A stretch of 64,000 nt of DNA from Flavihumibacter fluvii (GTDB lineage: Bacteria; Bacteroidota; Bacteroidia; Chitinophagales; Chitinophagaceae), in the NCBI RefSeq assembly GCF_018595675.2, contig NZ_CP092333.1, positions 4,240,001-4,304,000 on the forward strand, given 5' to 3'. This document shows positions 1 through 64,000 of the stretch, piece after piece. Every line of letters starts with the position of its first letter. Within the stretch, counting starts at the first letter, position 1. The position numbers were made by a program, and so were the translations under genes. The notes beneath the pieces are model-generated. The model had not been told where the DNA came from and did no database searches. It worked only from the letters and a program-made list of their open reading frames with translations.

Positions 1-72
1 TGCACTGGTTTGAGCTCCTGCTGATAAAACCATTACGATGGTTCCAAGGAATAAACAGGTGATTTGTTTCAT
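1..72 (-). CDS. N-terminus of a secreted protein, cut by the window edge
   Basis: Only the first 24 codons lie in the window. They read as a signal peptide: Lys at position 2, a hydrophobic stretch (CLFLGTIVMVLSAG), then AQTSA, which fits signal peptidase I cleavage after the Ala. A second in-frame ATG three codons upstream (79-81) is an alternative start. Nothing of the mature protein is visible, so its function cannot be given. It faces the degraded gene at 131-533 across a short AT-rich gap. Confidence 0.6.
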   Translation of the reverse strand, partial: MKQITCLFLGTIVMVLSAGAQTSA

Positions 73-130
73 GGAATGCATAGCTATTATAAAACATATA
101 AGATATAAATTGTTTGCAATATTCACCGAT

Positions 131-533
131 ATGTTTATGGCGCTGGTTGTAATTGCCGACTGCTCTTCCGGGAAATATGATACCATCTTCAGGAACGGAC
201 TGATCTATGATGGTAACGGCGGCGCGCCCTTCAAGAAGGATAAAGGCATCCGCCAGGGTGTGACCAATGCGCTTATCTATCCGCCCTGCGCCTTGAAATG
301 CAAATAAAGTTGAGCTGAAACCCGGCTTCTTTGCCGATATCATTGTATTTGATCCGGCTAAAGTGCAGGACCTTGGTACCTTTGAAAATCCACACCTATA
401 TGACACCGGCTTGATCCACTTGCCTATTTATGTTGTGGTTGTTGTAAATGATGGTAAACATTTCCATGCAAAACCGGATAGATTGCGAATTCAAATGATC
501 GGCTGTATTATCCCAATTGATAATATTGAATAA
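131..533 (+). pseudogene. Remnant of an N-acyl-D-amino-acid deacylase (D-aminoacylase)
   Basis: Three collinear pieces of one amidohydrolase survive. The N-terminal strand reads YDTIFRNGLIYDGNGGAPF, the usual opening of D-aminoacylases. It is joined directly to a short mid-protein piece (GVTNALIYPP) and then stops at 305-307. In another frame the C-terminus follows as GFFADIIVFDPAKVQD, ending in a TAA at 531-533. The family is normally about 500 residues, so most of the metal-binding barrel has been deleted and the remaining parts are out of frame. The Cys in VVIADCSS looks like a former lipobox. No catalytic protein can be made from it. Confidence 0.75.
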
Positions 534-579
534 GTTATCTGCAAAATCAGCGCACCTGGTTTCAAAAACCCCTTTCTGT

Positions 580-1740
580 TCATAATACTATTTTTAAGAG
601 GATGCCTAGCAAGGCTGCACTGGCAATGATGATGGGCTCTTGTATTTTCCTGATGTAAAGTAAGGCGAATACTGTTGCCACTGCTATAAGTGCTGAAGGG
701 ATATCAATTATGCTTCTTTGTGCAATCACAATAACTGCACCGGCTAATGCGCCAATTACAGTGGCCGTGATGCCATCCACAAAAGCCTTTATTGATTTGT
801 TTTTTGCGATCCTGCTGAAATATGGCGCCGGCAAAACAGTAAACAAATAACAGGGCAGGAAGGTGGCCAGGGCAGCGACAGCGGCACCAGGAAAGCCCGC
901 TACTAAATAACCAATAAAACCAACAGTGATGACTACTGGCCCTGGTGTGATCATTGCAACGGCTACTGCATCAACAAACTCCTGTTCATTCAGCCATTGG
1001 TGCTCTACTACTACACCAGAATATAAAAAAGGAACGATGGCCAGCCCGCTACCAAAAACAAATGCACCGGCTTTGGTAAAAAACAGGGCAATTTTCCCAA
1101 GGGTTCCCGGACTATAGGTCCAGAACCCGATTTGTAATAACAAAAGGCTGTTGATAGTGGTCTTGCTGGCCCATGCCGGCGGAGCTTTGACCATCATATA
1201 AAGGAGGCCGGCAGCTATAAATACAAGCACCTGTTCTCTTTGGGTGAGGATGGTAATGATGGCTGCAATCACGTAAAAAAGCCAGAGTAACCAATTTTGC
1301 CGAAAAACATCCCATTGAAATTTCCCTATCGATTTGATGGTCAGCTTATACGCGCTTAAAAGGATAATTCCAATCACAGCAGCGCCAACCCCGTAAAATA
1401 CGGCCTGCATACCAGGTAATCCACCGTATAACTTGTAGGCCATGCCCAACAACACCACCATGATAAAAGAGGGTAAAACGAAGGCGATCCCTGCAATTGT
1501 TGCACCAATTACCCGGTAGTGAACAAAGCCCAGGTAAATGGCCAGTTGCGCGGCCAGTGGACCCGGTGCCAGCTGGGCCAGGGCCAGTCCCTCCTTGTAC
1601 TCATCTTCGGTGATCCATTCCCGTTGCTCAACCAGGTCGCGGTGCATATATCCTACCAGGGCAACCGGACCACCAAAACCATATGTGCCTAATTTGAGGA
1701 AATAGCCAGCCAATTGTCGTAAATTATATATTGGATACAT
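580..1740 (-). CDS. chrA: Chromate efflux transporter, ChrA family
   Basis: 386 residues, a normal length for the two-domain CHR family. Each half carries the family signature: FGGPVALVGYMHRDLVEQ with LAQLAPGPLAAQLA in the N-terminal half, and FVFGSGLAIVPFL with AVAMITPGPVVI in the C-terminal half. Long hydrophobic stretches predict 10-12 membrane helices. Members export chromate from the cytoplasm, although many distant ones are untested. It follows the ChrB-domain regulator by 55 bases on the same strand, so the two are probably one transcript and the transporter is likely controlled by that regulator. The residues AQRSIID near the C-terminus are ordinary linker. The family call is firm; the substrate is inferred from the neighbour. 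Confidence 0.9.
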   Translation of the reverse strand: MYPIYNLRQLAGYFLKLGTYGFGGPVALVGYMHRDLVEQREWITEDEYKEGLALAQLAPGPLAAQLAIYLGFVHYRVIGATIAGIAFVLPSFIMVVLLGMAYKLYGGLPGMQAVFYGVGAAVIGIILLSAYKLTIKSIGKFQWDVFRQNWLLWLFYVIAAIITILTQREQVLVFIAAGLLYMMVKAPPAWASKTTINSLLLLQIGFWTYSPGTLGKIALFFTKAGAFVFGSGLAIVPFLYSGVVVEHQWLNEQEFVDAVAVAMITPGPVVITVGFIGYLVAGFPGAAVAALATFLPCYLFTVLPAPYFSRIAKNKSIKAFVDGITATVIGALAGAVIVIAQRSIIDIPSALIAVATVFALLYIRKIQEPIIIASAALLGILLKIVL

Positions 1741-1795
1741 TGTCGCTGTAAATTTTCAACGAACCTCCCATATTTGGTCCTACCAAAATAGAACC

Positions 1796-2665
1796 CTATT
1801 GACCTTTTGTACCAGGTTTACTTTTTTGCGAGGCTTTTTTATACGCTGAAGGAGTTTTACCGGTATGCATTTTGAAAATTCGCGTGAAATGGCTTTGGTC
1901 GGAGAACCCGGTCAGGTAAGCGATTTCAGTAAGGGAATAACTGGTATTTTCAATTAGCTCCTTCGCTTTTTCTATCCGGATCTTCCGGATATATTCCCCA
2001 AAATTCAGGTTGTCAAAATATTTGGAAAACTCCCGCGACAGGTAGGAGGGATTCACCTGCAGTTCAGTAGAAATGGTATTGATATTGAAACTAAAACTGG
2101 TATCGATCTGGTCCTGGATCATCTCTTTTAATTCATTAACCCATGCCGGAATTTTCTTTTTGTCACCTGACCTTGCAGTCAGCAATTTCTGGTACACATC
2201 GTGCAGCAGGTTTTCAAACGGACTGTTTTGTACATGTTTCTGATCGTGTAAATGAGTCGCCCAACTATATAGTGCATCATAGAGCATCATGCCCTTTGAC
2301 AGCAACTCTGTATCATCGGTGATATTAAATGCCAATCCGGCTGAAATTGCCCACAACCCCGCCGATTCGTTAGCCAGGTGATGCTGGTCCGTATCTGCGC
2401 CCCGAACGATAGCTGCGAGGATAGCAATCGCCGGATCTATAATAGCGTGTTTCTTTACAATATAATCAAACGTGCATTGGTCATTGTAATGTGTGTATTC
2501 AACCCCGGGAATATCGAAGGGGATCCCATTCAGGCTAACCGCTTCCTGCAATACCTGGTCATAAGGTACATACAGGAATTCTGCTTCCGGGTCTACAAAT
2601 TTTTTGATCAGCCACGGACAAGCAATTCTGTCAATTTTTGGGCGTTCTCTTGTGATCCAAATCAT
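1796..2665 (-). CDS. ChrB C-terminal-type sensor domain fused to an AraC DNA-binding domain
   Basis: 289 residues in two clear parts. Residues 1 to about 140 (WITRERPKIDRIACPWLIKKFVDPEAEFLYV, then GADTDQHHLANESAGLWAI) match the ChrB C-terminal domain found in chromate-resistance regulators. Residues from about 190 to 285 are an AraC-type double helix-turn-helix, recognisable from VNPSYLSREFSKYF and YLTGFSDQSHFTRIFKMHTGKTPSAYK. Classic ChrB has a different N-terminal DNA-binding part, so this is a domain swap that keeps the presumed sensor and changes the reader head. It lies directly upstream of chrA. I infer a chromate- or oxyanion-responsive activator of chrA; the ligand is not shown by sequence. 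Confidence 0.85.
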   Translation of the reverse strand: MIWITRERPKIDRIACPWLIKKFVDPEAEFLYVPYDQVLQEAVSLNGIPFDIPGVEYTHYNDQCTFDYIVKKHAIIDPAIAILAAIVRGADTDQHHLANESAGLWAISAGLAFNITDDTELLSKGMMLYDALYSWATHLHDQKHVQNSPFENLLHDVYQKLLTARSGDKKKIPAWVNELKEMIQDQIDTSFSFNINTISTELQVNPSYLSREFSKYFDNLNFGEYIRKIRIEKAKELIENTSYSLTEIAYLTGFSDQSHFTRIFKMHTGKTPSAYKKASQKSKPGTKGQ

Positions 2666-2732
2666 GGAATTGAATAGAAGGGTGATTACTGGAATTGGTG
2701 GAAATAAAGATAGCTATACTGTTACTGATCTT

Positions 2733-3809
2733 TTAATTGCTGATCAACAAGCTATGCTGGCTGGCAGTATGCAGGTTACGCCAAACACGATTGATCTCTG
2801 TTGCCGGATCTGCTGCCTGCATGCCGCAATAGGGATACAATGTATGGGTCACCAGCAGGGCGGTACCGGCCAATTCCCGGCTGGTATGACTGATGTTTTG
2901 CAATATAGCGGTTGATATTAATTGTTGTTTGATGCAATCTTCCCAGGCCACTCCTATAAGGTGGTAAAACCGGCGGCGGATGGCTTCAAGCTGCATACGG
3001 CTCTCCTCGAGCATAGTGATCATTCGGGCATTTGTCCTGCTGTGGACCAGGGGTTCGCACAATTCGATGAAACGATGGGCCATTCCTGAACTGTTGACGG
3101 CCAGCGTGGTTTCAGCTAATTGCAAAAAGGGAAACTGGTAGATGGGATCCGGCAAAACAGCATGCTGCTGGTCTATTTGGAACGACCTGCTTTGCGGCAC
3201 TGAAAGTCCATTTACACTAAATGACTGGCTGCCGGTGGCAATCATGCCCATGGTCTGCCAGTTTTTCCGGATGGCCACTTCCCCGGGTAAAAAAAGGAAG
3301 GACAGAATAACCGGACTTCCATCTGGATGTTTCAATGGGCGGCCATCTTCTTCTATGGTGCAATTCGCAGTAAAGGCTGTAGCCAGGGTAGCACCAGTGG
3401 CATAACTCCAGAAGCCGGTAATTTCGTAATGGTCGCCCTTCTTTTTGGCAACCCCCGAAGCGTTGCCACTTCCTGCCAGGCAGGCCGCCTGCCCATTAAA
3501 AACGGTCGGGACTATTGCCGGGTCCAGGAAGCCGATAAACCAACCGGCTCCGGCACAAAGCGTAACCGTCCAGCCTGTTGCGCCATCTGCCCAGGCAAGG
3601 CCTTCCTCCAAAAGCAGGGCTTCGGGAAGGGTATAGCCTAATCCTCCAAATCGTTCCGGCACCAATAACTTAAACCAATGCTGCCCATGTATGACCTGCA
3701 GCTGGACTGGATGCAATTCCTGCAGCTTTTCTGCTTCCGGGGCAAATTGCCGGAGCTGCTTTACTGCCTCTGGGGATAGTATGGCTGATGGATGGGGAAT
3801 TGTAAGCAT
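2733..3809 (-). CDS. Acyl-CoA dehydrogenase-like flavoprotein
   Basis: 358 residues with the acyl-CoA dehydrogenase fold order: an N-terminal helical part with LLVPERFGGLGYTLPEALLLEEGLAWADGATGW, a middle beta domain (GHYEITGFWSYATGA-like segment, KNWQTMGMIATGSQSF), and a C-terminal four-helix part (LEESRMQLEAIRRRFYHLIG). The phrase WQTMGMIATGS resembles flavin-dependent monooxygenases of this superfamily (HpaB/DszC side) as much as true acyl-CoA dehydrogenases. It lacks an obvious catalytic Glu of the classical enzymes, so the substrate is unknown. The protein is cytoplasmic. It sits behind its own promoter region and diverges from the GH20 gene at 3900. Confidence 0.7.
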   Translation of the reverse strand: MLTIPHPSAILSPEAVKQLRQFAPEAEKLQELHPVQLQVIHGQHWFKLLVPERFGGLGYTLPEALLLEEGLAWADGATGWTVTLCAGAGWFIGFLDPAIVPTVFNGQAACLAGSGNASGVAKKKGDHYEITGFWSYATGATLATAFTANCTIEEDGRPLKHPDGSPVILSFLFLPGEVAIRKNWQTMGMIATGSQSFSVNGLSVPQSRSFQIDQQHAVLPDPIYQFPFLQLAETTLAVNSSGMAHRFIELCEPLVHSRTNARMITMLEESRMQLEAIRRRFYHLIGVAWEDCIKQQLISTAILQNISHTSRELAGTALLVTHTLYPYCGMQAADPATEINRVWRNLHTASQHSLLISN

Positions 3810-3899
3810 ATGTAAACATATTGACTAAAATAAACAGGGTAAGTAACCGTTTAGTACATTTAATTGAAAGGTATTAAGGTTTTCATTATTATATAATTC

Positions 3900-6164
3900 A
3901 TGAAGAAGATAGCCAGCTTCGCTTTTATCCTTTTTATCCAGTGTTGTGTATGCCCCTTTATACTTAAATCCCAGGATATCCAGCGGATTAACCTGATACC
4001 GCAACCCCAGTTGGTGATTGAAAATAAAGGGTCATTTCTTTGGACCGGCAAAACACCGGTATATGCAGATCCTGTTTTCCAGAAAGTTGCCCAGTTGTTC
4101 ACCGAGCAGGCCGCCTTGTCCGCTCCCCGCCCGGCTTCCAGTAATATGAATACGGGAATTCCGGCTATTGTATTTCGCAAACAAAAGTTTCCTGATACCG
4201 CCAGTGCTGAATCTTATAAAATTACCATCAAACAGAAACAGGTAGATATCCTTGCCGCCACCGAACTGGGTGCGCTGAGGGCCATGTTTACCATTTTGCA
4301 ATTGCGGCTCTTACAAACCGAACAGAGCCTGATTCCCTGTGGCGAAATTACCGATGCTCCCCGATTTACTTACCGCGGACTGCACCTGGATGTATCGCGC
4401 AATTTTTTCCCTATTCCTTTCCTGGAAAAACTGCTCGATATGATGGCCTTGTATAAACTCAATACATTCCATTGGCATTTGACCGATGGCCCGGGCTGGC
4501 GCCTGGAAATAAAGAAATATCCGCAACTGACGAAAAAGGCTGCCTGGCGTACCCATAACAGCTGGAAAGAGTGGTGGAATAATGGCCGTTTGTATTCGGC
4601 TGAAGGCGCCCCTGATGCCTACGGCGGGTATTATACCCAGCAGCAGGCAAAAGCCCTGGTCAGCTATGCGGCAAGGCGTGGTATAACCATCATCCCTGAA
4701 ATTGAAATGCCCGGGCACGCTGAAGAAGTACTGGCTGTACTACCTGGCCTGGCCTGCTCCGGCAAACCGTATACACAAGGCGAGTTTTGCATTGGCAACG
4801 ATAGCACCTTCGTTTTTATGGAAGATGTTTTGAATGAAGTGATGCAGGTTTTTCCCTCTTCGTATATACATATTGGTGGTGATGAGGTTGACAAGAAAGC
4901 CTGGAAGGAATGTCCGAAATGCCAATCCCGCATCACAATGGAACACCTGAAAGATGAACATGAACTGCAGAGCTATGCCATACACAGGATGGATACCTTC
5001 TTAACCGCACATGGCAGGAAATTGCTGGGCTGGGATGAAATACTGGAAGGCGGATTAACTCCGGGTGCTACAGTCATGAGCTGGCGGGGCGAAGCTGGTG
5101 GCATCGCAGCTGCTAAAATGGGGCAGGATGTAATAATGACCCCGGGTGCTTATTGTTATTTTGACGCCTACCAGGCTAACCCGGCTTCACAACCAGAAGC
5201 GATCGGCGGCTTTCTGCCTGTTGCTAAAGTGTATGGGTACGACCCGGTTCCAAACAGTTTAACAAGCACGGAGGCCAGCCATATTAAGGGCGTACAGGCT
5301 AATGTCTGGACTGAATATATCCCTACCGCTGAACACCTGGAGTATATGATTTTCCCCAGGATGCTGGCCTTATCTGAAGTTAGCTGGACCAGCCTGCAAC
5401 AAAAAGACTGGAACAATTTCCAGGGAAGGCTGCAACACCATTACCTTTTAATGCAACGCAGGTTCATTAATTATTACCGGCCTATGCCAGTGCTTGATAT
5501 CAGTTCTGTTTCGGATACCATCGGCAAAATCAGCCGCGTAACTATTTCATCGGAACAATTCAAACCAGAGATCCACTTCACTACCAATGGCAGTGACCCG
5601 GTGAAAGGCAGCCCGATTTATATGGCCCCGATTGAGGTTAAAGGCATCGCGACTATAAAAGCAGCAATCCTGAATCCGGTTACGGGCAAAATGGGTCCGG
5701 TGAGCGCTCGCCAGACAGCTTACCATAAAGCCGTTGGCGCCTCAGTGAAGTACAACCTCCCTTTTAGTAATAGTTATGTGGCACTGCGTGAGTATACGCT
5801 GGTGAATGGACAAACAGGGTCTTTTACTTATGGCGACGGACAATGGCAGGGCTTTGAAGGCAACGACATGGATATCACCATTGAATTGCAACAGTTATCG
5901 GACGTTAACAAAATCGCCGTGAACTTCATGCAGATCACCGGACCGGGTGTTTATATGCCCGCTTATGTGGAATACAGTTGGTCAAAAGACGGGAAGAACT
6001 TTAGTTCACCGGTCCGGATCGCGAATATTGTTCCGGAAACGGAATCCAAACTGGTCATCAAACCCTTTGAAGTAATGGTGAACGACAAGGTGAAATTCAT
6101 TCGCATAAAAGCGCCGAACGATAAGCACGCTTTTTTATTCGCTGATGAAGTGCTGGTGAATTAA
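3900..6164 (+). CDS. Secreted beta-N-acetylhexosaminidase, GH20
   Basis: 754 residues. A signal peptide (MKKIASFAFILFIQCCVCPF) is followed by a GH20b-type N-terminal domain, the GH20 barrel and a C-terminal part. The catalytic pair Asp328-Glu329 sits in HIGGDEVDKKAW, and the barrel opens with FTYRGLHLDVSRNFFP and LNTFHWHLTDGPGW, all hallmark GH20 motifs. After the barrel comes a chitobiase C-terminal-type beta domain (about 540-610, EIHFTTNGSDPV). A final beta-sandwich (about 620-754) looks like a carbohydrate-binding module. It removes terminal beta-linked GlcNAc or GalNAc outside the cytoplasm. Its stop codon overlaps the stop of the convergent gene at 6161. Confidence 0.92.
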   Translation: MKKIASFAFILFIQCCVCPFILKSQDIQRINLIPQPQLVIENKGSFLWTGKTPVYADPVFQKVAQLFTEQAALSAPRPASSNMNTGIPAIVFRKQKFPDTASAESYKITIKQKQVDILAATELGALRAMFTILQLRLLQTEQSLIPCGEITDAPRFTYRGLHLDVSRNFFPIPFLEKLLDMMALYKLNTFHWHLTDGPGWRLEIKKYPQLTKKAAWRTHNSWKEWWNNGRLYSAEGAPDAYGGYYTQQQAKALVSYAARRGITIIPEIEMPGHAEEVLAVLPGLACSGKPYTQGEFCIGNDSTFVFMEDVLNEVMQVFPSSYIHIGGDEVDKKAWKECPKCQSRITMEHLKDEHELQSYAIHRMDTFLTAHGRKLLGWDEILEGGLTPGATVMSWRGEAGGIAAAKMGQDVIMTPGAYCYFDAYQANPASQPEAIGGFLPVAKVYGYDPVPNSLTSTEASHIKGVQANVWTEYIPTAEHLEYMIFPRMLALSEVSWTSLQQKDWNNFQGRLQHHYLLMQRRFINYYRPMPVLDISSVSDTIGKISRVTISSEQFKPEIHFTTNGSDPVKGSPIYMAPIEVKGIATIKAAILNPVTGKMGPVSARQTAYHKAVGASVKYNLPFSNSYVALREYTLVNGQTGSFTYGDGQWQGFEGNDMDITIELQQLSDVNKIAVNFMQITGPGVYMPAYVEYSWSKDGKNFSSPVRIANIVPETESKLVIKPFEVMVNDKVKFIRIKAPNDKHAFLFADEVLVN

Positions 6165-7879
6165 GGTTTTATAACGCCGGTCAACTTGTAAATTTTACCA
6201 TCCGGTTTGGTCATAATGTATAATTCACCCTTTGCATCCCGGCCGAAATGCAGGTCTACCCGGCTGGTATTACACAGCTCCCGCAGGGTCTTTAGCTGGC
6301 CACTTAACGAGACCTGCCATTCATGGATCGTGGCTTGCTTTCCCGGTCTCAATTCAGCCATATTTACATAGAACAACCTGCCTGATGGAATATCCCCAAA
6401 AAAATATTTCCCTTTCAGTCCGGGAACAGCACTACCCTGGTATTCATATCCACCTGAGATCGCCGCGGTTCCGTTATTATGGTCATATTCCACCACCGGG
6501 TAAGTAATATGATAGCTGCTGTCATTTGCAGGAAGTGGATAGGCCTTTTCCCAGTTTTCTGGTTCCACCATGAAATTTCCTTCCCTGATAGGCCAGCCGA
6601 AATCCTGGCCAGACTTTACCAGGTTGAGCGACTCAATATTTGCACCGCCGATATTACTGGCCAGCATGTCACCTTTTTTGCTCCAGGTGATCCGGTGCGG
6701 GTTCCTGAATCCATAAGCATAGATCTCATGTATGGCATCCTCCGATTTCGCAAATGGGTTGTCCTGCGGAATACCATAGTGCGTATTGGTACTATTATTA
6801 CCCCTTGGATTGATACGCAGGATTGTGCCTAAGATCCGGTCCCTGCTATGGACGATAAAGGGGAAACCGGCATCAACACTTCCACCATCACCTACACCGA
6901 TATATAACATGCCATAATCTTTATCGAGTGGTTTTGCTAATGGGTTGAAAGTAATTTCCTGCACCCCATGCATCACGGTGGGCATATTAATGCGGAGTAA
7001 TTCGCGATTCCTTCCCGTAAATACCGGTGATTCAGGATGCTCGGTCTTCCATTCTGTCAATACCCATTGCAGGCTTACCTTGATGGAGTCTTCATAGTTA
7101 AAGTCGGGGTTACCAGATCCCGGCCCCTCCGCATGGGTGGTATACAACAAACCATTATTGGCAAAGTCAGGATGGAAGGCAAAACTGCCGAAGCCTGTTG
7201 CCAGTCCGGATTCATGCATGAATTTGGGCATCAACTTAGCCATGTCCATATATACAGTAACCTGGTTACCCTGCAGTAGGTATAATTTTCCACGCAGGTC
7301 TACTACATAGCTGGCGCCCAGGTAAGGGTCATGGTCCATCTTGGTGATCCTTGTCAGGGGCAATTTTCCACCTTCACTGGATGCCGGTATCTGTGCGACC
7401 AACTGCAGGCCAACTACCAGGCTGGAAAGGGCGATAGAGTCCGGTAAGGGATCATCGATGGCGGTTAATCCGGATTTGCTCTTCTTTTCAACAGGTTTTT
7501 TATGTGTATGCAGGAAGGCAATGATCTCATCTACCTGTTCACCGGATAGGTGTGAAAAAGACGGCATCAGTACCTTGTATTTCTTTTGTAATTCCAATGC
7601 CCTTGCATCACCGGATTCCACCATTTTTTTTGGATCGAGTATAAATTGATGGATCCATTTTGCATCTACGGAATCGGTTAATCCGCCTAGTTGCGGACCG
7701 ATGCCATTCTGTTTGAAATTATGGCAGCCACTGCAATTTTTATCGAATATAGTATCACCCCTGGCAATGACAGCGGCATCAGCAGAGATGCCATCGGCCT
7801 GGTTCTTCGTGCCATTTTTACAGGAGCTGGTATACAACGAAATGATTGTTATCGACAGGATCAGGAAGCCTTTTTTCAT
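6161..7879 (-). CDS. Lipoprotein cytochrome c fused to a PQQ-type sugar dehydrogenase domain
   Basis: 572 residues from the chosen ATG, which gives a lipoprotein signal (MKKGFLILSITIISLYTSSC, lipobox Cys20). An upstream in-frame ATG at 7912 would put 11 extra residues before the signal. Residues about 40-130 are a monohaem cytochrome c domain with CSGCH and the distal Met in VLMPSFSHLSGEQVDEIIAFL. Residues about 150-570 are a beta-propeller of the glucose/sorbosone dehydrogenase type (FHPDFANNGLLYTTHAEG, GVGDGGSVDAGFP, YAYGFRNPHRITW). I infer oxidation of a sugar or alcohol at the cell surface, with electrons leaving through the attached haem. The propeller family also contains non-PQQ proteins, so the cofactor is not certain. 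Confidence 0.82.
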   Translation of the reverse strand: MKKGFLILSITIISLYTSSCKNGTKNQADGISADAAVIARGDTIFDKNCSGCHNFKQNGIGPQLGGLTDSVDAKWIHQFILDPKKMVESGDARALELQKKYKVLMPSFSHLSGEQVDEIIAFLHTHKKPVEKKSKSGLTAIDDPLPDSIALSSLVVGLQLVAQIPASSEGGKLPLTRITKMDHDPYLGASYVVDLRGKLYLLQGNQVTVYMDMAKLMPKFMHESGLATGFGSFAFHPDFANNGLLYTTHAEGPGSGNPDFNYEDSIKVSLQWVLTEWKTEHPESPVFTGRNRELLRINMPTVMHGVQEITFNPLAKPLDKDYGMLYIGVGDGGSVDAGFPFIVHSRDRILGTILRINPRGNNSTNTHYGIPQDNPFAKSEDAIHEIYAYGFRNPHRITWSKKGDMLASNIGGANIESLNLVKSGQDFGWPIREGNFMVEPENWEKAYPLPANDSSYHITYPVVEYDHNNGTAAISGGYEYQGSAVPGLKGKYFFGDIPSGRLFYVNMAELRPGKQATIHEWQVSLSGQLKTLRELCNTSRVDLHFGRDAKGELYIMTKPDGKIYKLTGVIKP

Positions 7880-7986
7880 GTTGGTTAATTGGTGCCACAT
7901 AGGAGTGCGCAATAAAAATAGTTATTAACCGGCACTCTTCCGGCCATAAACAAAATTGTGGATGGAATAATTATGTACCTTAAAAT

Positions 7987-8925
7987 ATGCGCTTTCACCA
8001 ACAGCTATTGAAGTTTCAAATTTGTTGCATTCTTTTCTTATGCCTGCTGGCAGGGAATGGCATTGCGCAAACCTCTGCATTAGCTGACTCGAAATATGAT
8101 TCATTATTGGCCATAAAACAGGAAAAGGCGCTGGCCAGGTTGTCACAGGAAGATACTGTATCGCTATCACCCTTTTGGCCTAATATCCAGCCTCCCTTAT
8201 TTTTCGCGAATATTCGAAATAACATTACCTATCCGGCAAAGATTAACCAGGGACATTCGACCAATTTCTGCGGGTATGCTGCCATGACCCATCTCTTACT
8301 CAAATACCATCCTGAGACCTACCTGGATCATATCCTTTCTTTATACCGGACCGGCAAAGCGACCCTCGAAAAAAAAGAACTGACCCCTTCAGAGCGGGTG
8401 CGCAATGCTGCGGGAACCCTGAAAAATAAAGGCGAGCTCGATGTCTTGCATGCCGACCAGCTTTGGTTCCTGACGCTGCCTGACCAGTTTAAAGGCTATA
8501 TGAATATCGTCGATCACAAGTACCAGCCCGGTGATGAAAACAAGATCTGGGCGGGCACCAACCTCGCGAAGTTTAACCGCATGCTGAAAGACTTCACGAA
8601 TGACCACCTGACCATGAAGGGTTCTGATTTTATCAGGCCGTCATTAAAGGATTTTTATACCTACCTGGCCGGGCAGCTGCCAAAGGGTGTTGTATTGCTT
8701 TTCGTAAATAGTAAATTTCTCTATCCGCATAAGTATACCCTGTTTAAACTAAGGGCGCCCACACATTTCATAGTTTTATATGAAATGTACCAGGTCGGTG
8801 AATTAATTGAGATAAAATATTGGGATTATGGACTTAAGACGGAGCAGTTGATCACCAAAAAGAGATTACGGAAACTTATTTTCGGCATAACTACCATTAC
8901 AAAAACAGTCGATGAAAAACGGTAG
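7987..8925 (+). CDS. Secreted papain-like cysteine hydrolase candidate
   Basis: 312 residues starting with a signal peptide that ends GNGIAQ. I do not recognise a named family. A plausible Cys-His-Asp triad is visible in the order found in papain-like and C39-like enzymes: Cys95 in STNFCGYAAMTHLLL, His260 in APTHFIVLYEM, and Asp280 in EIKYWDYG. The Cys sits at the start of a helix and the His on a beta strand, as expected for that fold. The middle is helical and charged. The next gene starts inside its last codons (14-base overlap), so both proteins are probably made together. A peptidase or peptidoglycan amidase role is inference; it could also be a non-catalytic relative. Confidence 0.6.
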   Translation: MRFHQQLLKFQICCILFLCLLAGNGIAQTSALADSKYDSLLAIKQEKALARLSQEDTVSLSPFWPNIQPPLFFANIRNNITYPAKINQGHSTNFCGYAAMTHLLLKYHPETYLDHILSLYRTGKATLEKKELTPSERVRNAAGTLKNKGELDVLHADQLWFLTLPDQFKGYMNIVDHKYQPGDENKIWAGTNLAKFNRMLKDFTNDHLTMKGSDFIRPSLKDFYTYLAGQLPKGVVLLFVNSKFLYPHKYTLFKLRAPTHFIVLYEMYQVGELIEIKYWDYGLKTEQLITKKRLRKLIFGITTITKTVDEKR

Positions 8926-9487
8926 ACTATATTTCTGGGCCCTTTTGGGGATCCTCTGCCTGCAGGCCTGCACCTCGGCTTCAAAAAGGAAGTCCGCCGA
9001 TTATTATGAACAAAACAAAACCTTGATCCATGAGACCCTGCAATTATATGACCAGTTATACCGGCACCAGCCTTTTTCAGCAGGATTCACGGACAAGTCC
9101 TTCAAATATTACCTGCTCGAGGTCAATACAGATACACTTCGTTACATTTATAATACAGATAACAATGACCAGAAATTTTATCAAACGATCCTGAAATTTC
9201 AATATGATACCACTAAGCTGAAGAATCTTGGGACGAATATCAAAGCCATCAAATGCCTCTGGTTATCCAAGTCTTCTTTTTATGTGGATAAAAGACGAGA
9301 GACGGTCACCTTCCTTTCTTTTAAATCAGCCTCAACCGATAAACCCTTTGTAGAAAATAAATATTATATCCTGATTTTTTTACCCCACCAGATCACGAGT
9401 CCGGATATCAGTGAAAGGATTAAGAAAGGCCGCCTGGTAAAAATCAACGACCTTGTTTATTTTACTATTGCTCCTAAGTTCAGGTAA
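8912..9487 (+). CDS. Small lipoprotein overlapping the papain-like gene
   Basis: 191 residues, no family recognised. It begins with a lipoprotein signal (LLGILCLQAC, lipobox Cys at residue 20), so the mature chain should be anchored in the outer or inner membrane. The rest is rich in Lys, Tyr and Asp and looks like alternating beta strands (KYYLLEVNTDTLRYIYNTD, CLWLSKSSFYVDKRRETVTFLSF). Its ATG lies 14 bases before the end of the upstream stop codon, which suggests translational coupling. A lipoprotein coupled to a secreted hydrolase fits an immunity or inhibitor protein, but that is inferred from gene arrangement only. Confidence 0.6.
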   Translation: MKNGRLYFWALLGILCLQACTSASKRKSADYYEQNKTLIHETLQLYDQLYRHQPFSAGFTDKSFKYYLLEVNTDTLRYIYNTDNNDQKFYQTILKFQYDTTKLKNLGTNIKAIKCLWLSKSSFYVDKRRETVTFLSFKSASTDKPFVENKYYILIFLPHQITSPDISERIKKGRLVKINDLVYFTIAPKFR

Positions 9488-9507
9488 AAGTATATTGCAT
9501 AATCGAG

Positions 9508-9927
9508 ATGATAGCACCAAGTAAACCGGAAAACCTGCCAGCTTTAAGGGCATTATTTTTAGCAACCCGGAAGGCGGCATTTCACTGGATGGACCGTGAC
9601 AGTTTCCGCGAATCGGATTTCGACGAGGAAACCAATGGGGAGTATATCCTGGTGGCCCATTATGGAAATAATATTGCCGGATTTATTTCCATATGGATGA
9701 AGGATAATTTTATTCATCACTTGTATGTAGATCCGGCTTTTCAACAAAAAGGTATTGGCTCGGAATTGCTGAAAGCTGCTTTGGAGTTATTGGATGCACC
9801 TGTTACCCTAAAATGCCTGGTGAAAAATGAAAAGGCGATCCTGTTTTACCGGAAACAGGGATTTTTTGAAATGGGTACTGGACCTTCAGCCGAGGGCAGG
9901 TATATCCTGTTTTCCTCCACCAAATAA
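9508..9927 (+). CDS. GNAT family N-acetyltransferase
   Basis: 139 residues, typical for a single GNAT domain. The acetyl-CoA-binding segment is clear: HHLYVDPAFQQKGIGSELLKAAL (motif A, Q-x-x-G-I-G), then LKCLVKNEKAILFYRKQGFFEMG (motif B). It has no signal peptide, so it acts in the cytoplasm. The substrate cannot be read from the sequence. It starts 20 bases after the lipoprotein gene and ends 9 bases before the sialidase gene, so it may be co-transcribed with either. Confidence 0.85.
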   Translation: MIAPSKPENLPALRALFLATRKAAFHWMDRDSFRESDFDEETNGEYILVAHYGNNIAGFISIWMKDNFIHHLYVDPAFQQKGIGSELLKAALELLDAPVTLKCLVKNEKAILFYRKQGFFEMGTGPSAEGRYILFSSTK

Positions 9928-9936
9928 TGTAATGAA

Positions 9937-11106
9937 ATGATAAACCTGTCCCTTGTCATCATGCTGCTGTTGACATTTACCAATTCACCAGCACAGCAAA
10001 AATTTGTCCCGGTATTCGAATCCGGTAAGCAAGGGTATAACAGTTACCGCATCCCGGCAATTATCCGGCTGCCCAATGGGGACCTGCTGGCTTTTTGCGA
10101 AGGCCGGGTGAAAGATGCCGGTGATTTTGGCAATATTGATATCGTCATGAAAAGCAGCCGGGATAAGGGGAAAAACTGGGGGCCCATGCAGGTGGTTGCT
10201 GATGCGGCGGAAGTGCAGGCTGGCAACCCGGCGCCGGTCGTAGACCTTTCTGATCCTGCCTATCCGAAGGGCCGGATTTTTTTATTCTACAACACAGGCA
10301 ATAACCACGAAAATGAGGTAAGGAAAGGACATGGACTTCGGGAAGCATGGTACATCACTTCCATCGATAATGGATTGACCTGGTCTGTTCCGGTGAATAT
10401 TACGACACAGGTGCACCGGCCCAAACAACCTGCTGTTAATAAGGATTATGATTTTCCGGATGACTGGCGCAGTTATGCCAATACGCCCGGACATGCCATG
10501 CAGTTCCAGTCCGGCCGATATAAAGGACGGATCTATATTGCCGCCAACCACTCTGCCGGCGATCCGCAACAACAGTCCGTGGATTACAAAGCCCATGGCT
10601 ATTACACGGATGACCATGGGAAGTCTTTTCAATTGGGGGCAACGATCAACCTGCCGGGTAGTAATGAATCCACTGCCGCTGAACTTAGTGGAAACCGACT
10701 GTTGGTAAATTCGCGGAACCAGCGGGGTGATATAAAATCACGGATCATCTCTATTAGCAGTGATGGCGGTAGCAGCTGGGATACCACCTATTTTGACCCT
10801 AACCTGCCAGACCCGGTGAATGAAGGCAGCCTGCTCAATATTGGCAGTAAAGCCGGAAAGGCGGTCCTGGCTTTCACTAACGCGGCTGATACTGCACATA
10901 GAAACAAACTGACCCTGCGCATCAGTGATGACGAGGGTCAGTCATGGAAGAGATCCTGGTTGGTCTATGCCGGTGATGCAGCAAATGATGCAGTTGATTA
11001 CGCCGCCTATTCCGACCTGGTACAAACAGGGAAAAAGGAAATAGGTATCCTGTTTGAAAAGGATGATTACACCTCAATTGTCTTTACAACGATAAGCTGG
11101 AAGTAG
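9937..11106 (+). CDS. Secreted sialidase, GH33
   Basis: 389 residues with a signal peptide (ends NSPAQ). The sialidase landmarks are present: the YRIPAI segment that supplies the first catalytic Arg, the following FCEGRVKDAGDFGNIDIV with the acid-base Asp region, and four Asp boxes (SRDKGKNWG, SIDNGLTWS, SSDGGSSWD, SDDEGQSWK) that mark the blades of the six-bladed propeller. Family members release terminal sialic acid from glycoconjugates outside the cell. No sialic acid catabolism gene is beside it. Its 3' end overlaps the convergent DoxX gene by 23 bases. Confidence 0.9.
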   Translation: MINLSLVIMLLLTFTNSPAQQKFVPVFESGKQGYNSYRIPAIIRLPNGDLLAFCEGRVKDAGDFGNIDIVMKSSRDKGKNWGPMQVVADAAEVQAGNPAPVVDLSDPAYPKGRIFLFYNTGNNHENEVRKGHGLREAWYITSIDNGLTWSVPVNITTQVHRPKQPAVNKDYDFPDDWRSYANTPGHAMQFQSGRYKGRIYIAANHSAGDPQQQSVDYKAHGYYTDDHGKSFQLGATINLPGSNESTAAELSGNRLLVNSRNQRGDIKSRIISISSDGGSSWDTTYFDPNLPDPVNEGSLLNIGSKAGKAVLAFTNAADTAHRNKLTLRISDDEGQSWKRSWLVYAGDAANDAVDYAAYSDLVQTGKKEIGILFEKDDYTSIVFTTISWK

Positions 11107-11467
11107 GCACATTGTTGCGGTGCCAGGTAATAAATGAAGCTACAAGGATACCCAGGAATACCAGCGGCATGATGGCCATGGATACCGCGTCACCACTGGA
11201 CAAATGTGCAATAAAGGCCGAGATGAAAGTGATGGCGAATCCGGCGTAGGCGAAGTTTTTAAGGCTTTTTGGCACAATGGGTAAGATAAGCGTCACCGCA
11301 CCTACTACTTTTAACAGGCCCAATTCAATCCTGAAATAAGCAGGAAAGCCCAGGTGGACAAATGCAGCACTCATATCCGGATTAGTTAAATAACTGAATC
11401 CACTGAAGAGCATCATCAATGAAATGATACCGGTTGTTGCCCAATAGGCGATTTTATTCTTTTTCAT
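11084..11467 (-). CDS. DoxX-like membrane protein
   Basis: 127 residues with four predicted membrane helices (GIISLMMLFSGFSYL; LGLLKVVGAVTLILPIV; NFAYAGFAITFISAFIAHL; MAIMPLVFLGILVASFI). The loop LTNPDMSAAFVHLGFPAYFRIELGLLKVVGA is typical of the DoxX-like family. The role of such proteins is poorly defined. It begins 9 bases after the NmrA-like gene on the same strand, and both diverge from the HxlR regulator, an arrangement that usually marks a stress-induced pair. Confidence 0.82.
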   Translation of the reverse strand: MKKNKIAYWATTGIISLMMLFSGFSYLTNPDMSAAFVHLGFPAYFRIELGLLKVVGAVTLILPIVPKSLKNFAYAGFAITFISAFIAHLSSGDAVSMAIMPLVFLGILVASFITWHRNNVPTSSLSL

Positions 11468-11476
11468 GGTGTTGTT

Positions 11477-12355
11477 TTAGGAAGTGTAAACAGATGCAAA
11501 ATATTCTTTCAGGGATGTCGGTTTCCTGCCAATCAGTTTTTCCAGGTCCGATGCTGATGTGTCAAATTCCCCCTGCTTAATGGCTTCGCTGAATCCGGCA
11601 AACATGCCGACATATTCAACAGGGACGCCTGCTTTGGAAAGGGTGTCAATATATACTTCCGCAGCCGGATTGATATTGCTGATTTTTTTGCCGGTTAGTT
11701 CTCCAAGGATCCGGGCAACATCATATAGTGTATACGTCGCATCATTAGCTACGATATAAGATTTATTTTCATGCCCTTCTGTGCTAAGGATATTCGCTGC
11801 CGCTTCTGCCATATCTTGCCGTGTCGTATACGATGCTTTGCCATCACCTGCGGGAAGGAATACCCCTGTCTCCAATACCTTCTCGCCCATGAACATCGGC
11901 AGTATATCTGCATACAAACTATTCAGCATGATAGTGTATGGAATACCGCTGGCCTTTACCGCTTTTTCGGTTTCCATATGTGATTTGGCAACAATATAAA
12001 TGGGTGAATGGGCTGATTCATTCTTACGGAAGAAACTGGTGTAGATAATATGTTTCACTCCCGCTTCCCTGGCGGCATTCACTGCATTGGCCTGTTGTTC
12101 CGCCCTGTTCGCAAGGTCATTTCCCGAAATCAGTAACAGTTTGTCTGTTCCCTCAAATGCAGCCAGTAATGATGCGTAATCATTATAGTCGCCCAATTTG
12201 AGTTGGATGCCTTTTGCTTTCAGGTCCTCTGCTTTAGCCGGGTCCCTTACCAGTGCGGAGATGGAAGCCGGCGTTGCCCCCTTTTTCAGCAGGAAATCAA
12301 TGGTTGCTTTACCCAGTTGCCCGGTTGCCCCGGTAATTAATATTGTCTTGCTCAT
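11477..12355 (-). CDS. NmrA-like atypical short-chain dehydrogenase
   Basis: 292 residues. The N-terminal Rossmann motif TGATGQLGKATIDFLLKKG binds a dinucleotide. The middle (NAAREAGVKHIIYTSFFRKNES and SGIPYTIMLNSLYADILPMFMG) follows NmrA/QorB-type NAD(P)H-dependent reductases. There is no classical Y-x-x-x-K pair, in line with the atypical subgroup. It is cytoplasmic, and the most likely role is quinone or electrophile reduction or redox sensing. It diverges from the HxlR gene across about 100 bases containing repeated half-sites, so HxlR control is likely. Confidence 0.85.
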   Translation of the reverse strand: MSKTILITGATGQLGKATIDFLLKKGATPASISALVRDPAKAEDLKAKGIQLKLGDYNDYASLLAAFEGTDKLLLISGNDLANRAEQQANAVNAAREAGVKHIIYTSFFRKNESAHSPIYIVAKSHMETEKAVKASGIPYTIMLNSLYADILPMFMGEKVLETGVFLPAGDGKASYTTRQDMAEAAANILSTEGHENKSYIVANDATYTLYDVARILGELTGKKISNINPAAEVYIDTLSKAGVPVEYVGMFAGFSEAIKQGEFDTSASDLEKLIGRKPTSLKEYFASVYTS

Positions 12356-12393
12356 GGTTCAATTTTTTTTGATACCACAAAACTACCTACCTT

Positions 12394-12446
12394 TACTATA
12401 CTTTAGTAACCACTATACAAAAGGGAAGTGCTTCACTTTAGTATAG
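12394..12446. promoter_or_regulatory. Candidate HxlR operator between the divergent genes
   Basis: The divergent gap holds three copies of the half-site CTATAC or its complement. One is CTATACTTTAG at 12396-12406, lying inside the inverted repeat TACTA-TACTT-TAGTA at 12394-12408. The second is CTATAC at 12413-12418, and the third is the inverted CTTTAGTATAG at 12436-12446. HxlR proteins bind paired half-sites as dimers, so this fits auto-regulation plus control of the NmrA/DoxX pair. Confidence 0.5.
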
Positions 12447-12455
12447 CGACAATAA

Positions 12456-12851
12456 ATGTATATGGCACAACCTAAATGTATTATCAGTAATTGTCCTGCT
12501 GAATTTGCTCTGGCCGTTAATGATACCCTTGAATTCCTAAGCGGGAAATGGAAGTTGCCGATCCTGGGTTCCCTGATCGAAGGGAAGAAACGGTTCAGGG
12601 AAATTGAACGTACCCTGCCTGGCATTTCGCCACGGATGTTATCGAAAGAGTTGCGGGACCTGGAGATGAATAAAATGGTCACCCGCACCGTATATGATAC
12701 CATTCCTGCTACAGTTGAGTATGAGATCACGGAGTATGGTTTGTCGCTGGACAAAGTATTGATGGCCATGTATGAATGGGGTACGGCCCACCGGAAGAAG
12801 ATCATGGGCAAGACTAAAAAGGCTGCCCAGCATGAACCGGTGACAGGCTAA
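12456..12851 (+). CDS. HxlR family winged-helix transcription regulator
   Basis: 131 residues. The family pattern is complete: an N-terminal Cys-bearing segment (CIISNCPAEFAL), then LSGKWKLPILGSLIEGKKRFREIERTLPGISPRMLSKELRDLE, which is the recognition winged helix, and YEITEYGLSLDKVLMAMYEWG. The Cys residues near the N-terminus (8 and 13) are placed where redox-sensing HxlR members have theirs. A second in-frame ATG two codons on (12462) is an alternative start. It most likely represses or activates the divergent NmrA-like/DoxX genes in response to electrophiles or oxidants. Confidence 0.9.
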   Translation: MYMAQPKCIISNCPAEFALAVNDTLEFLSGKWKLPILGSLIEGKKRFREIERTLPGISPRMLSKELRDLEMNKMVTRTVYDTIPATVEYEITEYGLSLDKVLMAMYEWGTAHRKKIMGKTKKAAQHEPVTG

Positions 12852-12902
12852 TTTTTCTATCCGGCTTGATTCGGGGTAGGACAACAGCATTTATATTTGG
12901 TG

Positions 12903-15251
12903 ATGAAATCAATTGCCTTCTCTTTCCTTTTTTGCATCCTGCTGTTCAATAAGCAGTTTGCCACTGCCCAGGATAACAATTCCCTGCCGCGCAGTACGCC
13001 GGAAGCCCAGGGCGTTTCCTCAGAAAGCCTTATCCGGTTTATTGATACCCTGCAAAACAGCCCGCACGAATTTCACAGCATCATGATCCTGCGACATGGT
13101 AAAGTGATTGCTGAAGGATGGTGGAAGCCCTTCCAGCCAAATCTGGTACACACCATGTATTCCTGCAGTAAAAGTTTTACTGCGACTGCGATTGGATTTT
13201 TGGTCGCTGAAAAGAAACTTACCGTAGAAGATAAAGTCATTAGTTTTTTCCCCGATAAACTGCCGGACAATATTTCTGATCACCTGAAAGCGCTTCGCAT
13301 CCGCGACCTCCTTAGCATGAGTGTGGGCCAGGAAGAAGACCCAACCTGGGCAATTGTCCAAAGCCCGGATTGGATAAAAGAGTTCCTGAAAACGCCCATT
13401 AAATTCCAGCCCGGAACAGCATTCCTTTACAATTCCGCAGCTACTTATATGCTCTCGGCCATCGTGCAGAAAGTATCGGGTGAAAAGCTGGTTGACTTTT
13501 TACAGCCCCGGTTATTTGCACCGCTTCATATAAAAGAAATTGATTGGGAAACTGACCCGCAAGGCATCAATACCGGCGGCTGGGGATTGCGGCTGAAGAC
13601 GGAAGACATGGCCAAATTCGGCCAGCTCTTCCTGCAAAAAGGCATCTGGCAGAGCAAACAAATTATCCCGGCAGCGTGGATTGAGGAAGCCAGCACCATG
13701 AAAATCATGCAGGACCCGTCAGCACCAGAGGAGAAAAAAAGCAAAAGCGATTGGCTTCAAGGCTATTGTTACCAGATGTGGCGTGGCCGGCATAACAGTT
13801 TTCGCGGTGATGGCGCCTTCGGGCAATATATCCTGGTGATTCCAGATGAAGATGTTGTAGTGGCTATCACATCTGAGACTGGTGATATGCAGGCCGAGCT
13901 TGACATGGTGTGGGATCACCTGCTGCCCATATTTCAGGAACCAATACCAAAAGCGAATGCTAAACAGCAAAAACGCCTTAAAAACAAACTGGCGAACCTT
14001 TCGGTAAAAACCGGGTTTCAGTCATCGGGTGAAGCTAACCAGGCAGCAACCATTTCAGGAAAAACATTTGGCATTGTTTCCCTGCAGCGTGGACTGGATA
14101 GCCTTCGCATCAATTTTAATAAAGACCAGTGCCGGTTGACAGTATTCACGGATTCTGTACCACATGAATTGAACTTTGGCAAGAACCAGTGGCTACCGGG
14201 AACCACCACCCGAAAAGGCCCTTACCTTGTTTCTGCTGCAAAAAACAACCGCAATGAATTGACGACGTCAAAAATTGCCGGGGCGTATACCTGGAAAGAT
14301 GACCATACGCTTGACATGAAAATCCTGTATTATGAGAGTCCGCACACAGAAACAATCCGTTGTATCTTCTATGGCGATAGTATGCGCCTGGAAAATATCG
14401 CAAGTTTTGATCCGGCGCATAAGGCCAGCCTGAAAACAGTGCCTGTGGAAACTAAAGTAAATGCACCCCGGCTGATCATGCGTGGTGATGACATGGGTTT
14501 TTCCCATTCAGGCAATCTGGCCCTGGAACAATCCTATAGCAAGGGCATTGAAACAAGTATAGAATTATTGGCAGTATCCCCCTGGTTCCCCGAAGCGGTG
14601 AAATGGCTGGCCGATCATCCTAACATTGAAGTGGGCCTGCATTTTGCGATCACCAGCGAATGGGATAATATCAAATGGCGGCCATTGACGGATGCACCCA
14701 GCCTGCGCAATGCCGATGGCTATTTTTATCCCATGCTGTTCCCGAATAAAAATTATCCAAAACACGCTGTGCTGGAAAATGCCTGGAAACTGGATGAACT
14801 GGAAAAAGAATTGCGCGCCCAGATCATCCTCGCCAAAAAATATGTACCGCGACTGAACCATATCTCCGGACACATGGGTAGTGTAAACTTTGATCCCCAG
14901 GTAACTGCTATGGCTAAACGCGTGGCTGCTTCTTATAACCTGGACCTTGTAGATGCCGGATTTCCGGTGACCTGGCTTCCGGTCAACCTGCAAAACAAAA
15001 CCCCGGAACAGAAGATCGATGCCTTCATTGCATCGCTCAGCCAACTGCAGGATGGGAAAACCTATTTGTTTGTAGAGCATCCCGGACTCAATGACGCAGA
15101 GCTGCAGGCCATCCATCATATCGGGTATGAAAATGTTGCGGAAGACAGGCAGGGCGTTACCGATCTTTTCACCAGTGAAAAATTGAAAGAAGCGATTGTT
15201 CGCCGGGGCATACAATTGGTCGGCTATGGAAAGGCGATCAGTGCAGAATAA
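12903..15251 (+). CDS. Secreted serine hydrolase (class C beta-lactamase fold) fused to a ChbG/YdjC-like deacetylase
   Basis: 782 residues with a signal peptide (ends FATAQ). Residues about 30-345 are a class C beta-lactamase-type domain with Ser87-x-x-Lys90 (SCSK), a Tyr motif in FLYNSAATYML, and GDGAFGQ in place of the usual KTG/HTG box. Residues about 355-515 are a beta-rich linker. Residues about 520-780 match the ChbG/YdjC carbohydrate deacetylase family: LIMRGDDMGFS (metal Asp pair), VGLHFAIT (His), and LNHISGHMGS (His ligands). The ATG at 12903 is preferred over the in-frame TTG at 12897. The parts suggest one exported protein that cleaves an ester or amide and also deacetylates a sugar. 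The exact substrates are unknown. Confidence 0.8.
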   Translation: MKSIAFSFLFCILLFNKQFATAQDNNSLPRSTPEAQGVSSESLIRFIDTLQNSPHEFHSIMILRHGKVIAEGWWKPFQPNLVHTMYSCSKSFTATAIGFLVAEKKLTVEDKVISFFPDKLPDNISDHLKALRIRDLLSMSVGQEEDPTWAIVQSPDWIKEFLKTPIKFQPGTAFLYNSAATYMLSAIVQKVSGEKLVDFLQPRLFAPLHIKEIDWETDPQGINTGGWGLRLKTEDMAKFGQLFLQKGIWQSKQIIPAAWIEEASTMKIMQDPSAPEEKKSKSDWLQGYCYQMWRGRHNSFRGDGAFGQYILVIPDEDVVVAITSETGDMQAELDMVWDHLLPIFQEPIPKANAKQQKRLKNKLANLSVKTGFQSSGEANQAATISGKTFGIVSLQRGLDSLRINFNKDQCRLTVFTDSVPHELNFGKNQWLPGTTTRKGPYLVSAAKNNRNELTTSKIAGAYTWKDDHTLDMKILYYESPHTETIRCIFYGDSMRLENIASFDPAHKASLKTVPVETKVNAPRLIMRGDDMGFSHSGNLALEQSYSKGIETSIELLAVSPWFPEAVKWLADHPNIEVGLHFAITSEWDNIKWRPLTDAPSLRNADGYFYPMLFPNKNYPKHAVLENAWKLDELEKELRAQIILAKKYVPRLNHISGHMGSVNFDPQVTAMAKRVAASYNLDLVDAGFPVTWLPVNLQNKTPEQKIDAFIASLSQLQDGKTYLFVEHPGLNDAELQAIHHIGYENVAEDRQGVTDLFTSEKLKEAIVRRGIQLVGYGKAISAE

Positions 15252-15294
15252 ATACCATTTGCAGCAGGCTTGCCTTGATTATTTGTATATTTTA

Positions 15295-15777
15295 TTAATG
15301 GTGGTGTTTGCTTTTGCCATTTCCCTTGTGCTTTCCATTATCATGGTGGTCATCATGGTCATACCTGTCGTAATGGTCATAGCGCTCATAGCGACGGCGA
15401 TCATCCCGGATCACGACCTGCCGACCATAGTTGCCCTTGTACCGGCCATATTGTCCGCGGTAATAATCACAACGCCTGTATGGGGCATTATCATTCAACA
15501 CCACTTTGTACCCCCGGTAAAGGTCATAGCCCCGGTAACAATCCGGTAAGGCGGCGGCAAAGATCCAGCGGCCGCCATTCAGGTACACAAACTGCCTGCG
15601 CGGCACATTATAATATACATCAATATCCGGAAGGTAATAATAAGCGGCATAGTCGTATCCCACAGGGCCCCATTGCGGCTGTACGCCAACATTTACCTGG
15701 ACGCTGACCTGCGCCTGGCCGGGTGTTGCGATCTGTAATAAACCTAGTACGGTGATGGTCAGGAATAGTTGTTTCAT
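15295..15777 (-). CDS. Small secreted protein with a Tyr/Arg/His-rich tail
   Basis: 160 residues, family not recognised. A signal peptide (MKQLFLTITVLGLLQIATPG, then QAQ) leads into a short beta-rich segment (VSVQVNVGVQPQWGPVGYDYAAYYYLPDIDVYYNVPRR-like, with FVYLNGGRWIFA). The last 60 residues are low complexity, dominated by Tyr, Arg, Asp and finally His and Lys (ending KSKHHH). Similar short secreted proteins with aromatic and basic tails occur in Chitinophagaceae without a known role. The tail could bind metal or polyanions. It stands alone, convergent with the fusion gene at 12903. Confidence 0.7.
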   Translation of the reverse strand: MKQLFLTITVLGLLQIATPGQAQVSVQVNVGVQPQWGPVGYDYAAYYYLPDIDVYYNVPRRQFVYLNGGRWIFAAALPDCYRGYDLYRGYKVVLNDNAPYRRCDYYRGQYGRYKGNYGRQVVIRDDRRRYERYDHYDRYDHDDHHDNGKHKGNGKSKHHH

Positions 15778-15878
15778 ATAGGTGATTTATACTTTAGAGG
15801 GCAAAAACTGTACATAGTTAAATGAGCAACTGTTAGCATTTTCTTAATATGCTGGCATGCCGGACAATTAGCCCTGAC

Positions 15879-15910
15879 CTTGAAATATGGCACATAACTT
15901 ACTATCTTTG
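15879..15910 (+). promoter_or_regulatory. Bacteroidota-type promoter before the RND efflux operon
   Basis: A perfect -7 box TATCTTTG (TAnnTTTG) lies at 15903-15910, with CTTG at 15879-15882 as the -33 element, 20 bases apart, which is normal spacing for the primary sigma factor of this phylum. The predicted transcript would begin only a few bases before the ATG at 15918. Confidence 0.5.
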
Positions 15911-15917
15911 CGCCTGC

Positions 15918-16268
15918 ATGGCTAGATTGTTTACTTTATTCCTGATACTTGCACACATGAACTGTGCTTTTCTAGGCGCCCCCGGGATTAGCCTGGAAGA
16001 CTCATCTTCCTATGGCCGGAATTCATCAGGTGCCGCTATGCTCATTCCATTAGCCCAAGATCCTGCTGATGCGGATGCCGGTAACGACAGGCACAATGAC
16101 CAGGACATGCTTGAGCTTTCATCTGTTGAAGATGATTACTGCCATTGTTCTTATTTTATTACCAGCCCGGTTATTCACCTGAACCTGGTCAATATTTTTC
16201 CGGATCTTGCTCACCCGCAACTGGTCAACTCCTCCGGAAAGATCCATACACCACCTCCCGAAGCCTGA
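15918..16268 (+). CDS. Small secreted protein leading the RND efflux operon
   Basis: 116 residues from the ATG at 15918; an in-frame ATG at 15849 lies upstream of the predicted promoter and is less likely. It starts with a hydrophobic signal (MARLFTLFLILAHMNCAFLG). It continues with an acidic, low-complexity middle (DPADADAGNDRHNDQDM), a Cys-x-Cys (YCHCSYF), and ends GKIHTPPPEA. The layout resembles short secreted proteins often found ahead of metal or RND efflux genes in Bacteroidota, which share a Cys/His-rich middle and a PPP tail. Metal binding is a guess. The efflux adaptor follows 100 bases later. Confidence 0.6.
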   Translation: MARLFTLFLILAHMNCAFLGAPGISLEDSSSYGRNSSGAAMLIPLAQDPADADAGNDRHNDQDMLELSSVEDDYCHCSYFITSPVIHLNLVNIFPDLAHPQLVNSSGKIHTPPPEA

Positions 16269-16368
16269 TGCTATTTCACCTGTTGTATTGATTGAAAAAT
16301 GTATAGCTGCAGCTGTTTGTTGCTGCCTGCATTTTATTATTTAATCTGATTGAAGAGAACATAGCATC

Positions 16369-17487
16369 ATGAAAAATTATTTTTCCTGGACCCCTGTCGT
16401 ATTAGTGACCATTCTATTTTTTGCCGTTTCCTGTTCCGGTGATACAGCCTTGAAAGCAACTGCACCCGATTCTTTCAAAGTCATTAATCCCACCATTGTT
16501 GATACCATTTTTACTCAAGAATATATTGCCGAGATCCAGTCACTGCAGAATGTGGAGATCCGCACCCATGTTAAAGGATTTATTGAAAAAATCCACGTGG
16601 ATGAGGGGAAGCCGGTCCAGGCCGGCCAGATCCTTTTTACCCTAGGCAACAGGGAATTCAGGGAAAACCTGTTAAAGGCCACCGCCAACTATAAAAGCCT
16701 CATCGCTGAACTTAAGATGGCCGAAGTCGAACTCAAGAACACCAGGACCCTGGCCGATAAAAACATCGTTTCCAATTCTGAACTGGAACTGGCCGTCGCC
16801 CGTAAGGAAGCCGTGGAAGCCAAACTCGAAGAAGCACAGTCCGCCATCTCCATTGCCCGGATCAACATTTCCTTCACGGAAGTAAAAGCGCCATTCAACG
16901 GGGTGATCAACCGTATTCCTTTTAAAACCGGAAGCCTGGTATCGGAAGGCGACCTGCTCACCAAGATCTCTGACAACAAAGAGGTCTTTGCCTATTTCAA
17001 TATTTCCGAAAAGGAATTCATTGACCTCATGAAAAAGGATAGTGTCGGTACCACTGAAGAAGTGTCGCTGCTGATGGCCAACAATGAATTGTTCAAGTAT
17101 TCCGGAAAGATAGAGACCGTCGAAAATGAGATCGACAAAGGCACCGGGAATATCGCTTTCAGGGCCCGGTTTAAAAACCCGGACCAGCTGCTGAAGCATG
17201 GTGCCAGCGGAAAAATCCTGGTTAAGGAAGAACTGAAAAACGCATTGGTCATCCCCCAGAAATCAACTTTTGAGATCCAGGACAAGGTCTATGTATTTAC
17301 CGTGGATAGCGCCAATACCATCCGGAGCCGGAACATTATTCCCCGGCTCCGCCTGCCGCATTTGTATGTCATCGACTCCGGGCTTGACCCCCGGGACCGC
17401 GTGATCTATGAAGGCATCCAACAGGTTAAAGATGGCCAGAAAGTCAACCCGCAGGTGATCGCTTTCCGGGATGTAAAATTTGACTAA
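16369..17487 (+). CDS. RND efflux periplasmic adaptor (membrane fusion protein)
   Basis: 372 residues. Lipoprotein signal with lipobox Cys (FFAVSCSGD). The domain order is classic: first half of the lipoyl domain (EIRTHVKGFIEKIHVDEGKPVQAGQILFTL), a long helical hairpin (about residues 105-165), second lipoyl half (VKAPFNGVINRIPFKTGSLVSEG), then beta-barrel and membrane-proximal domains. It links the inner-membrane pump at 17527 to the outer-membrane channel at 20683. The spacing of 39 bases to the pump gene indicates one operon. Confidence 0.92.
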   Translation: MKNYFSWTPVVLVTILFFAVSCSGDTALKATAPDSFKVINPTIVDTIFTQEYIAEIQSLQNVEIRTHVKGFIEKIHVDEGKPVQAGQILFTLGNREFRENLLKATANYKSLIAELKMAEVELKNTRTLADKNIVSNSELELAVARKEAVEAKLEEAQSAISIARINISFTEVKAPFNGVINRIPFKTGSLVSEGDLLTKISDNKEVFAYFNISEKEFIDLMKKDSVGTTEEVSLLMANNELFKYSGKIETVENEIDKGTGNIAFRARFKNPDQLLKHGASGKILVKEELKNALVIPQKSTFEIQDKVYVFTVDSANTIRSRNIIPRLRLPHLYVIDSGLDPRDRVIYEGIQQVKDGQKVNPQVIAFRDVKFD

Positions 17488-17526
17488 GCCGTCCGGCCTA
17501 TTCCCTATTTATCAAAAAGCAATACC

Positions 17527-20500
17527 ATGACTTCTGAATTTATTCACAGGCCTGTCCTGTCTATCGTCATATCCCTGATCATCACTTTGCTGGGCGTGCT
17601 GGCCTTTACGCAATTGCCGGTTACTCAGTTCCCAGATATCGCGCCGCCCGAGGTGAATGTGACCACAAAGTATACCGGCGCCAATGCCGAAACCTGCGTG
17701 AAGGCAGTAGTAACACCACTCGAAAGGGCCATCAACGGTGTGCCTGGCATGTCATATATGTCATCGGTTTCCGGGAACGATGGAACCAGTGTGATCCAGA
17801 TCGTATTTAAGGCCGGCACCGATCCCGATGTTGCCGCGGTGAACGTCCAGAACCGGGTTTCTTCCACACTCGATGAATTGCCGGAAGAAGTGATCAAGGC
17901 CGGTGTTATCGTAGAGAAGGTACAGAACAGTATGCTGCTCTATGTGAACATGCTCAGCAACGATCCTTCCATGGATGAAAAATTCCTGTACAACTATACC
18001 GACATCAATCTCATGGCCGAGCTGAAAAGGATCGAGGGCGTTGGCTTTGCTGACATCATGGGATCCCGCGAATATTCAATGCGCATCTGGCTAAACCCAA
18101 AGATGATGACGAGCTATGGCATTTCCACCGATGATGTGGTGAATAGCCTGAAGCAACAGAACGTGGAAGCCGCACCGGGTAAGATCGGTGAAAGCTCGGG
18201 CAGGAATCCCCAATCCCTCCAGTACGTGTTGAAGTATACCGGTAAATACAATACTAAGGAACAGTATGAACAGGTAGTAGTAAAGACCAATGCCGATGGC
18301 GAGATCATCCGGCTGAAGAATATTGCCGAAGTGGAGTTTGGCTCGCAGGAATACGATGTTATTTCCAAGGAGAATGGTAAGCCCTCCGCAGCCATCATGC
18401 TGAAGCAAAGGCCCGGCAGTAACGCGCGTGAAGTGATCGCCAATATCAAGAACAGGATGGCCGAACTGAAGCAGGGCTTTCCACCCGGACTCGACTATAC
18501 CATCAGCTATGATGTGTCTGCTTTCCTCGATGCCTCGATACATGAAGTGGTGAAAACCCTGGTCGAAGCCTTCCTGCTGGTTTCCCTGGTGGTATTCATT
18601 TTCCTGCAGGACCTCCGCTCCACCATCATCCCGGCCATTGCTGTTCCGGTATCACTGGTCGGTACCTTTTTCTTCATGCAGTTGTTTGGTTTCTCACTCA
18701 ACATGATCACACTGTTCGCTCTGGTGCTGGCCATCGGGATTGTGGTGGATAATGCCATTGTGGTCATCGAGGCCGTGCATGCTAAGATGGAGCATTCAAA
18801 CATGAGCGCAAAAAAAGCCACCGAAAAAGCCATGAAGGAGATCAGTGGCGCCATCATCGCCATCACCTTAGTGATGTCGGCGGTATTCCTGCCCGTGGCT
18901 TTCATGCCCGGATCGGCTGGTATCTTTTACCGCCAGTTCTCCCTGACCATTGCGGTCTCCATTGTGCTTTCGGGTATTGTCGCATTAACGCTTACTCCCG
19001 CCCTCTGCGCCCTGATGCTCAAAAGGCCCGACCATTCCTCACCAAAGAAGAATTGGCTCGCCGCCTTTTTTACCGGCTTCAATAACTGGTACAATAATTT
19101 ATCGGAGGGCTACAAAAAACTGGTGGGCATGATCGCCAACAGGCGACTGGTGACCATCGTGATCCTTCTTGTATTTTGCGGTGCAACAGGCATCTTCGGC
19201 AGTGTCCTGCCAACCGGGTTTATTCCCAACGAAGACCAGGCAACCATCTACGCCAGTGTAACCACGCCATCTGGCGCTACACTGGAAAGGACGGAAAGGG
19301 TGGTGGATGCTATCCAGCAAACCGCTCAACAGATCGATGGCGTTTCTTCTGTTTCAACACTCGCGGGTTTCAACGTGCTCTCTGATGGCACGGGTGCTTC
19401 TTTCGGCATGAACCTCATCAGCCTGAAAAAATGGGATGAAAGGAAATTGTCCGATAAAGAGATCATCGAATTGCTGAAAGAGAAGACAAGCTTTATCAGG
19501 GATGCGAAGATCGAATTCTTTACACCCCCGCCTGTACCGGGTTTTGGTAATGCGAGCGGATTTGAATTGCGCCTGCTCGACCGAACCGGAAAAGGGGACC
19601 TGAAGAAACTGGAACAGGTGGCTGTGATGTTTGCTGATTCCGTGAACGGGCGCAGCGAAATTTCAAATGCCTTTACCACTTTCGACGCCAGCTTCCCGCA
19701 ATACATGATCAATATCGACAATGCTACTGCGGCGCAAAAAGGCGTGATCGTGGCCGATATCTTAAGCACCTTGCAGACCTTCCTGGGGAGTGAGTATGCG
19801 ACGAATTTCATCCGGTTCGGGCAATTGTACCGCGTGATGGTGCAGGCCCTTCCTGAATACCGCGCCAGGCCCGAAGACATCATGAAACTGTACGTCAAAA
19901 ACAAAGATGGTGAGATGGTGCCTGTTTCTGCCTTCCTGAAAATAGAAAAGGTTTACGGTCCGGAAGTAGTGACCCGCTATAACATGTATCCTGCCGCGAT
20001 GATCAATGGCGAACAGGCCAAAGGTTTCAGTAGCGGCCAGGCGATCGATGCCATCAAAGACGAGGCTAAGAAAAAACTGCCTTTAGGTTATTCTTATGAC
20101 TGGGCCGGGTCATCGCGCGACCAGGCACTGGCCGGCAATGAGGCGCTCTTCATTTTCGTCATCTGCCTGCTCTTCGTGTACCTCCTGCTTTCTGCACAGT
20201 ATGAAAGTTTCCTCCTGCCATTGCCAGTGATCTTATCGCTGCCAACAGGAATTTTCGGCGCCTTCCTGATGCTCTGGGCCATGGGACTGGAGAACAATAT
20301 TTATGCCCAGGTGGCCATGATCATGCTGATCGGACTGCTTGGTAAGAACGCGATCCTGATCGTTGAATTCGCTTCCTTACGGCATCGCCAGGGACTTACT
20401 CCTTTCCAGGCTGCTATTGAAGGAGCGGTCTCCAGGCTGCGGCCCATCCTCATGACCTCTTTCGCATTTATCGCCGGTTTGATCCCGCTCATCTTCGCTT

Positions 20501-20679
20501 CAGGGGCCGGTGCCATCGGTAATAAGACCATCGGGGCGGCTGCTGCAGGCGGGATGTTGTCGGGGACCTTGTTTGGGGTCATCATCATACCCGGACTCTA
20601 TTACATTTTCGCATCACTCGAAGAAAAAACACACCAGAAAGGATTCAGGGAAGAAAAACCATTCACAGAAATAATATAA
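17527..20679 (+). CDS. RND efflux pump, AcrB/HAE1-type inner-membrane subunit
   Basis: 1050 residues, the normal length. Twelve membrane helices and two large periplasmic loops are arranged as in AcrB, starting FIHRPVLSIVISLIITLLGVLAF. The TM4 proton-relay segment reads AIGIVVDNAIVVIEAV, where AcrB has VDD: the first Asp is kept and the second is Asn. The TM10 Lys is present (MIGLLGKNAILIVEF). It would export hydrophobic or amphiphilic compounds by proton exchange. The substrate range cannot be predicted. It is followed after 3 bases by the outer-membrane factor. Confidence 0.94.
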   Translation: MTSEFIHRPVLSIVISLIITLLGVLAFTQLPVTQFPDIAPPEVNVTTKYTGANAETCVKAVVTPLERAINGVPGMSYMSSVSGNDGTSVIQIVFKAGTDPDVAAVNVQNRVSSTLDELPEEVIKAGVIVEKVQNSMLLYVNMLSNDPSMDEKFLYNYTDINLMAELKRIEGVGFADIMGSREYSMRIWLNPKMMTSYGISTDDVVNSLKQQNVEAAPGKIGESSGRNPQSLQYVLKYTGKYNTKEQYEQVVVKTNADGEIIRLKNIAEVEFGSQEYDVISKENGKPSAAIMLKQRPGSNAREVIANIKNRMAELKQGFPPGLDYTISYDVSAFLDASIHEVVKTLVEAFLLVSLVVFIFLQDLRSTIIPAIAVPVSLVGTFFFMQLFGFSLNMITLFALVLAIGIVVDNAIVVIEAVHAKMEHSNMSAKKATEKAMKEISGAIIAITLVMSAVFLPVAFMPGSAGIFYRQFSLTIAVSIVLSGIVALTLTPALCALMLKRPDHSSPKKNWLAAFFTGFNNWYNNLSEGYKKLVGMIANRRLVTIVILLVFCGATGIFGSVLPTGFIPNEDQATIYASVTTPSGATLERTERVVDAIQQTAQQIDGVSSVSTLAGFNVLSDGTGASFGMNLISLKKWDERKLSDKEIIELLKEKTSFIRDAKIEFFTPPPVPGFGNASGFELRLLDRTGKGDLKKLEQVAVMFADSVNGRSEISNAFTTFDASFPQYMINIDNATAAQKGVIVADILSTLQTFLGSEYATNFIRFGQLYRVMVQALPEYRARPEDIMKLYVKNKDGEMVPVSAFLKIEKVYGPEVVTRYNMYPAAMINGEQAKGFSSGQAIDAIKDEAKKKLPLGYSYDWAGSSRDQALAGNEALFIFVICLLFVYLLLSAQYESFLLPLPVILSLPTGIFGAFLMLWAMGLENNIYAQVAMIMLIGLLGKNAILIVEFASLRHRQGLTPFQAAIEGAVSRLRPILMTSFAFIAGLIPLIFASGAGAIGNKTIGAAAAGGMLSGTLFGVIIIPGLYYIFASLEEKTHQKGFREEKPFTEII

Positions 20680-20682
20680 TTC

Positions 20683-22125
20683 ATGATACGATTCCATTTT
20701 CGTTTGAAGCTGTTCGTTACCATGGCCCTCATGATGTGGCTGCTGGCAAGTGGCTGCCGGGTTCCTGCTTTAACGCAGGCAGATGAGAAGCTGCCCATGC
20801 CCTCCGCATATGACAACAGCGCCGATACATCGAACAGCGCTGACCTTGGCCGGAAACTCTTCTACGCATCTCCACACCTTGATGCACTGCTCGATACGGT
20901 GTTGAAGAATAACTATGACCTGAAGATTGCCATGCAACGGATCCAGGCCGCACAGGCAACTGTGCTGCAATCCAGGGGAATGTTGCTGCCGCAGGTCAAT
21001 GCAACAGGCAGTCCCAGCCTCAGGAAATTCGGGCTCTACACGATGGATGGCGCGGGTAATATCGTGACCGATATCGAGCCCGGCAAACTGGTCCCGGAAA
21101 ACCTGCCCGATTACTACCTCGGTATCCAGACCTCCTGGGAGATCGATGTATGGGGCAAACTCAAAAACAGGAAGAAGGCTGCGGTTGCACGGGTCCTGGC
21201 TACTACAGAAGGAAAGAACCTGGTTCAGACCACATTGATCGCAGAAACCGCTGCGGCCTATTATGAATTGATGGCGGAAGACCAGGTGCTTCGGGTGCTG
21301 GATGAGACCATCCTGTTGCAGGAGCAGGCCGTCCAGACAGCCCGGATCCAGAAGGAAGCCGCACAGGTCAATGAACTGGCGGTGCAGCAGTTTGAGGCAG
21401 AGTTGCTCAGTGTAAAAAGCAGGCGCATTGAAGTGTTGCAACAGATCGTAGCATTGGAGAACCGCATTAATTTTCTTGCAGGCAGGTTCCCGCAGCAGGT
21501 CGATCGCGATACCTCATTTTTTGCCAGCCAGTCCCTGCCTTTGATGAAGGCCGGGATACCGGGGGCATTATTAGGCAACCGGCCCGATATCAGGCAGGCC
21601 GAATGGGAACTGGCAGCTACCAAAGCTGACCTGCGTGCAGCCCGTGCGGCATTTTATCCCGCATTCACAATCAGTGGTGGCTTTGGTATGCAGGCATATA
21701 GGACCGCTCTCTTGTTTGCCTTCCCTGAATCTATTGCCTACAGCCTGATCGGTGGACTAACCGGACCGATCCTGAACAGGAGATCGATCAACGCCGAATT
21801 CTCCAGGTCTTCTGCTTTGCAACAGGAGGCTTTACTCAACTACCAGAAGACAGTGACCAGGGGCTTCCTTGAGGTGGACCAGGAAATGAAGAGGATCCGC
21901 CACCTCGACCAAATCTATGTGTTGAAATCCAGGGAAAAAGAGGTCTTGTCCGGATCGATCGCAGTATCTGCAGAATTGTTCCGGACCGGAAGGGCCAACT
22001 ATCTTGAGGTGCTGATTACCCGGCAGAATGCACTACGCTCCAATATTGAATTGATCAATACGCGCAGGAACCAATACTTCTCCGCCATTAACCTGTATAA
22101 AGCTTTAGGCGGCGGATGGGAATGA
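20683..22125 (+). CDS. Outer-membrane efflux lipoprotein, TolC/NodT family
   Basis: 480 residues. Lipoprotein signal (MWLLASGC, lipobox Cys). Two repeats of long helices and beta strands follow the TolC fold, with family phrases YDLKIAMQRIQAAQATVLQSRGMLLPQVNA, SWEIDVWGKLKNRKKAAVARVLAT and GNRPDIRQAEWELAATKADLRAARAAFYP. It completes the tripartite pump as the exit channel. Gene spacing of only 3 bases from the pump supports tight co-expression. Confidence 0.92.
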   Translation: MIRFHFRLKLFVTMALMMWLLASGCRVPALTQADEKLPMPSAYDNSADTSNSADLGRKLFYASPHLDALLDTVLKNNYDLKIAMQRIQAAQATVLQSRGMLLPQVNATGSPSLRKFGLYTMDGAGNIVTDIEPGKLVPENLPDYYLGIQTSWEIDVWGKLKNRKKAAVARVLATTEGKNLVQTTLIAETAAAYYELMAEDQVLRVLDETILLQEQAVQTARIQKEAAQVNELAVQQFEAELLSVKSRRIEVLQQIVALENRINFLAGRFPQQVDRDTSFFASQSLPLMKAGIPGALLGNRPDIRQAEWELAATKADLRAARAAFYPAFTISGGFGMQAYRTALLFAFPESIAYSLIGGLTGPILNRRSINAEFSRSSALQQEALLNYQKTVTRGFLEVDQEMKRIRHLDQIYVLKSREKEVLSGSIAVSAELFRTGRANYLEVLITRQNALRSNIELINTRRNQYFSAINLYKALGGGWE

Positions 22126-22129
22126 CGGC

Positions 22130-22352
22130 TTATCTCAGGCCTTCCTTTTTCAGGTAGTCGATGAGCAGTTTGGGATGATCTGTTTGTAGCCCTTTCAATC
22201 CTTTTGAGAGGGCTACATTCCATTCAGCCGGACTTTCATGCGGGGATTGTATATCCGGCCATACCGGCACATTTTGCCTGCTGGCTGTATACATGGGAAT
22301 CAGGCAGGAAGAGGGCGCTGGCTGCCAGTATGTAATAAACTATCTTATTCAT
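22130..22352 (-). pseudogene. Collapsed glycerophosphodiester phosphodiesterase
   Basis: The first 27 codons encode an intact signal peptide (MNKIVYYILAASALFLPDSH, then VYSQQA). After a short stretch the reading shifts frame into a GDPD C-terminus: VPVWPDIQSPHESPAEWN, GLKGLQTDHPKLLIDYLKK, ending in TAA at 22130-22132. The family is usually about 300 residues; here the whole catalytic barrel (His and Glu metal ligands) is missing. The signal peptide reading itself ends at a stop at about 22236. This is a deletion remnant with no catalytic product. Confidence 0.8.
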
Positions 22353-22412
22353 CATTGATGCTATTTCACGATTTGGCGGTCAATATAATCACTTACTCGT
22401 AGATTCAGGTAC

Positions 22413-23474
22413 ATGAGTAAGCTTTCTTCATTCATACCCGGTATGCTGCTGGTTATCCTCTTTGCTTCCTGCAAAAGCACCTATACTGCTGCAACAGTTT
22501 CTGATGCAAAAATGGAACAGGTCTACCAGGCTATTAAGACACCCTTCAAGTATGGCATTGTTTTCCGCCATCCGGACTCCACCAAAATGATGGATAGTCC
22601 ATCTGTCTTTCGCTGGAAGGACCATTGGTGCATGACCTATATCATCTTCGATGGCCGTGGCTATGAAACCTGGCTGGCTGAAAGCGATGACCTGATCAAC
22701 TGGACCTCAAAGGGCCGCATTCTCTCCTTCACCGATGCTGGATGGGATGCCAACCAGAAAGCGGGCTATATGGCACTACTCGATACGAAATGGGGCGGAA
22801 GCTATGCTCCCGCTGCTTTCAATGGAAAATACTGGATGTCTTATCTCGGTGGCTCAGTGTCCGGATATGAAGCCGGACAACTTGGTGTTGGGATCGCCAA
22901 TACAACCGACCCGGGCGCGGCCCTGGAATGGCAACGGTTACCTAACCATGTCTTGTCGGCGAACGATCCCGATGCGCGCTGGTTTGATAACAAGACGATC
23001 TTTAAGAGCACTATCATTAAAGACAAAAAAAAGCAAACGGGCCATCCCTATGTGATGTACTATAATGCCGCCGGTGATACGGCCAGCTATGAAAGCATTG
23101 GCATGGCAGTCTCTGATGATATGGTCAACTGGAAGCGATACGGAAAAGATCCCGTGATCAGCCGGTATAAGAATGGTACGATCTGTGGCGATGCACAGAT
23201 CACTAAGATCGGGAAGCTGTACGTGATGTTTTATTTCGGCGCCTTCTGGCATGGTGACCAGCATGCCTATGAACGTTTCGCCTGCTCTTATGACCTGGTC
23301 CACTGGACCGATTGGACCGGTGCCGACCTTATTCGTCCAACTGAACCTTACGATAAAGACTTTGCACACAAACCATTTGTGGTTAAATGGAAAGGCATTG
23401 TTTATCATTTTTATAATGCAGTTGGTCAGCATGGCCGCGTGATCGCTTTAGCAACATCTTCCCCAATAAAATAA
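22413..23474 (+). CDS. Lipoprotein glycosidase-like five-bladed propeller (GH43-like)
   Basis: 353 residues with a lipoprotein signal (LLVILFASC). The fold signals are those of five-bladed beta-propeller glycosidases of the GH43/GH117/GH130 kind: FRHPDSTKMMDSPSVFRWKDHWCMTYIIFDGRGYETWLAESDDLINW, a second blade SYAPAAFNGKYWMSYLG, then MAVSDDMVNWKRYGKDPVI and CSYDLVHWTDW. The Asp in MMDSPSV is placed like a catalytic base. I cannot assign a CAZy family or substrate. It starts a two-gene unit with the (alpha/alpha)6 protein 5 bases downstream. Confidence 0.7.
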   Translation: MSKLSSFIPGMLLVILFASCKSTYTAATVSDAKMEQVYQAIKTPFKYGIVFRHPDSTKMMDSPSVFRWKDHWCMTYIIFDGRGYETWLAESDDLINWTSKGRILSFTDAGWDANQKAGYMALLDTKWGGSYAPAAFNGKYWMSYLGGSVSGYEAGQLGVGIANTTDPGAALEWQRLPNHVLSANDPDARWFDNKTIFKSTIIKDKKKQTGHPYVMYYNAAGDTASYESIGMAVSDDMVNWKRYGKDPVISRYKNGTICGDAQITKIGKLYVMFYFGAFWHGDQHAYERFACSYDLVHWTDWTGADLIRPTEPYDKDFAHKPFVVKWKGIVYHFYNAVGQHGRVIALATSSPIK

Positions 23475-23479
23475 ATGAT

Positions 23480-25159
23480 ATGAAATTCCTGGTAGCTATT
23501 GCATGCCTGTTATTGCTTTTCGCATGCGGCAACAATTCGGCTATTCCTTATCAGGGTCTTGATGACCGGCTCATCCATGCTGCAAAAGATACTGTGATCA
23601 AGGAGCGCCTGTACCTCAACCGTGATTCCACCTTAAGTTACCATAATGTGCGGCTGGACCAGGATGGCGGGATCCTGCCCTGGTATTCTGCTGACCTGGG
23701 TGAATCTTATGACAAAGTGATCAACCTGGTCTGGGAATTCTGGGATAAGATGGAACTGGATTCCAATGGCATAAAATATTACCTGAACCACCAGGTATGG
23801 CGACCCGGAGATGATAAACGCGGTCTCGGTGGCGACCAGCTGATGATGGCGCTTTCTTCCTGGGACCTGCTGTATAATTACAATGGCAATAAAGCCATTA
23901 AAGACAACATGAAATTCATGGCTGATTATTATTTGTCCCACAGTTTATCCGGGCCAAATGACCTCTGGCCTGACCTGCCCTATCCGTATAACACCGTGTT
24001 GCATTCGGGTGTCTATGATGGCGATATGATCCTTGGTAAAGGGTTTTTACAACCCGATAAGGCCGGCTCTTTTGGCTATGAGCTGGTGCACCTGTTCAAG
24101 AAAACCGGCGACCAGAAATACCTCGATGCTGCAGTGAAGATCGCCAACACGCTCGCTGCTAAAGTGCAGCCCGGCGATGAGTTTCATTCCCCCTGGCCAT
24201 TTAAGGTAAATGCCACCACCGGCGAAGCAGGTAAACTGATCAATAAACCAAACATCAACAAGCCGGAACCCGGAACAACCTACCGGGATGTCCAGGAGTC
24301 TGTTTATACGACCAACTGGACGGCCACACTGGCCTTGTTCAACGAGCTAAAGGCATTGGGTAAGGGCGATGCGGCAACCTATACGAGGGCCCACGATATG
24401 GCACTGGACTGGCTTAAAAAATATCCTGCAAAAAACAATAAGTGGGGACCATTTTTTGAGGATATCCTGGGCTGGTCCGATTGCCAGATCAATGCCATCA
24501 CCTATGCCATGTACCTGATGGACAATGAGCAGGTGGACCCCGACTGGAAGAATACCGTAAAGAATATCTTCCAGTGGGTGCGGACCGCATTGGATGATAA
24601 GGAATTTGAAAAGTATGGTGTCATCACCACCGATGAGCAAACCATTTACCGCACACCGGGTAATAGTCACTCTTCCCGCCAGGCGTCCATGGAACTTCGT
24701 TACTGGGAAAAAACCGGCGATACCACGCGCCTCACCAATGCCATCCGGCAACTCAACTGGGCCACCTATATGGTGAATACGGATGGCAGGAATTATTATA
24801 TCCGCGATGATATCTGGCTTACCGATGGATACGGTGATTATGTAAGGCATTATATCCGGGCGATGGCTGCCGCACCACAACTGGCACATGCAAAAGGCGA
24901 TCACCTGCTGAGAACATCTTCTGTGGTTTCAGCCATAAACTATAATGATGCGGGTATCCTGTATACCACTTTTGATGCTGCGTCGCAGGAACGTTTTCAT
25001 GTACAGGCAAAGCCGAAGAAAATTTCTGTTGACGGCACCGACCTGGAAGAAGTTGCGGATAGCCGGCGGGCAGGCTTCACCTGGCAGCCCATTGGCCGGC
25101 AGGGTGCAGGTGTGCTTTCGATTAATAAAGACGGCCGGGAAGTTAAAATTATCCGATAA
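23480..25159 (+). CDS. Lipoprotein of (alpha/alpha)6-barrel glycosidase type, uncharacterised
   Basis: 559 residues; lipoprotein signal (CLLLLFAC, lipobox Cys). Repeating helix pairs with aromatic residues at helix ends (DKVINLVWEFWDKM, GGDQLMMALSSWDLLYNYNG, GSFGYELVHLFKKTGDQKYLDAAVKIANTL, QESVYTTNWTATLALFNEL, DCQINAITYAMYLMD) indicate a six-hairpin toroid as in many glycosidases and lyases. The last 80 residues are beta-rich. The substrate is not recognisable. Together with the propeller gene just upstream it probably acts on one surface-bound glycan. Confidence 0.65.
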   Translation: MKFLVAIACLLLLFACGNNSAIPYQGLDDRLIHAAKDTVIKERLYLNRDSTLSYHNVRLDQDGGILPWYSADLGESYDKVINLVWEFWDKMELDSNGIKYYLNHQVWRPGDDKRGLGGDQLMMALSSWDLLYNYNGNKAIKDNMKFMADYYLSHSLSGPNDLWPDLPYPYNTVLHSGVYDGDMILGKGFLQPDKAGSFGYELVHLFKKTGDQKYLDAAVKIANTLAAKVQPGDEFHSPWPFKVNATTGEAGKLINKPNINKPEPGTTYRDVQESVYTTNWTATLALFNELKALGKGDAATYTRAHDMALDWLKKYPAKNNKWGPFFEDILGWSDCQINAITYAMYLMDNEQVDPDWKNTVKNIFQWVRTALDDKEFEKYGVITTDEQTIYRTPGNSHSSRQASMELRYWEKTGDTTRLTNAIRQLNWATYMVNTDGRNYYIRDDIWLTDGYGDYVRHYIRAMAAAPQLAHAKGDHLLRTSSVVSAINYNDAGILYTTFDAASQERFHVQAKPKKISVDGTDLEEVADSRRAGFTWQPIGRQGAGVLSINKDGREVKIIR

Positions 25160-25230
25160 CACAAAGTGACAAACATCACGAGGTATAGCAATTATTAATC
25201 GTTCCTTTGTTGTCTGCATAAAATCTTGCC

Positions 25231-25827
25231 ATGAAAGACTTCTGGAACGAACGCTATAGTGGGAAGGACTACATTTATGGGGAAGAACCCAACCAGTTTT
25301 TTGCGGATCAAATCAATCCATTAAAAGCTGCTACCATTATTTTACCCTGCGAAGGTGAGGGACGAAATGCGGTATATGCAGCAACCCGGGGCTGGACAGT
25401 TCATGCTTTTGACGCAAGTACGGCAGGGCAGGCGAAAGCTTTGCAACTGGCAGGAAAAAGAGGTGTTTCTATTCATTACACAGTTGAAGATGCCGGCAAA
25501 ATCACCTACCCTGAAAACAGTGCGGATGTTGTTGCTTTTATTTTTGCCCACTTTCCGGAATCTAACCGAAAACAAATTCATCTATAAGCTATTAAATGGC
25601 TAAAGCCTGGCGGTAAAATTATCCTGGAAGCCTTTAACCCTAAGCAGTTGGGCAACAAATCCGGCGGACCAAAAGAATTGGACATGCTGTATACGGAAGA
25701 TATGCTCAAGGGTGATTTTGCTGGATTGAAAATTGAACTATCCCAAACAATCCATACCACCCTGGAAGAAGGAAAATACCACAGTGGTGAGGCTGATGTT
25801 GTGAGATTTGTCGGAACAAAAATTTGA
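25231..25827 (+). pseudogene. SAM-dependent methyltransferase interrupted by one in-frame stop
   Basis: The reading frame from 25231 runs with full class I methyltransferase character. It opens FWNERYSGKDYIYGEEPNQFF, has motif I in ATIILPCEGEGRNAVYAA, an acidic strand end (AFDAS), and AGKITYPENSADVVAFIFAHF. It then meets TAA at 25585-25587. The same frame continues without shift: AIKWLKPGGKIILEAFNPKQ, and on to VVRFVGTKI, ending at 25825-25827. The whole would be 198 residues plus the extra stop, normal for the TehB-like group. Everything else looks intact, so this is a recent nonsense mutation or a sequencing error; true readthrough is less likely. Confidence 0.75.
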
Positions 25828-25848
25828 ATGACTTAAAATATAAAAGCC

Positions 25849-26232
25849 ATGGATGATCAAAAAAAGCAGGGCAAACCAACGGATCACTTAGCAAATGAAC
25901 GCACATTCCTGGCGTGGGTGCGGACTAGTATCGGTATCATGGCATTTGGCTTTGTTGTCGTTAAGTTTTCGTTATTTGTAAAACAGATTTCCCTCATCCT
26001 GGGTAAAGAACAAATTGTTCATACGAAAGGATATTCCGGCATGATTGGTATAGCTCTTGTAGGTGTAGGAACAATTACTGCAGCGCTTTCCTTTATCAGG
26101 TATAAGCAGATTGAAAGACAGCTGGATGCCGGTTATTACAAGAATACCACCTTGCTGATCACACTGCTGACAGCATTTATTTTTTTAGTCAGCATATTGC
26201 TCATCGTTTACCTGGTAGATAGTATTGTATAA
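25849..26232 (+). CDS. DUF202 family inner-membrane protein
   Basis: 127 residues. The DUF202 signature is present: TDHLANERTFLAWVRTSIGIMAFGFVVVKFSLF. Three membrane helices are predicted (about 27-47, 62-82, 98-120). The family, which includes YidH of E. coli, has no settled function. It sits 21 bases after the broken methyltransferase and is followed by a hairpin at 26241. Confidence 0.85.
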   Translation: MDDQKKQGKPTDHLANERTFLAWVRTSIGIMAFGFVVVKFSLFVKQISLILGKEQIVHTKGYSGMIGIALVGVGTITAALSFIRYKQIERQLDAGYYKNTTLLITLLTAFIFLVSILLIVYLVDSIV

Positions 26233-26240
26233 TGAAACCA

Positions 26241-26261
26241 TGCCGGGCCAATAGGCCGGCA
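26241..26261. terminator. Hairpin between convergent genes
   Basis: TGCCGG at 26241-26246 pairs with CCGGCA at 26256-26261. The downstream sequence is ACTTTTATT on the plus strand, and AT-rich sequence lies on the other side. It could end both the DUF202 transcript and the convergent SnoaL-like transcript. Confidence 0.45.
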
Positions 26262-26267
26262 ATACTT

Positions 26268-26738
26268 TTATTCATTCCCATTACAGATATCATGGGTGGT
26301 TAACCAGGTGCCATCGGGTTGCTTCTCCAAAATATTCAGGTATTTGGCTGTGGAAATACTCACCTTACCATCTTTCTTTCCGGTCAGCTTTACTTTAGCG
26401 AAGCCACGGCCATAGGCCAGGTTGCCGTCCACTTTCACGTCTTCATAGCCACTCTCCAATTCAGTATGGTATTCATCAAAAATGGACTGATAATAAGCGG
26501 CAATTTCCTGCCGGCCTCTTTTAGTCGGACCACCCGGCGCCATTAAAAAAGCCTCGTCGGTGAAATAGATCGCAATACCCCTTGAGTCACCATTGTTAAA
26601 GGCCTTCGCCCGCGTTGCACTAATGGATTTTATGGTAGCAATTTCGTCAGTCATATCCCGGCTTTTTTTTGGTGTACACGCAGCTGCTCCTATTAAAATA
26701 CAAATGATGCTGCAGGACAACCTCGTTAAAAAATTCAT
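26268..26738 (-). CDS. SnoaL/DUF4440-like lipoprotein
   Basis: 156 residues. Lipoprotein signal (ICILIGAAAC, lipobox Cys21). The remainder is an NTF2-like fold: ISATRAKAFNNGDSRGIAIYFTDEAFLMAPGGPTKRGRQEIAAYYQSIFD is the helix-strand start typical of DUF4440, followed by curved strands with YGRGFAKVKLTG and WLTTHDICN at the end. The fold is used for many small-molecule roles, so no activity can be assigned. Confidence 0.8.
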   Translation of the reverse strand: MNFLTRLSCSIICILIGAAACTPKKSRDMTDEIATIKSISATRAKAFNNGDSRGIAIYFTDEAFLMAPGGPTKRGRQEIAAYYQSIFDEYHTELESGYEDVKVDGNLAYGRGFAKVKLTGKKDGKVSISTAKYLNILEKQPDGTWLTTHDICNGNE

Positions 26739-26855
26739 ACTAACAAGTTATTATAAATTGTCGCAAAAACTGAAAAATTGACAGTAATGCCAGGGTTCCA
26801 AATTAATCATTTGCATTGGCATATAACTTGATAGGATTTTTTTTAGAGCGTCAAA

Positions 26856-26863
26856 TAATTTTG
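26856..26863 (+). promoter_or_regulatory. TAnnTTTG box before the small heat-shock operon
   Basis: TAATTTTG at 26856-26863 is a perfect -7 box about 37 bases before the 43-residue gene. The best upstream TTG (26828-26830) is 25 bases away, wider than usual, so the -33 element is weak. That may mean this promoter needs help under stress. Confidence 0.4.
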
Positions 26864-26900
26864 CTCCCTGTTAATAATAAATATTAAAACGGAGGTTATT

Positions 26901-27032
26901 ATGAAAATGCCCTTTTACTTCCTCAGACGTCGTATTCTGAAGCCTTTACAAAAAATGGCTGCCAGCATTGCACGTAAGTTTCGCAATGATGGCGATGACA
27001 ACCAGTTTAATCATCCATTTGCAATTTTTTAA
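26901..27032 (+). CDS. 43-residue basic protein leading the Hsp20 operon
   Basis: 43 codons reading MKMPFYFLRRRILKPLQKMA and on to NQFNHPFAIF. It has a strong Shine-Dalgarno (GGAGG at 26891-26895, 5 bases before the ATG), unusual in this phylum. The N-terminal half is basic and aromatic, with three Arg in a row and a possible amphipathic helix (residues 7-27); the C-terminal half is polar. It ends 15 bases before the Hsp20 ATG, so the two are likely on one message. I recognise no family. It could be a real stress microprotein or a leader peptide affecting Hsp20 translation. Confidence 0.6.
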   Translation: MKMPFYFLRRRILKPLQKMAASIARKFRNDGDDNQFNHPFAIF

Positions 27033-27047
27033 AAAAAGGAGGATAAT

Positions 27048-27515
27048 ATGACAAACATTATCAAAAAGGAAAATGGCCGGCAACCGGCAACATTTGGGAC
27101 TGTAGTTGACCAGATCTTCCAAAACAACCTGTCCCGTTTCTTTGATGATCCCTATTGGGGATTAAGTGCAAAGGATAATAGCTACAGGGTTCCTGTAAAC
27201 ATCAGGGAGACCGGCAGCAGTTATGAAATGGAAATAGTTGCCCCTGGTCTGCAGAAGCAGGATTTCCAGTTGAACCTGACAGGGAATATGCTGACAGTTT
27301 CCTTTGAATCCCAGCAGGAGAAAACAGAAGAAAACAAACCCGAAGAATGGATTCGGAAGGAATTCCGTAAGCAGTCATTCAGTCGTAGTTTTACATTGGA
27401 TGAATCCGTTGCGGCAGAAAAGATCAGTGCCCGGTATGAGAACGGCATACTCTATTTATCGCTGCCAAAAAACGAAAAAGCACTTTCGTTGTCGAGGACC
27501 ATCAATGTTGAATAA
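27048..27515 (+). CDS. Small heat-shock protein, Hsp20/alpha-crystallin family
   Basis: 155 residues. An N-terminal region (about 1-45) with FGTVVDQIFQNNLSRFFDD is followed by the alpha-crystallin domain (about 48-148): VPVNIRETGSSYEMEIVAPGLQKQDFQLNLTGNMLTVSFE, then FSRSFTLDESVAAEKISARYENGILYLSLPK. The C-terminus has the I-x-V anchoring motif (TINVE). It is an ATP-independent chaperone holding unfolded proteins in the cytoplasm. It has a textbook Shine-Dalgarno (AGGAGG at 27037-27042). A hairpin begins at its stop codon. Confidence 0.93.
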   Translation: MTNIIKKENGRQPATFGTVVDQIFQNNLSRFFDDPYWGLSAKDNSYRVPVNIRETGSSYEMEIVAPGLQKQDFQLNLTGNMLTVSFESQQEKTEENKPEEWIRKEFRKQSFSRSFTLDESVAAEKISARYENGILYLSLPKNEKALSLSRTINVE

Positions 27516-27538
27516 AGGGGGGATTATCCCTCCCTTTT
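27514..27538 (+). terminator. Hairpin at the end of the Hsp20 gene
   Basis: AAAGGGGGG (27514-27522) pairs with CCCtCCCTTT (27528-27537), giving nine pairs with one bulged T around a five-base loop, followed by one further T and CC. The short T run makes it a partial terminator; it may reduce expression of the next gene. Confidence 0.5.
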
Positions 27539-27557
27539 CCAGTTGAAAAGCAAGGGT

Positions 27558-27854
27558 ATGGAAACGAATTTTTATATCCTGGTACACATTAAAACACCGG
27601 AACAATTGCAAACCATTGGCAAATTTTTTATTGGCAATGATCGACAGTTTGCCAATGGCTTATTTCTTCAATTGAATGGCAATCCGGCAATCGACAACCA
27701 GGGGGTTTTATTTGTTGAACTTATGGAAACCATTCACGGGCTTCCGGTCAATATACAATTGCTGGCTTGTACCTTAAACGAGCTAACCGAAAATTACCGG
27801 ATCATCACCAGGGAAGTTTTCAGGCAATCGCACCTGGATGATGTAAGGTTATGA
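27558..27854 (+). CDS. Hypothetical protein downstream of Hsp20
   Basis: 98 residues from the ATG at 27558, with AAGGG just before it; an in-frame TTG lies at 27543. The protein is soluble, has no signal peptide and looks mixed alpha/beta: METNFYILVHIKTPEQLQTIGKFFIG, GLFLQLNGNPAI, LPVNIQLLACTLNELTENYRIITREVF. I recognise no family. Position behind Hsp20 suggests a stress link. Its 3' end overlaps the convergent phosphoesterase gene by 6 bases. Confidence 0.6.
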   Translation: METNFYILVHIKTPEQLQTIGKFFIGNDRQFANGLFLQLNGNPAIDNQGVLFVELMETIHGLPVNIQLLACTLNELTENYRIITREVFRQSHLDDVRL

Positions 27855-28697
27855 ATGCATCACTGCGGCAAATATGTCACTGTTCATTTGCTTATCCAGT
27901 CCGGCATTCATCTGGTAAGTAAGGATGGTACCGTCTTTCATTACTTCCACGATCCGGTAACCAATATAGGGCAGTCCCCATGAGCCGCCGACATGCGCGT
28001 CAAACACATAATGGATACCATCTCTGGTCTTCACTTCATCAATATCATGGTCGTGGCCATGAAAGACCGCTTTGATGTTATTATGCCTTTTAAAGTGGGT
28101 GGTAAGGTCGGGGCAGTCCATACCACCACCTGTCCATTTGAATGGCGTGATATGCATAAAAACAAAAAGGTGCTTGCTTTTTTTATGTGCGTTCAGCAAG
28201 GCTTTAGCTTTCTGCTGGTCCGGACAAATATAATCCCCATATTGTGAGGCTGTATTCAGGACCACAAAACTGCAGTTCTTCCTGGTAAAGTCGTAATGCC
28301 ATCCTTTTCCGAATGCCTCCATCCATGCCTGTTCGCTGATTTTATCATGGTTGCCATGTGATACATAATAGGGCATGGCCAATTCATCCCATTTCTTTTT
28401 GACCGGAAGCAGGAAGCTGGGTTCATCATGAAAAAGATCGCCATTAACAAAAGTGAAATCGATCCCCCTGCCAGATTTTTCCCGGTTCAGGGCCCCGATG
28501 ACCAGGTTATGCATCTCGTCAAACTGCGTCTGGGCCTGGCCGTAATGGCCATCGGATACTACTGCAAAGCGCAAGGTAACCTGGTCTTCTGATGGCAGGG
28601 TGAACCATGAGCCGCTCCAGGGTACCAGCTTATTGCCAATGCCCAGCAGCATGGCAGATTTCAAGGTGTATTCCAGGAATTCCCGTCTACCTAACAT
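27849..28697 (-). CDS. Calcineurin-like metallophosphoesterase with a Tat-type N-terminus
   Basis: 282 residues. The N-terminus LGRREFLEYTLKSAMLLGIG has the twin-Arg and hydrophobic stretch of Tat export signals. All metallophosphoesterase motifs are there: VVSDGHYG (a variant of D-x-H), VNGDLFHDE (GD), SHGNHDK (GNHD), FMHITPF (H) and FHGHDHDIDE (GHxH). The enzyme binds two metals and cleaves phosphoesters, probably in the periplasm. The substrate is unknown. It is convergent with the Hsp20 operon. Confidence 0.85.
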   Translation of the reverse strand: MLGRREFLEYTLKSAMLLGIGNKLVPWSGSWFTLPSEDQVTLRFAVVSDGHYGQAQTQFDEMHNLVIGALNREKSGRGIDFTFVNGDLFHDEPSFLLPVKKKWDELAMPYYVSHGNHDKISEQAWMEAFGKGWHYDFTRKNCSFVVLNTASQYGDYICPDQQKAKALLNAHKKSKHLFVFMHITPFKWTGGGMDCPDLTTHFKRHNNIKAVFHGHDHDIDEVKTRDGIHYVFDAHVGGSWGLPYIGYRIVEVMKDGTILTYQMNAGLDKQMNSDIFAAVMHS

Positions 28698-28794
28698 GTG
28701 ATTTGCTTTTAATCAGGAGCAGTACACCAATATCATTTTCACCGGTTTAAGGTATTACTAAAATTTTATTCCGGAACAACCCAGCCGCCAGGGA

Positions 28795-29502
28795 TTATTT
28801 CATCCTGCTCCAGATCTCATAAATAGGATCACCTTTGGAGCTTAGCCCGCTATGGTGCCAGTCCCCGTTTTCTATTTTGCCATCAAAACTGAGTGATGCC
28901 CCAACACGGTTTCCATCCCGGCTGAAGAATTCGATATGTTCGGTGTATTTACCGTTCGCAAAGGTATAGGTGCCGCCGCCTGTTCCTGAAAACTCACCCG
29001 TTTCAATATTGATGGCCATCCACTGGAAACGCGTGCCGGTTAGCAGCTTCAGGGTGCGCCGGGGACGAAGCGGTATTTCATTCATGGTTTCACCCTGTTT
29101 CCTGCCAGTGATACGCCAGTTGCCGGCAAGTGGTCCCTTGCCATCATCCACCTGCTTCATGGTTTTGGCAGCGCCTAAACCATCTATGGTTAAGGTGGCG
29201 GTTTTCTTTATGGGCAATACCCTTTCTTTACCCACCTGGTCTTTCTCCTTTGAATCGAACTCCACTTTTATTTTCAGGTTATTGCCTTCCAGGCTATATG
29301 GACCGCCCCAGGTCTGCTCAAATGTTTTTGCGCCGATATCAAATTTCGCATACACAAAATAGCCATCCATCATGCAGATCGTTTCGCCAGGGTCGCTGGC
29401 ATTTTGCCAGGCACCGGAAAGTGTTGCATTAGGTTGTGCTGCTACCTCAGTAGCGGGCAATAAAAACAAGAAAAATGAATACAGCAGGAGGATCGTTTTC
29501 AT
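28795..29502 (-). CDS. Secreted protein with two lipocalin-like repeats, function unknown
   Basis: 235 residues from the ATG at 29502, which places a good signal peptide first (MKTILLLYSFFLFLLPATEV, cleavage after VAAQ). An in-frame ATG 27 bases upstream is less likely. The mature part falls into two similar halves: LSGAWQNASDPGETICMMDGYFVYAKFD and LAGNWRITGRKQGETMNEIPLRPRRTLKLLTGTRFQWMAI, each a lipocalin-like strand run beginning G-x-W. I know no function. It follows the glycosidase-like gene at 29539 by 36 bases on the same strand and is probably co-transcribed with it. Confidence 0.65.
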   Translation of the reverse strand: MKTILLLYSFFLFLLPATEVAAQPNATLSGAWQNASDPGETICMMDGYFVYAKFDIGAKTFEQTWGGPYSLEGNNLKIKVEFDSKEKDQVGKERVLPIKKTATLTIDGLGAAKTMKQVDDGKGPLAGNWRITGRKQGETMNEIPLRPRRTLKLLTGTRFQWMAINIETGEFSGTGGGTYTFANGKYTEHIEFFSRDGNRVGASLSFDGKIENGDWHHSGLSSKGDPIYEIWSRMK

Positions 29503-29538
29503 TTTCTGAACTTTAATTAAAGGTAGCATATCCTACAC

Positions 29539-31770
29539 TCAATGCCTGATTGAAATCATTGCGCAACCTCTTTCCAACGGAACATCAAGTATCACCTGGT
29601 CACCCTTTATGGTGGGTTGCAATGGCAGGCCCTTACTTTTTCCCGGGTACCATACCTCACAGGTGCTAATTTTGAACCCCGACTTAACTGTCACGCTCAC
29701 CAGTTTTGCTTTTCCATATACAACAGGTATTACATATCCTTCGGGTGTCTTGAACAGGTTTGCCTTGGCCAGGTTATTGCCTACTGCGACCACATGGGGT
29801 TTAAGCACCCATTCGCGGCCGCGCATCAGGTGCATTAAGGGGGCGTACTCCCTGTAATAACTATCGACCAGGCTGTCTGGCATAATGGAATGGTCATTTG
29901 CGGGATAAGGGCACATGGGAAAAACGCCCATATAGAGGTATTTCTGGAAGAAGTTATCTGGACCTTCCTTTTTTACAGTAGCCGCTTTGTCCGTCCAGCC
30001 CAATGCCGGCTTTTCCACGCATAGAAAAGCACTCAGGTTTAAAGGCGCACCAGCATAAGTGAACTCATCATATATGCCATCCACCTGGTTTAAAAGGTCA
30101 ATCCTTTTGATGTGATTATTGACAAAGATCATTTTGTCCGAATGGTGCATCATAGGTCCCAGGGTATCCATCAATGCTTTGTAGGAATGAAGGAGGGATC
30201 GTACAGGCTTTCCATTAAACCAGGTCTTGCCGTCATCTGCCTCTTCATTAAACATTCGCAGCCAGTCCAACCGGTCAATACAAAGTCCATCGGCATCAGG
30301 TATATTCCTGGTATGCCGCTGCGCCTGCTGGAGCAGGAAATCTTTGTAGGCCGGGTCCCCGCAATCCAGCACAATGCCATCTTCCCAGGTATAGAAAGGG
30401 CCGCCTGGAGTTAACCTGTCATCACCTGAGCGGTCCATTTGTTTCGATACCCTTAAGCGGGCATTTGGAAGATGGTGATACAGGAAGTCATTGCAATCTT
30501 TCCAATCATCGGTTTTGGTCCCCGAATATGGTGGTTGCGGATATTTCACGTGTGCCCCAAATTCTGTTACATTGAAATAATTAAGGACATGGAATCCATT
30601 TTTTTTCATCTGGTTCGCATATGCCGACATCCTGCTCATGGACATGGTGCTGTCCCCGAATCGTTTCCATTCCTGGTCTTTTTCAACAGGCGGCAGGAAC
30701 ATGCCCATATAAGGGAAGTCGAAACTTGCCTGCCAGTTAGTGGAAAAATCCAGCGCCTTCATCTTATCCGGATCAATTACTTCAAACGGCCCGGCATAAG
30801 CGGAGGTCCCTGCCAATTGATGGGCCTGTTTATTTTTTGGTTGGAAATAACCAGGATACCGGGTCGTCATCCAACCCAGGCCTGCACGCCAGTCAGCTGC
30901 ATGTGCTGTGATATCCAAAGAAAACTGCAATGCCTGTTCCTTTGAAATACGGTTGAAAAGCCTGCTGAATAATACGCCGCCACCTTTTATGGTTTTCATT
31001 TCCATATCTATGATATCATCAGCGGGAGAAAGTGCTATAGTTAAGCCTTCATCTTCTTTAGGTTCCAGTATCGAGACCATAGGAATGCAGAACAGGTTGC
31101 CCTGGAAAGGGCAGATGTATAATTTCGGATCGTCATGGGTATAATGTGGCAGGCCATAGTGATAGGTAGCATCCGAGAAGGGAACTGCCACGAGTGGATC
31201 GACCCATTCATTATTTCCGGCACCAATAAAATCGTTCATATCTGAGCCGCCTGCGACAGGAAGGAGGCGAGCACGCAAGGCATTGTCAATGGCTGCTGTA
31301 TCATATTGCGGTGCCGCCCAGGATGTCCAAAATCGCGTTTGCGCCCCTGCCGGATAGGATAATTCAGTGATGATCTCACCATCCCAGGGTTGGTCTTTTC
31401 CGCGGATATCCATTTCCCATCGGATGCTGTTACCGGCAGGAATGTATTTTTCAATAAGCACGCAGGACTGGTGCAATGAATCGTTAACAAGCACTTTGCT
31501 GAATTGAAGGACGCCTGATTTATTTTTTTGGACTGTTGTCTTACCCAACTGGCGGCATCCTGCAATACGTGTAAAAGCCTGCAATGGTTTACCGGCATTG
31601 TTTTTTCCATTTGTAACGCGGATGATCTTACCCTCAGGGGACAACTCAATGCTGATCCCGTTTGCGGTTACCAAATAATTGAGTGTGGTACCCGGTACGC
31701 CCGTCCATGACACTATCAAAGAAAAAAGGCTGGACATGAAGATCCAGGTATACCATTGATTCAGGCGCAT
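29539..31770 (-). CDS. Large secreted glycosidase-like protein, unclassified
   Basis: 743 residues with an N-terminal hydrophobic signal. The first 300 residues are a beta-sandwich (VTANGISIELSPEGKIIRVTNG) as in galactose-mutarotase-like N-domains of GH36/GH97/GH101-type enzymes. From about 335 a TIM barrel seems to follow: FDFPYMGMFLPPV, KKNGFHVLNYFNVTEFG, DGIVLDCGDPAYKDFLLQQA, then DADGLCIDRLDWLRMF, where Asp in IDRLDW would be the nucleophile, and VDGIYDEFTYAG with a possible acid-base Glu. The last 80 residues form a beta domain. It looks like a hydrolase of an alpha-linked sugar but fits no family I can name. An inverted repeat lies 10 bases before its ATG. Confidence 0.6.
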   Translation of the reverse strand: MRLNQWYTWIFMSSLFSLIVSWTGVPGTTLNYLVTANGISIELSPEGKIIRVTNGKNNAGKPLQAFTRIAGCRQLGKTTVQKNKSGVLQFSKVLVNDSLHQSCVLIEKYIPAGNSIRWEMDIRGKDQPWDGEIITELSYPAGAQTRFWTSWAAPQYDTAAIDNALRARLLPVAGGSDMNDFIGAGNNEWVDPLVAVPFSDATYHYGLPHYTHDDPKLYICPFQGNLFCIPMVSILEPKEDEGLTIALSPADDIIDMEMKTIKGGGVLFSRLFNRISKEQALQFSLDITAHAADWRAGLGWMTTRYPGYFQPKNKQAHQLAGTSAYAGPFEVIDPDKMKALDFSTNWQASFDFPYMGMFLPPVEKDQEWKRFGDSTMSMSRMSAYANQMKKNGFHVLNYFNVTEFGAHVKYPQPPYSGTKTDDWKDCNDFLYHHLPNARLRVSKQMDRSGDDRLTPGGPFYTWEDGIVLDCGDPAYKDFLLQQAQRHTRNIPDADGLCIDRLDWLRMFNEEADDGKTWFNGKPVRSLLHSYKALMDTLGPMMHHSDKMIFVNNHIKRIDLLNQVDGIYDEFTYAGAPLNLSAFLCVEKPALGWTDKAATVKKEGPDNFFQKYLYMGVFPMCPYPANDHSIMPDSLVDSYYREYAPLMHLMRGREWVLKPHVVAVGNNLAKANLFKTPEGYVIPVVYGKAKLVSVTVKSGFKISTCEVWYPGKSKGLPLQPTIKGDQVILDVPLERGCAMISIRH

Positions 31771-31779
31771 TCAGTATTG

Positions 31780-31798
31780 TTTAAGTTGTGCACTTAAA
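31780..31798. promoter_or_regulatory. Operator-like inverted repeat
   Basis: TTTAAGT (31780-31786) and ACTTAAA (31792-31798) form a perfect 7-base inverted repeat around TGTGC, 9 bases upstream of the start of the glycosidase-like gene. It is well placed for a dimeric repressor; no regulator gene is adjacent. Confidence 0.35.
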
Positions 31799-31863
31799 TA
31801 TATTTCATTTAAAGGCATTGTTATTGGAATCGCAGGCCAGTGCGGTAGAACCAATAATGGTTT

Positions 31864-33039
31864 CTAAGCCTTCGAAAGATAGGAGAGGGCCACGAACAAT
31901 AACAGCACACCGGTAAACCCGATGGCAACGGGCAACGAAAATTGGTTGGCGATATACCCTAAAGCAGCCGGACCAGCCAACTGTCCGGCATAGCCATATG
32001 TAGTGATGGCAGGGATCGCTATGCCAGCCGGAACCCCTTTTATGCGGCCACCTTCACTGAAAAATACGGGAACAATATTGGCAGCACCGATGCCCAATAA
32101 AATGAAGCCTGCCAAGGCAGTTGCCAGCCAGGGTGTTAATACCGCCAGGAACAATCCGGATGCAGCAAGCAGGCTGCCATATACCACTACTTTTTTGCCA
32201 TCCAACCTGGATACAATTTTGTCGCCCACCAATCGCATGATCGCCATGGCAATGGAAAACGCGGCATACCCGATGCCCGCCCATTCAATAGATACGCCCC
32301 GGTTTTCTTTTAAGAAGACGGCACTCCAGTCGAGCATGGCGCCTTCAGCAAGAAACACCACGAAACATAAAAAACCCAGGTAAATAACAGTTTTGCGCAG
32401 CCATGGAAATGATCCTTTTGCCGTAACCACGTTTTCTCCTGAATGCGAGTGGCTGATGGCCTTTTCGGTTTTACCATCGAGCAAATGCTTGTATTGCCCA
32501 AAAACAATCAGGACCAAAAGGATAGCAATGCTCACTGCGGCAGCAATAGGTGTTAAGCCAATCTGGATTAAAAATCCCAGTCCGATTGAACCCAGCAAAC
32601 CGCCTACACTAAACAGTCCGTGGACGGAAGACATGATCGGTTTGTTATATACATTCTGTACATGCACGGCGTGTGCATTCATGGCTACATCAATGATTCC
32701 GACACCTGCCCCGAACAAAAATAAAACCACTCCCATCAGTATCGGGTTGCTGATCACCAGCAGCAATGGCAGGGTGAGGGCCAGGAGTAATGCGGACCAT
32801 AATATAACGATGCGGCTTCCATATCGTTGAAGGAAAATACTGCCAATGGGCATCATGGTGATGGCGCCTGCGCCTAGTAACAATAACAGCAACCCCAGGC
32901 TGCCGTCATTTAATGCCAATCTTTCTTTCGCAAAGGGCACCATGGTTGCCCAGCTTGACATCCCCAGTCCGCAAATCAGGAATATGAATTGCGTAGCTAT
33001 TTTGGATTTGACCAAATGTGCAGTTGTAGTGGATTCCAA
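31864..33039 (-). CDS. Major facilitator superfamily transporter
   Basis: 391 residues, twelve predicted membrane helices. MFS signatures are visible after TM2 (GSIFLQRYGSRIVILWSA) and in the second half (GDKIVSRLDGKKVVVYGSLLAASG). The N-terminus (FLICGLGMSSWATMVPFAKERLALNDGSLGLLLLLLGAGAI) and GFVDVAMNAHAVHVQ-like segment (IIDVAMNAHAVHVQN) match the YbjJ/FucP-related sugar or drug group. The substrate is not certain. It is transcribed on the same strand as, and 42 bases downstream of, the flavin oxidoreductase. Confidence 0.85.
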   Translation of the reverse strand: MESTTTAHLVKSKIATQFIFLICGLGMSSWATMVPFAKERLALNDGSLGLLLLLLGAGAITMMPIGSIFLQRYGSRIVILWSALLLALTLPLLLVISNPILMGVVLFLFGAGVGIIDVAMNAHAVHVQNVYNKPIMSSVHGLFSVGGLLGSIGLGFLIQIGLTPIAAAVSIAILLVLIVFGQYKHLLDGKTEKAISHSHSGENVVTAKGSFPWLRKTVIYLGFLCFVVFLAEGAMLDWSAVFLKENRGVSIEWAGIGYAAFSIAMAIMRLVGDKIVSRLDGKKVVVYGSLLAASGLFLAVLTPWLATALAGFILLGIGAANIVPVFFSEGGRIKGVPAGIAIPAITTYGYAGQLAGPAALGYIANQFSLPVAIGFTGVLLLFVALSYLSKA

Positions 33040-33081
33040 TGGTATCCTTTATTTGCAATAGTATGCAAAAATGGCCTCCAA

Positions 33082-34089
33082 TTAAACTGAAATTGTAATA
33101 GGCTCCCGCATGATTTCTGCCACTATGCGGTAAGAGGTCAAACGATCTGCAGGATCATATGCACTGGTGGCCACCATCAATTCTGATACACGGGTCTCTT
33201 TTAAAAATGCGCTGATCCCTGATTTTACCGTCTCCTTACTGCCGATGAAAGCATATTTCATCATTTGTTGCAATGCCGGGTTTTTTCTTAACTGGTGTAA
33301 CTCCTCTGTCATGTCGGTGGGTTCCTGCAGGTAATCCATTTGTCCGGTTAAAACGCCCAGGATCATGCGTATATACGAAGTCGAGAGTCTTTCGGCTTCT
33401 GCATCTGTTTCTGCTGCAATCACATTCACACAGGCAATGGTATAGGGTTCACGCAGGAATTCGGAAGGCTGGAATTCATTGTGGTAAATGGCCAGTGCTT
33501 CCAGGAGGGCGCCGCTGGAAAAATGGCTGGCAAATGCATAGGGCAGCCCTTTTTTAGCGGCCAGCTTCGCACTGTCTGTACTGGAGCCTAGAATATATAT
33601 AGGCACGGCTATTCCTTCTGCCACGTTCACCCGAACTTTTTCCGCAGCATTTTTTGTGGAAAAATATTGCTGGATCCTGCTGATGTCTTCCGGGAATTGG
33701 TAAACAGCCTGCATCCTTTCTGGCCTGATGGCATGCGCAGTGACCTGGTCGGTACCCGGCGCCCTTCCCAGGCCCAGGTCAATGCGGCCGGGATATAAGG
33801 TGCCCAGTGTGCCAAATTGTTCTGCCACAATCAACGGCGAGTGGTTGGGTAGCATAATACCTCCTGAACCCACCCTTATTTTTTGCGTACCCACGGCAAT
33901 ATGGCCTATCAGGACAACTGTTGCCGAACTGGCCACACTGATCATGTTGTGGTGTTCTGCCAGCCAGAACCGGGTATACCCTAATTCTTCGGCCTTTTGC
34001 GCAAGGGTTAGACTGTTCCTGAAGGCATCTGCCGGGGTGCTGCCTTTGGACACAACTGCGAGTTCGAGAATTGAATAGGGTGTGTGCAT
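33082..34089 (-). CDS. Luciferase-like (LLM class) flavin-dependent oxidoreductase
   Basis: 335 residues. The bacterial luciferase-like barrel is evident from LAQKAEELGYTRFWLAEHHNM, VLIGHIAVGTQKIRVGSGGIMLPNHSPLIVAEQFGTL and GRIDLGLGRAPGTD, the standard LLM group phrase. It uses FMNH2 and oxygen, and is cytoplasmic; the substrate is unknown. An 11-base palindrome lies just before its ATG and may bind a regulator. The MFS gene downstream is probably co-transcribed. Confidence 0.9.
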   Translation of the reverse strand: MHTPYSILELAVVSKGSTPADAFRNSLTLAQKAEELGYTRFWLAEHHNMISVASSATVVLIGHIAVGTQKIRVGSGGIMLPNHSPLIVAEQFGTLGTLYPGRIDLGLGRAPGTDQVTAHAIRPERMQAVYQFPEDISRIQQYFSTKNAAEKVRVNVAEGIAVPIYILGSSTDSAKLAAKKGLPYAFASHFSSGALLEALAIYHNEFQPSEFLREPYTIACVNVIAAETDAEAERLSTSYIRMILGVLTGQMDYLQEPTDMTEELHQLRKNPALQQMMKYAFIGSKETVKSGISAFLKETRVSELMVATSAYDPADRLTSYRIVAEIMREPITISV

Positions 34090-34092
34090 TAT

Positions 34093-34103
34093 TTCGTTAC
34101 GAA
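34093..34103. promoter_or_regulatory. Palindrome before the LLM oxidoreductase gene
   Basis: TTCGT-T-ACGAA at 34093-34103 is a perfect palindrome 3 bases upstream of the start codon; a related GACGAATTAC follows near 34132. An operator role is possible but unproven. Confidence 0.3.
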
Positions 34104-34151
34104 TTTATTGCCTTTTAAGTAGCTTCCTGACGAATTACAAAACATTCCCGC

Positions 34152-35300
34152 ATGAGCTTTCGTTCATTCCTGTTGTTTATAGTAACAGTTATTGGTTCTT
34201 TATGTTTTAGCCTTTCCAGTTCCTGCCAGCCTGCAAATGCCGAAGCTGGTATCCGGGCCATCATGCAGCAGCAGAAAGTAATGGGATTGTCTGTAGCCGT
34301 TGTGAAGAAGAATAAGATCATTTATACCCATTCCTTCGGACTGAAGGATATGGAAAGTAATACCCCGCTGACCGACGATTGTATTTTCAGGATCGCGTCC
34401 ATTTCCAAATCCTTTTCGGCAACGTCCATCATGCAGTTGGTCCGGGCAAAAAAAGTTTCCCTGGAAGATGATATGAGCAAACTGGTTGGCTTCACCATCA
34501 GGAATCCCAAATTTCCCGGAACGGTCATCACCCTGCGGCACGTTATGTCGCACCGCTCTTCCATCAACGACAGCCAGGGCTATTTTACACTCGATGCTAT
34601 TAACCCCGCTAAAAACCCGGATTGGGCAAAATGCTTCAACGACTACGAACCCGGAAAAGGATATATGTACTGCAACCTGAATTATAATATGGTGGGTACG
34701 ATCATTGAAAAGTTTTCCGGCGAAAGGTTCGACCAGTATGTGAAACACCATGTGCTGGATCCGCTGGGATTGTATGGCGGTTATTGCGTGGACTCGCTGG
34801 ATAAGTCCCGCTTTGCTACTATTTATGAATACAATGTTGACTCAGCTAAATTCTCTGCCTCGCCCGCTGCCTATGCGCCCCGCCGCGAGGAGATCGCTAA
34901 TTATGCAATGGGCTATAGCACACCCATTTTTTCTCCAACAGGTGGCATGAAGATCTCTGCCACTGATCTTGCGCAATACATGATCATGCACATGAACATG
35001 GGCCGTTACCATGGTAAACGCATCATCAGGAAGAAATATGCGGAGCAGATGCAGGCCCCGCTTTCCGAGGAAGAAGGGTATGGCCTGGCCATTATGACAA
35101 CGGATAAGCTGATTCCCGGTAAAACAATGAAAGGCCATACCGGGTCTGCATACGGACTATACAGCGCCATGTTTTTCCATCCCAAAGAAAAATTCGGCAT
35201 TGTTGTCATCAGCAATGGCTGTGACCCGGCTTACACCGATGGATTTAATACAGTGATCAGGGAAACGGTGAATGTGTTGTATAAGGATTTAATTTTCTGA
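34152..35300 (+). CDS. Lipoprotein serine hydrolase, class C beta-lactamase fold
   Basis: 382 residues. Lipoprotein signal (CFSLSSSC). Active-site motifs are complete: Ser83-x-x-Lys86 in IASISKSFSA, Tyr-Cys-Asn in YMYCNLNYNMVG, and His-Thr-Gly in KGHTGSAYG. Such proteins are penicillin-binding-protein-like peptidases or esterases; few are true beta-lactamases. It is membrane-anchored and would act in the periplasm or outside. It diverges from the LLM gene and stands alone. Confidence 0.88.
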   Translation: MSFRSFLLFIVTVIGSLCFSLSSSCQPANAEAGIRAIMQQQKVMGLSVAVVKKNKIIYTHSFGLKDMESNTPLTDDCIFRIASISKSFSATSIMQLVRAKKVSLEDDMSKLVGFTIRNPKFPGTVITLRHVMSHRSSINDSQGYFTLDAINPAKNPDWAKCFNDYEPGKGYMYCNLNYNMVGTIIEKFSGERFDQYVKHHVLDPLGLYGGYCVDSLDKSRFATIYEYNVDSAKFSASPAAYAPRREEIANYAMGYSTPIFSPTGGMKISATDLAQYMIMHMNMGRYHGKRIIRKKYAEQMQAPLSEEEGYGLAIMTTDKLIPGKTMKGHTGSAYGLYSAMFFHPKEKFGIVVISNGCDPAYTDGFNTVIRETVNVLYKDLIF

Positions 35301-35342
35301 CCTAGCTATCTCCAATACTCTATCGCATACTTTTGGGCAGCT

Positions 35343-35834
35343 TTATTGTAAAGTCCAGTCTGGCCGCACCCAGTGGCAGGTATAGCCATTGGGATGTTTT
35401 TGCAGGTAGTTTTGGTGCTCTTCTTCCGCATCCCAGAAATCACCCGCCGGCACCAGTTCAGTAACAATGGGACCAGGCCATTTTCCAGAGGCATTCATGG
35501 CAGCAATAAGATCGCTGGCAGTTTGTTGCTGTTGAGGGCTATTGTAAAATATAGCCGACCTGTAAGAGCTGCCGATGTCATTGCCTTGCCTGTTTTTAGT
35601 GGTAGGGTCATGTATCTGGAAAAAGAATTCCAACAACTTTTTGTAAGGTAAAACAGCAGGGTCGAAATCTATGGCGATAGCCTCTGCGTGGTTGCCATGG
35701 TTTCGATAAGTTGCGTTTTTTACTTCACCGCCGGAATAACCCACCACGGTATGTGTTACACCTGGCAGGTCGCGGATCAACTCTTCTACTCCCCAGAAAC
35801 ATCCACCGGCCAGGATCGCTTTTTCTGTAGCCAT
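35343..35834 (-). CDS. msrA: Peptide-methionine (S)-S-oxide reductase MsrA
   Basis: 163 residues from the ATG at 35834, which gives the normal start [15 protein letters not shown]; an in-frame ATG at 35936 would add 34 unlikely residues. Catalytic Cys12 lies in GCFWG, followed by [35 protein letters not shown], the conserved body, and the tail NGYTCHW with a possible resolving Cys. It reduces S-methionine sulfoxide in the cytoplasm. It diverges from a ferritin gene, both fitting oxidative stress defence. Confidence 0.95.
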
Positions 35835-35943
35835 ATAAATTGAATTGGTGATTGTATAACAGCGGTGCCAGCGTATTGTTCGATGTGGAATAATACGTGG
35901 CATGCAGGACCACTTACTGAAAAGATGAATAAACATTAACTTT

Positions 35944-36453
35944 ATGGAAAACCACCATATGTTTAATAAGAAAATTGCCGATGCCCTGAATAAGCAAATC
36001 CTGATGGAAGCACAAAGCTCACAGGCTTATCTCGCCATGGGCAGCTGGGCTGAAATACAGCCCGGGTTAAAAGGAGTTACTGCTTTCTTTTTTAAGCACA
36101 GTGATGAGGAAAGGATGCATATGCTGAAACTGATCCACTTTGTAAATGAAAGAGGCGGTTTTGCAGTAGTCCCCGAGTTAAAGCAACCTAACCTGACCTT
36201 TGTGTCTTTGAAAAAGGCCTTCGAGGAATTGCTGAACCATGAGCTGGCTGTAAGTGCCAGTATCAATGACCTTGTAGAACTTGCATTAGCCCAGAAAGAT
36301 TATGCCACCCATAATTTTTTACAATGGTATGTGATGGAACAAATGGAAGAAGAAAAACTGGCCCGCGAATGCAATGAAAAGCTGGAAATGATTGGTGATG
36401 ACCGCAGCGGCCTGTATTTATTTGACCGTGATATTGTTGCCGCTGGCAGGTAA
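35944..36453 (+). CDS. Ferritin (non-haem)
   Basis: 169 residues. Four-helix ferritin with ferroxidase ligands: Glu in [15 protein letters not shown]-x-x-H in [13 protein letters not shown], and Glu/Gln positions in the helix [23 protein letters not shown]. It stores iron as a 24-subunit shell and removes Fe2+ that would react with peroxide. An in-frame ATG five codons on (35959) would give MFNKK, equally plausible. The nearby msrA shares the intergenic region of about 110 bases. Confidence 0.93.
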
Positions 36454-37008
36454 CCGGCGAAACAACCAGGCACCTTACCACTTCCTTCTCCTTATCCCGG
36501 ATGACAACTACTTTGAATGCGTACACAATAATTCGGAATTACCAGTAGCTACTCCCTCGGCAGTTGTTCTATACTGCCCCACCTGTTTACGGTTAATCAT
36601 CGCCGTGACTATTTATGCATGCAGGCAGTCTTTCCAGCCGGAATCCTGCACCAGGCTGCCATGCCGGTCATATCCGGCAGATCTCAGGCGCATAAAAAAA
36701 TGGCATTTTCTGCATTTGAAAATACAGTTAAATCATTATGGACAACAAAAATTGCAAATAGCTGCATAGCGGTTAAAGCATACAGATTGTACCCAAAACA
36801 GCCATTTTTTCAAATGTTAAAAAAGTACACAACTTTATTTGATTATTGAATTTTTTTGGAAAGTGACAGTAATAAATTTGAAAGAACAGGATCACTGATG
36901 CATTGTACTTTAATAGAATGCGGATTGTTCCTCCTGGCAACTAATCATTGATTTTAGCTGCATGCCATTCTTTTTTTGTTATTATTTAAACCACCAATAC
37001 TACAGCTT
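36454..37008. other. Long gap before susC, no gene seen
   Basis: Neither strand has an open frame with coding character over these 555 bases. The first 350 bases show nothing I can name. The last 200 bases are AT-rich and contain box A (36811-36830) and a perfect TAAATTTG promoter box at 36873-36880, with TTG triplets about 14 and 24 bases upstream. If that box is used, the susC message has an untranslated leader of about 125 bases. Confidence 0.5.
36811..36830 (+). promoter_or_regulatory. Shared box A (TGTTAAAAAAGTA) before susC
   Basis: CAAATGTTAAAAAAGTACAC. The 17 bases CAAATGTTAAAAAAGTA are identical to box D at 55910-55926. It lies about 45 bases before the TAAATTTG element and about 180 bases before the chosen susC start, a position suited to an activator. 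Confidence 0.55.
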
Positions 37009-40000
37009 ATGGATCGAAAAGAACAACTGAGATTTCCGGGAGCAGGATTTCCGGAAACTCATGTCAGGTGTTGCTTTCATGAATCAATTGCAATGTTTCG
37101 AAAGCTGGCGATGATCATGATGGCTATTTTATTATTATTGAATGCGCCGGCCTTATTCGCACAGGTGGCCAATAAGGGGAAGGTTTCCGTGAAGGGGAAA
37201 GTGCTCGATAAGAAATCCGGTCAACCGGTTTCCGGCGTTACAATTTCCATTAAAGGTGAAAGCAATGGCGTGGCTTCTGGTGAGGATGGAAATTTCACCA
37301 TCACCGTACCATCTGACAAAAGCATATTGGTCATTTCATCTGTTGGATACACAACAGAAGAATTGCCTGTTGGTAGTTCAGGCCAGGAAATGATCATCAC
37401 TATTTCACAAACAAATAAGGACCTGAATGAAGTGGTGGTTACTGCCCTGGGAATCCAGCGCTCCGCTAAATCATTAACCTATGCCACACAGCGTATCAGT
37501 GGTGATGAACTCAATGAGATCAGGGATGCAAATATCGCCAATACCCTTAGTGGGAAAGTAGCTGGATTAACGATTACCTCTTCCGCTAATGGTCCGGGTG
37601 GTGCCGCCAGAATCATCCTTCGCGGTAACCGTTCCATCCAGGGCTCCAATAACGCACTGATCGTTGTTGACGGGGTGGCAATAGATAACTCCACCCCATC
37701 CGGACAGGTACGGGATGATGCCGGTAGCAGCAATGGAGCCCAAAGTGGTAGTGACGGTATTTCCAGTATTAACCCCGACGACATTGAAACGGTTAACGTA
37801 CTGAAAGGCGCTGCCGGTGCGGCTTTGTATGGTAGTCGCGCCAGCAATGGCGTGATCCTGATCACCACCAAACGGGGTCGTTCGGGCCGGATGCAGGTGA
37901 ATTTGAATTCAGGTATCTCTATGGAGAGCCCGATGTTACTGCAGGACCTTCAAAATGAATACAGCCAGGGAGCGGGAGGAAGCTATTCCACCAGTCCGGC
38001 TACCAACTACGGTGAAAAAATTACCGGCCAGCAGGTGACCGATTTCCATGGAAACAGTGTTACACTGAAGGCCTATCCTGATAATGTGAAAGACTTTTTC
38101 CAGACCGGTTATTCTATCAACAATTCCATAAGTGTAAATGCCGGATCTGAAAAAATCCAGACCTATATTTCATATGCGAATAATTATGTGAATGGTATCG
38201 TTCCCACCAACTTCCTGAACCGCCATAATTTTAACGCACGCCTGGGTGTTAATATCACGGATCGTTTGACAGCTGATGCCCGTATAACCTATTTGTTGCA
38301 GGATATCTCCAACAAACCTGGTGTTGGTGGCGATGGTCTTGTTGGGGCTAACCTTTACAGGGTTCCCCGCAGTGTAAACCTGGATGAATACAAGACATAC
38401 AAAACGGTAACCGGTTCTGTAGAAAAACCATACTACTGGGTTAGTTCTGATCCCGTGTATACCAATCCATATTGGACTACTTACAATACTCACCATAATG
38501 AAGACCGTAGCCGGGTCTTAGGTTTGCTTTCACTGAAATACAAACTGACCAGCTGGTTGAACCTGCAGGCCAGGGTGAGCAGTGATAGTTATAATGACTT
38601 CAACACCCAGTCCTATGCCAATAACACGCCGAACTATGCAAGGAAACCGGGTGGCTATTATTCTGAAGAGAATGTGTATGTGGCAGAACGTAACGTCGAC
38701 ATCCTGCTGAGCGGTTCCAATAATATCGCGAAGGATCTTAAAATTACCTATAACCTCGGAGCGTCAGACCTGGTGCGGAACATGCGTGTTCGCAAGAGTA
38801 TTGCTGATGGCCTGAACATCAACAACAAGTATGACCTGCGCTTTGCAACTGCGCTGACAGCTACGACTAATAATGCAAACCGTGAACTCCAGTCAGTTTA
38901 TGGAACAGCCCAGTTCAATTTCCGGGATTATCTATATCTCGACCTAACTGCGCGTAACGACTGGTCCAGCACCCTGCCAGAGCCCTATTCATTCTTCTAT
39001 CCTTCTGCGGGTGTGACTGCAGTATTATCTGACATGTTCAAAATGGCGGATTGGATAAACCTTGCAAAAGTGCGCGCTTCTTATGCGCAGGTAGGTAATG
39101 ATGCTGATCCATACCTCATCAACCAGACCTACAGGTACCTCACTGGTGCATATGGTGGTTATATTGCTGCCAGTCCAACCAAAGCCATCAGTGACCTGAA
39201 GCCTGAATTGACTTCATCCATCGAGCTGGGAACTGAATGGCGCTTCCTGGATAACCGTATCGGTATCGACCTCACTGTTTATAAGTCTAATTCCAAGAAC
39301 CAGCTGATCCAGATCAGTACACCGCCGTCTTCCGGTTATGGTAATACTTTCCTGAATGCAGGAAATATCCAGAATAGTGGATTGGAGATCATGCTGAATA
39401 TCCAACCGGTACGCAGCAAGGACTTTACCTGGGACCTGGGGCTGAATTATGCGTATAATAAGAGCAAGGTCGTTGAGCTTGATCCTTCAATACGCTATGT
39501 GTACCTGGGTGCCGGCTCTACCTTTCGCACGGCTATTCCTGTTGTCAGGGAAGGTGGTGAGTATGGTGACCTTTATGGCTACCACTGGAAACGTGATGCA
39601 AGCGGCCAGTTTGTTGTAAACGACAATGGTTTGCCTATTAAAGTTGATACTGCCTCCAGGCTGGGTAACTACAACCCGAAATACACCTTCGGTATCAGTA
39701 ATAATTTCAAGTACAGGAACTGGAGCCTTGGCTTCCTGATTGATGGTAAGATCGGCGGGGTGATCGCTTCCGGTACTGCAGGCCAGTATGCCTATGCCGG
39801 TAGTTCTGCATCAACCCTGGCATATCGTGATGGCAATTGGGTGATCCCTGCAGTGAAAGCTGATGGATCCAAAAATACTACTGCAGTGAATGCTGAAAAA
39901 TTCTGGCAAACAGTTGCACAGGGTGACTATAACTGGGGCGAGTTCTTTACCTACGATGCCTCAAATGTTCGCCTGCGGGAAGTTTCCCTGAGTTATGAAT

Positions 40001-40227
40001 TCAAAAAGCTTCCGACTATATTGAAGGCTGCGAAATTATCACTATATGCCCGTAACCTTTTCTTCATTTACCGCGGTAGTTCAATCATGGATATTCCAGG
40101 TATCGGCAAGCGGAAAATGGATTTTGATCCTGAAGTTAGCTTCGGTAATAGTAACTACCAGGGCATTGAATATTATAACCTGCCCTCTTCCAGAAGCATT
40201 GGTATCAATTGTAAGTTGACCTTCTAA
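37009..40227 (+). CDS. SusC-type TonB-dependent outer-membrane receptor
   Basis: 1072 residues from the ATG at 37009; the ATG at 37093 (MFRKLAMIMMAILLLLNAPA) starts directly with the signal peptide and is an equally good choice. After the signal come a carboxypeptidase-regulatory-like beta domain (about 60-130, VSVKGKVLDKKSGQPVSGVTIS), the plug (LNEVVVTALGIQRSAK to KGAAGAALYGSRASNGVILITTK) and a 22-stranded barrel. TonB-driven uptake of a glycan or other large ligand is expected. The susD gene follows, forming the standard pair. The barrel end SRSIGINCKLTF is typical. Confidence 0.93.
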   Translation: MDRKEQLRFPGAGFPETHVRCCFHESIAMFRKLAMIMMAILLLLNAPALFAQVANKGKVSVKGKVLDKKSGQPVSGVTISIKGESNGVASGEDGNFTITVPSDKSILVISSVGYTTEELPVGSSGQEMIITISQTNKDLNEVVVTALGIQRSAKSLTYATQRISGDELNEIRDANIANTLSGKVAGLTITSSANGPGGAARIILRGNRSIQGSNNALIVVDGVAIDNSTPSGQVRDDAGSSNGAQSGSDGISSINPDDIETVNVLKGAAGAALYGSRASNGVILITTKRGRSGRMQVNLNSGISMESPMLLQDLQNEYSQGAGGSYSTSPATNYGEKITGQQVTDFHGNSVTLKAYPDNVKDFFQTGYSINNSISVNAGSEKIQTYISYANNYVNGIVPTNFLNRHNFNARLGVNITDRLTADARITYLLQDISNKPGVGGDGLVGANLYRVPRSVNLDEYKTYKTVTGSVEKPYYWVSSDPVYTNPYWTTYNTHHNEDRSRVLGLLSLKYKLTSWLNLQARVSSDSYNDFNTQSYANNTPNYARKPGGYYSEENVYVAERNVDILLSGSNNIAKDLKITYNLGASDLVRNMRVRKSIADGLNINNKYDLRFATALTATTNNANRELQSVYGTAQFNFRDYLYLDLTARNDWSSTLPEPYSFFYPSAGVTAVLSDMFKMADWINLAKVRASYAQVGNDADPYLINQTYRYLTGAYGGYIAASPTKAISDLKPELTSSIELGTEWRFLDNRIGIDLTVYKSNSKNQLIQISTPPSSGYGNTFLNAGNIQNSGLEIMLNIQPVRSKDFTWDLGLNYAYNKSKVVELDPSIRYVYLGAGSTFRTAIPVVREGGEYGDLYGYHWKRDASGQFVVNDNGLPIKVDTASRLGNYNPKYTFGISNNFKYRNWSLGFLIDGKIGGVIASGTAGQYAYAGSSASTLAYRDGNWVIPAVKADGSKNTTAVNAEKFWQTVAQGDYNWGEFFTYDASNVRLREVSLSYEFKKLPTILKAAKLSLYARNLFFIYRGSSIMDIPGIGKRKMDFDPEVSFGNSNYQGIEYYNLPSSRSIGINCKLTF

Positions 40228-40264
40228 AAACTTTATTATGTGTCGAGAATATAGCAATATAACC

Positions 40265-41836
40265 ATGAAATCACTGTTGTCCAGCCTGCTTGGATTTGCC
40301 CTTGTAACGGTACTGTTATCGGGCTGTACCAAGGATTATACCAAGATCAATACCGATGCCAACTCATTGAGCAGCGTTGGTCCGAATGAGTATCCTTACA
40401 TGTTTTCCTATGCCCTGATGAGCCCGATGTTGAGTCCGGATAATTTCGAGATAGGCGAGGGAACCATTGCTTCGGTGTATTCCCAGTTCTTTTCCCAGGC
40501 TGCGCATTCTTTTCCGACGGACCGTTATGTAGTGGTTCAGCCCTGGATGCCCGCCTGCTGGAATCCAGTGTATATTAATGCTGCCCCCCAGCTAAAGACC
40601 ATCATGAATAATACCGATGTCAACTCAGCTGAAAACGCCCTGGCAAATATCTGGTGGGTATGGATGTTCCACCGGGTGACCGATTATTTCGGTCCTGTAC
40701 CATATTTTGATGCAGCATCCGGACAAAGTTCTGTAGCCTATACCCCACAGGATTCCATATACTATGATTTCTTCCCACGTTTGACTGCTGCCGTGGAGGT
40801 GCTGAAGAACCATACCAGCGAGAAACCTTTTGGTTCTTATGACCTGGTGTTTGGCAAGAAATCGGATCCGGTTAATTCGTGGATCAAATTTGCCAATTCC
40901 CTGCGCCTTCGCCTGGCGCTCAGGATTTCCAAAGTGGCTCCGGACCGGGCCCGTACAGAAGCTGAAGCCGCCGTTGCGGCGGGCGTTATGACCGATCTTT
41001 CAGATGATGCGTATATGCCTCATAACAAGATCAATTACAATGAATTTAATGGCCTCGCAGTTACTGCCGGCTGGGATGATGTCAGGATGAGCTCTGCTAT
41101 GGCCTCTATCCTGAAAGGATATAGCGATCCTCGTCTTTCTGTCTATTGGCAACCCGCTGTGGCAACCGGTGAATATACCGGAGCCCGTAACGGTATGTTT
41201 ACATCAGAAAAGATCATCGAAGAGAATTCCCGGCTTTTCACATCCAACCTGGGTACGAAATGGACATATTGGGATACCAATGTTAATGACTGGAAGACTA
41301 ATTATGATGCACCTCAAAGTATCATCGTTTCTGCAGAATCGTATTTCCTGAAAGCAGAAGGCGCCCTGAATGGCTGGAACATGGGTGGAACGGCCAGGGA
41401 TTTCTATGAGGCAGGTATTCGCCGTTCTATGCAACAATGGGGTATCACTGATCAAACAGCTATTAATGATTATATCGCCAGCAATGCAACTCCAATTGCA
41501 CTGAACGATTATTTCGATTCTCCCGCAGTTAATGATTACCCGATTGCATTCAGTGCCAGTGCAGACATGCAGCGGAAACAAATTGCGCAGCAAAAATGGC
41601 TGGCCCTCTTCCCGGATGGCATGGAAGGCTGGGCTGAGGTTAGGCGTACAGGGTTTCCTGAACTCTATCATATCATCCATAGCGAGAACCCCGATATTTC
41701 AGAAAACCAGTTTATCAGGAGGATGCCTTTTCTTTCTGCTGAGGCCCAGACCAATGGTGCCGCTGTTTCCAAAGCTGTAGGAATGCTCGGTGGTCCCGAT
41801 AAAGTCACTACGCCGCTTTGGTGGGATAAGAATTAA
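40265..41836 (+). CDS. SusD/RagB-type glycan-binding lipoprotein
   Basis: 523 residues from the ATG at 40265, which gives a proper lipoprotein signal (LLSGCTKDYTKINTDANSLS, Cys21-like lipobox); an in-frame ATG at 40238 is too far upstream. The body follows the SusD-like superfamily 2 type: ALANIWWVWMFHRVTDYFGPVPYFDAASG, WIKFANSLRLRLALRIS and QKWLALFPDGMEGWAEVRRTGFPEL. It caps the SusC pore outside and binds the ligand. The ligand is unknown. Confidence 0.92.
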   Translation: MKSLLSSLLGFALVTVLLSGCTKDYTKINTDANSLSSVGPNEYPYMFSYALMSPMLSPDNFEIGEGTIASVYSQFFSQAAHSFPTDRYVVVQPWMPACWNPVYINAAPQLKTIMNNTDVNSAENALANIWWVWMFHRVTDYFGPVPYFDAASGQSSVAYTPQDSIYYDFFPRLTAAVEVLKNHTSEKPFGSYDLVFGKKSDPVNSWIKFANSLRLRLALRISKVAPDRARTEAEAAVAAGVMTDLSDDAYMPHNKINYNEFNGLAVTAGWDDVRMSSAMASILKGYSDPRLSVYWQPAVATGEYTGARNGMFTSEKIIEENSRLFTSNLGTKWTYWDTNVNDWKTNYDAPQSIIVSAESYFLKAEGALNGWNMGGTARDFYEAGIRRSMQQWGITDQTAINDYIASNATPIALNDYFDSPAVNDYPIAFSASADMQRKQIAQQKWLALFPDGMEGWAEVRRTGFPELYHIIHSENPDISENQFIRRMPFLSAEAQTNGAAVSKAVGMLGGPDKVTTPLWWDKN

Positions 41837-41850
41837 TCTGATATAGTGGC

Positions 41851-41897
41851 AATGTACTGCTGATTGTTTTTTAGATCAGCAGTACATTCTTATTTTA
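41851..41897 (+). terminator. Perfect 14-base-pair hairpin between susD and the GH20-like gene
   Basis: AATGTACTGCTGAT (41851-41864) and ATCAGCAGTACATT (41875-41888) are exact complements around a 10-base loop, followed by CTTATTTTA. It can end the susCD transcript or, if read through, protect the 3' end of the susCD message. Confidence 0.65.
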
Positions 41898-41916
41898 GGC
41901 CATACATAAACAAACG

Positions 41917-43971
41917 ATGCGATATTTTTCCCTTGCAGCTGCGATTTTTATTTTGTACCTGCCCGGCCATGCCCAGCAACGCAATCTATTGTATCCGCAA
42001 CCTGCAAAGATTTCCTATACCACTGGCAGCCTTCCCCTCAATAAAGTCTCTGCTTATTTGCCTGCCGACCCGGACCTGGCTTTTTCCCTGAAAGAATTCA
42101 GCAAAGCAGTTGAAACCCTTACAGGCAGGCCCGTTAAAAGAGCCCCATCCGCGCTGACTGCTTCATTGAAATATACCATCCGGAAGAAAGGGCTTATCCT
42201 GCCTGATACTGCGGCATTCCTGCAACAGGATAACAGGGAAGCCTATACGTTGCAGGTTGACAAAACCGGCATAGCTATTGACGCGAACACATCCACCGGG
42301 TTTTACTATGCGATCCAGACGCTGCGCCAGCTCATAGAGAAGGATGGCAGCCTGCCCTTTGTGCAGGTCAGCGATAGTCCGGCACTGCCCTTTCGTGGCG
42401 TGATGATGGATTTTGCACATGGCGGGCTCTTAAAAGTGGCGGAGATAAAACAACAGATTGATTTCCTGGCGCAATGGAAAACCAACCAGTATTATTTCTA
42501 CAATGAAGTTAGTATTCAGCTGGATGGATATGCGCAAATGAATTATAAACAGGCTTATTCAAAAGCCGAGATCAGGGAGATCATCTCATATGGCAAAGAA
42601 AGGCATATGGATGTTATTCCATTTGTCGCATTCTATGGTCACTTACATGATTTCCTCAAACTGGAGCTTTATGCCGACAAGGCTATTGGCCGTTATGGTC
42701 ATGAACTGGATCCTCGTAATGCTGGTGTTGGGCCCCTGTTGGCCGATTGGATCAAACAGTATGCAGCGCTTTTCCCCAGTCCGTTCATCCATGTGGGCTT
42801 TGATGAAACATGGGAAACAAATCGGATGGCGATCGAAGGCGATTCTGCTGTTCATGCCCCCGACCTCTGGTTGAAACACCTGATCAACGTAAGGGCAGAA
42901 TTAAAAAAGTATGGAAAGAAAGTATTAGCCTGGACCGATATGAGTAAGTACTATCCGGGCATCTTATCCAAATTCCCCGATGATGAAGTTCCGGTGGTGT
43001 GGGAATATTCACCCGACAGTGCTGCGATGTATAGTTACCTGGACCCGGTTTTGAAAAGTGGCCGGAAATTTATTATCCAACCGGCGGTTTCAGGCTGGGG
43101 GCATATTTATCCCAATACAAAATACACGTACGATAATATAGACCTATGCCTGCGCGTTGGCATGAAAGAAGGCACAAAAGGATTTATTACTTCTGTATGG
43201 ACCGATGCCGTCGAACCCCTGGTTCGCCCATCCTGGTCTTTTATGGCCTATGGTTGCATCAGCGCCTGGCAGGGCGTCTCGCCAGGTCGGCCTGCATTCG
43301 AAAAAGGCTATAACAAAATTGTTTTTCCGGCTGCGGCAAGTGAAGTGGAAGCGGCAACTGCGGCTATGGCAACCGCTGTTGACCTGCTGCAAACCTGCTT
43401 TGGAAAGAATACCGGTAATATGCCTGGCGGCACAATCATTGAGAGCTGGTCGAATCCATTCGATTCCTATTACCTGGGCATCACCCGCGCCAATACTGCA
43501 ACTTTGAAACAGGTGCGTATACAATGTGAAACTGCTGAAGCATTGCTTATCAGGGTCCTCTCAGGTGGCTGCCAGGCCGATTCCACTTTTATAGAATCCT
43601 TGCGCGTGAGTGCGAAACTCCTGCACTATCAGGCTACCAGGTTCCTATGGGCTGCAGTAATCGCCGACCGTTGGGATAATGCCATGCTGGTCAGCAAACA
43701 AAATAATTTCGTTTTTTATGACATTTCTTACATCTGCCACGGACTCATCCAGGATGTGATGGATGAATTGGGTACCCTGAAAGATGATTATTCGGCCGCA
43801 TGGTCTGCTGAAAATTTGCCCTACAGGAAACACACCATACTCAGCCGGTTTGATGTTGAGTTTGGTCTTTGGCAAAAGCTCTTATTGAAAGTGATAGATT
43901 ATCGTATTAAACATAGTGCTGATATGGTTGCAGGCGGATCGTTTACCGATACTTTCCAGCCCGGGTTTTAA
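41917..43971 (+). CDS. Secreted GH20-like hexosaminidase
   Basis: 684 residues; signal peptide ends YLPGHAQ. A GH20b-type N-domain (about 25-140) ends with STGFYYAIQTLRQLI. The barrel starts LPFRGVMMDFAHGGLLKVAEIKQQIDFLAQWKTNQYYFYNE, and the catalytic pair Asp296-Glu297 lies in IHVGFDETWE. Compared with the enzyme at 3900, the GGDE becomes GFDE and the sugar-binding Trp-rich tail differs, so it is a distant GH20 relative whose substrate may not be plain GlcNAc. The last 250 residues are helical. It follows susCD across a hairpin and is probably part of the same locus. Confidence 0.82.
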   Translation: MRYFSLAAAIFILYLPGHAQQRNLLYPQPAKISYTTGSLPLNKVSAYLPADPDLAFSLKEFSKAVETLTGRPVKRAPSALTASLKYTIRKKGLILPDTAAFLQQDNREAYTLQVDKTGIAIDANTSTGFYYAIQTLRQLIEKDGSLPFVQVSDSPALPFRGVMMDFAHGGLLKVAEIKQQIDFLAQWKTNQYYFYNEVSIQLDGYAQMNYKQAYSKAEIREIISYGKERHMDVIPFVAFYGHLHDFLKLELYADKAIGRYGHELDPRNAGVGPLLADWIKQYAALFPSPFIHVGFDETWETNRMAIEGDSAVHAPDLWLKHLINVRAELKKYGKKVLAWTDMSKYYPGILSKFPDDEVPVVWEYSPDSAAMYSYLDPVLKSGRKFIIQPAVSGWGHIYPNTKYTYDNIDLCLRVGMKEGTKGFITSVWTDAVEPLVRPSWSFMAYGCISAWQGVSPGRPAFEKGYNKIVFPAAASEVEAATAAMATAVDLLQTCFGKNTGNMPGGTIIESWSNPFDSYYLGITRANTATLKQVRIQCETAEALLIRVLSGGCQADSTFIESLRVSAKLLHYQATRFLWAAVIADRWDNAMLVSKQNNFVFYDISYICHGLIQDVMDELGTLKDDYSAAWSAENLPYRKHTILSRFDVEFGLWQKLLLKVIDYRIKHSADMVAGGSFTDTFQPGF

Positions 43972-44029
43972 CCTGATTTTAGTTGTGCCGGGGTTTCATG
44001 TTAGCGGATTTTGTAAATTAGTTGCAGAT

Positions 44030-44896
44030 ATGAAACCACAATTACACAAGCTGGTAGCAGAGCCTGATTCATCTTTTGCATACAACCACATGGTATGCAC
44101 ATATTTCGACAAGCCCTGGCATTTTCACAAGGAATATGAACTCACTGTGATTGAAAAGTCAGAGGGAACCCGTTTTATTGGCGACCAGGTAAGCCTGTTC
44201 CAACCCTCTGACATGGTGCTGATCGGGCCAAATATTCCCCACCTTTACCGCAATAATGAAGACTATTACAGGAAACCTGAAATAGGTGCCAAATCAATTG
44301 ACATACACTTTACCGATGATTTCCTGGGGAATAGCTTTTTCGATGTTCCGGAAATGAAATTGGTGCGGAGGTTATTGAACCGTTCCAACCTGGCATTGTC
44401 CATACATGGTTCCACCAAAGAATATGTCCGTGAGCAACTGTATGAAATGCAGGATTTGCCTCCGGTAAAAAGATTAATGAAGCTGCTGGATATTCTGATC
44501 GTACTCTCCACCAGTAAACACCTGACCACGGTATTGAACCAGGAGTTCACTGTCAGTAATAACAAAGACGCAGCAAGAATTGATATTGTATTCCAATATA
44601 TCCTGAAGAACTTCCGCAACGAGATTTATATTGAAGAAATTGCATCCAGGCTCAATATGAGTATTGGGGCCTTCTCACGGTATTTTAAACATCATACCAG
44701 GAAAACGTTCTCTAACTATGTAACTGAGGTAAGGATCAGTCACGCCTGCCGCATGTTGATTGAAGACACGTATAGTGTTTCTGAGATCGGGTATATGACC
44801 GGCTTTGAAAACCAATCGAATTTTTATCGCCACTTCAAAAAATATACCGGTGTCACGCCAAAAGAATATACGGCCCGCTTTTTTGCAAAGCAATAG
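44030..44896 (+). CDS. AraC family transcription regulator with cupin N-domain
   Basis: 288 residues from the ATG at 44030; the frame is open upstream but that part overlaps the GH20-like gene. Residues about 20-95 are a cupin ligand domain (FDKPWHFHKEYELTVIEKSEGTRFIGDQVSLFQPSDMVLIGPNIPH). Residues about 185-285 carry the two helix-turn-helix motifs (IYIEEIASRLNMSIGAFSRYFKHHTRKTFSNYV and YSVSEIGYMTGFENQSNFYRHFKKYTGVTPKEYTARF). It ends 1 base before the convergent nine-gene operon and is the best candidate for binding the shared boxes at 36811, 52893, 53012 and 55910. Confidence 0.9.
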   Translation: MKPQLHKLVAEPDSSFAYNHMVCTYFDKPWHFHKEYELTVIEKSEGTRFIGDQVSLFQPSDMVLIGPNIPHLYRNNEDYYRKPEIGAKSIDIHFTDDFLGNSFFDVPEMKLVRRLLNRSNLALSIHGSTKEYVREQLYEMQDLPPVKRLMKLLDILIVLSTSKHLTTVLNQEFTVSNNKDAARIDIVFQYILKNFRNEIYIEEIASRLNMSIGAFSRYFKHHTRKTFSNYVTEVRISHACRMLIEDTYSVSEIGYMTGFENQSNFYRHFKKYTGVTPKEYTARFFAKQ

Positions 44897-44897
44897 A

Positions 44898-45758
44898 TCA
44901 GGCCATTGTATTAATGGTACTGCCCAGGTTTTCAATTGCAACTTCCACAATATCGCCAGGTTTCAACCAGGGTTTGCCAGGCATACCCATGGCAACACCT
45001 TCCGGGGTTCCGGTCAGGATTAAATCACCAGGGTCGAGCGTGAAGTGCCTGGTGAGGTCTTCAATAATTTCAGTGATTGAAAAAATCATATCTGCGGTGC
45101 TTGACTGCTGGCGGATTTCGCCGTTGACCTTACATAGCAGGGAAAGGGCCTGGGGGTCGGGTATCTCATCTTTGGTCACGAGGTGTTTACCGAGCGGCAG
45201 GAAATGATCGAGGGATTTTCCCATCAGCCACTGGCTGGTGCGAAATTGGAGATCACGGCAGGACAAATCATTGGCCACGCAATAACCCAGCACATAATCA
45301 AGTGCATGCTCCCTGCTGATATTTTTGGCTGTTTTACCAATTACAAATCCCAGCTCCACTTCATAATCGAACTCTTTGCCAACTGGTCCTAAAACCACAT
45401 CCTTCCCGAAATCTACCAGGGTGTTCGCATATTTCGTAAACACTACCGGAATGGTTGGAATGGCCATTCCGCTTTCAAGTGCGTGTTTCCGGTAATTCAA
45501 TCCAATGCAGATGATTTTTGATGGTCTCCTGGCACAGGGACCAAATGTCAGGCCGCTTTCTTTTACCAGGTAACGCGGATCATTACCTGCTTTATCAAGC
45601 ATGGCCTGCAAAGCGGGAAGGTCATCAAGACCAATTTGCTTATCTGAATATAATAACCCGCTTTGGTCTTGCTGGTAGCGGTCTGCATCAAAGATGCCCT
45701 GGTCAGTCTGGATACCCAGCCTCAGGGAAATACCTGATCGGAAGTAGAGTAGTTTCAT
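44898..45758 (-). CDS. Fumarylacetoacetate hydrolase family protein
   Basis: 286 residues. The C-terminal FAH domain is clear: SKIICIGLNYRKHALESGM, the metal ligands in FDYEVELGFVIGK (E-x-E), Asp in CVANDLSCRDLQ, Lys in GKSLDHFLPLG, and LTGTPEGVAMGM. In sugar catabolism this family hydrolyses 2,4-diketo-3-deoxy acids to pyruvate plus a 2-hydroxy acid. It is the last gene of the operon, 26 bases after the SDR gene, whose product could make exactly such a diketo acid. The assignment to a pathway is inference. Confidence 0.88.
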   Translation of the reverse strand: MKLLYFRSGISLRLGIQTDQGIFDADRYQQDQSGLLYSDKQIGLDDLPALQAMLDKAGNDPRYLVKESGLTFGPCARRPSKIICIGLNYRKHALESGMAIPTIPVVFTKYANTLVDFGKDVVLGPVGKEFDYEVELGFVIGKTAKNISREHALDYVLGYCVANDLSCRDLQFRTSQWLMGKSLDHFLPLGKHLVTKDEIPDPQALSLLCKVNGEIRQQSSTADMIFSITEIIEDLTRHFTLDPGDLILTGTPEGVAMGMPGKPWLKPGDIVEVAIENLGSTINTMA

Positions 45759-45784
45759 TGCTGTAAAGCGTTTCAGGTAGTGGA

Positions 45785-46531
45785 TTAATACGTAGCCCTT
45801 CCACCCGACAGGTCAAATGTAAAACCAGTGGTGAAGCTATTGGCTGGTGAAACAATATAGAGTGCCAGGTTGGCGGCTTCTTCAAGTGTGCCACATCTTT
45901 TCATCGGGATCTTATCGGTCATATAGCTTACCTGTTTTTCGGGCATCATATCTACAAGGGGTGTACGGATCACAGCAGGTGCTAGTGCATTAACGGTTAT
46001 CCCGGTCTCTGCATATTCCTTGCCCTGCACTTTCGCCATGCAAATCATCGCTGCCTTCGACGTGGAATAGGCCAGCATCCCGGCATTGCCTTCTTTCCCG
46101 GCAATAGAGGCAAGGTGAAGCACCCTTCCATATTTGTTCTCTGCCATATGCGGCAATATAGCTTTGGAGGTATAGAAACTGGCCATGAAGTTTACATTGA
46201 ATACCTTTTGCAGGTTTGCTGTATCAACCAGGTGGCTTTGGATATTCGTTTCCCCCGTAATGCCTACACAATTCACCAGGATTTCAACCTTCCTGGCTTT
46301 TTGGATAATATCCTGGAATACTTCGTTGACAATTTTCTCGTCGGTAACATCAATACCAACAGGAACAGCCTTGCCTGGCTGGCCTGAATAATATTCCTGG
46401 AGTTTTTTTTCGTCCATGTCCAGGGCATATACCGTAACACCGCTGTCCAGTAGTTTGAAAGCTATTGCCTTACCAATGCCTGATGCTGCACCCGTTACGA
46501 TTGCTGTATGGTTGCCTAAATTATTTGCCAT
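45785..46531 (-). CDS. Short-chain dehydrogenase/reductase
   Basis: 248 residues, classical SDR. TGAASGIG cofactor loop; Asp at the end of strand 2 (YALDMDEKK) indicates NAD preference; NVG-type motif reads NCVGITG; catalytic Ser in HLASIAGKEG and Tyr-x-x-x-Lys in YSTSK; tail SFTTGFTFDLSGGRATY. The sequence style is like 2-keto-3-deoxy-L-fuconate dehydrogenase and other sugar-acid dehydrogenases. With the FAH gene downstream and the dehydratase upstream, oxidation of a 2-keto-3-deoxy acid at C4 is likely. Confidence 0.88.
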   Translation of the reverse strand: MANNLGNHTAIVTGAASGIGKAIAFKLLDSGVTVYALDMDEKKLQEYYSGQPGKAVPVGIDVTDEKIVNEVFQDIIQKARKVEILVNCVGITGETNIQSHLVDTANLQKVFNVNFMASFYTSKAILPHMAENKYGRVLHLASIAGKEGNAGMLAYSTSKAAMICMAKVQGKEYAETGITVNALAPAVIRTPLVDMMPEKQVSYMTDKIPMKRCGTLEEAANLALYIVSPANSFTTGFTFDLSGGRATY

Positions 46532-46566
46532 TATCCTGTTATTTCAGTTGTTGCCGGAAAAGATGG

Positions 46567-47490
46567 TTACTTCGAAAGGTCCTCTACCAGGGCCAGTACC
46601 CTTTCATTGAGTTCTGCAATATAACTGCGGGATGAATCATCGGGTACATACGCTGCTTTGCGGGCAATACTGTTCGAGAGGATGCCCCTTGCCGTTAGCA
46701 ATTCTTTTTCTGCATAGTGGAACAATTCCATGTTCTGCAGGGAGAAGAATATCTGGGGCATAATCCTTTCAAAACTGGTGAATGCTTTATCGTGTTGGCC
46801 TGATTTCCTTAGTTCAAAAACTTTTTGCAGGATATCTGCTACACCCAGTCCGGGCATTACACCGGCAATGCCCACCGGGATCAGTTCCAGCATATACAAT
46901 CCGCCCCATCCTTCAAAGAGGCCTACTTTCCCCTCTGTTACCCTGATGATCTCTTCGAATTTTGGTGCACAGAGCGGCTCTTCCAGTTTCAGGTATTTGA
47001 AATTGGGATGTTTGTCCATCAACTTTTTAATAAATGCTGGTGATATCGAAGCGCCACCCGGATTGAAGTCCTGGATCAGCACGGGTGTTTCAGGAACGGA
47101 AGCAAGGAATCCTGAAAGATATTCCATCAGCGAGTCTTCAGGCAGGCTGAAAATCCTTGGAACCGCGAGGGAGACAATATCCGCGCCATTTTTCACATTT
47201 TCCTGCGCCAGGCGGATGGCCGATCGCAATGAAGGGTGGTTGGACTGGGCAACGATCTTGATGCGTCCCTTGGCCTGGTCCACTGCAATTTTTACGACCT
47301 GTAATTTTTCGTCATCGGTCAGTTTATAGAACTCACTGGCATAAGCCGGAAGACAGGCAGCCTGGATTCCGCAGGAGCAGGCAAAATCTACCAGGTTTCT
47401 TAAGGCAGCTTCATCTATTTCTTCGTTTTCCTTAAAAGGAGTCGGGATGATTGGAATGACTCCCTGCAATAAATCGTCGCTTAATTTCAT
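46567..47490 (-). CDS. DapA/N-acetylneuraminate lyase family aldolase or dehydratase
   Basis: 307 residues with the family barrel: GVIPIIPTPFKENEEIDEAALRNLVDFAC at the start and the Schiff-base Lys in FKYLKLEEPLC. Two family positions are unusual: the GTTGE loop reads AYASE, and the catalytic Tyr segment (normally L-Y-N-x-P) reads LIQDFNPGG, so the Tyr is missing. That points to a 2-keto-3-deoxy acid aldolase or dehydratase of a separate subgroup rather than DapA itself. It offers a second route for the product of the operon's dehydratase. Confidence 0.82.
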   Translation of the reverse strand: MKLSDDLLQGVIPIIPTPFKENEEIDEAALRNLVDFACSCGIQAACLPAYASEFYKLTDDEKLQVVKIAVDQAKGRIKIVAQSNHPSLRSAIRLAQENVKNGADIVSLAVPRIFSLPEDSLMEYLSGFLASVPETPVLIQDFNPGGASISPAFIKKLMDKHPNFKYLKLEEPLCAPKFEEIIRVTEGKVGLFEGWGGLYMLELIPVGIAGVMPGLGVADILQKVFELRKSGQHDKAFTSFERIMPQIFFSLQNMELFHYAEKELLTARGILSNSIARKAAYVPDDSSRSYIAELNERVLALVEDLSK

Positions 47491-47500
47491 GGTTGGGTAT

Positions 47501-48421
47501 TTATTCTAAAGTCAAATTTTTGTTTTTACCATAACTTTCTACCAGGGTCAGTACCAGCATCGATACAAATACCAATGACCCGCCGATAATCGCTGATGTG
47601 CCCAGTTTTTCACCCAGCCAAAAAGCGGCGATGGGCACTCCGAAAAAGGCAATAAGGTAATTGGACAGTGCTACATCTGTGGCTTCCAGGTGTTTCAGGG
47701 CGATGAAAAAAAGTACCATCGACAGGAAATTGTGCAGTATGGTCAGGTTGGCCAGTCCAAGCCAGGTATCTTTTGTAAAGGAGCCGATGCGTGAAAATAT
47801 ATCCGCTTCATAATACAGCACAAAAGGCGAAAGCAGCATAACCATGAACAGGTAGGTATAGAAGACCATTTCCATACCACTGAACTGGTGGGCAATTTTT
47901 TTACAGCCCACATTGTAGTAAGCATTCCCGATGAGGGCCAGGAAAATGAGCAGGTTACCCATTGCATATTCAGAACCAAAATTCATTTGCTTGATATCAT
48001 TGGTGGAGCATAGGATTACCCCAATGAGTGCAATGGCAAAGCAGATCCACCGGATGCGGGTCATTTTTTCCTTCAGGATCAGGAAGGCCAGCAAGGCAGT
48101 GAGGACCGGTAATATCAATACCATGATTGCGGCATTACTGGCCAGTGAAAAGCGTGTACCAACGGTCATGAGTACCTGGGAAGGGAATGCTCCAAGTGCT
48201 GCCAGTGGCAAAAAGGCCATGATATCTCTAGGTTTTCTTTTGTTCTTCCTGTAATCTTTGGCTACGAAAGGCAACAACAGAATCAGGGAGAACAGCATTG
48301 GTCCCCAGACGGTAAAATATGGACCAACTTCATCCTGGATGAGCTTTATCCCGGTGAATTGCAGGGCCCACATCAGGTTGCAGCAAAACAAAAGGATCCA
48401 GGCACCTAATTTTTTATTCAT
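47501..48421 (-). CDS. EamA/DMT family transporter
   Basis: 306 residues, ten predicted helices in two EamA halves (first half from WILLFCCNLMWALQFTGIKLI; second half from EYAMGNLLIFLALIGNAYYNVGCKKIA). The phrase ILPVLTALLAFLILKEKM is typical. It lies in the middle of the operon with 2 and 10 base gaps to its neighbours, so it may move the substrate or a product across the inner membrane. Direction and substrate are unknown. Confidence 0.85.
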   Translation of the reverse strand: MNKKLGAWILLFCCNLMWALQFTGIKLIQDEVGPYFTVWGPMLFSLILLLPFVAKDYRKNKRKPRDIMAFLPLAALGAFPSQVLMTVGTRFSLASNAAIMVLILPVLTALLAFLILKEKMTRIRWICFAIALIGVILCSTNDIKQMNFGSEYAMGNLLIFLALIGNAYYNVGCKKIAHQFSGMEMVFYTYLFMVMLLSPFVLYYEADIFSRIGSFTKDTWLGLANLTILHNFLSMVLFFIALKHLEATDVALSNYLIAFFGVPIAAFWLGEKLGTSAIIGGSLVFVSMLVLTLVESYGKNKNLTLE

Positions 48422-48423
48422 TG

Positions 48424-49566
48424 TTATGCTTGTTCTGTTTTAATCATATTTCCTGTGGCGTAACGGCTCACCGCTTCCAGGTCAAGTTCCACACCCAGGC
48501 CTGGTCCCTGCGGAACAATTGCAGCGCCACCCTCAAACCGGATACCAGTAGTAATGAGGTCATCCACACGAACCAGTTCACCGAAAATATCTGAAGGGAT
48601 GGTGCAATTGATGCTGGCAGCAGCAATATGCAGGCCCATGGTTTCTGAAAGGCCAAGGTCCACTTCAGAACCGCGCCAGCAGGACTTGCCTTCCAGGTGT
48701 GCGATCTCGGCGAGTAGCAGGCTGTTATATGCCGAACCATTGAAATTGTAGCCATCTGCTGAATCTGCTTTTATGCAGGGAATTATATCCCTGATGTCCT
48801 GGGTATATGGCAGGGAGATATGGCGGAACAAGGGAATTTTCAGGGCTTTACGCAAGGCCACAAATCCTTCAACATCTTCATGTTTGATCGGGTCTTCAAG
48901 GCCAAACATGATTTCTTCATCAACACCTTCCATCAGTTGCATTGTGGTTGCCACATCATTCCAGCGTTGGTTGGGATCCAGGATAAGCTTTATTCCCGTA
49001 CCGCATTTCTTCCTGATGGCTTCCGTCCATAACCTCACCGGGTCTTCATCTGAACATTTGAACTTGAACATTTTATGTCCCTTTTGCATGGCCTCATACG
49101 CTTTCTGTGCCGCATCTTCAGGATTCCGCCTGCCTGTCCAGCCCATGCAATCGACCTTGTCACGATAGGCGCCACCCAGCAATTGATGGATAGGCACCTG
49201 TACTATTTTTCCCAGCAGGTCAAGGATGGCCGTTTCAAAGGATTCATAAATGCGCTGGTCTGTTACCGGTAGCCGGCGCCAGTTGAGTGCCAGTATATCT
49301 TTTCCGATCAACCCATCAATCGCTTCTTTTAATTTTTCGGGTGATGCCGACCGGTAAGTCTCACCAATTCCGGTAAGGCCATTTACCAAATTGACCTGGA
49401 GAATCCACTTTGGCTGTATGGCAAAATCAGTCCAGCTTTCCCCGGTCAGGAATTTTTTCGCAAAGGATGTATCCTTGTCCAGCACATCTGAAGAATTCAG
49501 GCTGCCCGGTTTAGCAGGAACAACCACCTCCGTTGCAACAATCGATTGAATACATGTTGGTTTCAT
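48424..49566 (-). CDS. Enolase superfamily dehydratase (mandelate racemase/muconate cycloisomerase group)
   Basis: 380 residues. The N-terminal capping domain is followed by the barrel with Lys168-x-Lys170 (MFKFK), first metal ligand Asp197 and Asn199 in LILDPNQRW, and second ligand Glu224 in LEDPI. The third ligand position, usually Glu or Asp, falls in LFRHISLPY and seems to lack the acid; the downstream CWRGSEVDLG may supply catalytic groups. Members dehydrate sugar acids to 2-keto-3-deoxy acids. Its start overlaps the stop of the upstream gene in ATGA. The particular sugar acid is unknown. Confidence 0.85.
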   Translation of the reverse strand: MKPTCIQSIVATEVVVPAKPGSLNSSDVLDKDTSFAKKFLTGESWTDFAIQPKWILQVNLVNGLTGIGETYRSASPEKLKEAIDGLIGKDILALNWRRLPVTDQRIYESFETAILDLLGKIVQVPIHQLLGGAYRDKVDCMGWTGRRNPEDAAQKAYEAMQKGHKMFKFKCSDEDPVRLWTEAIRKKCGTGIKLILDPNQRWNDVATTMQLMEGVDEEIMFGLEDPIKHEDVEGFVALRKALKIPLFRHISLPYTQDIRDIIPCIKADSADGYNFNGSAYNSLLLAEIAHLEGKSCWRGSEVDLGLSETMGLHIAAASINCTIPSDIFGELVRVDDLITTGIRFEGGAAIVPQGPGLGVELDLEAVSRYATGNMIKTEQA

Positions 49567-50531
49567 TTTTCACCAATATTTTGTGGGTACTTTTCTGCGA
49601 GTTTCCGGATCTCATAACTGAACTGTACAAATAATTCCTCCCATTTTTTTGCCGTTTCTTCGGTATAGGGATAAAATCCTTTTGCATTGCTCACACCTTT
49701 TGCACCAGCAGCCACAAGGTCTTCGATGGCAGCCGGGACTTCTGTCGCATTACTCAGCTCAGGAAAGAGGTCTTTCATGACCGCGCGATATGCCGGGATG
49801 CCGGTCAGGTCCATAAAACGGAAAGGTCCGGCAAATGTGATCCAGTAACCCAGGTCGTTGCGTAAGGACCTGTCCACGTCTTCCACGGTTGCGTAACCAT
49901 TCTCCACCAGGAAGAAGGATTCACGCAACATCGCATACATGATCCTGTTAGTAATGAATCCACGGATATCTTTTTTCAGCAGCGAGGGCTCTTTGCCCCA
50001 TGAAGCTGCAAGGGCGATTACTTTTCCTGCTAATTGCAGGTCAGATTGTTTCCCGCAGATCACTTCCATAAATCGGGTGATATGGGCGGGTTCCGCCCAG
50101 TGGATCCCAAAGAGTCGCTGCGGGTATTGCAGCCCATCCTGCAGGAATGAAACCGGGATTGCTGAAGTATTACTGCCGATGATGGCCGTGGGTTCCAAAA
50201 CAGTTTCTAGTTGGCGGTATAATTTTTTCTTTTCTTCAGGGCTTTCTATGATTGACTCGATCACGATGTCATGGCCCCGCAGCAATTCAATATTATCGGT
50301 AATCAGCAGGCGGTTGATGGTCTCTGCCGGATCTTCCTGTAAAAGGCCTTCTTCTTTTAATTCCTGCAGGTATCCCCGGATGCGCACACGGGCTTCACCA
50401 GCAGTTGCGACCTGGTTGGTCAATGCAGTCACAGGGTGGCCGGCCGCTAAAATGCAGGTTGCAATACTGCTGCCCATGAGACCGAGGCCTACTGTTCCAA
50501 TGCGCTGTTTTTGCTCCATGCGGGATATCAT
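49563..50531 (-). CDS. 3-hydroxyacyl-CoA dehydrogenase family oxidoreductase
   Basis: 322 residues. Rossmann start QRIGTVGLGLMGSSIATCILAAG, a catalytic His in FGIHWAEPAHITRFMEVI, and the second domain IRGFITNRIMYAMLRESFFLVENGYATVEDVDRSL are those of the HAD family, which also includes L-gulonate 3-dehydrogenase and carnitine dehydrogenase. The start ATGATATCC overlaps the RidA stop (ATGA), favouring the first ATG over the one at 50519. Here a 3-hydroxy acid or sugar acid is the likely substrate, not an acyl-CoA, given the neighbours. Confidence 0.85.
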   Translation of the reverse strand: MISRMEQKQRIGTVGLGLMGSSIATCILAAGHPVTALTNQVATAGEARVRIRGYLQELKEEGLLQEDPAETINRLLITDNIELLRGHDIVIESIIESPEEKKKLYRQLETVLEPTAIIGSNTSAIPVSFLQDGLQYPQRLFGIHWAEPAHITRFMEVICGKQSDLQLAGKVIALAASWGKEPSLLKKDIRGFITNRIMYAMLRESFFLVENGYATVEDVDRSLRNDLGYWITFAGPFRFMDLTGIPAYRAVMKDLFPELSNATEVPAAIEDLVAAGAKGVSNAKGFYPYTEETAKKWEELFVQFSYEIRKLAEKYPQNIGEK

Positions 50532-50905
50532 TTTAGATATACGATTGCATCAATCTCTACTTTAATACCATCCCATAAAACCGATTGAACGGTTGTCCGT
50601 GCCGGTAGTATGCCACTGAAAAAAGAGGCATAGGCTTTATCGTAACGGTCAAAATCATTGATGTCTTTCAGGTGCACGGTACATTTCACGATATTGTCTG
50701 TCGATGCACCTGCTGCCTCAATTATCTTTTTGATATGGGATAAAGTAAGCAGCGTTTCTTCTTCTATAGTACCACGCACCACCTGGCCGGAAGCCAGGTC
50801 GAGCGGCCCCTGGCCACTGATAAATAAAAAATCTCCGGCAATCACACCGGCTGAATAAGAGCCGGTATGGGATTGTTTATCGGGATGCCTGATTTCCTTT
50901 TTCAC
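50528..50905 (-). CDS. RidA family enamine/imine deaminase
   Basis: 125 residues. The YjgF/RidA pattern is clear: HTGSYSAGVIAGDFLFISGQGPLDLASG, then IKKIIEAAGASTDNIVKCTVHLKDINDFDRYDKAYASFF and ARTTVQSVLWDGIKVEIDAIVYL. The Arg that binds the carboxylate (LPARTTVQ) is present. RidA proteins hydrolyse reactive 2-aminoacrylate-type enamines, so an amino or imino intermediate may occur in this pathway. Gaps to the neighbours are 1 base upstream and a 4-base overlap downstream. Confidence 0.9.
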   Translation of the reverse strand: MKKEIRHPDKQSHTGSYSAGVIAGDFLFISGQGPLDLASGQVVRGTIEEETLLTLSHIKKIIEAAGASTDNIVKCTVHLKDINDFDRYDKAYASFFSGILPARTTVQSVLWDGIKVEIDAIVYLK

Positions 50906-50906
50906 G

Positions 50907-51698
50907 TTATTTATTTTTCAGGTTTTCTAATATGGGCCATGTGGCAAAGTCATCCAAAAAACTGAGGATGGCTGTTAGGGCTTTCTGGTATAAATGATCG
51001 CCTTTTTCTTTCGTTGCCAGCTGCGGTTCGCCACTGCATCCATTGTCAGATATAAAGGCAGTTTGTTTCACAATGGAAACACCTTTGTAAGGAATATCAT
51101 CTTCAAATGCGATATAACCATTTTGCGCTGGCCTTACCGCTCGCTTAACATTCCCCATCCGCACTTTTTCAGGGAACAGGTGCAGCATAAGGCTGGTCTC
51201 ATATTCGCAGGCATGGCTTAAAGCCGGACTCTCCATTGGCTTATCGCCACTGAAGGCTGATCCAGCCAGCTCCCAGTATGTAGCCAGTGCGATATAGCCC
51301 GGAACCTGGTTATCGAACTCCTTACTTAATAACGATAAGGCCTGTTTGACCGGGGTGATATTTCCGCCATGCCCATTCAGCAATACAATTCTCCTGAAGC
51401 CACATTGTAAAAGGGACCTTACGAGATCAATGATTACCTGCACATATAAGTCAGCAGATAAACTCATGGTGCCACCGAAGGGCAGGTGATGATGGCTCGA
51501 CCCGTATGGCAATGTAGGCGCCAGGACGACCTTGTCCATCCTTTGTAATTCAGCAGCAACGGCCAGGCTGCTGACAATATCGGTATCTGTACCAACACCC
51601 AGGTGTGGACCATGCTGTTCCGTAGCACCGAGTGGCAACAGCAGTATCCTGTTGCCGGCAGCGCCAAGGGTTGTATATGTTTCACTTGTAAATAGCAT
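50907..51698 (-). CDS. Creatininase family hydrolase
   Basis: 263 residues. Metal ligands are evident: LPLGATEQHGPHLGVGTDTDIV (Glu, His, Asp) and LLNGHGGNITPVKQAL, with the final Glu near SHACEYETSLML. Family members cleave cyclic amides or C-C/C-N bonds in amidohydrolase-like reactions; some act on cyclic ketones such as dehydro-inososes. In this operon it could open a lactam or ring ketone. Cytoplasmic. The 8-base gap to the upstream gene marks a single transcript. Confidence 0.88.
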   Translation of the reverse strand: MLFTSETYTTLGAAGNRILLLPLGATEQHGPHLGVGTDTDIVSSLAVAAELQRMDKVVLAPTLPYGSSHHHLPFGGTMSLSADLYVQVIIDLVRSLLQCGFRRIVLLNGHGGNITPVKQALSLLSKEFDNQVPGYIALATYWELAGSAFSGDKPMESPALSHACEYETSLMLHLFPEKVRMGNVKRAVRPAQNGYIAFEDDIPYKGVSIVKQTAFISDNGCSGEPQLATKEKGDHLYQKALTAILSFLDDFATWPILENLKNK

Positions 51699-51706
51699 AG
51701 CAATAA

Positions 51707-52792
51707 TTAATTAAAGATGCATTCATCAAGAAATGCAGGGGTATAACCTTGTTCGTTTGCCCAGCGGACCACGGTTTCGAGTTTCTCGAAATAATCGGGT
51801 TGGTAGGCGATATAATCAGGATAGTAATATTGTTCATGTACCAGGAAGTCGACATATGGCGGAAGCCCACCCTGTTCACGATAGGCATTCAGGAAAGGAA
51901 CCAGCTCGTCTTTTGCTTTCCGGTCTACCACCACGCTGCTCCTGATGAAAATGATATCTTCCTGTTCATCTTTCCAGATAAACCTTTTCTTCATGTTCCT
52001 TCTTTGCTCAACCGTGAGGTAGTAGGAAACCGCTGGCAGGTCATCATCCACATTGAAATAGCCCAGTTGGCCTTTATAGCCTGCTGCGCGTAAAGCGCGT
52101 GAACCTTCCACATTCACTTCACCCCAATGTATTGTAGTAACAGGGCCGGTTAAATGATCACCCGCGATACGTTTGATCTCTTTCATCACCAGGTCACAAT
52201 CTTTCTTTACTGTTTCGAAAGAAGCGTTTTTGTAAGGCGCATCCGGGAATTCCTGGTAGGCATGAAAACTCAGCCTGATCCAGTCAGCCTGCTCCGCCCA
52301 TTCGGCCCTGAATTTTTCAGGAAAGGAAGAAAGTGAAAAATCACCTTCCACTGACATATAGAATAAATTCAGGTGAACCTTCGTGCCGTACTGCTGGTGC
52401 AATTTGCGCAGGCCATTAAGGTAAGCGTTGTCAAATATGGAGCTATAGGAATTTGCATGCTTAGCAATATCCTGCATAAAGCGGATATTGTCATCGATTG
52501 ATAACCTGTATTTTCCCGCAAACTGGCTGGCCCAATACACCGGGAATGAAAGTTGTTCACCAGTTCCCCGGTCTTCAATTTGCAGTGTATTCCTATAATT
52601 CCGGAAGGTCAGTTCTGCTGAAAAAATTCCATCTTCTTCAATAGCCCTGGTTCCATTTATGGTGATTCCGGAGCCGGCAGGCGCACTGATTTTCGCCGTG
52701 AAACTCAGTCCCTCAGCTGTTTGTATGCCATCGCGGGCATGCAGTACATCACCTTCAATCGGAAATATTGGTTTGATGCCGGAAGTAGTCAT
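51707..52792 (-). CDS. NodB-like (polysaccharide deacetylase-type) protein, first gene of the operon
   Basis: 361 residues, no signal peptide, so cytoplasmic. The first 100 residues are beta-rich (AEGLSFTAKISAPAGSGITINGT). A barrel then begins GKYRLSIDDNIRFMQDIA, with WIRLSFHAYQEFPD and TTIHWGEVNVEGSRAL, matching the metal Asp and His positions of NodB-like deacetylases; the ending RWANEQGYTPAFLDE also fits. The relationship is distant, and the substrate is unknown. It leads the nine-gene minus-strand operon, behind boxes B and C. Confidence 0.55.
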   Translation of the reverse strand: MTTSGIKPIFPIEGDVLHARDGIQTAEGLSFTAKISAPAGSGITINGTRAIEEDGIFSAELTFRNYRNTLQIEDRGTGEQLSFPVYWASQFAGKYRLSIDDNIRFMQDIAKHANSYSSIFDNAYLNGLRKLHQQYGTKVHLNLFYMSVEGDFSLSSFPEKFRAEWAEQADWIRLSFHAYQEFPDAPYKNASFETVKKDCDLVMKEIKRIAGDHLTGPVTTIHWGEVNVEGSRALRAAGYKGQLGYFNVDDDLPAVSYYLTVEQRRNMKKRFIWKDEQEDIIFIRSSVVVDRKAKDELVPFLNAYREQGGLPPYVDFLVHEQYYYPDYIAYQPDYFEKLETVVRWANEQGYTPAFLDECIFN

Positions 52793-52892
52793 AGTATGCC
52801 TTTAATGGTTCTCCTGAATATAGTGCAAGACATTCACCGGATAAAAATATTGAATGAATAAAATGGAACTATATAGAAATCGCCTGAATGTA

Positions 52893-52908
52893 TATACTTT
52901 TTTAACAT
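52893..52908 (-). promoter_or_regulatory. Shared box B in the divergent control region
   Basis: On the minus strand ATGTTAAAAAAGTATA, identical over 16 bases to box D (55913-55928). It lies about 100 bases before the start of the nine-gene operon, on that operon's strand. Confidence 0.55.
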
Positions 52909-53011
52909 CGCTAAAACAGGCCATGCCCGGCCTTGAAGCACACGCCCTGGGATGGTCTGACCAGGCTAAGCGTCTTCAAAAACCGATGCGTATAAAAAAA
53001 CACAGATTTTA

Positions 53012-53027
53012 TATATTTTTTTAACAG
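53012..53027 (-). promoter_or_regulatory. Shared box C in the divergent control region
   Basis: On the minus strand CTGTTAAAAAAATATA, 14 of 16 bases as in box B and in the same orientation, 119 bases away. It is about 55 bases before the FAD/Fe-S gene. The whole 288-base gap carries no gene; 8-base inverted repeats CGCCTGAA (52881-52888) and TTCAGGCG (53039-53046) flank the two boxes. Confidence 0.45.
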
Positions 53028-53080
53028 AAGCAGAAGCCTTCAGGCGAATCAGTTATTTTTATTCGACTCACCCCGAAAAC

Positions 53081-55891
53081 ATGCAAACGCTAGCTGAAAT
53101 TTTACCGCAGGAAAGGATATTATCCAGGCTCATCGACAGGATGGCATTTGCTTCCGATGCAGGCTTTTATCACCTTGTACCCCGGGCCATCGTCAGGCCG
53201 GTGAATGAAAAGGAGATCATTGCCTTGTTCGGTTACTCACAGTCGAATAATATTCCCCTCGTCTTTCGCACCGGCGGCACGAGTTTATCCGGTCAATCCA
53301 TTACAAACGGTATACTCGTTGATCTCAGCCAGCATTGGGGTAAGATCAATATTGAAAAAGAGGGTGAAGAAGTACGGGTGCAACCGGGAATTATTGGCGC
53401 TAAAGTAAATAATTACCTGTTGCGTTATGGCCGTAAAATAGGCCCTGACCCTTCCAGTATAAGTGCCGCCATGATGGGTGGGATCTTGTCCAATAATGCG
53501 AGTGGCATGTGTTGCGGCACCCAGTTCAATTCCTATCACACGATGCGGCATATCCGCTTCATCTTACCTTGCGGGAATAGTTATTCGACAGCCCACCAGC
53601 CCGATTATGGTCGATTTGAAAAAGACGAGTCCGCTTTATATGAAGGTCTCAGTACAATTCGCCGGAACATACAGGCCAACCAGGCACTATCCCGTAAGAT
53701 CAGGAACAAATACAAAATAAAAAATACGATCGGCTATGCACTGAATGCCTTTCTCGATTACGAGCACCCACTGGATATATTTTCGCATTTGCTTATCGGC
53801 GCGGAAGGTACACTGGCTTTTATCGCAGAAGCTGTTATGGAAACAATTCCGGACCTGCCCTTCAAGTCAACAGCGATGCTCTATTTTACAGATATCCGTG
53901 CAGCCTGCGCAGCTATTGAACCCCTTTCTGCTGCCGGCGCGGCAATGGTTGAACTGATGGACCGCGCTTCGCTCCGTGCTGTTGAAGGCATAGCGGGCAT
54001 TGATCCGTTTATCAGCCAGTTGCCTCAATCGGCAAGTGCCCTGCTGGTGGAGTTCCAGGCTGGAAACCTGGTTGAATTAACGGCTATGGTAGATGGCTTC
54101 CTGCAAAGCTGTACTGAATTTTCCTTGCTGAAATTTCCTTCCTTTACCACGGCTGAAAAGGAAAGGAATTTTCTTTGGAAGATACGTAAGGGGCTATTCC
54201 CTTCTGTAGGTGCTGTCAGGAAAAAAGGAACAACTGTCATACTTGAAGACATTGCTTTCCCGGTACCAAACCTTGGCGATGCCATTGCAGACTTACAGGT
54301 ATTATTTGAAACATATAAGTATCCCGATGCCATCATATTCGGACATGCCAGGGATGGTAATATACATTTTGTCGTCACACAGGCATTTGATACCCCGGCA
54401 GAGGTGGAACGATACGATGCCTTTATCCGGGAAGTGGTTGACCTTGTGGTGAAAAAATATGATGGATCGCTGAAAGCTGAACATGGAACAGGCCGTAATA
54501 TGTCGCCATTTGTGGAAACCGAATGGGGCGGTGAAGCATATGCTATCATGAAAATGGTGAAGCAACTGGCCGATCCGCGGGGGTTGTTAAATCCGGGTGT
54601 GATCATCAATGAGAACCCACAGGCACATATAACCGACTTGAAAGACCTGCCGGAAGTAGAAGCGGAAGTTGATAAGTGTATTGAATGCGGATACTGTGAA
54701 CCAAATTGCCCGAGCCGCGATTTCACCACTTCGCCACGGCGCAGGATCGTGCTGCGGCGGGCCCTTGCGAAAATGAAGCTGACAGGCAAGCGATCAGAAT
54801 ACAAGGAACTTTTGCACCAGTTTACCTATGATGGACTTGATACCTGCGCCGTAGACGGACTCTGTGCAACATCCTGCCCGGTTGATATTAATACAGGTGA
54901 CCTTGTGAAGCGCCTCCGCCAGGAATCCCATGCGCCCCTGGCGAATGCAATTGCTGTATTTGCAGCCAGGAATTTCGGCACCATAGCTGCCCTTGTAAGG
55001 GGCTTGTTGAAAACAGGCATTCTGGTCAATAAGGTTACCGGCAGGAATACCATGCTGCACCTGACCCGCCTGGTCAAAAAAGTACAGCAACGTTTTCCGC
55101 TCTGGTCGAATCTTTTATTAAGCCCTCCGCACGCCATCCAAACCCCTGTAACGCAACCCGCCTGCACCAGCACCATTGTCTATTTCCCATCCTGCATTTC
55201 AAGGGTGATGGGCAATTACGCAGGAAAGGCAAAAAACAGCATGGAGACCTTTTTGTCGGTTTGTCATAAAAGCAAGGTGAATGTGCTGTTGCCACAACAG
55301 GTGAATGATATTTGTTGCAGCCAGCTATTTTCATCCAAGGGTTACCAGGATGCACACCGGATAAAGGCTAATGAAGTGATTGAAGCATTGTGGACGGCCA
55401 CCGGATCTGGTAAGTGGCCGGTTGTACTCGACGTAAGTTCATGTACCTATACCCTGAAGCATCTTGAGCCGGTACTCAATGCTGAAAACAGGACCAGGTT
55501 CAAACAAATAACCATTTGGGATGCCGTTGAATTTATATACCACCAGGTGATTCCTTCGGCTATTCCGAAAACAAAGAAAAGAGATATCGTACTGCATCCG
55601 GTTTGTTCCCTGGAGAAGATGAATATTTCTTATATGTTGCGATCGGTGGCTTCCCATTTTGCAGACCAGGTGACTGTTCCGCTTTCTGCAGGATGCTGTG
55701 GCATGGCGGGCGACCGGGGTTTTATCGTACCCGGGTTAACAGCCTCTGCCACACATGCTGAGGCAGCTGAGGTCTGCGCTGCATCATATGATGGACACTA
55801 CTCCACCACTAAAACCTGTGAGCTGGCACTGACGCAGGCTACCGGCAGGAATTATGAATCAATTCTTTACCTCGTTGATGAATGTTTATAG
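53081..55891 (+). CDS. FAD-linked oxidase with Fe-S domain (fused GlcD/GlcF-like 2-hydroxyacid dehydrogenase)
   Basis: 936 residues. Residues about 35-500 are a PCMH-type FAD domain plus its C-terminal cap (VFRTGGTSLSGQS; IGPDPSSISAAMMGGILSNNASGM; AEHGTGRNMSPFV). Two 4Fe-4S motifs follow: CIECGYCEPNCP from Cys533 and CAVDGLCATSCPV from Cys589. The last 250 residues hold two cysteine-rich CCG-like motifs (CISRVMG with DICCSQLF; SAGCCGMAGDRG). This is the layout of D-lactate, glycolate or D-2-hydroxyglutarate dehydrogenases passing electrons to quinone. It could oxidise the hydroxy acid released by the FAH enzyme of the divergent operon. Confidence 0.9.
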   Translation: MQTLAEILPQERILSRLIDRMAFASDAGFYHLVPRAIVRPVNEKEIIALFGYSQSNNIPLVFRTGGTSLSGQSITNGILVDLSQHWGKINIEKEGEEVRVQPGIIGAKVNNYLLRYGRKIGPDPSSISAAMMGGILSNNASGMCCGTQFNSYHTMRHIRFILPCGNSYSTAHQPDYGRFEKDESALYEGLSTIRRNIQANQALSRKIRNKYKIKNTIGYALNAFLDYEHPLDIFSHLLIGAEGTLAFIAEAVMETIPDLPFKSTAMLYFTDIRAACAAIEPLSAAGAAMVELMDRASLRAVEGIAGIDPFISQLPQSASALLVEFQAGNLVELTAMVDGFLQSCTEFSLLKFPSFTTAEKERNFLWKIRKGLFPSVGAVRKKGTTVILEDIAFPVPNLGDAIADLQVLFETYKYPDAIIFGHARDGNIHFVVTQAFDTPAEVERYDAFIREVVDLVVKKYDGSLKAEHGTGRNMSPFVETEWGGEAYAIMKMVKQLADPRGLLNPGVIINENPQAHITDLKDLPEVEAEVDKCIECGYCEPNCPSRDFTTSPRRRIVLRRALAKMKLTGKRSEYKELLHQFTYDGLDTCAVDGLCATSCPVDINTGDLVKRLRQESHAPLANAIAVFAARNFGTIAALVRGLLKTGILVNKVTGRNTMLHLTRLVKKVQQRFPLWSNLLLSPPHAIQTPVTQPACTSTIVYFPSCISRVMGNYAGKAKNSMETFLSVCHKSKVNVLLPQQVNDICCSQLFSSKGYQDAHRIKANEVIEALWTATGSGKWPVVLDVSSCTYTLKHLEPVLNAENRTRFKQITIWDAVEFIYHQVIPSAIPKTKKRDIVLHPVCSLEKMNISYMLRSVASHFADQVTVPLSAGCCGMAGDRGFIVPGLTASATHAEAAEVCAASYDGHYSTTKTCELALTQATGRNYESILYLVDECL

Positions 55892-55909
55892 AATTTCTGC
55901 ATGCTTTTG

Positions 55910-55929
55910 CAAATGTTAAAAAAGTATAG
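55910..55929 (+). promoter_or_regulatory. Shared box D before the exported-enzyme operon
   Basis: CAAATGTTAAAAAAGTATAG; the first 17 bases are identical to box A before susC. It is about 95 bases upstream of the DUF1080 ATG and 20 bases after the stop of the FAD/Fe-S gene, showing that a new transcript probably starts here. Confidence 0.55.
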
Positions 55930-56025
55930 AAATTAAGCAGAAATATGAATTTTAAACCCTTGATCAATTTTTAGATTTGGCCAGGGCATGCAATAATTAT
56001 TCTGGAATTATTAATCAACGGGTTT

Positions 56026-56748
56026 ATGTTCGGGAAACAATTAAAAGGCATTGTTTTGTTTTTTTTGGCAGCTGCTTGCTGCATCTCTTTTGTCATTGCT
56101 AAAGAACAATCCAGACAAGGGGCGGTGCCACTCTTCGATGGCAAATCCCTTCGCGGCTGGAAGAAAATTGTGGGCAAGGCTGCTTACGCTGTGGAAGATG
56201 GTGCCATCGTTGGTACTTCAGTCATTGATTCCGCCAATTCCTTCCTCGTCACAGAGAAATCCTACGGTGATTTTGTACTCGACCTTGACCTTAAAATTGA
56301 AAGTCCGCTTGGCAATTCCGGCGTGCAGACCCGCAGCCATTTTGGTGGCTCACTGCATCCCAATAAAGTATATGGCCGGCAGGTTGAAGTGGATCCATCA
56401 CCAAGATCCTGGTCCGGCGGTATTTATGATGAAGACCGGCGTGAGTGGTTATATCCCCTCGATTTGAACCCGGCTGCCAAATCGGCCTTTACTGTTGGCG
56501 CTTATAATCATTATAGAATTGAATGTATCGGCAATGTGATGAAAACCTGGGTGAATGGCATTCCTGCTGCTCATGTGATTGATGACCTCGATCGCAGTGG
56601 TTTTATCGGCCTGCAGGTACATGCCGTGGAAACAAAGGAAGAGGCCGGCCACAAGGTTTATTTCAAGAATATACTGATTCGTACCGAAGGGATTATCCCA
56701 ACGCCATTCCCGGCAGACTTGCCCGTTGTTAACCTCAACAAAAAATGA
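56026..56748 (+). CDS. Secreted DUF1080 protein (3-keto-disaccharide hydrolase family)
   Basis: 240 residues. An N-terminal hydrophobic signal (IVLFFLAAACCISFVIA) is followed by the DUF1080 jelly-roll: VPLFDGKSLRGWKKI, then DFVLDLDLKIESPLGNSGVQTRSHFGG and HYRIECIGNVMKTWVNGIPAAHVID. Family members include 3-keto-glycoside hydrolases that act after a sugar is oxidised at C3. Paired Cys in the signal (AACCIS) also permit lipoprotein processing. It is the first gene of an operon whose next three genes are Gfo/Idh/MocA proteins, potential C3 oxidases, which strengthens that idea. Confidence 0.87.
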   Translation: MFGKQLKGIVLFFLAAACCISFVIAKEQSRQGAVPLFDGKSLRGWKKIVGKAAYAVEDGAIVGTSVIDSANSFLVTEKSYGDFVLDLDLKIESPLGNSGVQTRSHFGGSLHPNKVYGRQVEVDPSPRSWSGGIYDEDRREWLYPLDLNPAAKSAFTVGAYNHYRIECIGNVMKTWVNGIPAAHVIDDLDRSGFIGLQVHAVETKEEAGHKVYFKNILIRTEGIIPTPFPADLPVVNLNKK

Positions 56749-56749
56749 T

Positions 56750-58108
56750 ATGACTGTAACGAGAAGAAAATTTGTTCAGCAGGGTGCCATGACTGTAGCC
56801 GCAACCATGCTGGGTCCGCTTGCCATAAGCGCAGCCAGCTACCGCAGGATCCCCGGCGCGAATGATCGCGTGCGGCTGGGCGTTGTTGGTTTTTCCGACC
56901 GGTTCCGCCACGCGCATTTGCCCAGCTACCTGCAGCATTACAAAGAACTCAATTTCGATATTACCGCTGTTTCTGATTTGTGGAAACTCAGGCGCGAAGA
57001 AGGTGCCGGATTCCTTGCACAGCAATTGGGCCATGGCGTCAGGGCCTGTAGGAACAATGATGAATTATATGCCGGTAAAGACATTGATGCAGTTTTCATT
57101 AGTACCGCCGATTTCCAGCATGCCTTACATACCATTGAAGCGGTGAAGGCAAATTGTGATGTTTACTGTGAGAAGCCGTTTGCAGAAACGATGGATGATA
57201 ACCGGAAGGCCCTGAAAGCAGTGAAGGACTCCGGTAAGATCGTCCAGATCGGGTCGCAGCGCAGGAGCGGAAAGAATTATATCGCCGCTGAAGCTTTTAT
57301 CAGGTCCGGAAAATTCGGCGCGATTAATATGGTGGAACTGAACTGGAATGTGAACCAACCTGGCCGCTGGCGCCGGCCCAAACTGGTGGCACAGTGCCAG
57401 GAAAAGGACCTTGACTGGAAAAGGTTTTTACTGAACAGGCCCTACGAACCTTTCGATCCCAGGAAATACCTCGAATACCGCCTGTTCTGGCCCTATTCTT
57501 CCGGGCAGCCAGGCCAATGGATGTCGCACCAGATCGACACAGTGCATTGGTATACCGGCTTAAACCATCCGCGCAGTGTCGTAGCCAATGGGGGAATCTA
57601 TTGCTGGCCAGATGGCCGTACCAACTGGGATACCACTACGGCAGTATTTGATTATGGTCCGGCTGATAAAAAAGCCCCCGGCTTCCAGGTCGTATTTTCC
57701 TCCCGTATGGGTAATGGTGATGAAGTGACCACCGAAATATACTATTCAACAGGCGGAGAACTGAACCTGAATACCAATAAAATTTCACCCGCAGGCGGAC
57801 TCACCGCTGCCTTCGCGCAGGAGATGAATATGCCCGCGAACCTGTTACCGGAAATGGACCTGGTGGACAGGAATACAAAAATTGATGTCCGGGCTAATGC
57901 CGGTGGTGATGAATATACCTCAGCGCATGTAAGAAACTGGATGGAATGTATCCGCAGCCGTAAACAACCGAATGCGCCTGTTGAAGTTGGCTATTACCAT
58001 TCGATCGCCAATATCATGACCAATGCCGCTGTACGCACAGGGTATAAAGCTACATTTGATGAGGCGAAACAGGAAGTGATGGTTGGCGGCAAACCGTTTG
58101 TTATTTAA
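56750..58108 (+). CDS. Tat-exported Gfo/Idh/MocA family oxidoreductase
   Basis: 452 residues from the ATG at 56750, 1 base after the DUF1080 stop. The Tat signal TRRKFVQQGAMTVAATMLGP is followed by a Rossmann start VRLGVVGFSDRF, the family EKP motif in CDVYCEKPFAETM, and the catalytic region GQWMSHQIDTVHWY with Asp and His. Proteins of this type carry NAD(P) bound before export through Tat and act in the periplasm. A sugar 3-dehydrogenase role fits the DUF1080 neighbour, but the substrate is unknown. Confidence 0.87.
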   Translation: MTVTRRKFVQQGAMTVAATMLGPLAISAASYRRIPGANDRVRLGVVGFSDRFRHAHLPSYLQHYKELNFDITAVSDLWKLRREEGAGFLAQQLGHGVRACRNNDELYAGKDIDAVFISTADFQHALHTIEAVKANCDVYCEKPFAETMDDNRKALKAVKDSGKIVQIGSQRRSGKNYIAAEAFIRSGKFGAINMVELNWNVNQPGRWRRPKLVAQCQEKDLDWKRFLLNRPYEPFDPRKYLEYRLFWPYSSGQPGQWMSHQIDTVHWYTGLNHPRSVVANGGIYCWPDGRTNWDTTTAVFDYGPADKKAPGFQVVFSSRMGNGDEVTTEIYYSTGGELNLNTNKISPAGGLTAAFAQEMNMPANLLPEMDLVDRNTKIDVRANAGGDEYTSAHVRNWMECIRSRKQPNAPVEVGYYHSIANIMTNAAVRTGYKATFDEAKQEVMVGGKPFVI

Positions 58109-58121
58109 TTAATTGGAATAT

Positions 58122-59540
58122 ATGGGCAATAGCAGAAGATCGTTTTTGAAAAAATCCGGACTTACGGGCATGGGCCTTGCAGCTGGCTTTATCAGTGCCT
58201 ATGCCAATTCCGACGATGAGTTGGCGCGGATCAAAGAGCAGGCTGCTTTTTCTCCGGTGCAAAGTTTTAACATGAGTGGTTATGCCGCCCCAAAACTCGA
58301 TGTGGTGAGGGTGGGAATTGTGGGAATTGGTAACCGCGGATTTGATGCCGTGACCAGGATGAATAAAATTGATGGCGTGGAAATAAAGGCGCTCTGCGAC
58401 CTGCGCCCGGAAAGGGTGAAAATGGCCAATGACCTGGTAACACAATCGGGTCACCAGCCTGCCTTATACCACACAGATCCGGAGGCCTGGAAGAAAATGT
58501 GTTCCCGCGATGACCTCGACCTGGTCTATATCCTGACTCCCTGGTCCCTGCATACCCCAATGGCGGTTTTCTCCATGAACCACAATAAGCATGTTTGCGT
58601 GGAAGTGCCGGCAGGAAAGACTTTGGAGGAATTGTGGTTACTCGTGCAAACCTCTGAAAAAACCCGGAAGCACTGCATGATGGTGGAAAACTGTTGTTAT
58701 GATTTCTTCGAACTGACCACCCTGAATATGGCCAGGAGCGGATTCTTCGGGGAGGTCACCCATTGTGAAGGTGCCTATATCCATAATCTCACGGAATATG
58801 TTTTTTCAAAAGAACATTTCTACCAGATGTGGGAGTTAAAGGAGATGTCCTCCCGCAAAGGAAACCTGTATCCAACGCATGGCCTAGGACCACTCTGCCA
58901 GGTATTGAATATCAACCGGGGCGATAAAATGGATTACCTGGTATCTCTGTCGAATAATGATTTCATCATGGGTCCAATGGCGAAGGAACTGGCTGCTAAG
59001 GATTCTTTTTATGCGCCATACGCCAATAAACAATTCAATGGCACCATGAGTACCACTACGATCAAAACCTACAAGGGCAAATCGATCGTGGTGCAATTTG
59101 ATGTGTCTTCGCCAAGGCCGTATACCCGGATACAATTGGTTAGCGGCACAAAAGGGATTGCACTGAAATATCCTGAACCATCGCGGTTCGCAACCGGCCA
59201 TGAATGGTTAGGGGAAGCTGAAACAAAATTGCTGATGGAAAAATATACGCCTGCCATAGTGAAGAAAATTGGCGAATCAGCCAGGCAGGTTGGTGGCCAT
59301 GGGGGTATGGATTTCCTGATGGACTGGCGTACGATCGATTGCCTGCGAAATGGGTTGCCACTGGACCAGGATGTATATGATGCCGCATTGTGGTCTGCCA
59401 TTTCACCGCTCTCCGCCTGGTCGATTGCTAACCGGTCAACTTCCATCACAGTGCCTGATTTTACAAGGGGTGCCTTTTTAAAAAACAAACCCATCGATAT
59501 CTCCATGGAAAAAGGTGGAACAACAAAGGTGAAACTATAA
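58122..59540 (+). CDS. GH109-like alpha-N-acetylgalactosaminidase, Tat-exported
   Basis: 472 residues from the ATG at 58122 (an in-frame TTG is at 58113). Tat signal NSRRSFLKKSGLTGMGLAAG. The Rossmann start VGIVGIGNRGFDAV is followed by segments closely resembling GH109 enzymes: LTPWSLHTPMAVFSMNHNKH, TSEKTRKHCMMVENCCYDF, FGEVTHCEGAYIHNL and YPTHGLGPLCQVLNINRGD. GH109 enzymes use bound NAD to cleave alpha-linked GalNAc through transient C3 oxidation. The usual EKP reads VEVPAGK, in keeping with GH109 (Glu-Val). The specific substrate is inferred from the family. Confidence 0.85.
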   Translation: MGNSRRSFLKKSGLTGMGLAAGFISAYANSDDELARIKEQAAFSPVQSFNMSGYAAPKLDVVRVGIVGIGNRGFDAVTRMNKIDGVEIKALCDLRPERVKMANDLVTQSGHQPALYHTDPEAWKKMCSRDDLDLVYILTPWSLHTPMAVFSMNHNKHVCVEVPAGKTLEELWLLVQTSEKTRKHCMMVENCCYDFFELTTLNMARSGFFGEVTHCEGAYIHNLTEYVFSKEHFYQMWELKEMSSRKGNLYPTHGLGPLCQVLNINRGDKMDYLVSLSNNDFIMGPMAKELAAKDSFYAPYANKQFNGTMSTTTIKTYKGKSIVVQFDVSSPRPYTRIQLVSGTKGIALKYPEPSRFATGHEWLGEAETKLLMEKYTPAIVKKIGESARQVGGHGGMDFLMDWRTIDCLRNGLPLDQDVYDAALWSAISPLSAWSIANRSTSITVPDFTRGAFLKNKPIDISMEKGGTTKVKL

Positions 59541-59541
59541 T

Positions 59542-60606
59542 ATGCCGAACGAGATAAACAGGAGGAAATTCCTTCGCAATGCTTCCCTGGCCAGTGCCGG
59601 ATTCGGTTTGCTGGGTGCAAAAACCAGCCAGGCTGCAGCACCAGGTACAATCGCAAATGCAGCCGCTGTCCCTGCCGGTGGCCGTATTGGTATCATTGGA
59701 TTGGATACCTCCCACAGTACATCTTTTGTTGATGCACTGAATGGACTCTACCCATCTAATGACCTTGCAGGATATAAAATTGTTGCTGCTTATCCTTATG
59801 GCAGCCGGGACATTAAAAGCAGTGCTGAACGCATACCTGCCTATACAGCGTATGTAAAACGATTTGATGTCGAGATCGTGGATTCCATCAGTGCCCTTTT
59901 AACAAAGGTCGATGTCGTGATGCTGGAGACCAATGACGGCCGCACACACCTGGAGCAGGCCCTTGAAGTTTTCAGGTCAGGGAAGAAATTATTTGTCGAT
60001 AAGCCTGTTGCAGGTTCCCTGGAAGATGTGCTTGCTGTTTACGAGGCAGCAAGGTTCTTTAAAGTACCTGTTTTTTCTGCTTCATCGCTGCGCTACAATG
60101 CCGGCGTACAGGAAACGGCTGGTGGTAAAACAATAGGGAAGGTCCTTGGTGCAGATGCATTTAGTCCAAGTCCGCTTGAACCCACCCACCCCGATTTTTT
60201 CTGGTATGGCATCCATGGCATTGAAACCCTCTGTACCCTTATGGGTAAGGGTTGTAAGCAGGTGAGCAGGATCAATGCTGAACAGGCGGATATTGTTGTC
60301 GGTGTATGGAATGACGGCCGCCTGGGCAGCTTCCGCGGTACGCGCAACGGCGCCAACGAATATGGTGCCACAGCTTTCGGTGAAACCGGCGTGCAAAGGA
60401 TCGGGCCTTATTCAGGGTATGACGCCCTGCTGAAACAGGTAATCAGGTTTTTCCAGACCGGTATTCCACCGGTAACTGAAGAGGAAACCATCGAGATCTA
60501 CGGATTCATGGAGGCGGCGCATGAAAGTAAAAGGCTGGGCGGCGCAACCGTGCAGATTTCTGCTGTACTCGAAAAAGCCCGGAAGAACATCAAAAAGAAA
60601 TGGTAA
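59542..60606 (+). CDS. Tat-exported Gfo/Idh/MocA-like protein, short form
   Basis: 354 residues; its ATG is 1 base after the GH109-like stop. Tat signal INRRKFLRNASLASAGFGLL. The Rossmann motif is altered to RIGIIGLDTSHSTSFVDALN; the EKP-type motif reads KLFVDKPVAGS (Asp instead of Glu). The second domain contains FWYGIHGIETLCTLMGKG, where the His of the family is kept, and LRYNAGVQE. It is about 100 residues shorter than its two neighbours. The role is unknown; it may act with them on the same sugar. Confidence 0.82.
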   Translation: MPNEINRRKFLRNASLASAGFGLLGAKTSQAAAPGTIANAAAVPAGGRIGIIGLDTSHSTSFVDALNGLYPSNDLAGYKIVAAYPYGSRDIKSSAERIPAYTAYVKRFDVEIVDSISALLTKVDVVMLETNDGRTHLEQALEVFRSGKKLFVDKPVAGSLEDVLAVYEAARFFKVPVFSASSLRYNAGVQETAGGKTIGKVLGADAFSPSPLEPTHPDFFWYGIHGIETLCTLMGKGCKQVSRINAEQADIVVGVWNDGRLGSFRGTRNGANEYGATAFGETGVQRIGPYSGYDALLKQVIRFFQTGIPPVTEEETIEIYGFMEAAHESKRLGGATVQISAVLEKARKNIKKKW

Positions 60607-60643
60607 TCGCCATCATTGTAAATGACCTCTAAATACAGTTTGT

Positions 60644-62026
60644 ATGAATGATATGCAAGGAAAGGGCCGTCGTAATTTTTTAAAGACAACCGGACTGGCT
60701 ACAGCGGGTATGTTGCTGACCCCGTTCAATGCGACCACATTTGCAGCGGGTAACGGTCATGTACACCAGCCGGCAGTATTGGGGGGAACACCTGTCCGTA
60801 CAAAAGAATGGCCCGGTTGGCCCATATGGAACAAGGATACCGATGAACAACTTGTCCTGGATAACCTGCGGAGTGGTGTCTGGTCCCGCGCTGCCCTGGT
60901 GAATGAGTTTGAAGAGAAATGGGGAAAGGAAACCGGAACCAAAAGGTGTTTGTCGGTGGTGAATGGTACGAATGCCCTGATTACTTCCTTGCTGCAAATG
61001 AATATTGGCGGTGGCGATGAAGTGATTGTGCCCGTATATACTTTTATTGCCACCATTTCAGCCGTATTAGCGACAGGGGCCATCCCGGTATTTGTAGATA
61101 CTGATCTGGATACCTTCCAGATCGATACCACGAAGATCGAAGCGAAGATCACTTCACGCACCAGGGCTATTGTTCCGGTGCATATCCTGGGCATGCCCTG
61201 CGATATGGTGCAGGTCACTAAAATTGCCCGTAAGCATAACCTGGTAATTATTGAAGATGCCTGCCAGGCACATTTTGCAGAGATCGATAACAAACGCGTG
61301 GGCAGCTTCGGCGATGCCGGATGTTTTAGTTTCCAGAATTCCAAGAACCTGGCAATCGGGGAAGGCGGCGCCATCACCAGTAACAATGATGCGTTTATGG
61401 ATCGCTGTTATTCCTACCATAACTATGGTAATCCCTATGGCGCTATGGTGGGCAATGTGAATGCCGGAACAGTGATGGCCGGAAATAAATTGCGGTGGAC
61501 AGAATACCAGGCAGCCATCGGACTGGTGCAATTAAAAAGGCTGCAAGCGCAGACAGAACAACGAAATTCCAATGCGGCCTACCTGCGTGGAAAGATCAGG
61601 GATATCCCGGGTATCATTCCTTACAAATTGTATGATAATGTGACCAAGGCGGCCTTCCATTTATTTGCTTTCCGCTATAAAAAAGAACAATTCAGTAACC
61701 TGCCTCGTGCAGAATTCATCAAGGCTATGAAAGCTGAAGGTATTCCTTGCATGGAAGGATATTCCCCGCTCAATAAAATGCCTTACCTGGCCAATACCTT
61801 CCAGTCGAAGAATTACAGGAAAATGTATTCGGCAAAGGACCTGGATATCAACGCATACAATAACAGGAATGAATGTCCGCTGAATGACCAGCTCTGCAGG
61901 GAAGAGGCCGTGTGGATATTCCATTCCGTACTGCTGGCCGACCAGGCAGAAATGAATGATATCAGCAATGCGCTGGAAAAAGTGCATGCCAATGCGGAGG
62001 CAATCAAAAAATCAATAAAAGCATAA
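60644..62026 (+). CDS. DegT/DnrJ/EryC1/StrS family PLP enzyme with a Tat signal
   Basis: 460 residues. The N-terminus GRRNFLKTTGLATAGMLLTP is a Tat signal, unusual for this family. The PLP fold follows: LRSGVWSRAALVNEFEEKWGK, GTNALITSLLQMNIGGGDEVIVPVYTFIATISAVLATGAIPVFVD, EDACQAHFAEIDNKRVG, and the PLP Lys in SFQNSKNLAIGEGGAI. Related enzymes transaminate keto-sugars, in both directions. Being exported, it may act on a keto-sugar made by the Gfo/Idh/MocA proteins in the periplasm, or remove an amino group from an amino-sugar. Both are inferences. Confidence 0.87.
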   Translation: MNDMQGKGRRNFLKTTGLATAGMLLTPFNATTFAAGNGHVHQPAVLGGTPVRTKEWPGWPIWNKDTDEQLVLDNLRSGVWSRAALVNEFEEKWGKETGTKRCLSVVNGTNALITSLLQMNIGGGDEVIVPVYTFIATISAVLATGAIPVFVDTDLDTFQIDTTKIEAKITSRTRAIVPVHILGMPCDMVQVTKIARKHNLVIIEDACQAHFAEIDNKRVGSFGDAGCFSFQNSKNLAIGEGGAITSNNDAFMDRCYSYHNYGNPYGAMVGNVNAGTVMAGNKLRWTEYQAAIGLVQLKRLQAQTEQRNSNAAYLRGKIRDIPGIIPYKLYDNVTKAAFHLFAFRYKKEQFSNLPRAEFIKAMKAEGIPCMEGYSPLNKMPYLANTFQSKNYRKMYSAKDLDINAYNNRNECPLNDQLCREEAVWIFHSVLLADQAEMNDISNALEKVHANAEAIKKSIKA

Positions 62027-62035
62027 CGGAATCCG

Positions 62036-63379
62036 ATGAGACTATTGCAGCATGCAGCTATCGCTTTAATATTTATTATGATGAACAGCGTGACCGGAAG
62101 TGCACAGGATAAAAAAATCGTTGCCCAATATTATAATTCGGGCTTTGCCATTGGGCATGATACTTATAATGCCATATCAGCAGCCAGCAATGGAAAAATA
62201 TATTATGTGTTGAGTTCCCAGTCGATAGATACTGGTGGGATGATGTATTCCTTTGACCCGGGAACAGGAAAGGTTGACTTCTGTGGAGATATCACAGAGG
62301 CCTGTGGTGAAAAAGGCACCCGCGCCATTTCACAGGGAAAGAGTCATGTTCGTTTCGTTGAATCTGCAGGCAAGTTGTATTTCGCAACGCATGCAGGGTT
62401 TTATTCTATGGTGGATGGCATGGAGAAAATGGGAATCCCGCCGGCGGGGTATAAACCCTACCCCGGCGGGCATTTCCTCTCCTATGACCTAAAGTCGGGC
62501 AAGTTTGAAAACCTGGGTATCGCACCCCATAACGAAGGCATCCTTACCATGAATATGGATACCGTTAGGGGCATGATTTACGCCATCACCTGGCCTACAG
62601 GTTATTTCATTACGTATGACCTGAAAACAAAACAGGTTAAAGACCTGGGACCTGTTTCAGGGGAAGGCGAGAATGGTGCCGGCACTGCCTTTCGAACCCT
62701 GTGCCGGGCAATTGCGATCAATCCGCTTACTGGCCATGCTTACCTGACCAATTCAGAAGGGGCGATTTTGCAGTACACACCCGGAACTGGTAAACTGGTG
62801 AAAATTGAAGAAGATATGAAGAAGGATTATTTCGGTTTGTATGATCCTTCATCACCGGGACATATGGGATATAACTGGCGGCAAATCGATTGGAGCCCGG
62901 TGGACCAATCCTTTTACGGCGTACACGGCAATTCAGGTTATTTGTTCAGGTTCGATCCTGCTGCAGAAAGAATTACTGTCCTGGATCGCATTACATCGAA
63001 AGTATCGAAGGAATCCGGCATGTTCGACCAGTTTAGTTATGGGTACCTTGGTTTTATCCTGGGGCCGGATAAACGCACTTTGTACTACCTGACAGGGGCC
63101 CCGATCTATGACCAGGGCAAACGTGTAAAAGGTAAGGACCGCACGGCTATGGGGGAGGCAAAGGGACTGGAAGACCTGCATTTGATCACCTATGATACCA
63201 GGACCAATACCTATACTGATAACGGGGCAATCTTTTATCCGGATGGCCAGCGGCCATTATATGTCAATTCTATTGCAGTGGGCAAGGATGGCACAGTGTA
63301 CACACTGGCGAGGGTAACCGAAAAGGGTGCCACCCGTACAGACCTGGTTAGAATACCGCATAAGCTGGTCAAAAAATAA
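62036..63379 (+). CDS. Secreted beta-propeller protein, function unknown
   Basis: 447 residues; signal peptide ends VTGSAQ. At least six repeats of a strand pattern with Y-x-x-D or F-D-P at blade ends (MMYSFDPGTGKVDFCGDI; HFLSYDLKSGKFENLGIAP; YFITYDLKTKQVKDLGPVSG; AILQYTPGTGKLVKI; YLFRFDPAAERITVLDRI; HLITYDTRTNTYTDNGAIF) make a seven- or eight-bladed propeller. No enzyme motif is recognised. It lies 9 bases after the DegT gene and 10 before the ceramidase-like gene, so it belongs to this operon. Sugar binding or a lyase role is possible. Confidence 0.7.
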   Translation: MRLLQHAAIALIFIMMNSVTGSAQDKKIVAQYYNSGFAIGHDTYNAISAASNGKIYYVLSSQSIDTGGMMYSFDPGTGKVDFCGDITEACGEKGTRAISQGKSHVRFVESAGKLYFATHAGFYSMVDGMEKMGIPPAGYKPYPGGHFLSYDLKSGKFENLGIAPHNEGILTMNMDTVRGMIYAITWPTGYFITYDLKTKQVKDLGPVSGEGENGAGTAFRTLCRAIAINPLTGHAYLTNSEGAILQYTPGTGKLVKIEEDMKKDYFGLYDPSSPGHMGYNWRQIDWSPVDQSFYGVHGNSGYLFRFDPAAERITVLDRITSKVSKESGMFDQFSYGYLGFILGPDKRTLYYLTGAPIYDQGKRVKGKDRTAMGEAKGLEDLHLITYDTRTNTYTDNGAIFYPDGQRPLYVNSIAVGKDGTVYTLARVTEKGATRTDLVRIPHKLVKK

Positions 63380-63389
63380 ACAGGATCGT

Positions 63390-64000
63390 ATGAAAAAAAT
63401 CTGTGGCATTTGCTGTCTTTTCCTGGCCCTGGTCCAGCTAAGTTTTGGACAAAATAAAACAGCTGAAATACCGATCAGGGCTGGCGTGGGAACTGTTGAT
63501 ATTACACCGCAGATGCCGTTTTGGCTGACTGGCTATGCTGCAAGGAAAACACCGGGTACGGGTGTATTGCATCCCATTTGGGCTAAGGCGTTGGTGATCG
63601 AACAGGATGCCAATAGCCGCATTATCATAGTTACTGTTGATGTGCTTGGACTCTCGCATGAAATCGTCACTGATGTATTTAATGCGGCACATGAAAAATA
63701 TGGTATACGGCGCTCGCAGTTATTATTGAATTCTTCGCATACACATTCCGGTCCGATGATCTGGCCCTGCCTTGAAGTGATCTATGATTTCTCTGCAGAA
63801 GACCAGGGAAGAATTGCGGAATACAACCAGCAATTGGCCAAACGTATTATTGCTGCGATCGATACCGCTATGGCAGGACTTGCTCCTGCCAGGTTATACA
63901 GCGGGCATGGGGAAGCCGGTTTTGCGATCAACCGCCGCAACGACATTCACCCTAATGGCCCGGTTGATCATGATGTGCCTGTTCTAAAAGTGGAAACCAT
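63390..64000 (+). CDS. Neutral/alkaline ceramidase-like protein, cut by the window end
   Basis: 203 complete codons are visible with no stop. A signal peptide (MKKICGICCLFLALVQLSFG) precedes IRAGVGTVDITPQMPFWLTGYAARKTPGTGVLHPIWAKALVIEQ, the N-terminal domain of neutral/alkaline ceramidases. It also has VTVDVLGLSHEIV and the metal motif NSSHTHSGPM, with His pair as in that family. Many relatives in Bacteroidota and Planctomycetes are untested and may hydrolyse other N-acyl compounds. It is the last visible gene of the operon starting at box D. Confidence 0.8.
   Translation, partial: MKKICGICCLFLALVQLSFGQNKTAEIPIRAGVGTVDITPQMPFWLTGYAARKTPGTGVLHPIWAKALVIEQDANSRIIIVTVDVLGLSHEIVTDVFNAAHEKYGIRRSQLLLNSSHTHSGPMIWPCLEVIYDFSAEDQGRIAEYNQQLAKRIIAAIDTAMAGLAPARLYSGHGEAGFAINRRNDIHPNGPVDHDVPVLKVET

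Follow-up and report, generated by a model that had tools for sequence, protein, structure and literature searches.

Genes and features of the locus

The window, that is, the whole stretch of 64,000 nucleotides of Flavihumibacter fluvii DNA analysed here, contains a large catabolic locus, whose features are collected in Table 1. The locus is of the sugar type. Its first set of genes encodes a SusC-like receptor (the open reading frame is listed from a TTG at 36976), a SusD-like lipoprotein, a GH20-type protein and, as the last gene, an AraC-type protein. It is followed on the opposite strand by a predicted operon of nine genes, coding for an unknown protein of 361 aa, a creatininase, RidA, 3HCDH, MR_MLE, EamA, a DHDPS-type aldolase, an SDR and an FAH hydrolase; a literature search on the pathway core (creatininase-RidA-3HCDH-MR_MLE-EamA-DHDPS-SDR-FAH) found no paper. 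Beyond a gene for an FAD/Fe-S dehydrogenase, the predicted exported-enzyme operon comprises a DUF1080 protein (3-keto-disaccharide hydrolase), three GFO/IDH/MocA proteins, one of them with a GH109 C-terminal domain, a DegT protein and an unknown protein of 447 aa, and same-strand reading frames run on past the end of the window.

Table 1. Coordinates of the genes and regulatory elements in the window
Feature	Coordinates	Strand	Basis or remark
Box (first operator element), site 1	36814..36829	+	Before susC; 1 mismatch to 16-mer
Second operator element, site 1	36841..36855	+	Offsets 26-40 from box T
-7 element TAAATTTG, site 1	36873..36880	+	59 bases from first A of box
SusC-like TonB-dependent receptor	37009..40227	+	Pfam; ATG 37009 chosen as start
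SusD-like lipoprotein	40238..41836	+	Pfam
GH20-type beta-hexosaminidase-like protein	41917..43971	+	Pfam
AraC-type protein, 288 aa, candidate box binder	44030..44896	+	Pfam; orthologues; tree; model
Nine-gene operon	44898..52792	-	ORF list and domain matches
-7 element TATTTTTA, site 2	52842..52849	-	Offset 59
Second operator element, site 2	52867..52881	-	Alignment offsets and matrix score
Box (first operator element), site 2	52893..52908	-	Before nine-gene operon; exact
First-element-only copy	53012..53027	-	2 mismatches; second and -7 elements lacking
FAD/Fe-S dehydrogenase gene	53081..55891	+	No complete site
Box (first operator element), site 3	55913..55928	+	Before exported-enzyme operon; exact
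Second operator element, site 3	55940..55954	+	Alignment offsets and matrix score
-7 element TAGATTTG, site 3	55972..55979	+	Offset 59
Exported-enzyme operon	56026..63379	+	Domain matches

The AraC-type protein carries a double helix-turn-helix at its C-terminus (PF12833, 2e-24; PF00165, 2.4e-12), and Pfam gave no match on its N-terminal part. In a structure model (pLDDT 89, pTM 0.61) this part forms a beta-rich domain followed by helices, with partial fold matches to the regulatory domains of AraC and RhaR, and it is predicted on this basis to be a cupin-type domain for ligand binding and dimerisation. The sensor kinase and receiver fused to an AraC-type domain that characterize HTCS proteins were not found in its 288 aa, where the helix-turn-helix domains are the only Pfam matches.

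Copies of the box and their spacing to the promoter

The sequence-only reading of this DNA had described an almost identical box before every transcript of the locus, and its coordinates proved correct throughout. CAAATGTTAAAAAAGTA is found at 36811-36827 and 55910-55926, and the 16-mer ATGTTAAAAAAGTATA occurs without mismatch at sites 2 and 3, with one mismatch at site 1 and with two in the copy at 53012. As had also been noted, the window, scanned up to 3 mismatches, contains no ATGTTAAAAAAGTATA beyond these four, a number well above chance: shuffled windows (n=100) gave a mean of 1.01 matches, with at least four in 1/100. In the whole genome (5.00 Mb), the 16 matches with up to 2 mismatches consist of the three strong window copies (0, 0 and 1), which are the only ones with 0-1 mismatch, and 13 copies with two, that at 53012 among them. 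The reversed box used as control gave 20 matches at the same threshold, so that two-mismatch copies alone carry no meaning.

Counted from its first A, each strong copy is followed at exactly 59 bases by TAnnTTTR, the -7 element of Bacteroidota; counted from the T of the box, the offset is 58. A genome-wide search for the box, a 43-base spacer and TANNTTTG, allowing up to 3 mismatches, retrieved 4 places (reversed control, 1), all within 33 kb; the fourth lies 5 kb past the end of the window and precedes the gene of a 710-aa exported protein, and all four complete sites of the genome have the -7 element. The combination of box and promoter spacing is found at the catabolic locus only and not before unrelated genes. 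This common spacing, together with the conservation described below, supports the earlier proposal that the three blocks belong to one putative regulon, which would reach about 5 kb beyond the window.

Architecture of the proposed operator

In all, 35 sites were aligned, with the -7 element at offset 58 required, so that this column is not evidence in the alignment, and up to 2 box mismatches allowed. The operator reads as TGTTAAAAAAGTATA, a partly conserved A/T-rich linker and a second element near GAWTAnTRnA..TTT. Columns outside the selection are conserved (T20 in 31/35, A27 in 31/35, A30 in 28/35 and A35 in 34/35 sites), and the second element fills the -33 region. With the -7 box at its published place, -12 to -5, the predicted positions are about -70 to -56 for the first element and about -44 to -30 for the second, where a clear -33 element would stand. 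A scan of repeat periods between the two elements scored 18, 21, 23 and 26 alike and did not single out a direct repeat of about 21 bp. The option of reading the box as symmetric with an upstream TTTT, which the three window sites have, was dropped because TTTT is not conserved over the 35 sites.

PMC7366714 and PMC9723704 give TAnnTTTG at -7 for promoters of the Bacteroidota primary sigma factor. The four complete sites resemble the promoters described there in their -7 element, but differ in that the -33 region holds the second operator element, TTTG being present at any single spacer offset in at most 3/35 sites.

The incomplete copy at 53012

A matrix built from 31 sites, with the window's genome and F. 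profundi left out and orthologous promoters still included, gave 48-51 to the three window sites, 33 to the fourth site and 11 (10.7) to the copy at 53012. Having only the first element and this low score, the latter was rejected both as a complete site of the FAD/Fe-S gene and as an additional promoter for the nine-gene operon. The FAD/Fe-S gene is consequently left without a demonstrated site, and the box can be said to stand before four of the five transcripts. The dehydrogenase gene itself was not found in the examined stretches of two other genomes (G008 and G028).

In a close relative (locus L031), the counterpart of this copy is TGGTAAAAAAATACA, and TAGCTTTG follows at the usual offset. 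Since the main box lies 350 bases away there, and not 119 as in the window, the 53012 copy may be a site in decay or an auxiliary one. E. coli AraC acts as a repressor or dual regulator, with looping, in the absence of arabinose. It is unlikely that the protein studied here binds in the same way as a repressor or dual regulator, with the 53012 copy as auxiliary half-site, even if Flavihumibacter profundi retains that copy in part and only 16 matches with up to 2 mismatches exist in the genome: the complete sites precede the -7 element by a constant offset, as an activator's would, the 53012 copy is devoid of the second element, and its distance from the 52893 box is not conserved.

Conservation and association with the AraC protein

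At the orthologous loci of two relatives, 3 sites each were found with 0-1 mismatch, and TAnnTTT keeps its offset in 6/6, which bears out conservation of the box with unchanged spacing. A search for AraC homologues that was blind to the box yielded 23 loci (385,094 bases). Allowing 1 mismatch, the box is present in 18 of them and missing from five. These loci are not independent: L031, with an AraC at 93%, comes from close kin of the window's genome, and L032 and L033 are the relatives that went into the query. The box had 28 matches in these bases, against none for the reversed box and 3 in total for 20 permuted boxes. TAnnTTTR stands at offset 58 in 27/28, the exception being L035:15927, which has no -7 element. 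AraC-type activators characteristically have an operator that keeps a fixed phase and lies over the -35/-33 region or upstream of it; the arrangement predicted here agrees with this (27/28 boxes at one offset; second element at about -44 to -30).

The sequence-only reading had named the AraC protein at 44030 as the candidate to bind the box, and the 18 loci argue for this assignment. The box could also be bound by a different regulator travelling with the locus, for example a protein of CRP-like or LacI type, with AraC as mere neighbour, and other genes of the module do occur alongside the box at several loci. This is quite unlikely, given that in nine loci (L038, L040-L043, L045, L048, L049 and L053) no window gene other than AraC exceeds 45% identity (SusC or SDR relatives, among others, match at 25-43%) and a box lies no farther than about 2 kb from araC. 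Moreover, long, asymmetric, two-part sites abutting the promoter, as found here, suit AraC-type proteins.

AraC presence also predicts the box over 396 genomes of the order, surveyed with a cut-off of at least 53% identity for AraC orthologues and of 1 mismatch for the box-promoter. The orthologue is present in 11/396, and the box-promoter in 10/11 of these and in 4/385 of the others (Fisher p ~5e-16), while the reversed pattern occurs in 0/11 and 11/385, respectively. A scan of 21 genomes found a site with 0-1 mismatch in 17 (40 sites) and sites with 2 mismatches only in three more, a class in which 15 sites compare with 14 reversed-control matches; the genome of locus L047 has no site.

A-tracts are common upstream of promoters and the box is A-rich. 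It is nevertheless exceedingly improbable that it is a common A-tract or UP-like promoter element with no specific regulator, since the box with its -7 spacing occurs within 5 Mb only at the catabolic locus, G1 and G10 are each kept in 34/35 sites (in a set limited to 2 box mismatches), and 382/396 genomes have no box-promoter within 1 mismatch.

Regarding the limits of the subfamily, AraC relatives of 38-43% identity (19 loci, L093-L111, with flanks of only about 1.5 kb) served as negative set: 17 had no site scoring at least 12, L093 had a weak one (12.5) and L104 a strong one (33.0). In the latter, from genome G108, the AraC beside the box has just 39% identity, and the border is accordingly not sharp. 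At the locus of a paralogous 361-aa gene in G028 (C15), neither a box within 1 mismatch nor one accompanied by the -7 element was found, and a single AraC match (36% over 108 residues) turned up in the examined stretches of this genome. In a tree with only 6 outside proteins, the window's AraC protein and those of the 23 loci group into a clade of 24 rows with support 100/100, and the box is present in the locus for 19/24; the box label does not form one clade (6 changes, reached by 18/500 shuffles).

Regulatory model and significance

Taken from sequence, the most coherent reading is that a one-component AraC activator and an operator at fixed distance from the -7 element very probably drive the regulon, and probably the activator's own gene. 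Within an operator of about 41 bp, the box would form the element farther from the promoter, and a spacer of constant length would set this operator against the -7 element of the primary sigma factor. An inducer, probably a sugar or sugar acid of the pathway, would bind the cupin-like domain, and a dimer of the protein would then occupy the operator and recruit RNA polymerase to four promoters: those of susC-susD-GH20-araC, the nine-gene operon, the exported-enzyme operon and the 710-aa protein. Positive feedback is probable, since araC stands at the end of the first transcript.

In E. coli, class II activation by AraC/RhaS-type proteins involves a cupin-like domain, a double helix-turn-helix and a promoter-proximal element over the -35 region. 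The protein modelled here would share both domains, with the proximal element over the -33 region, but the promoter is of the Bacteroidota -7 type. Operators of AraC-type proteins have been predicted in Bacteroides for HTCS regulons (PMC3878776) and the rhamnose regulator RhaR (PMC3870299). Compared at the level of architecture, these systems have a similar arrangement of AraC-type DNA-binding domain, two-part operator and SusC/SusD plus catabolic genes; unlike the HTCS, the present protein is a one-component regulator with a cupin-like domain. For the operator described here, a clean 21-bp direct repeat did not stand out among the periods scored, and its distance from the -7 element is documented as fixed.

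The proposed gene switch is sound but of an ordinary kind. Only tentatively, a rigid activator-dependent promoter module of 66 bp (operator, spacer and -7 element, with no -33 element) may be reused with AraC by different catabolic/TonB-receptor gene sets across Chitinophagaceae, Spirosomataceae and Sphingobacteriaceae (the last from metagenome bins), controlling here an undescribed pathway around the creatininase-to-FAH core. The results provide a concrete candidate regulator-operator pair for a one-component AraC activator of an environmental Bacteroidota, with the -7 position fixed to the base. The box-promoter marks the genes of one probably undescribed catabolic pathway and ties to it a gene outside the window that would otherwise not be linked. 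Finally, the operator matrix can be used for finding the regulon in other genomes and for choosing genes toward the inducer.

Probable operator sites and transcripts of the locus

From the gene order, five transcripts are taken to make up the locus: susC-susD-GH20-araC, the nine-gene operon, the FAD/Fe-S gene, the DUF1080 operon (the ORFs on whose strand run on past the window) and the gene of a 710-aa exported protein. The sequence-only reading had given four positions for an A-rich 16-mer (the box) and no further copy in the window; a pattern search found all four, and no other up to three mismatches (100 shuffles gave a mean of 1.01 matches). Its statement that a box precedes every transcript holds for four of the five, which have a complete site, and fails for the FAD/Fe-S gene, which has none.

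Features of the locus (window positions unless a contig or locus is named)
Feature	Position	Strand	Remark
Strong site, susC promoter	36814-36829	+	
SusC, SusD, GH20		+	Pfam
AraC, 288 aa	44030-44896	+	Pfam
FAH, SDR, DHDPS, EamA, MR_MLE, 3HCDH, RidA, creatininase		-	Pfam
361-aa protein, first gene of nine-gene operon	51707-52792	-	no Pfam or NCBIfam match
Strong site, nine-gene operon promoter	52893-52908	-	
Weak copy	53012-53027	-	first element of box site only
FAD/Fe-S dehydrogenase	53081-55891		Pfam
Strong site, DUF1080 operon promoter	55913-55928	+	
DUF1080, three GFO/IDH/MocA			Pfam
DegT-type aminotransferase, 460 aa	60644-62026		Pfam
447-aa protein			no Pfam match
Fourth site, before 710-aa protein gene	C1:4309103-4309169	-	about 5 kb right of window
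710-aa exported protein	L029:2943-5075 (about window 66943-69075)	-	no Pfam or NCBIfam match

The genome, a single contig of 5,001,887 bases, was scanned whole with the 16-mer at up to two mismatches, which yielded 16 matches (20 for the reversed control), those with 0-1 mismatch being the three strong sites only. Each of these is followed by a Bacteroidota -7 element (TAAATTTG, TATTTTTA and TAGATTTG), always at a distance of exactly 59 bases from the first A of its box. TAnnTTTR was absent from the stretch examined at seven of the 13 two-mismatch sites (loci L006-L009, L011, L016 and the 53012 copy), the remaining six, in loci not turned to the matched strand, falling outside that inspection. 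Moreover, the box followed by 43 free bases and TANNTTTG, at up to three mismatches, occurs at four places, the strong sites and the fourth site, with one match for the reversed control. The earlier proposal of one regulon is right in substance.

The counterpart of the 53012 copy in Flavihumibacter profundi (L031:19230, minus strand) carries TAGCTTTG, which resembles a -7 element, at the usual offset. Between the two species, the distance from the copy to the conserved TTATTTTTATTCG that precedes the FAD/Fe-S gene changes by about 42 bases. The gene itself separates two promoters that adjoin divergently in the related genomes G008 and G028; it was not found in the fetched stretches of either, is present in F. 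profundi, and appears to have been inserted into the locus.

Form of the site

Forty-four distinct sites, with a box at up to two mismatches and a -7 element required at offset 58, were reduced to 35 by removal of near-copies. Columns 16-40, which lie between the parts used for selection, show partial conservation, most strongly at T20 (31/35), A27 (31/35), A30 (28/35) and A35 (34/35). Left-out scores ranged from 16.3 to 56.7 (median 47.6), so that a few listed sites are weak. With a matrix of 31 sites, built without any from F. profundi or from the genome of the window, the window sites reached 48-51, while the fourth site came to 32.7 and the 53012 copy to 10.7. At all four complete sites the second element outscored shuffled spacers (0 of 5000 did as well at three of them; P was 0.0008 at the fourth).

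PMC9723704 places the -7 box at -12 to -5; the first element would then span about -70 to -56 and the second about -44 to -30. No single spacer offset carries TTTG in more than 3 of the 35 sites; PMC7366714 reports TTTG around -33 in B. fragilis and a failure to identify it in F. johnsoniae. Predicted Bacteroides AraC-type operators are described, in PMC3878776 and PMC3870299, as direct repeats about 21 bp apart, whereas no single repeat period emerges from the two elements of these sites, the comparison being one of descriptions and not of motif letters. In the AraC model (pLDDT 89) an N-terminal domain rich in beta structure stands beside a DNA-binding domain of AraC type, and how the two are arranged is unsure because pTM is 0.61. 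The model's fold neighbours are AraC-type proteins, which match each domain well but the full length poorly.

Association of the box with AraC

Among 396 genomes of the order, a box-promoter with up to one mismatch was found in 14 (28 sites) and the reversed pattern in 11 (11 sites), while an AraC relative of at least 53% identity was found in 11 (next best match 43%), both counts coming, judged by number and handles shown, from the same genome draw. The two occur together in 10 genomes (Fisher p about 5e-16, which overstates the evidence because the 11 AraC genomes do not each represent a separate lineage). As to chance occurrence, the reversed pattern was present in 0/11 AraC genomes and 11/385 others, and the box-promoter rate outside the AraC genomes, 4/385, is therefore no commoner than the control. 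In one of these four, G108, the AraC next to the box has 39% identity; the boxes of G458 (full-matrix score 18.6), G387 (14.1) and G426 (outside the scoring) look like chance hits.

A search in which the box was not used, with an alignment of three AraC orthologues against a collection of 84,980 species, found at least 23 loci of 51-93% identity, a lower bound, not exhaustive because the search runs on two peptide patterns; they include two relatives already used (L032, L033) and L031 from the close kin F. profundi. The 23 loci (385,094 bases) contain 28 boxes at 0-1 mismatch, spread over 18 of them; in this DNA the reversed box gave none and 20 permuted boxes 3 in total. TAnnTTTR stands at offset 58 from the T in 27 of the 28, the sole other offset seen being 15, twice; the 28th box (L035:15927) lacks it. 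The AraC named as candidate by the sequence-only reading is the very probable activator of this real, local regulon.

Whole-genome search covered 21 of these genomes, those of L051 and L053 being left out, and gave 40 sites at 0-1 mismatch in 17. Of the five loci lacking such a box, L034 belongs to a genome with four, outside the fetched stretch. The L039, L046 and L052 genomes have two-mismatch sites only, the L039 site ending at base 3122 of a contig that is, judged by its length, the AraC contig, and the L047 genome has no box up to two mismatches. Raising the limit to two mismatches gave 55 matches in 20/21 genomes, the reversed control 14; taken together, the 15 two-mismatch matches are therefore no more than chance would give. 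In the tree, one clade of 24 rows (support 100/100) unites the window's AraC with those of the 23 loci, with a box in the locus for 19; the box label changes six times, and as few changes arose in 18 of 500 shuffles.

Orthologous loci and targets

Matches to the 361-aa protein came from 3 of the 294 family genomes searched, one of the three being the genome of the window. Gene order is kept in G008 except for the FAD/Fe-S gene and mostly kept in G028, in whose fetched stretches FAH, RidA, the FAD/Fe-S gene, DUF1080 and GFO1 were not found. Three boxes at 0-1 mismatch are present in each of the two relatives, before susC, the 361-aa gene and DUF1080 (G008) or a GH109-type gene (G028), with TAnnTTT at the unchanged offset in all six; the last two promoters are the divergent neighbours that the FAD/Fe-S gene separates in the window's genome. 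G008 also has a two-mismatch box (L023:10361, minus strand) about 100 bases upstream of the susC box, on the opposite strand and without a full -7 element.

A possible ORF start (ORF of at least 100 aa or running off the end) lies 63-270 bp downstream of 45 of the 46 listed sites, a raw count that includes some DNA fetched twice. Boxed targets include SusC-like receptors, creatininase, SDR, PhoX, PIG-L and DUF1080 proteins. Furthermore, the creatininase-RidA-3HCDH-MR_MLE-EamA-DHDPS-SDR-FAH core stands, whole or mostly, behind a box in Ferruginibacter (L036, L037), L044, G027 and G029, some members being not found or past the fetched stretch. G027 also carries a pair of neighbouring AraC relatives (56% and 58%; L113:13437-15202), and its contig C2 five box sites inside about 30 kb.

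In support of the fourth site, both Ferruginibacter loci have relatives of the 710-aa protein (69%) behind a box. The N-terminus of the 710-aa protein itself, MERKTTRRRFIQLAATAGAG, looks to us like a Tat signal, and the protein is a candidate for an unknown enzyme family of the pathway. No NCBIfam family shown for ten tested proteins reached the curated cut-off. The DegT-type aminotransferase sits among apparently exported enzymes of its operon. From the enzyme families we infer that the pathway would be a sugar-acid or deoxy-sugar route ending in an aldolase and an FAH-type hydrolase.

The listings of literature matches on AraC in Bacteroidetes (the best 10 of 51,022, none with the letters of the box), Chitinophagaceae (no match) and Flavihumibacter show no description of the regulon, which is weak evidence of novelty because most subscription papers lie outside the coverage. 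AraC regulons of this kind are already known; what is new in detail is how precisely the promoter geometry is fixed, together with the pathway that the regulon marks.
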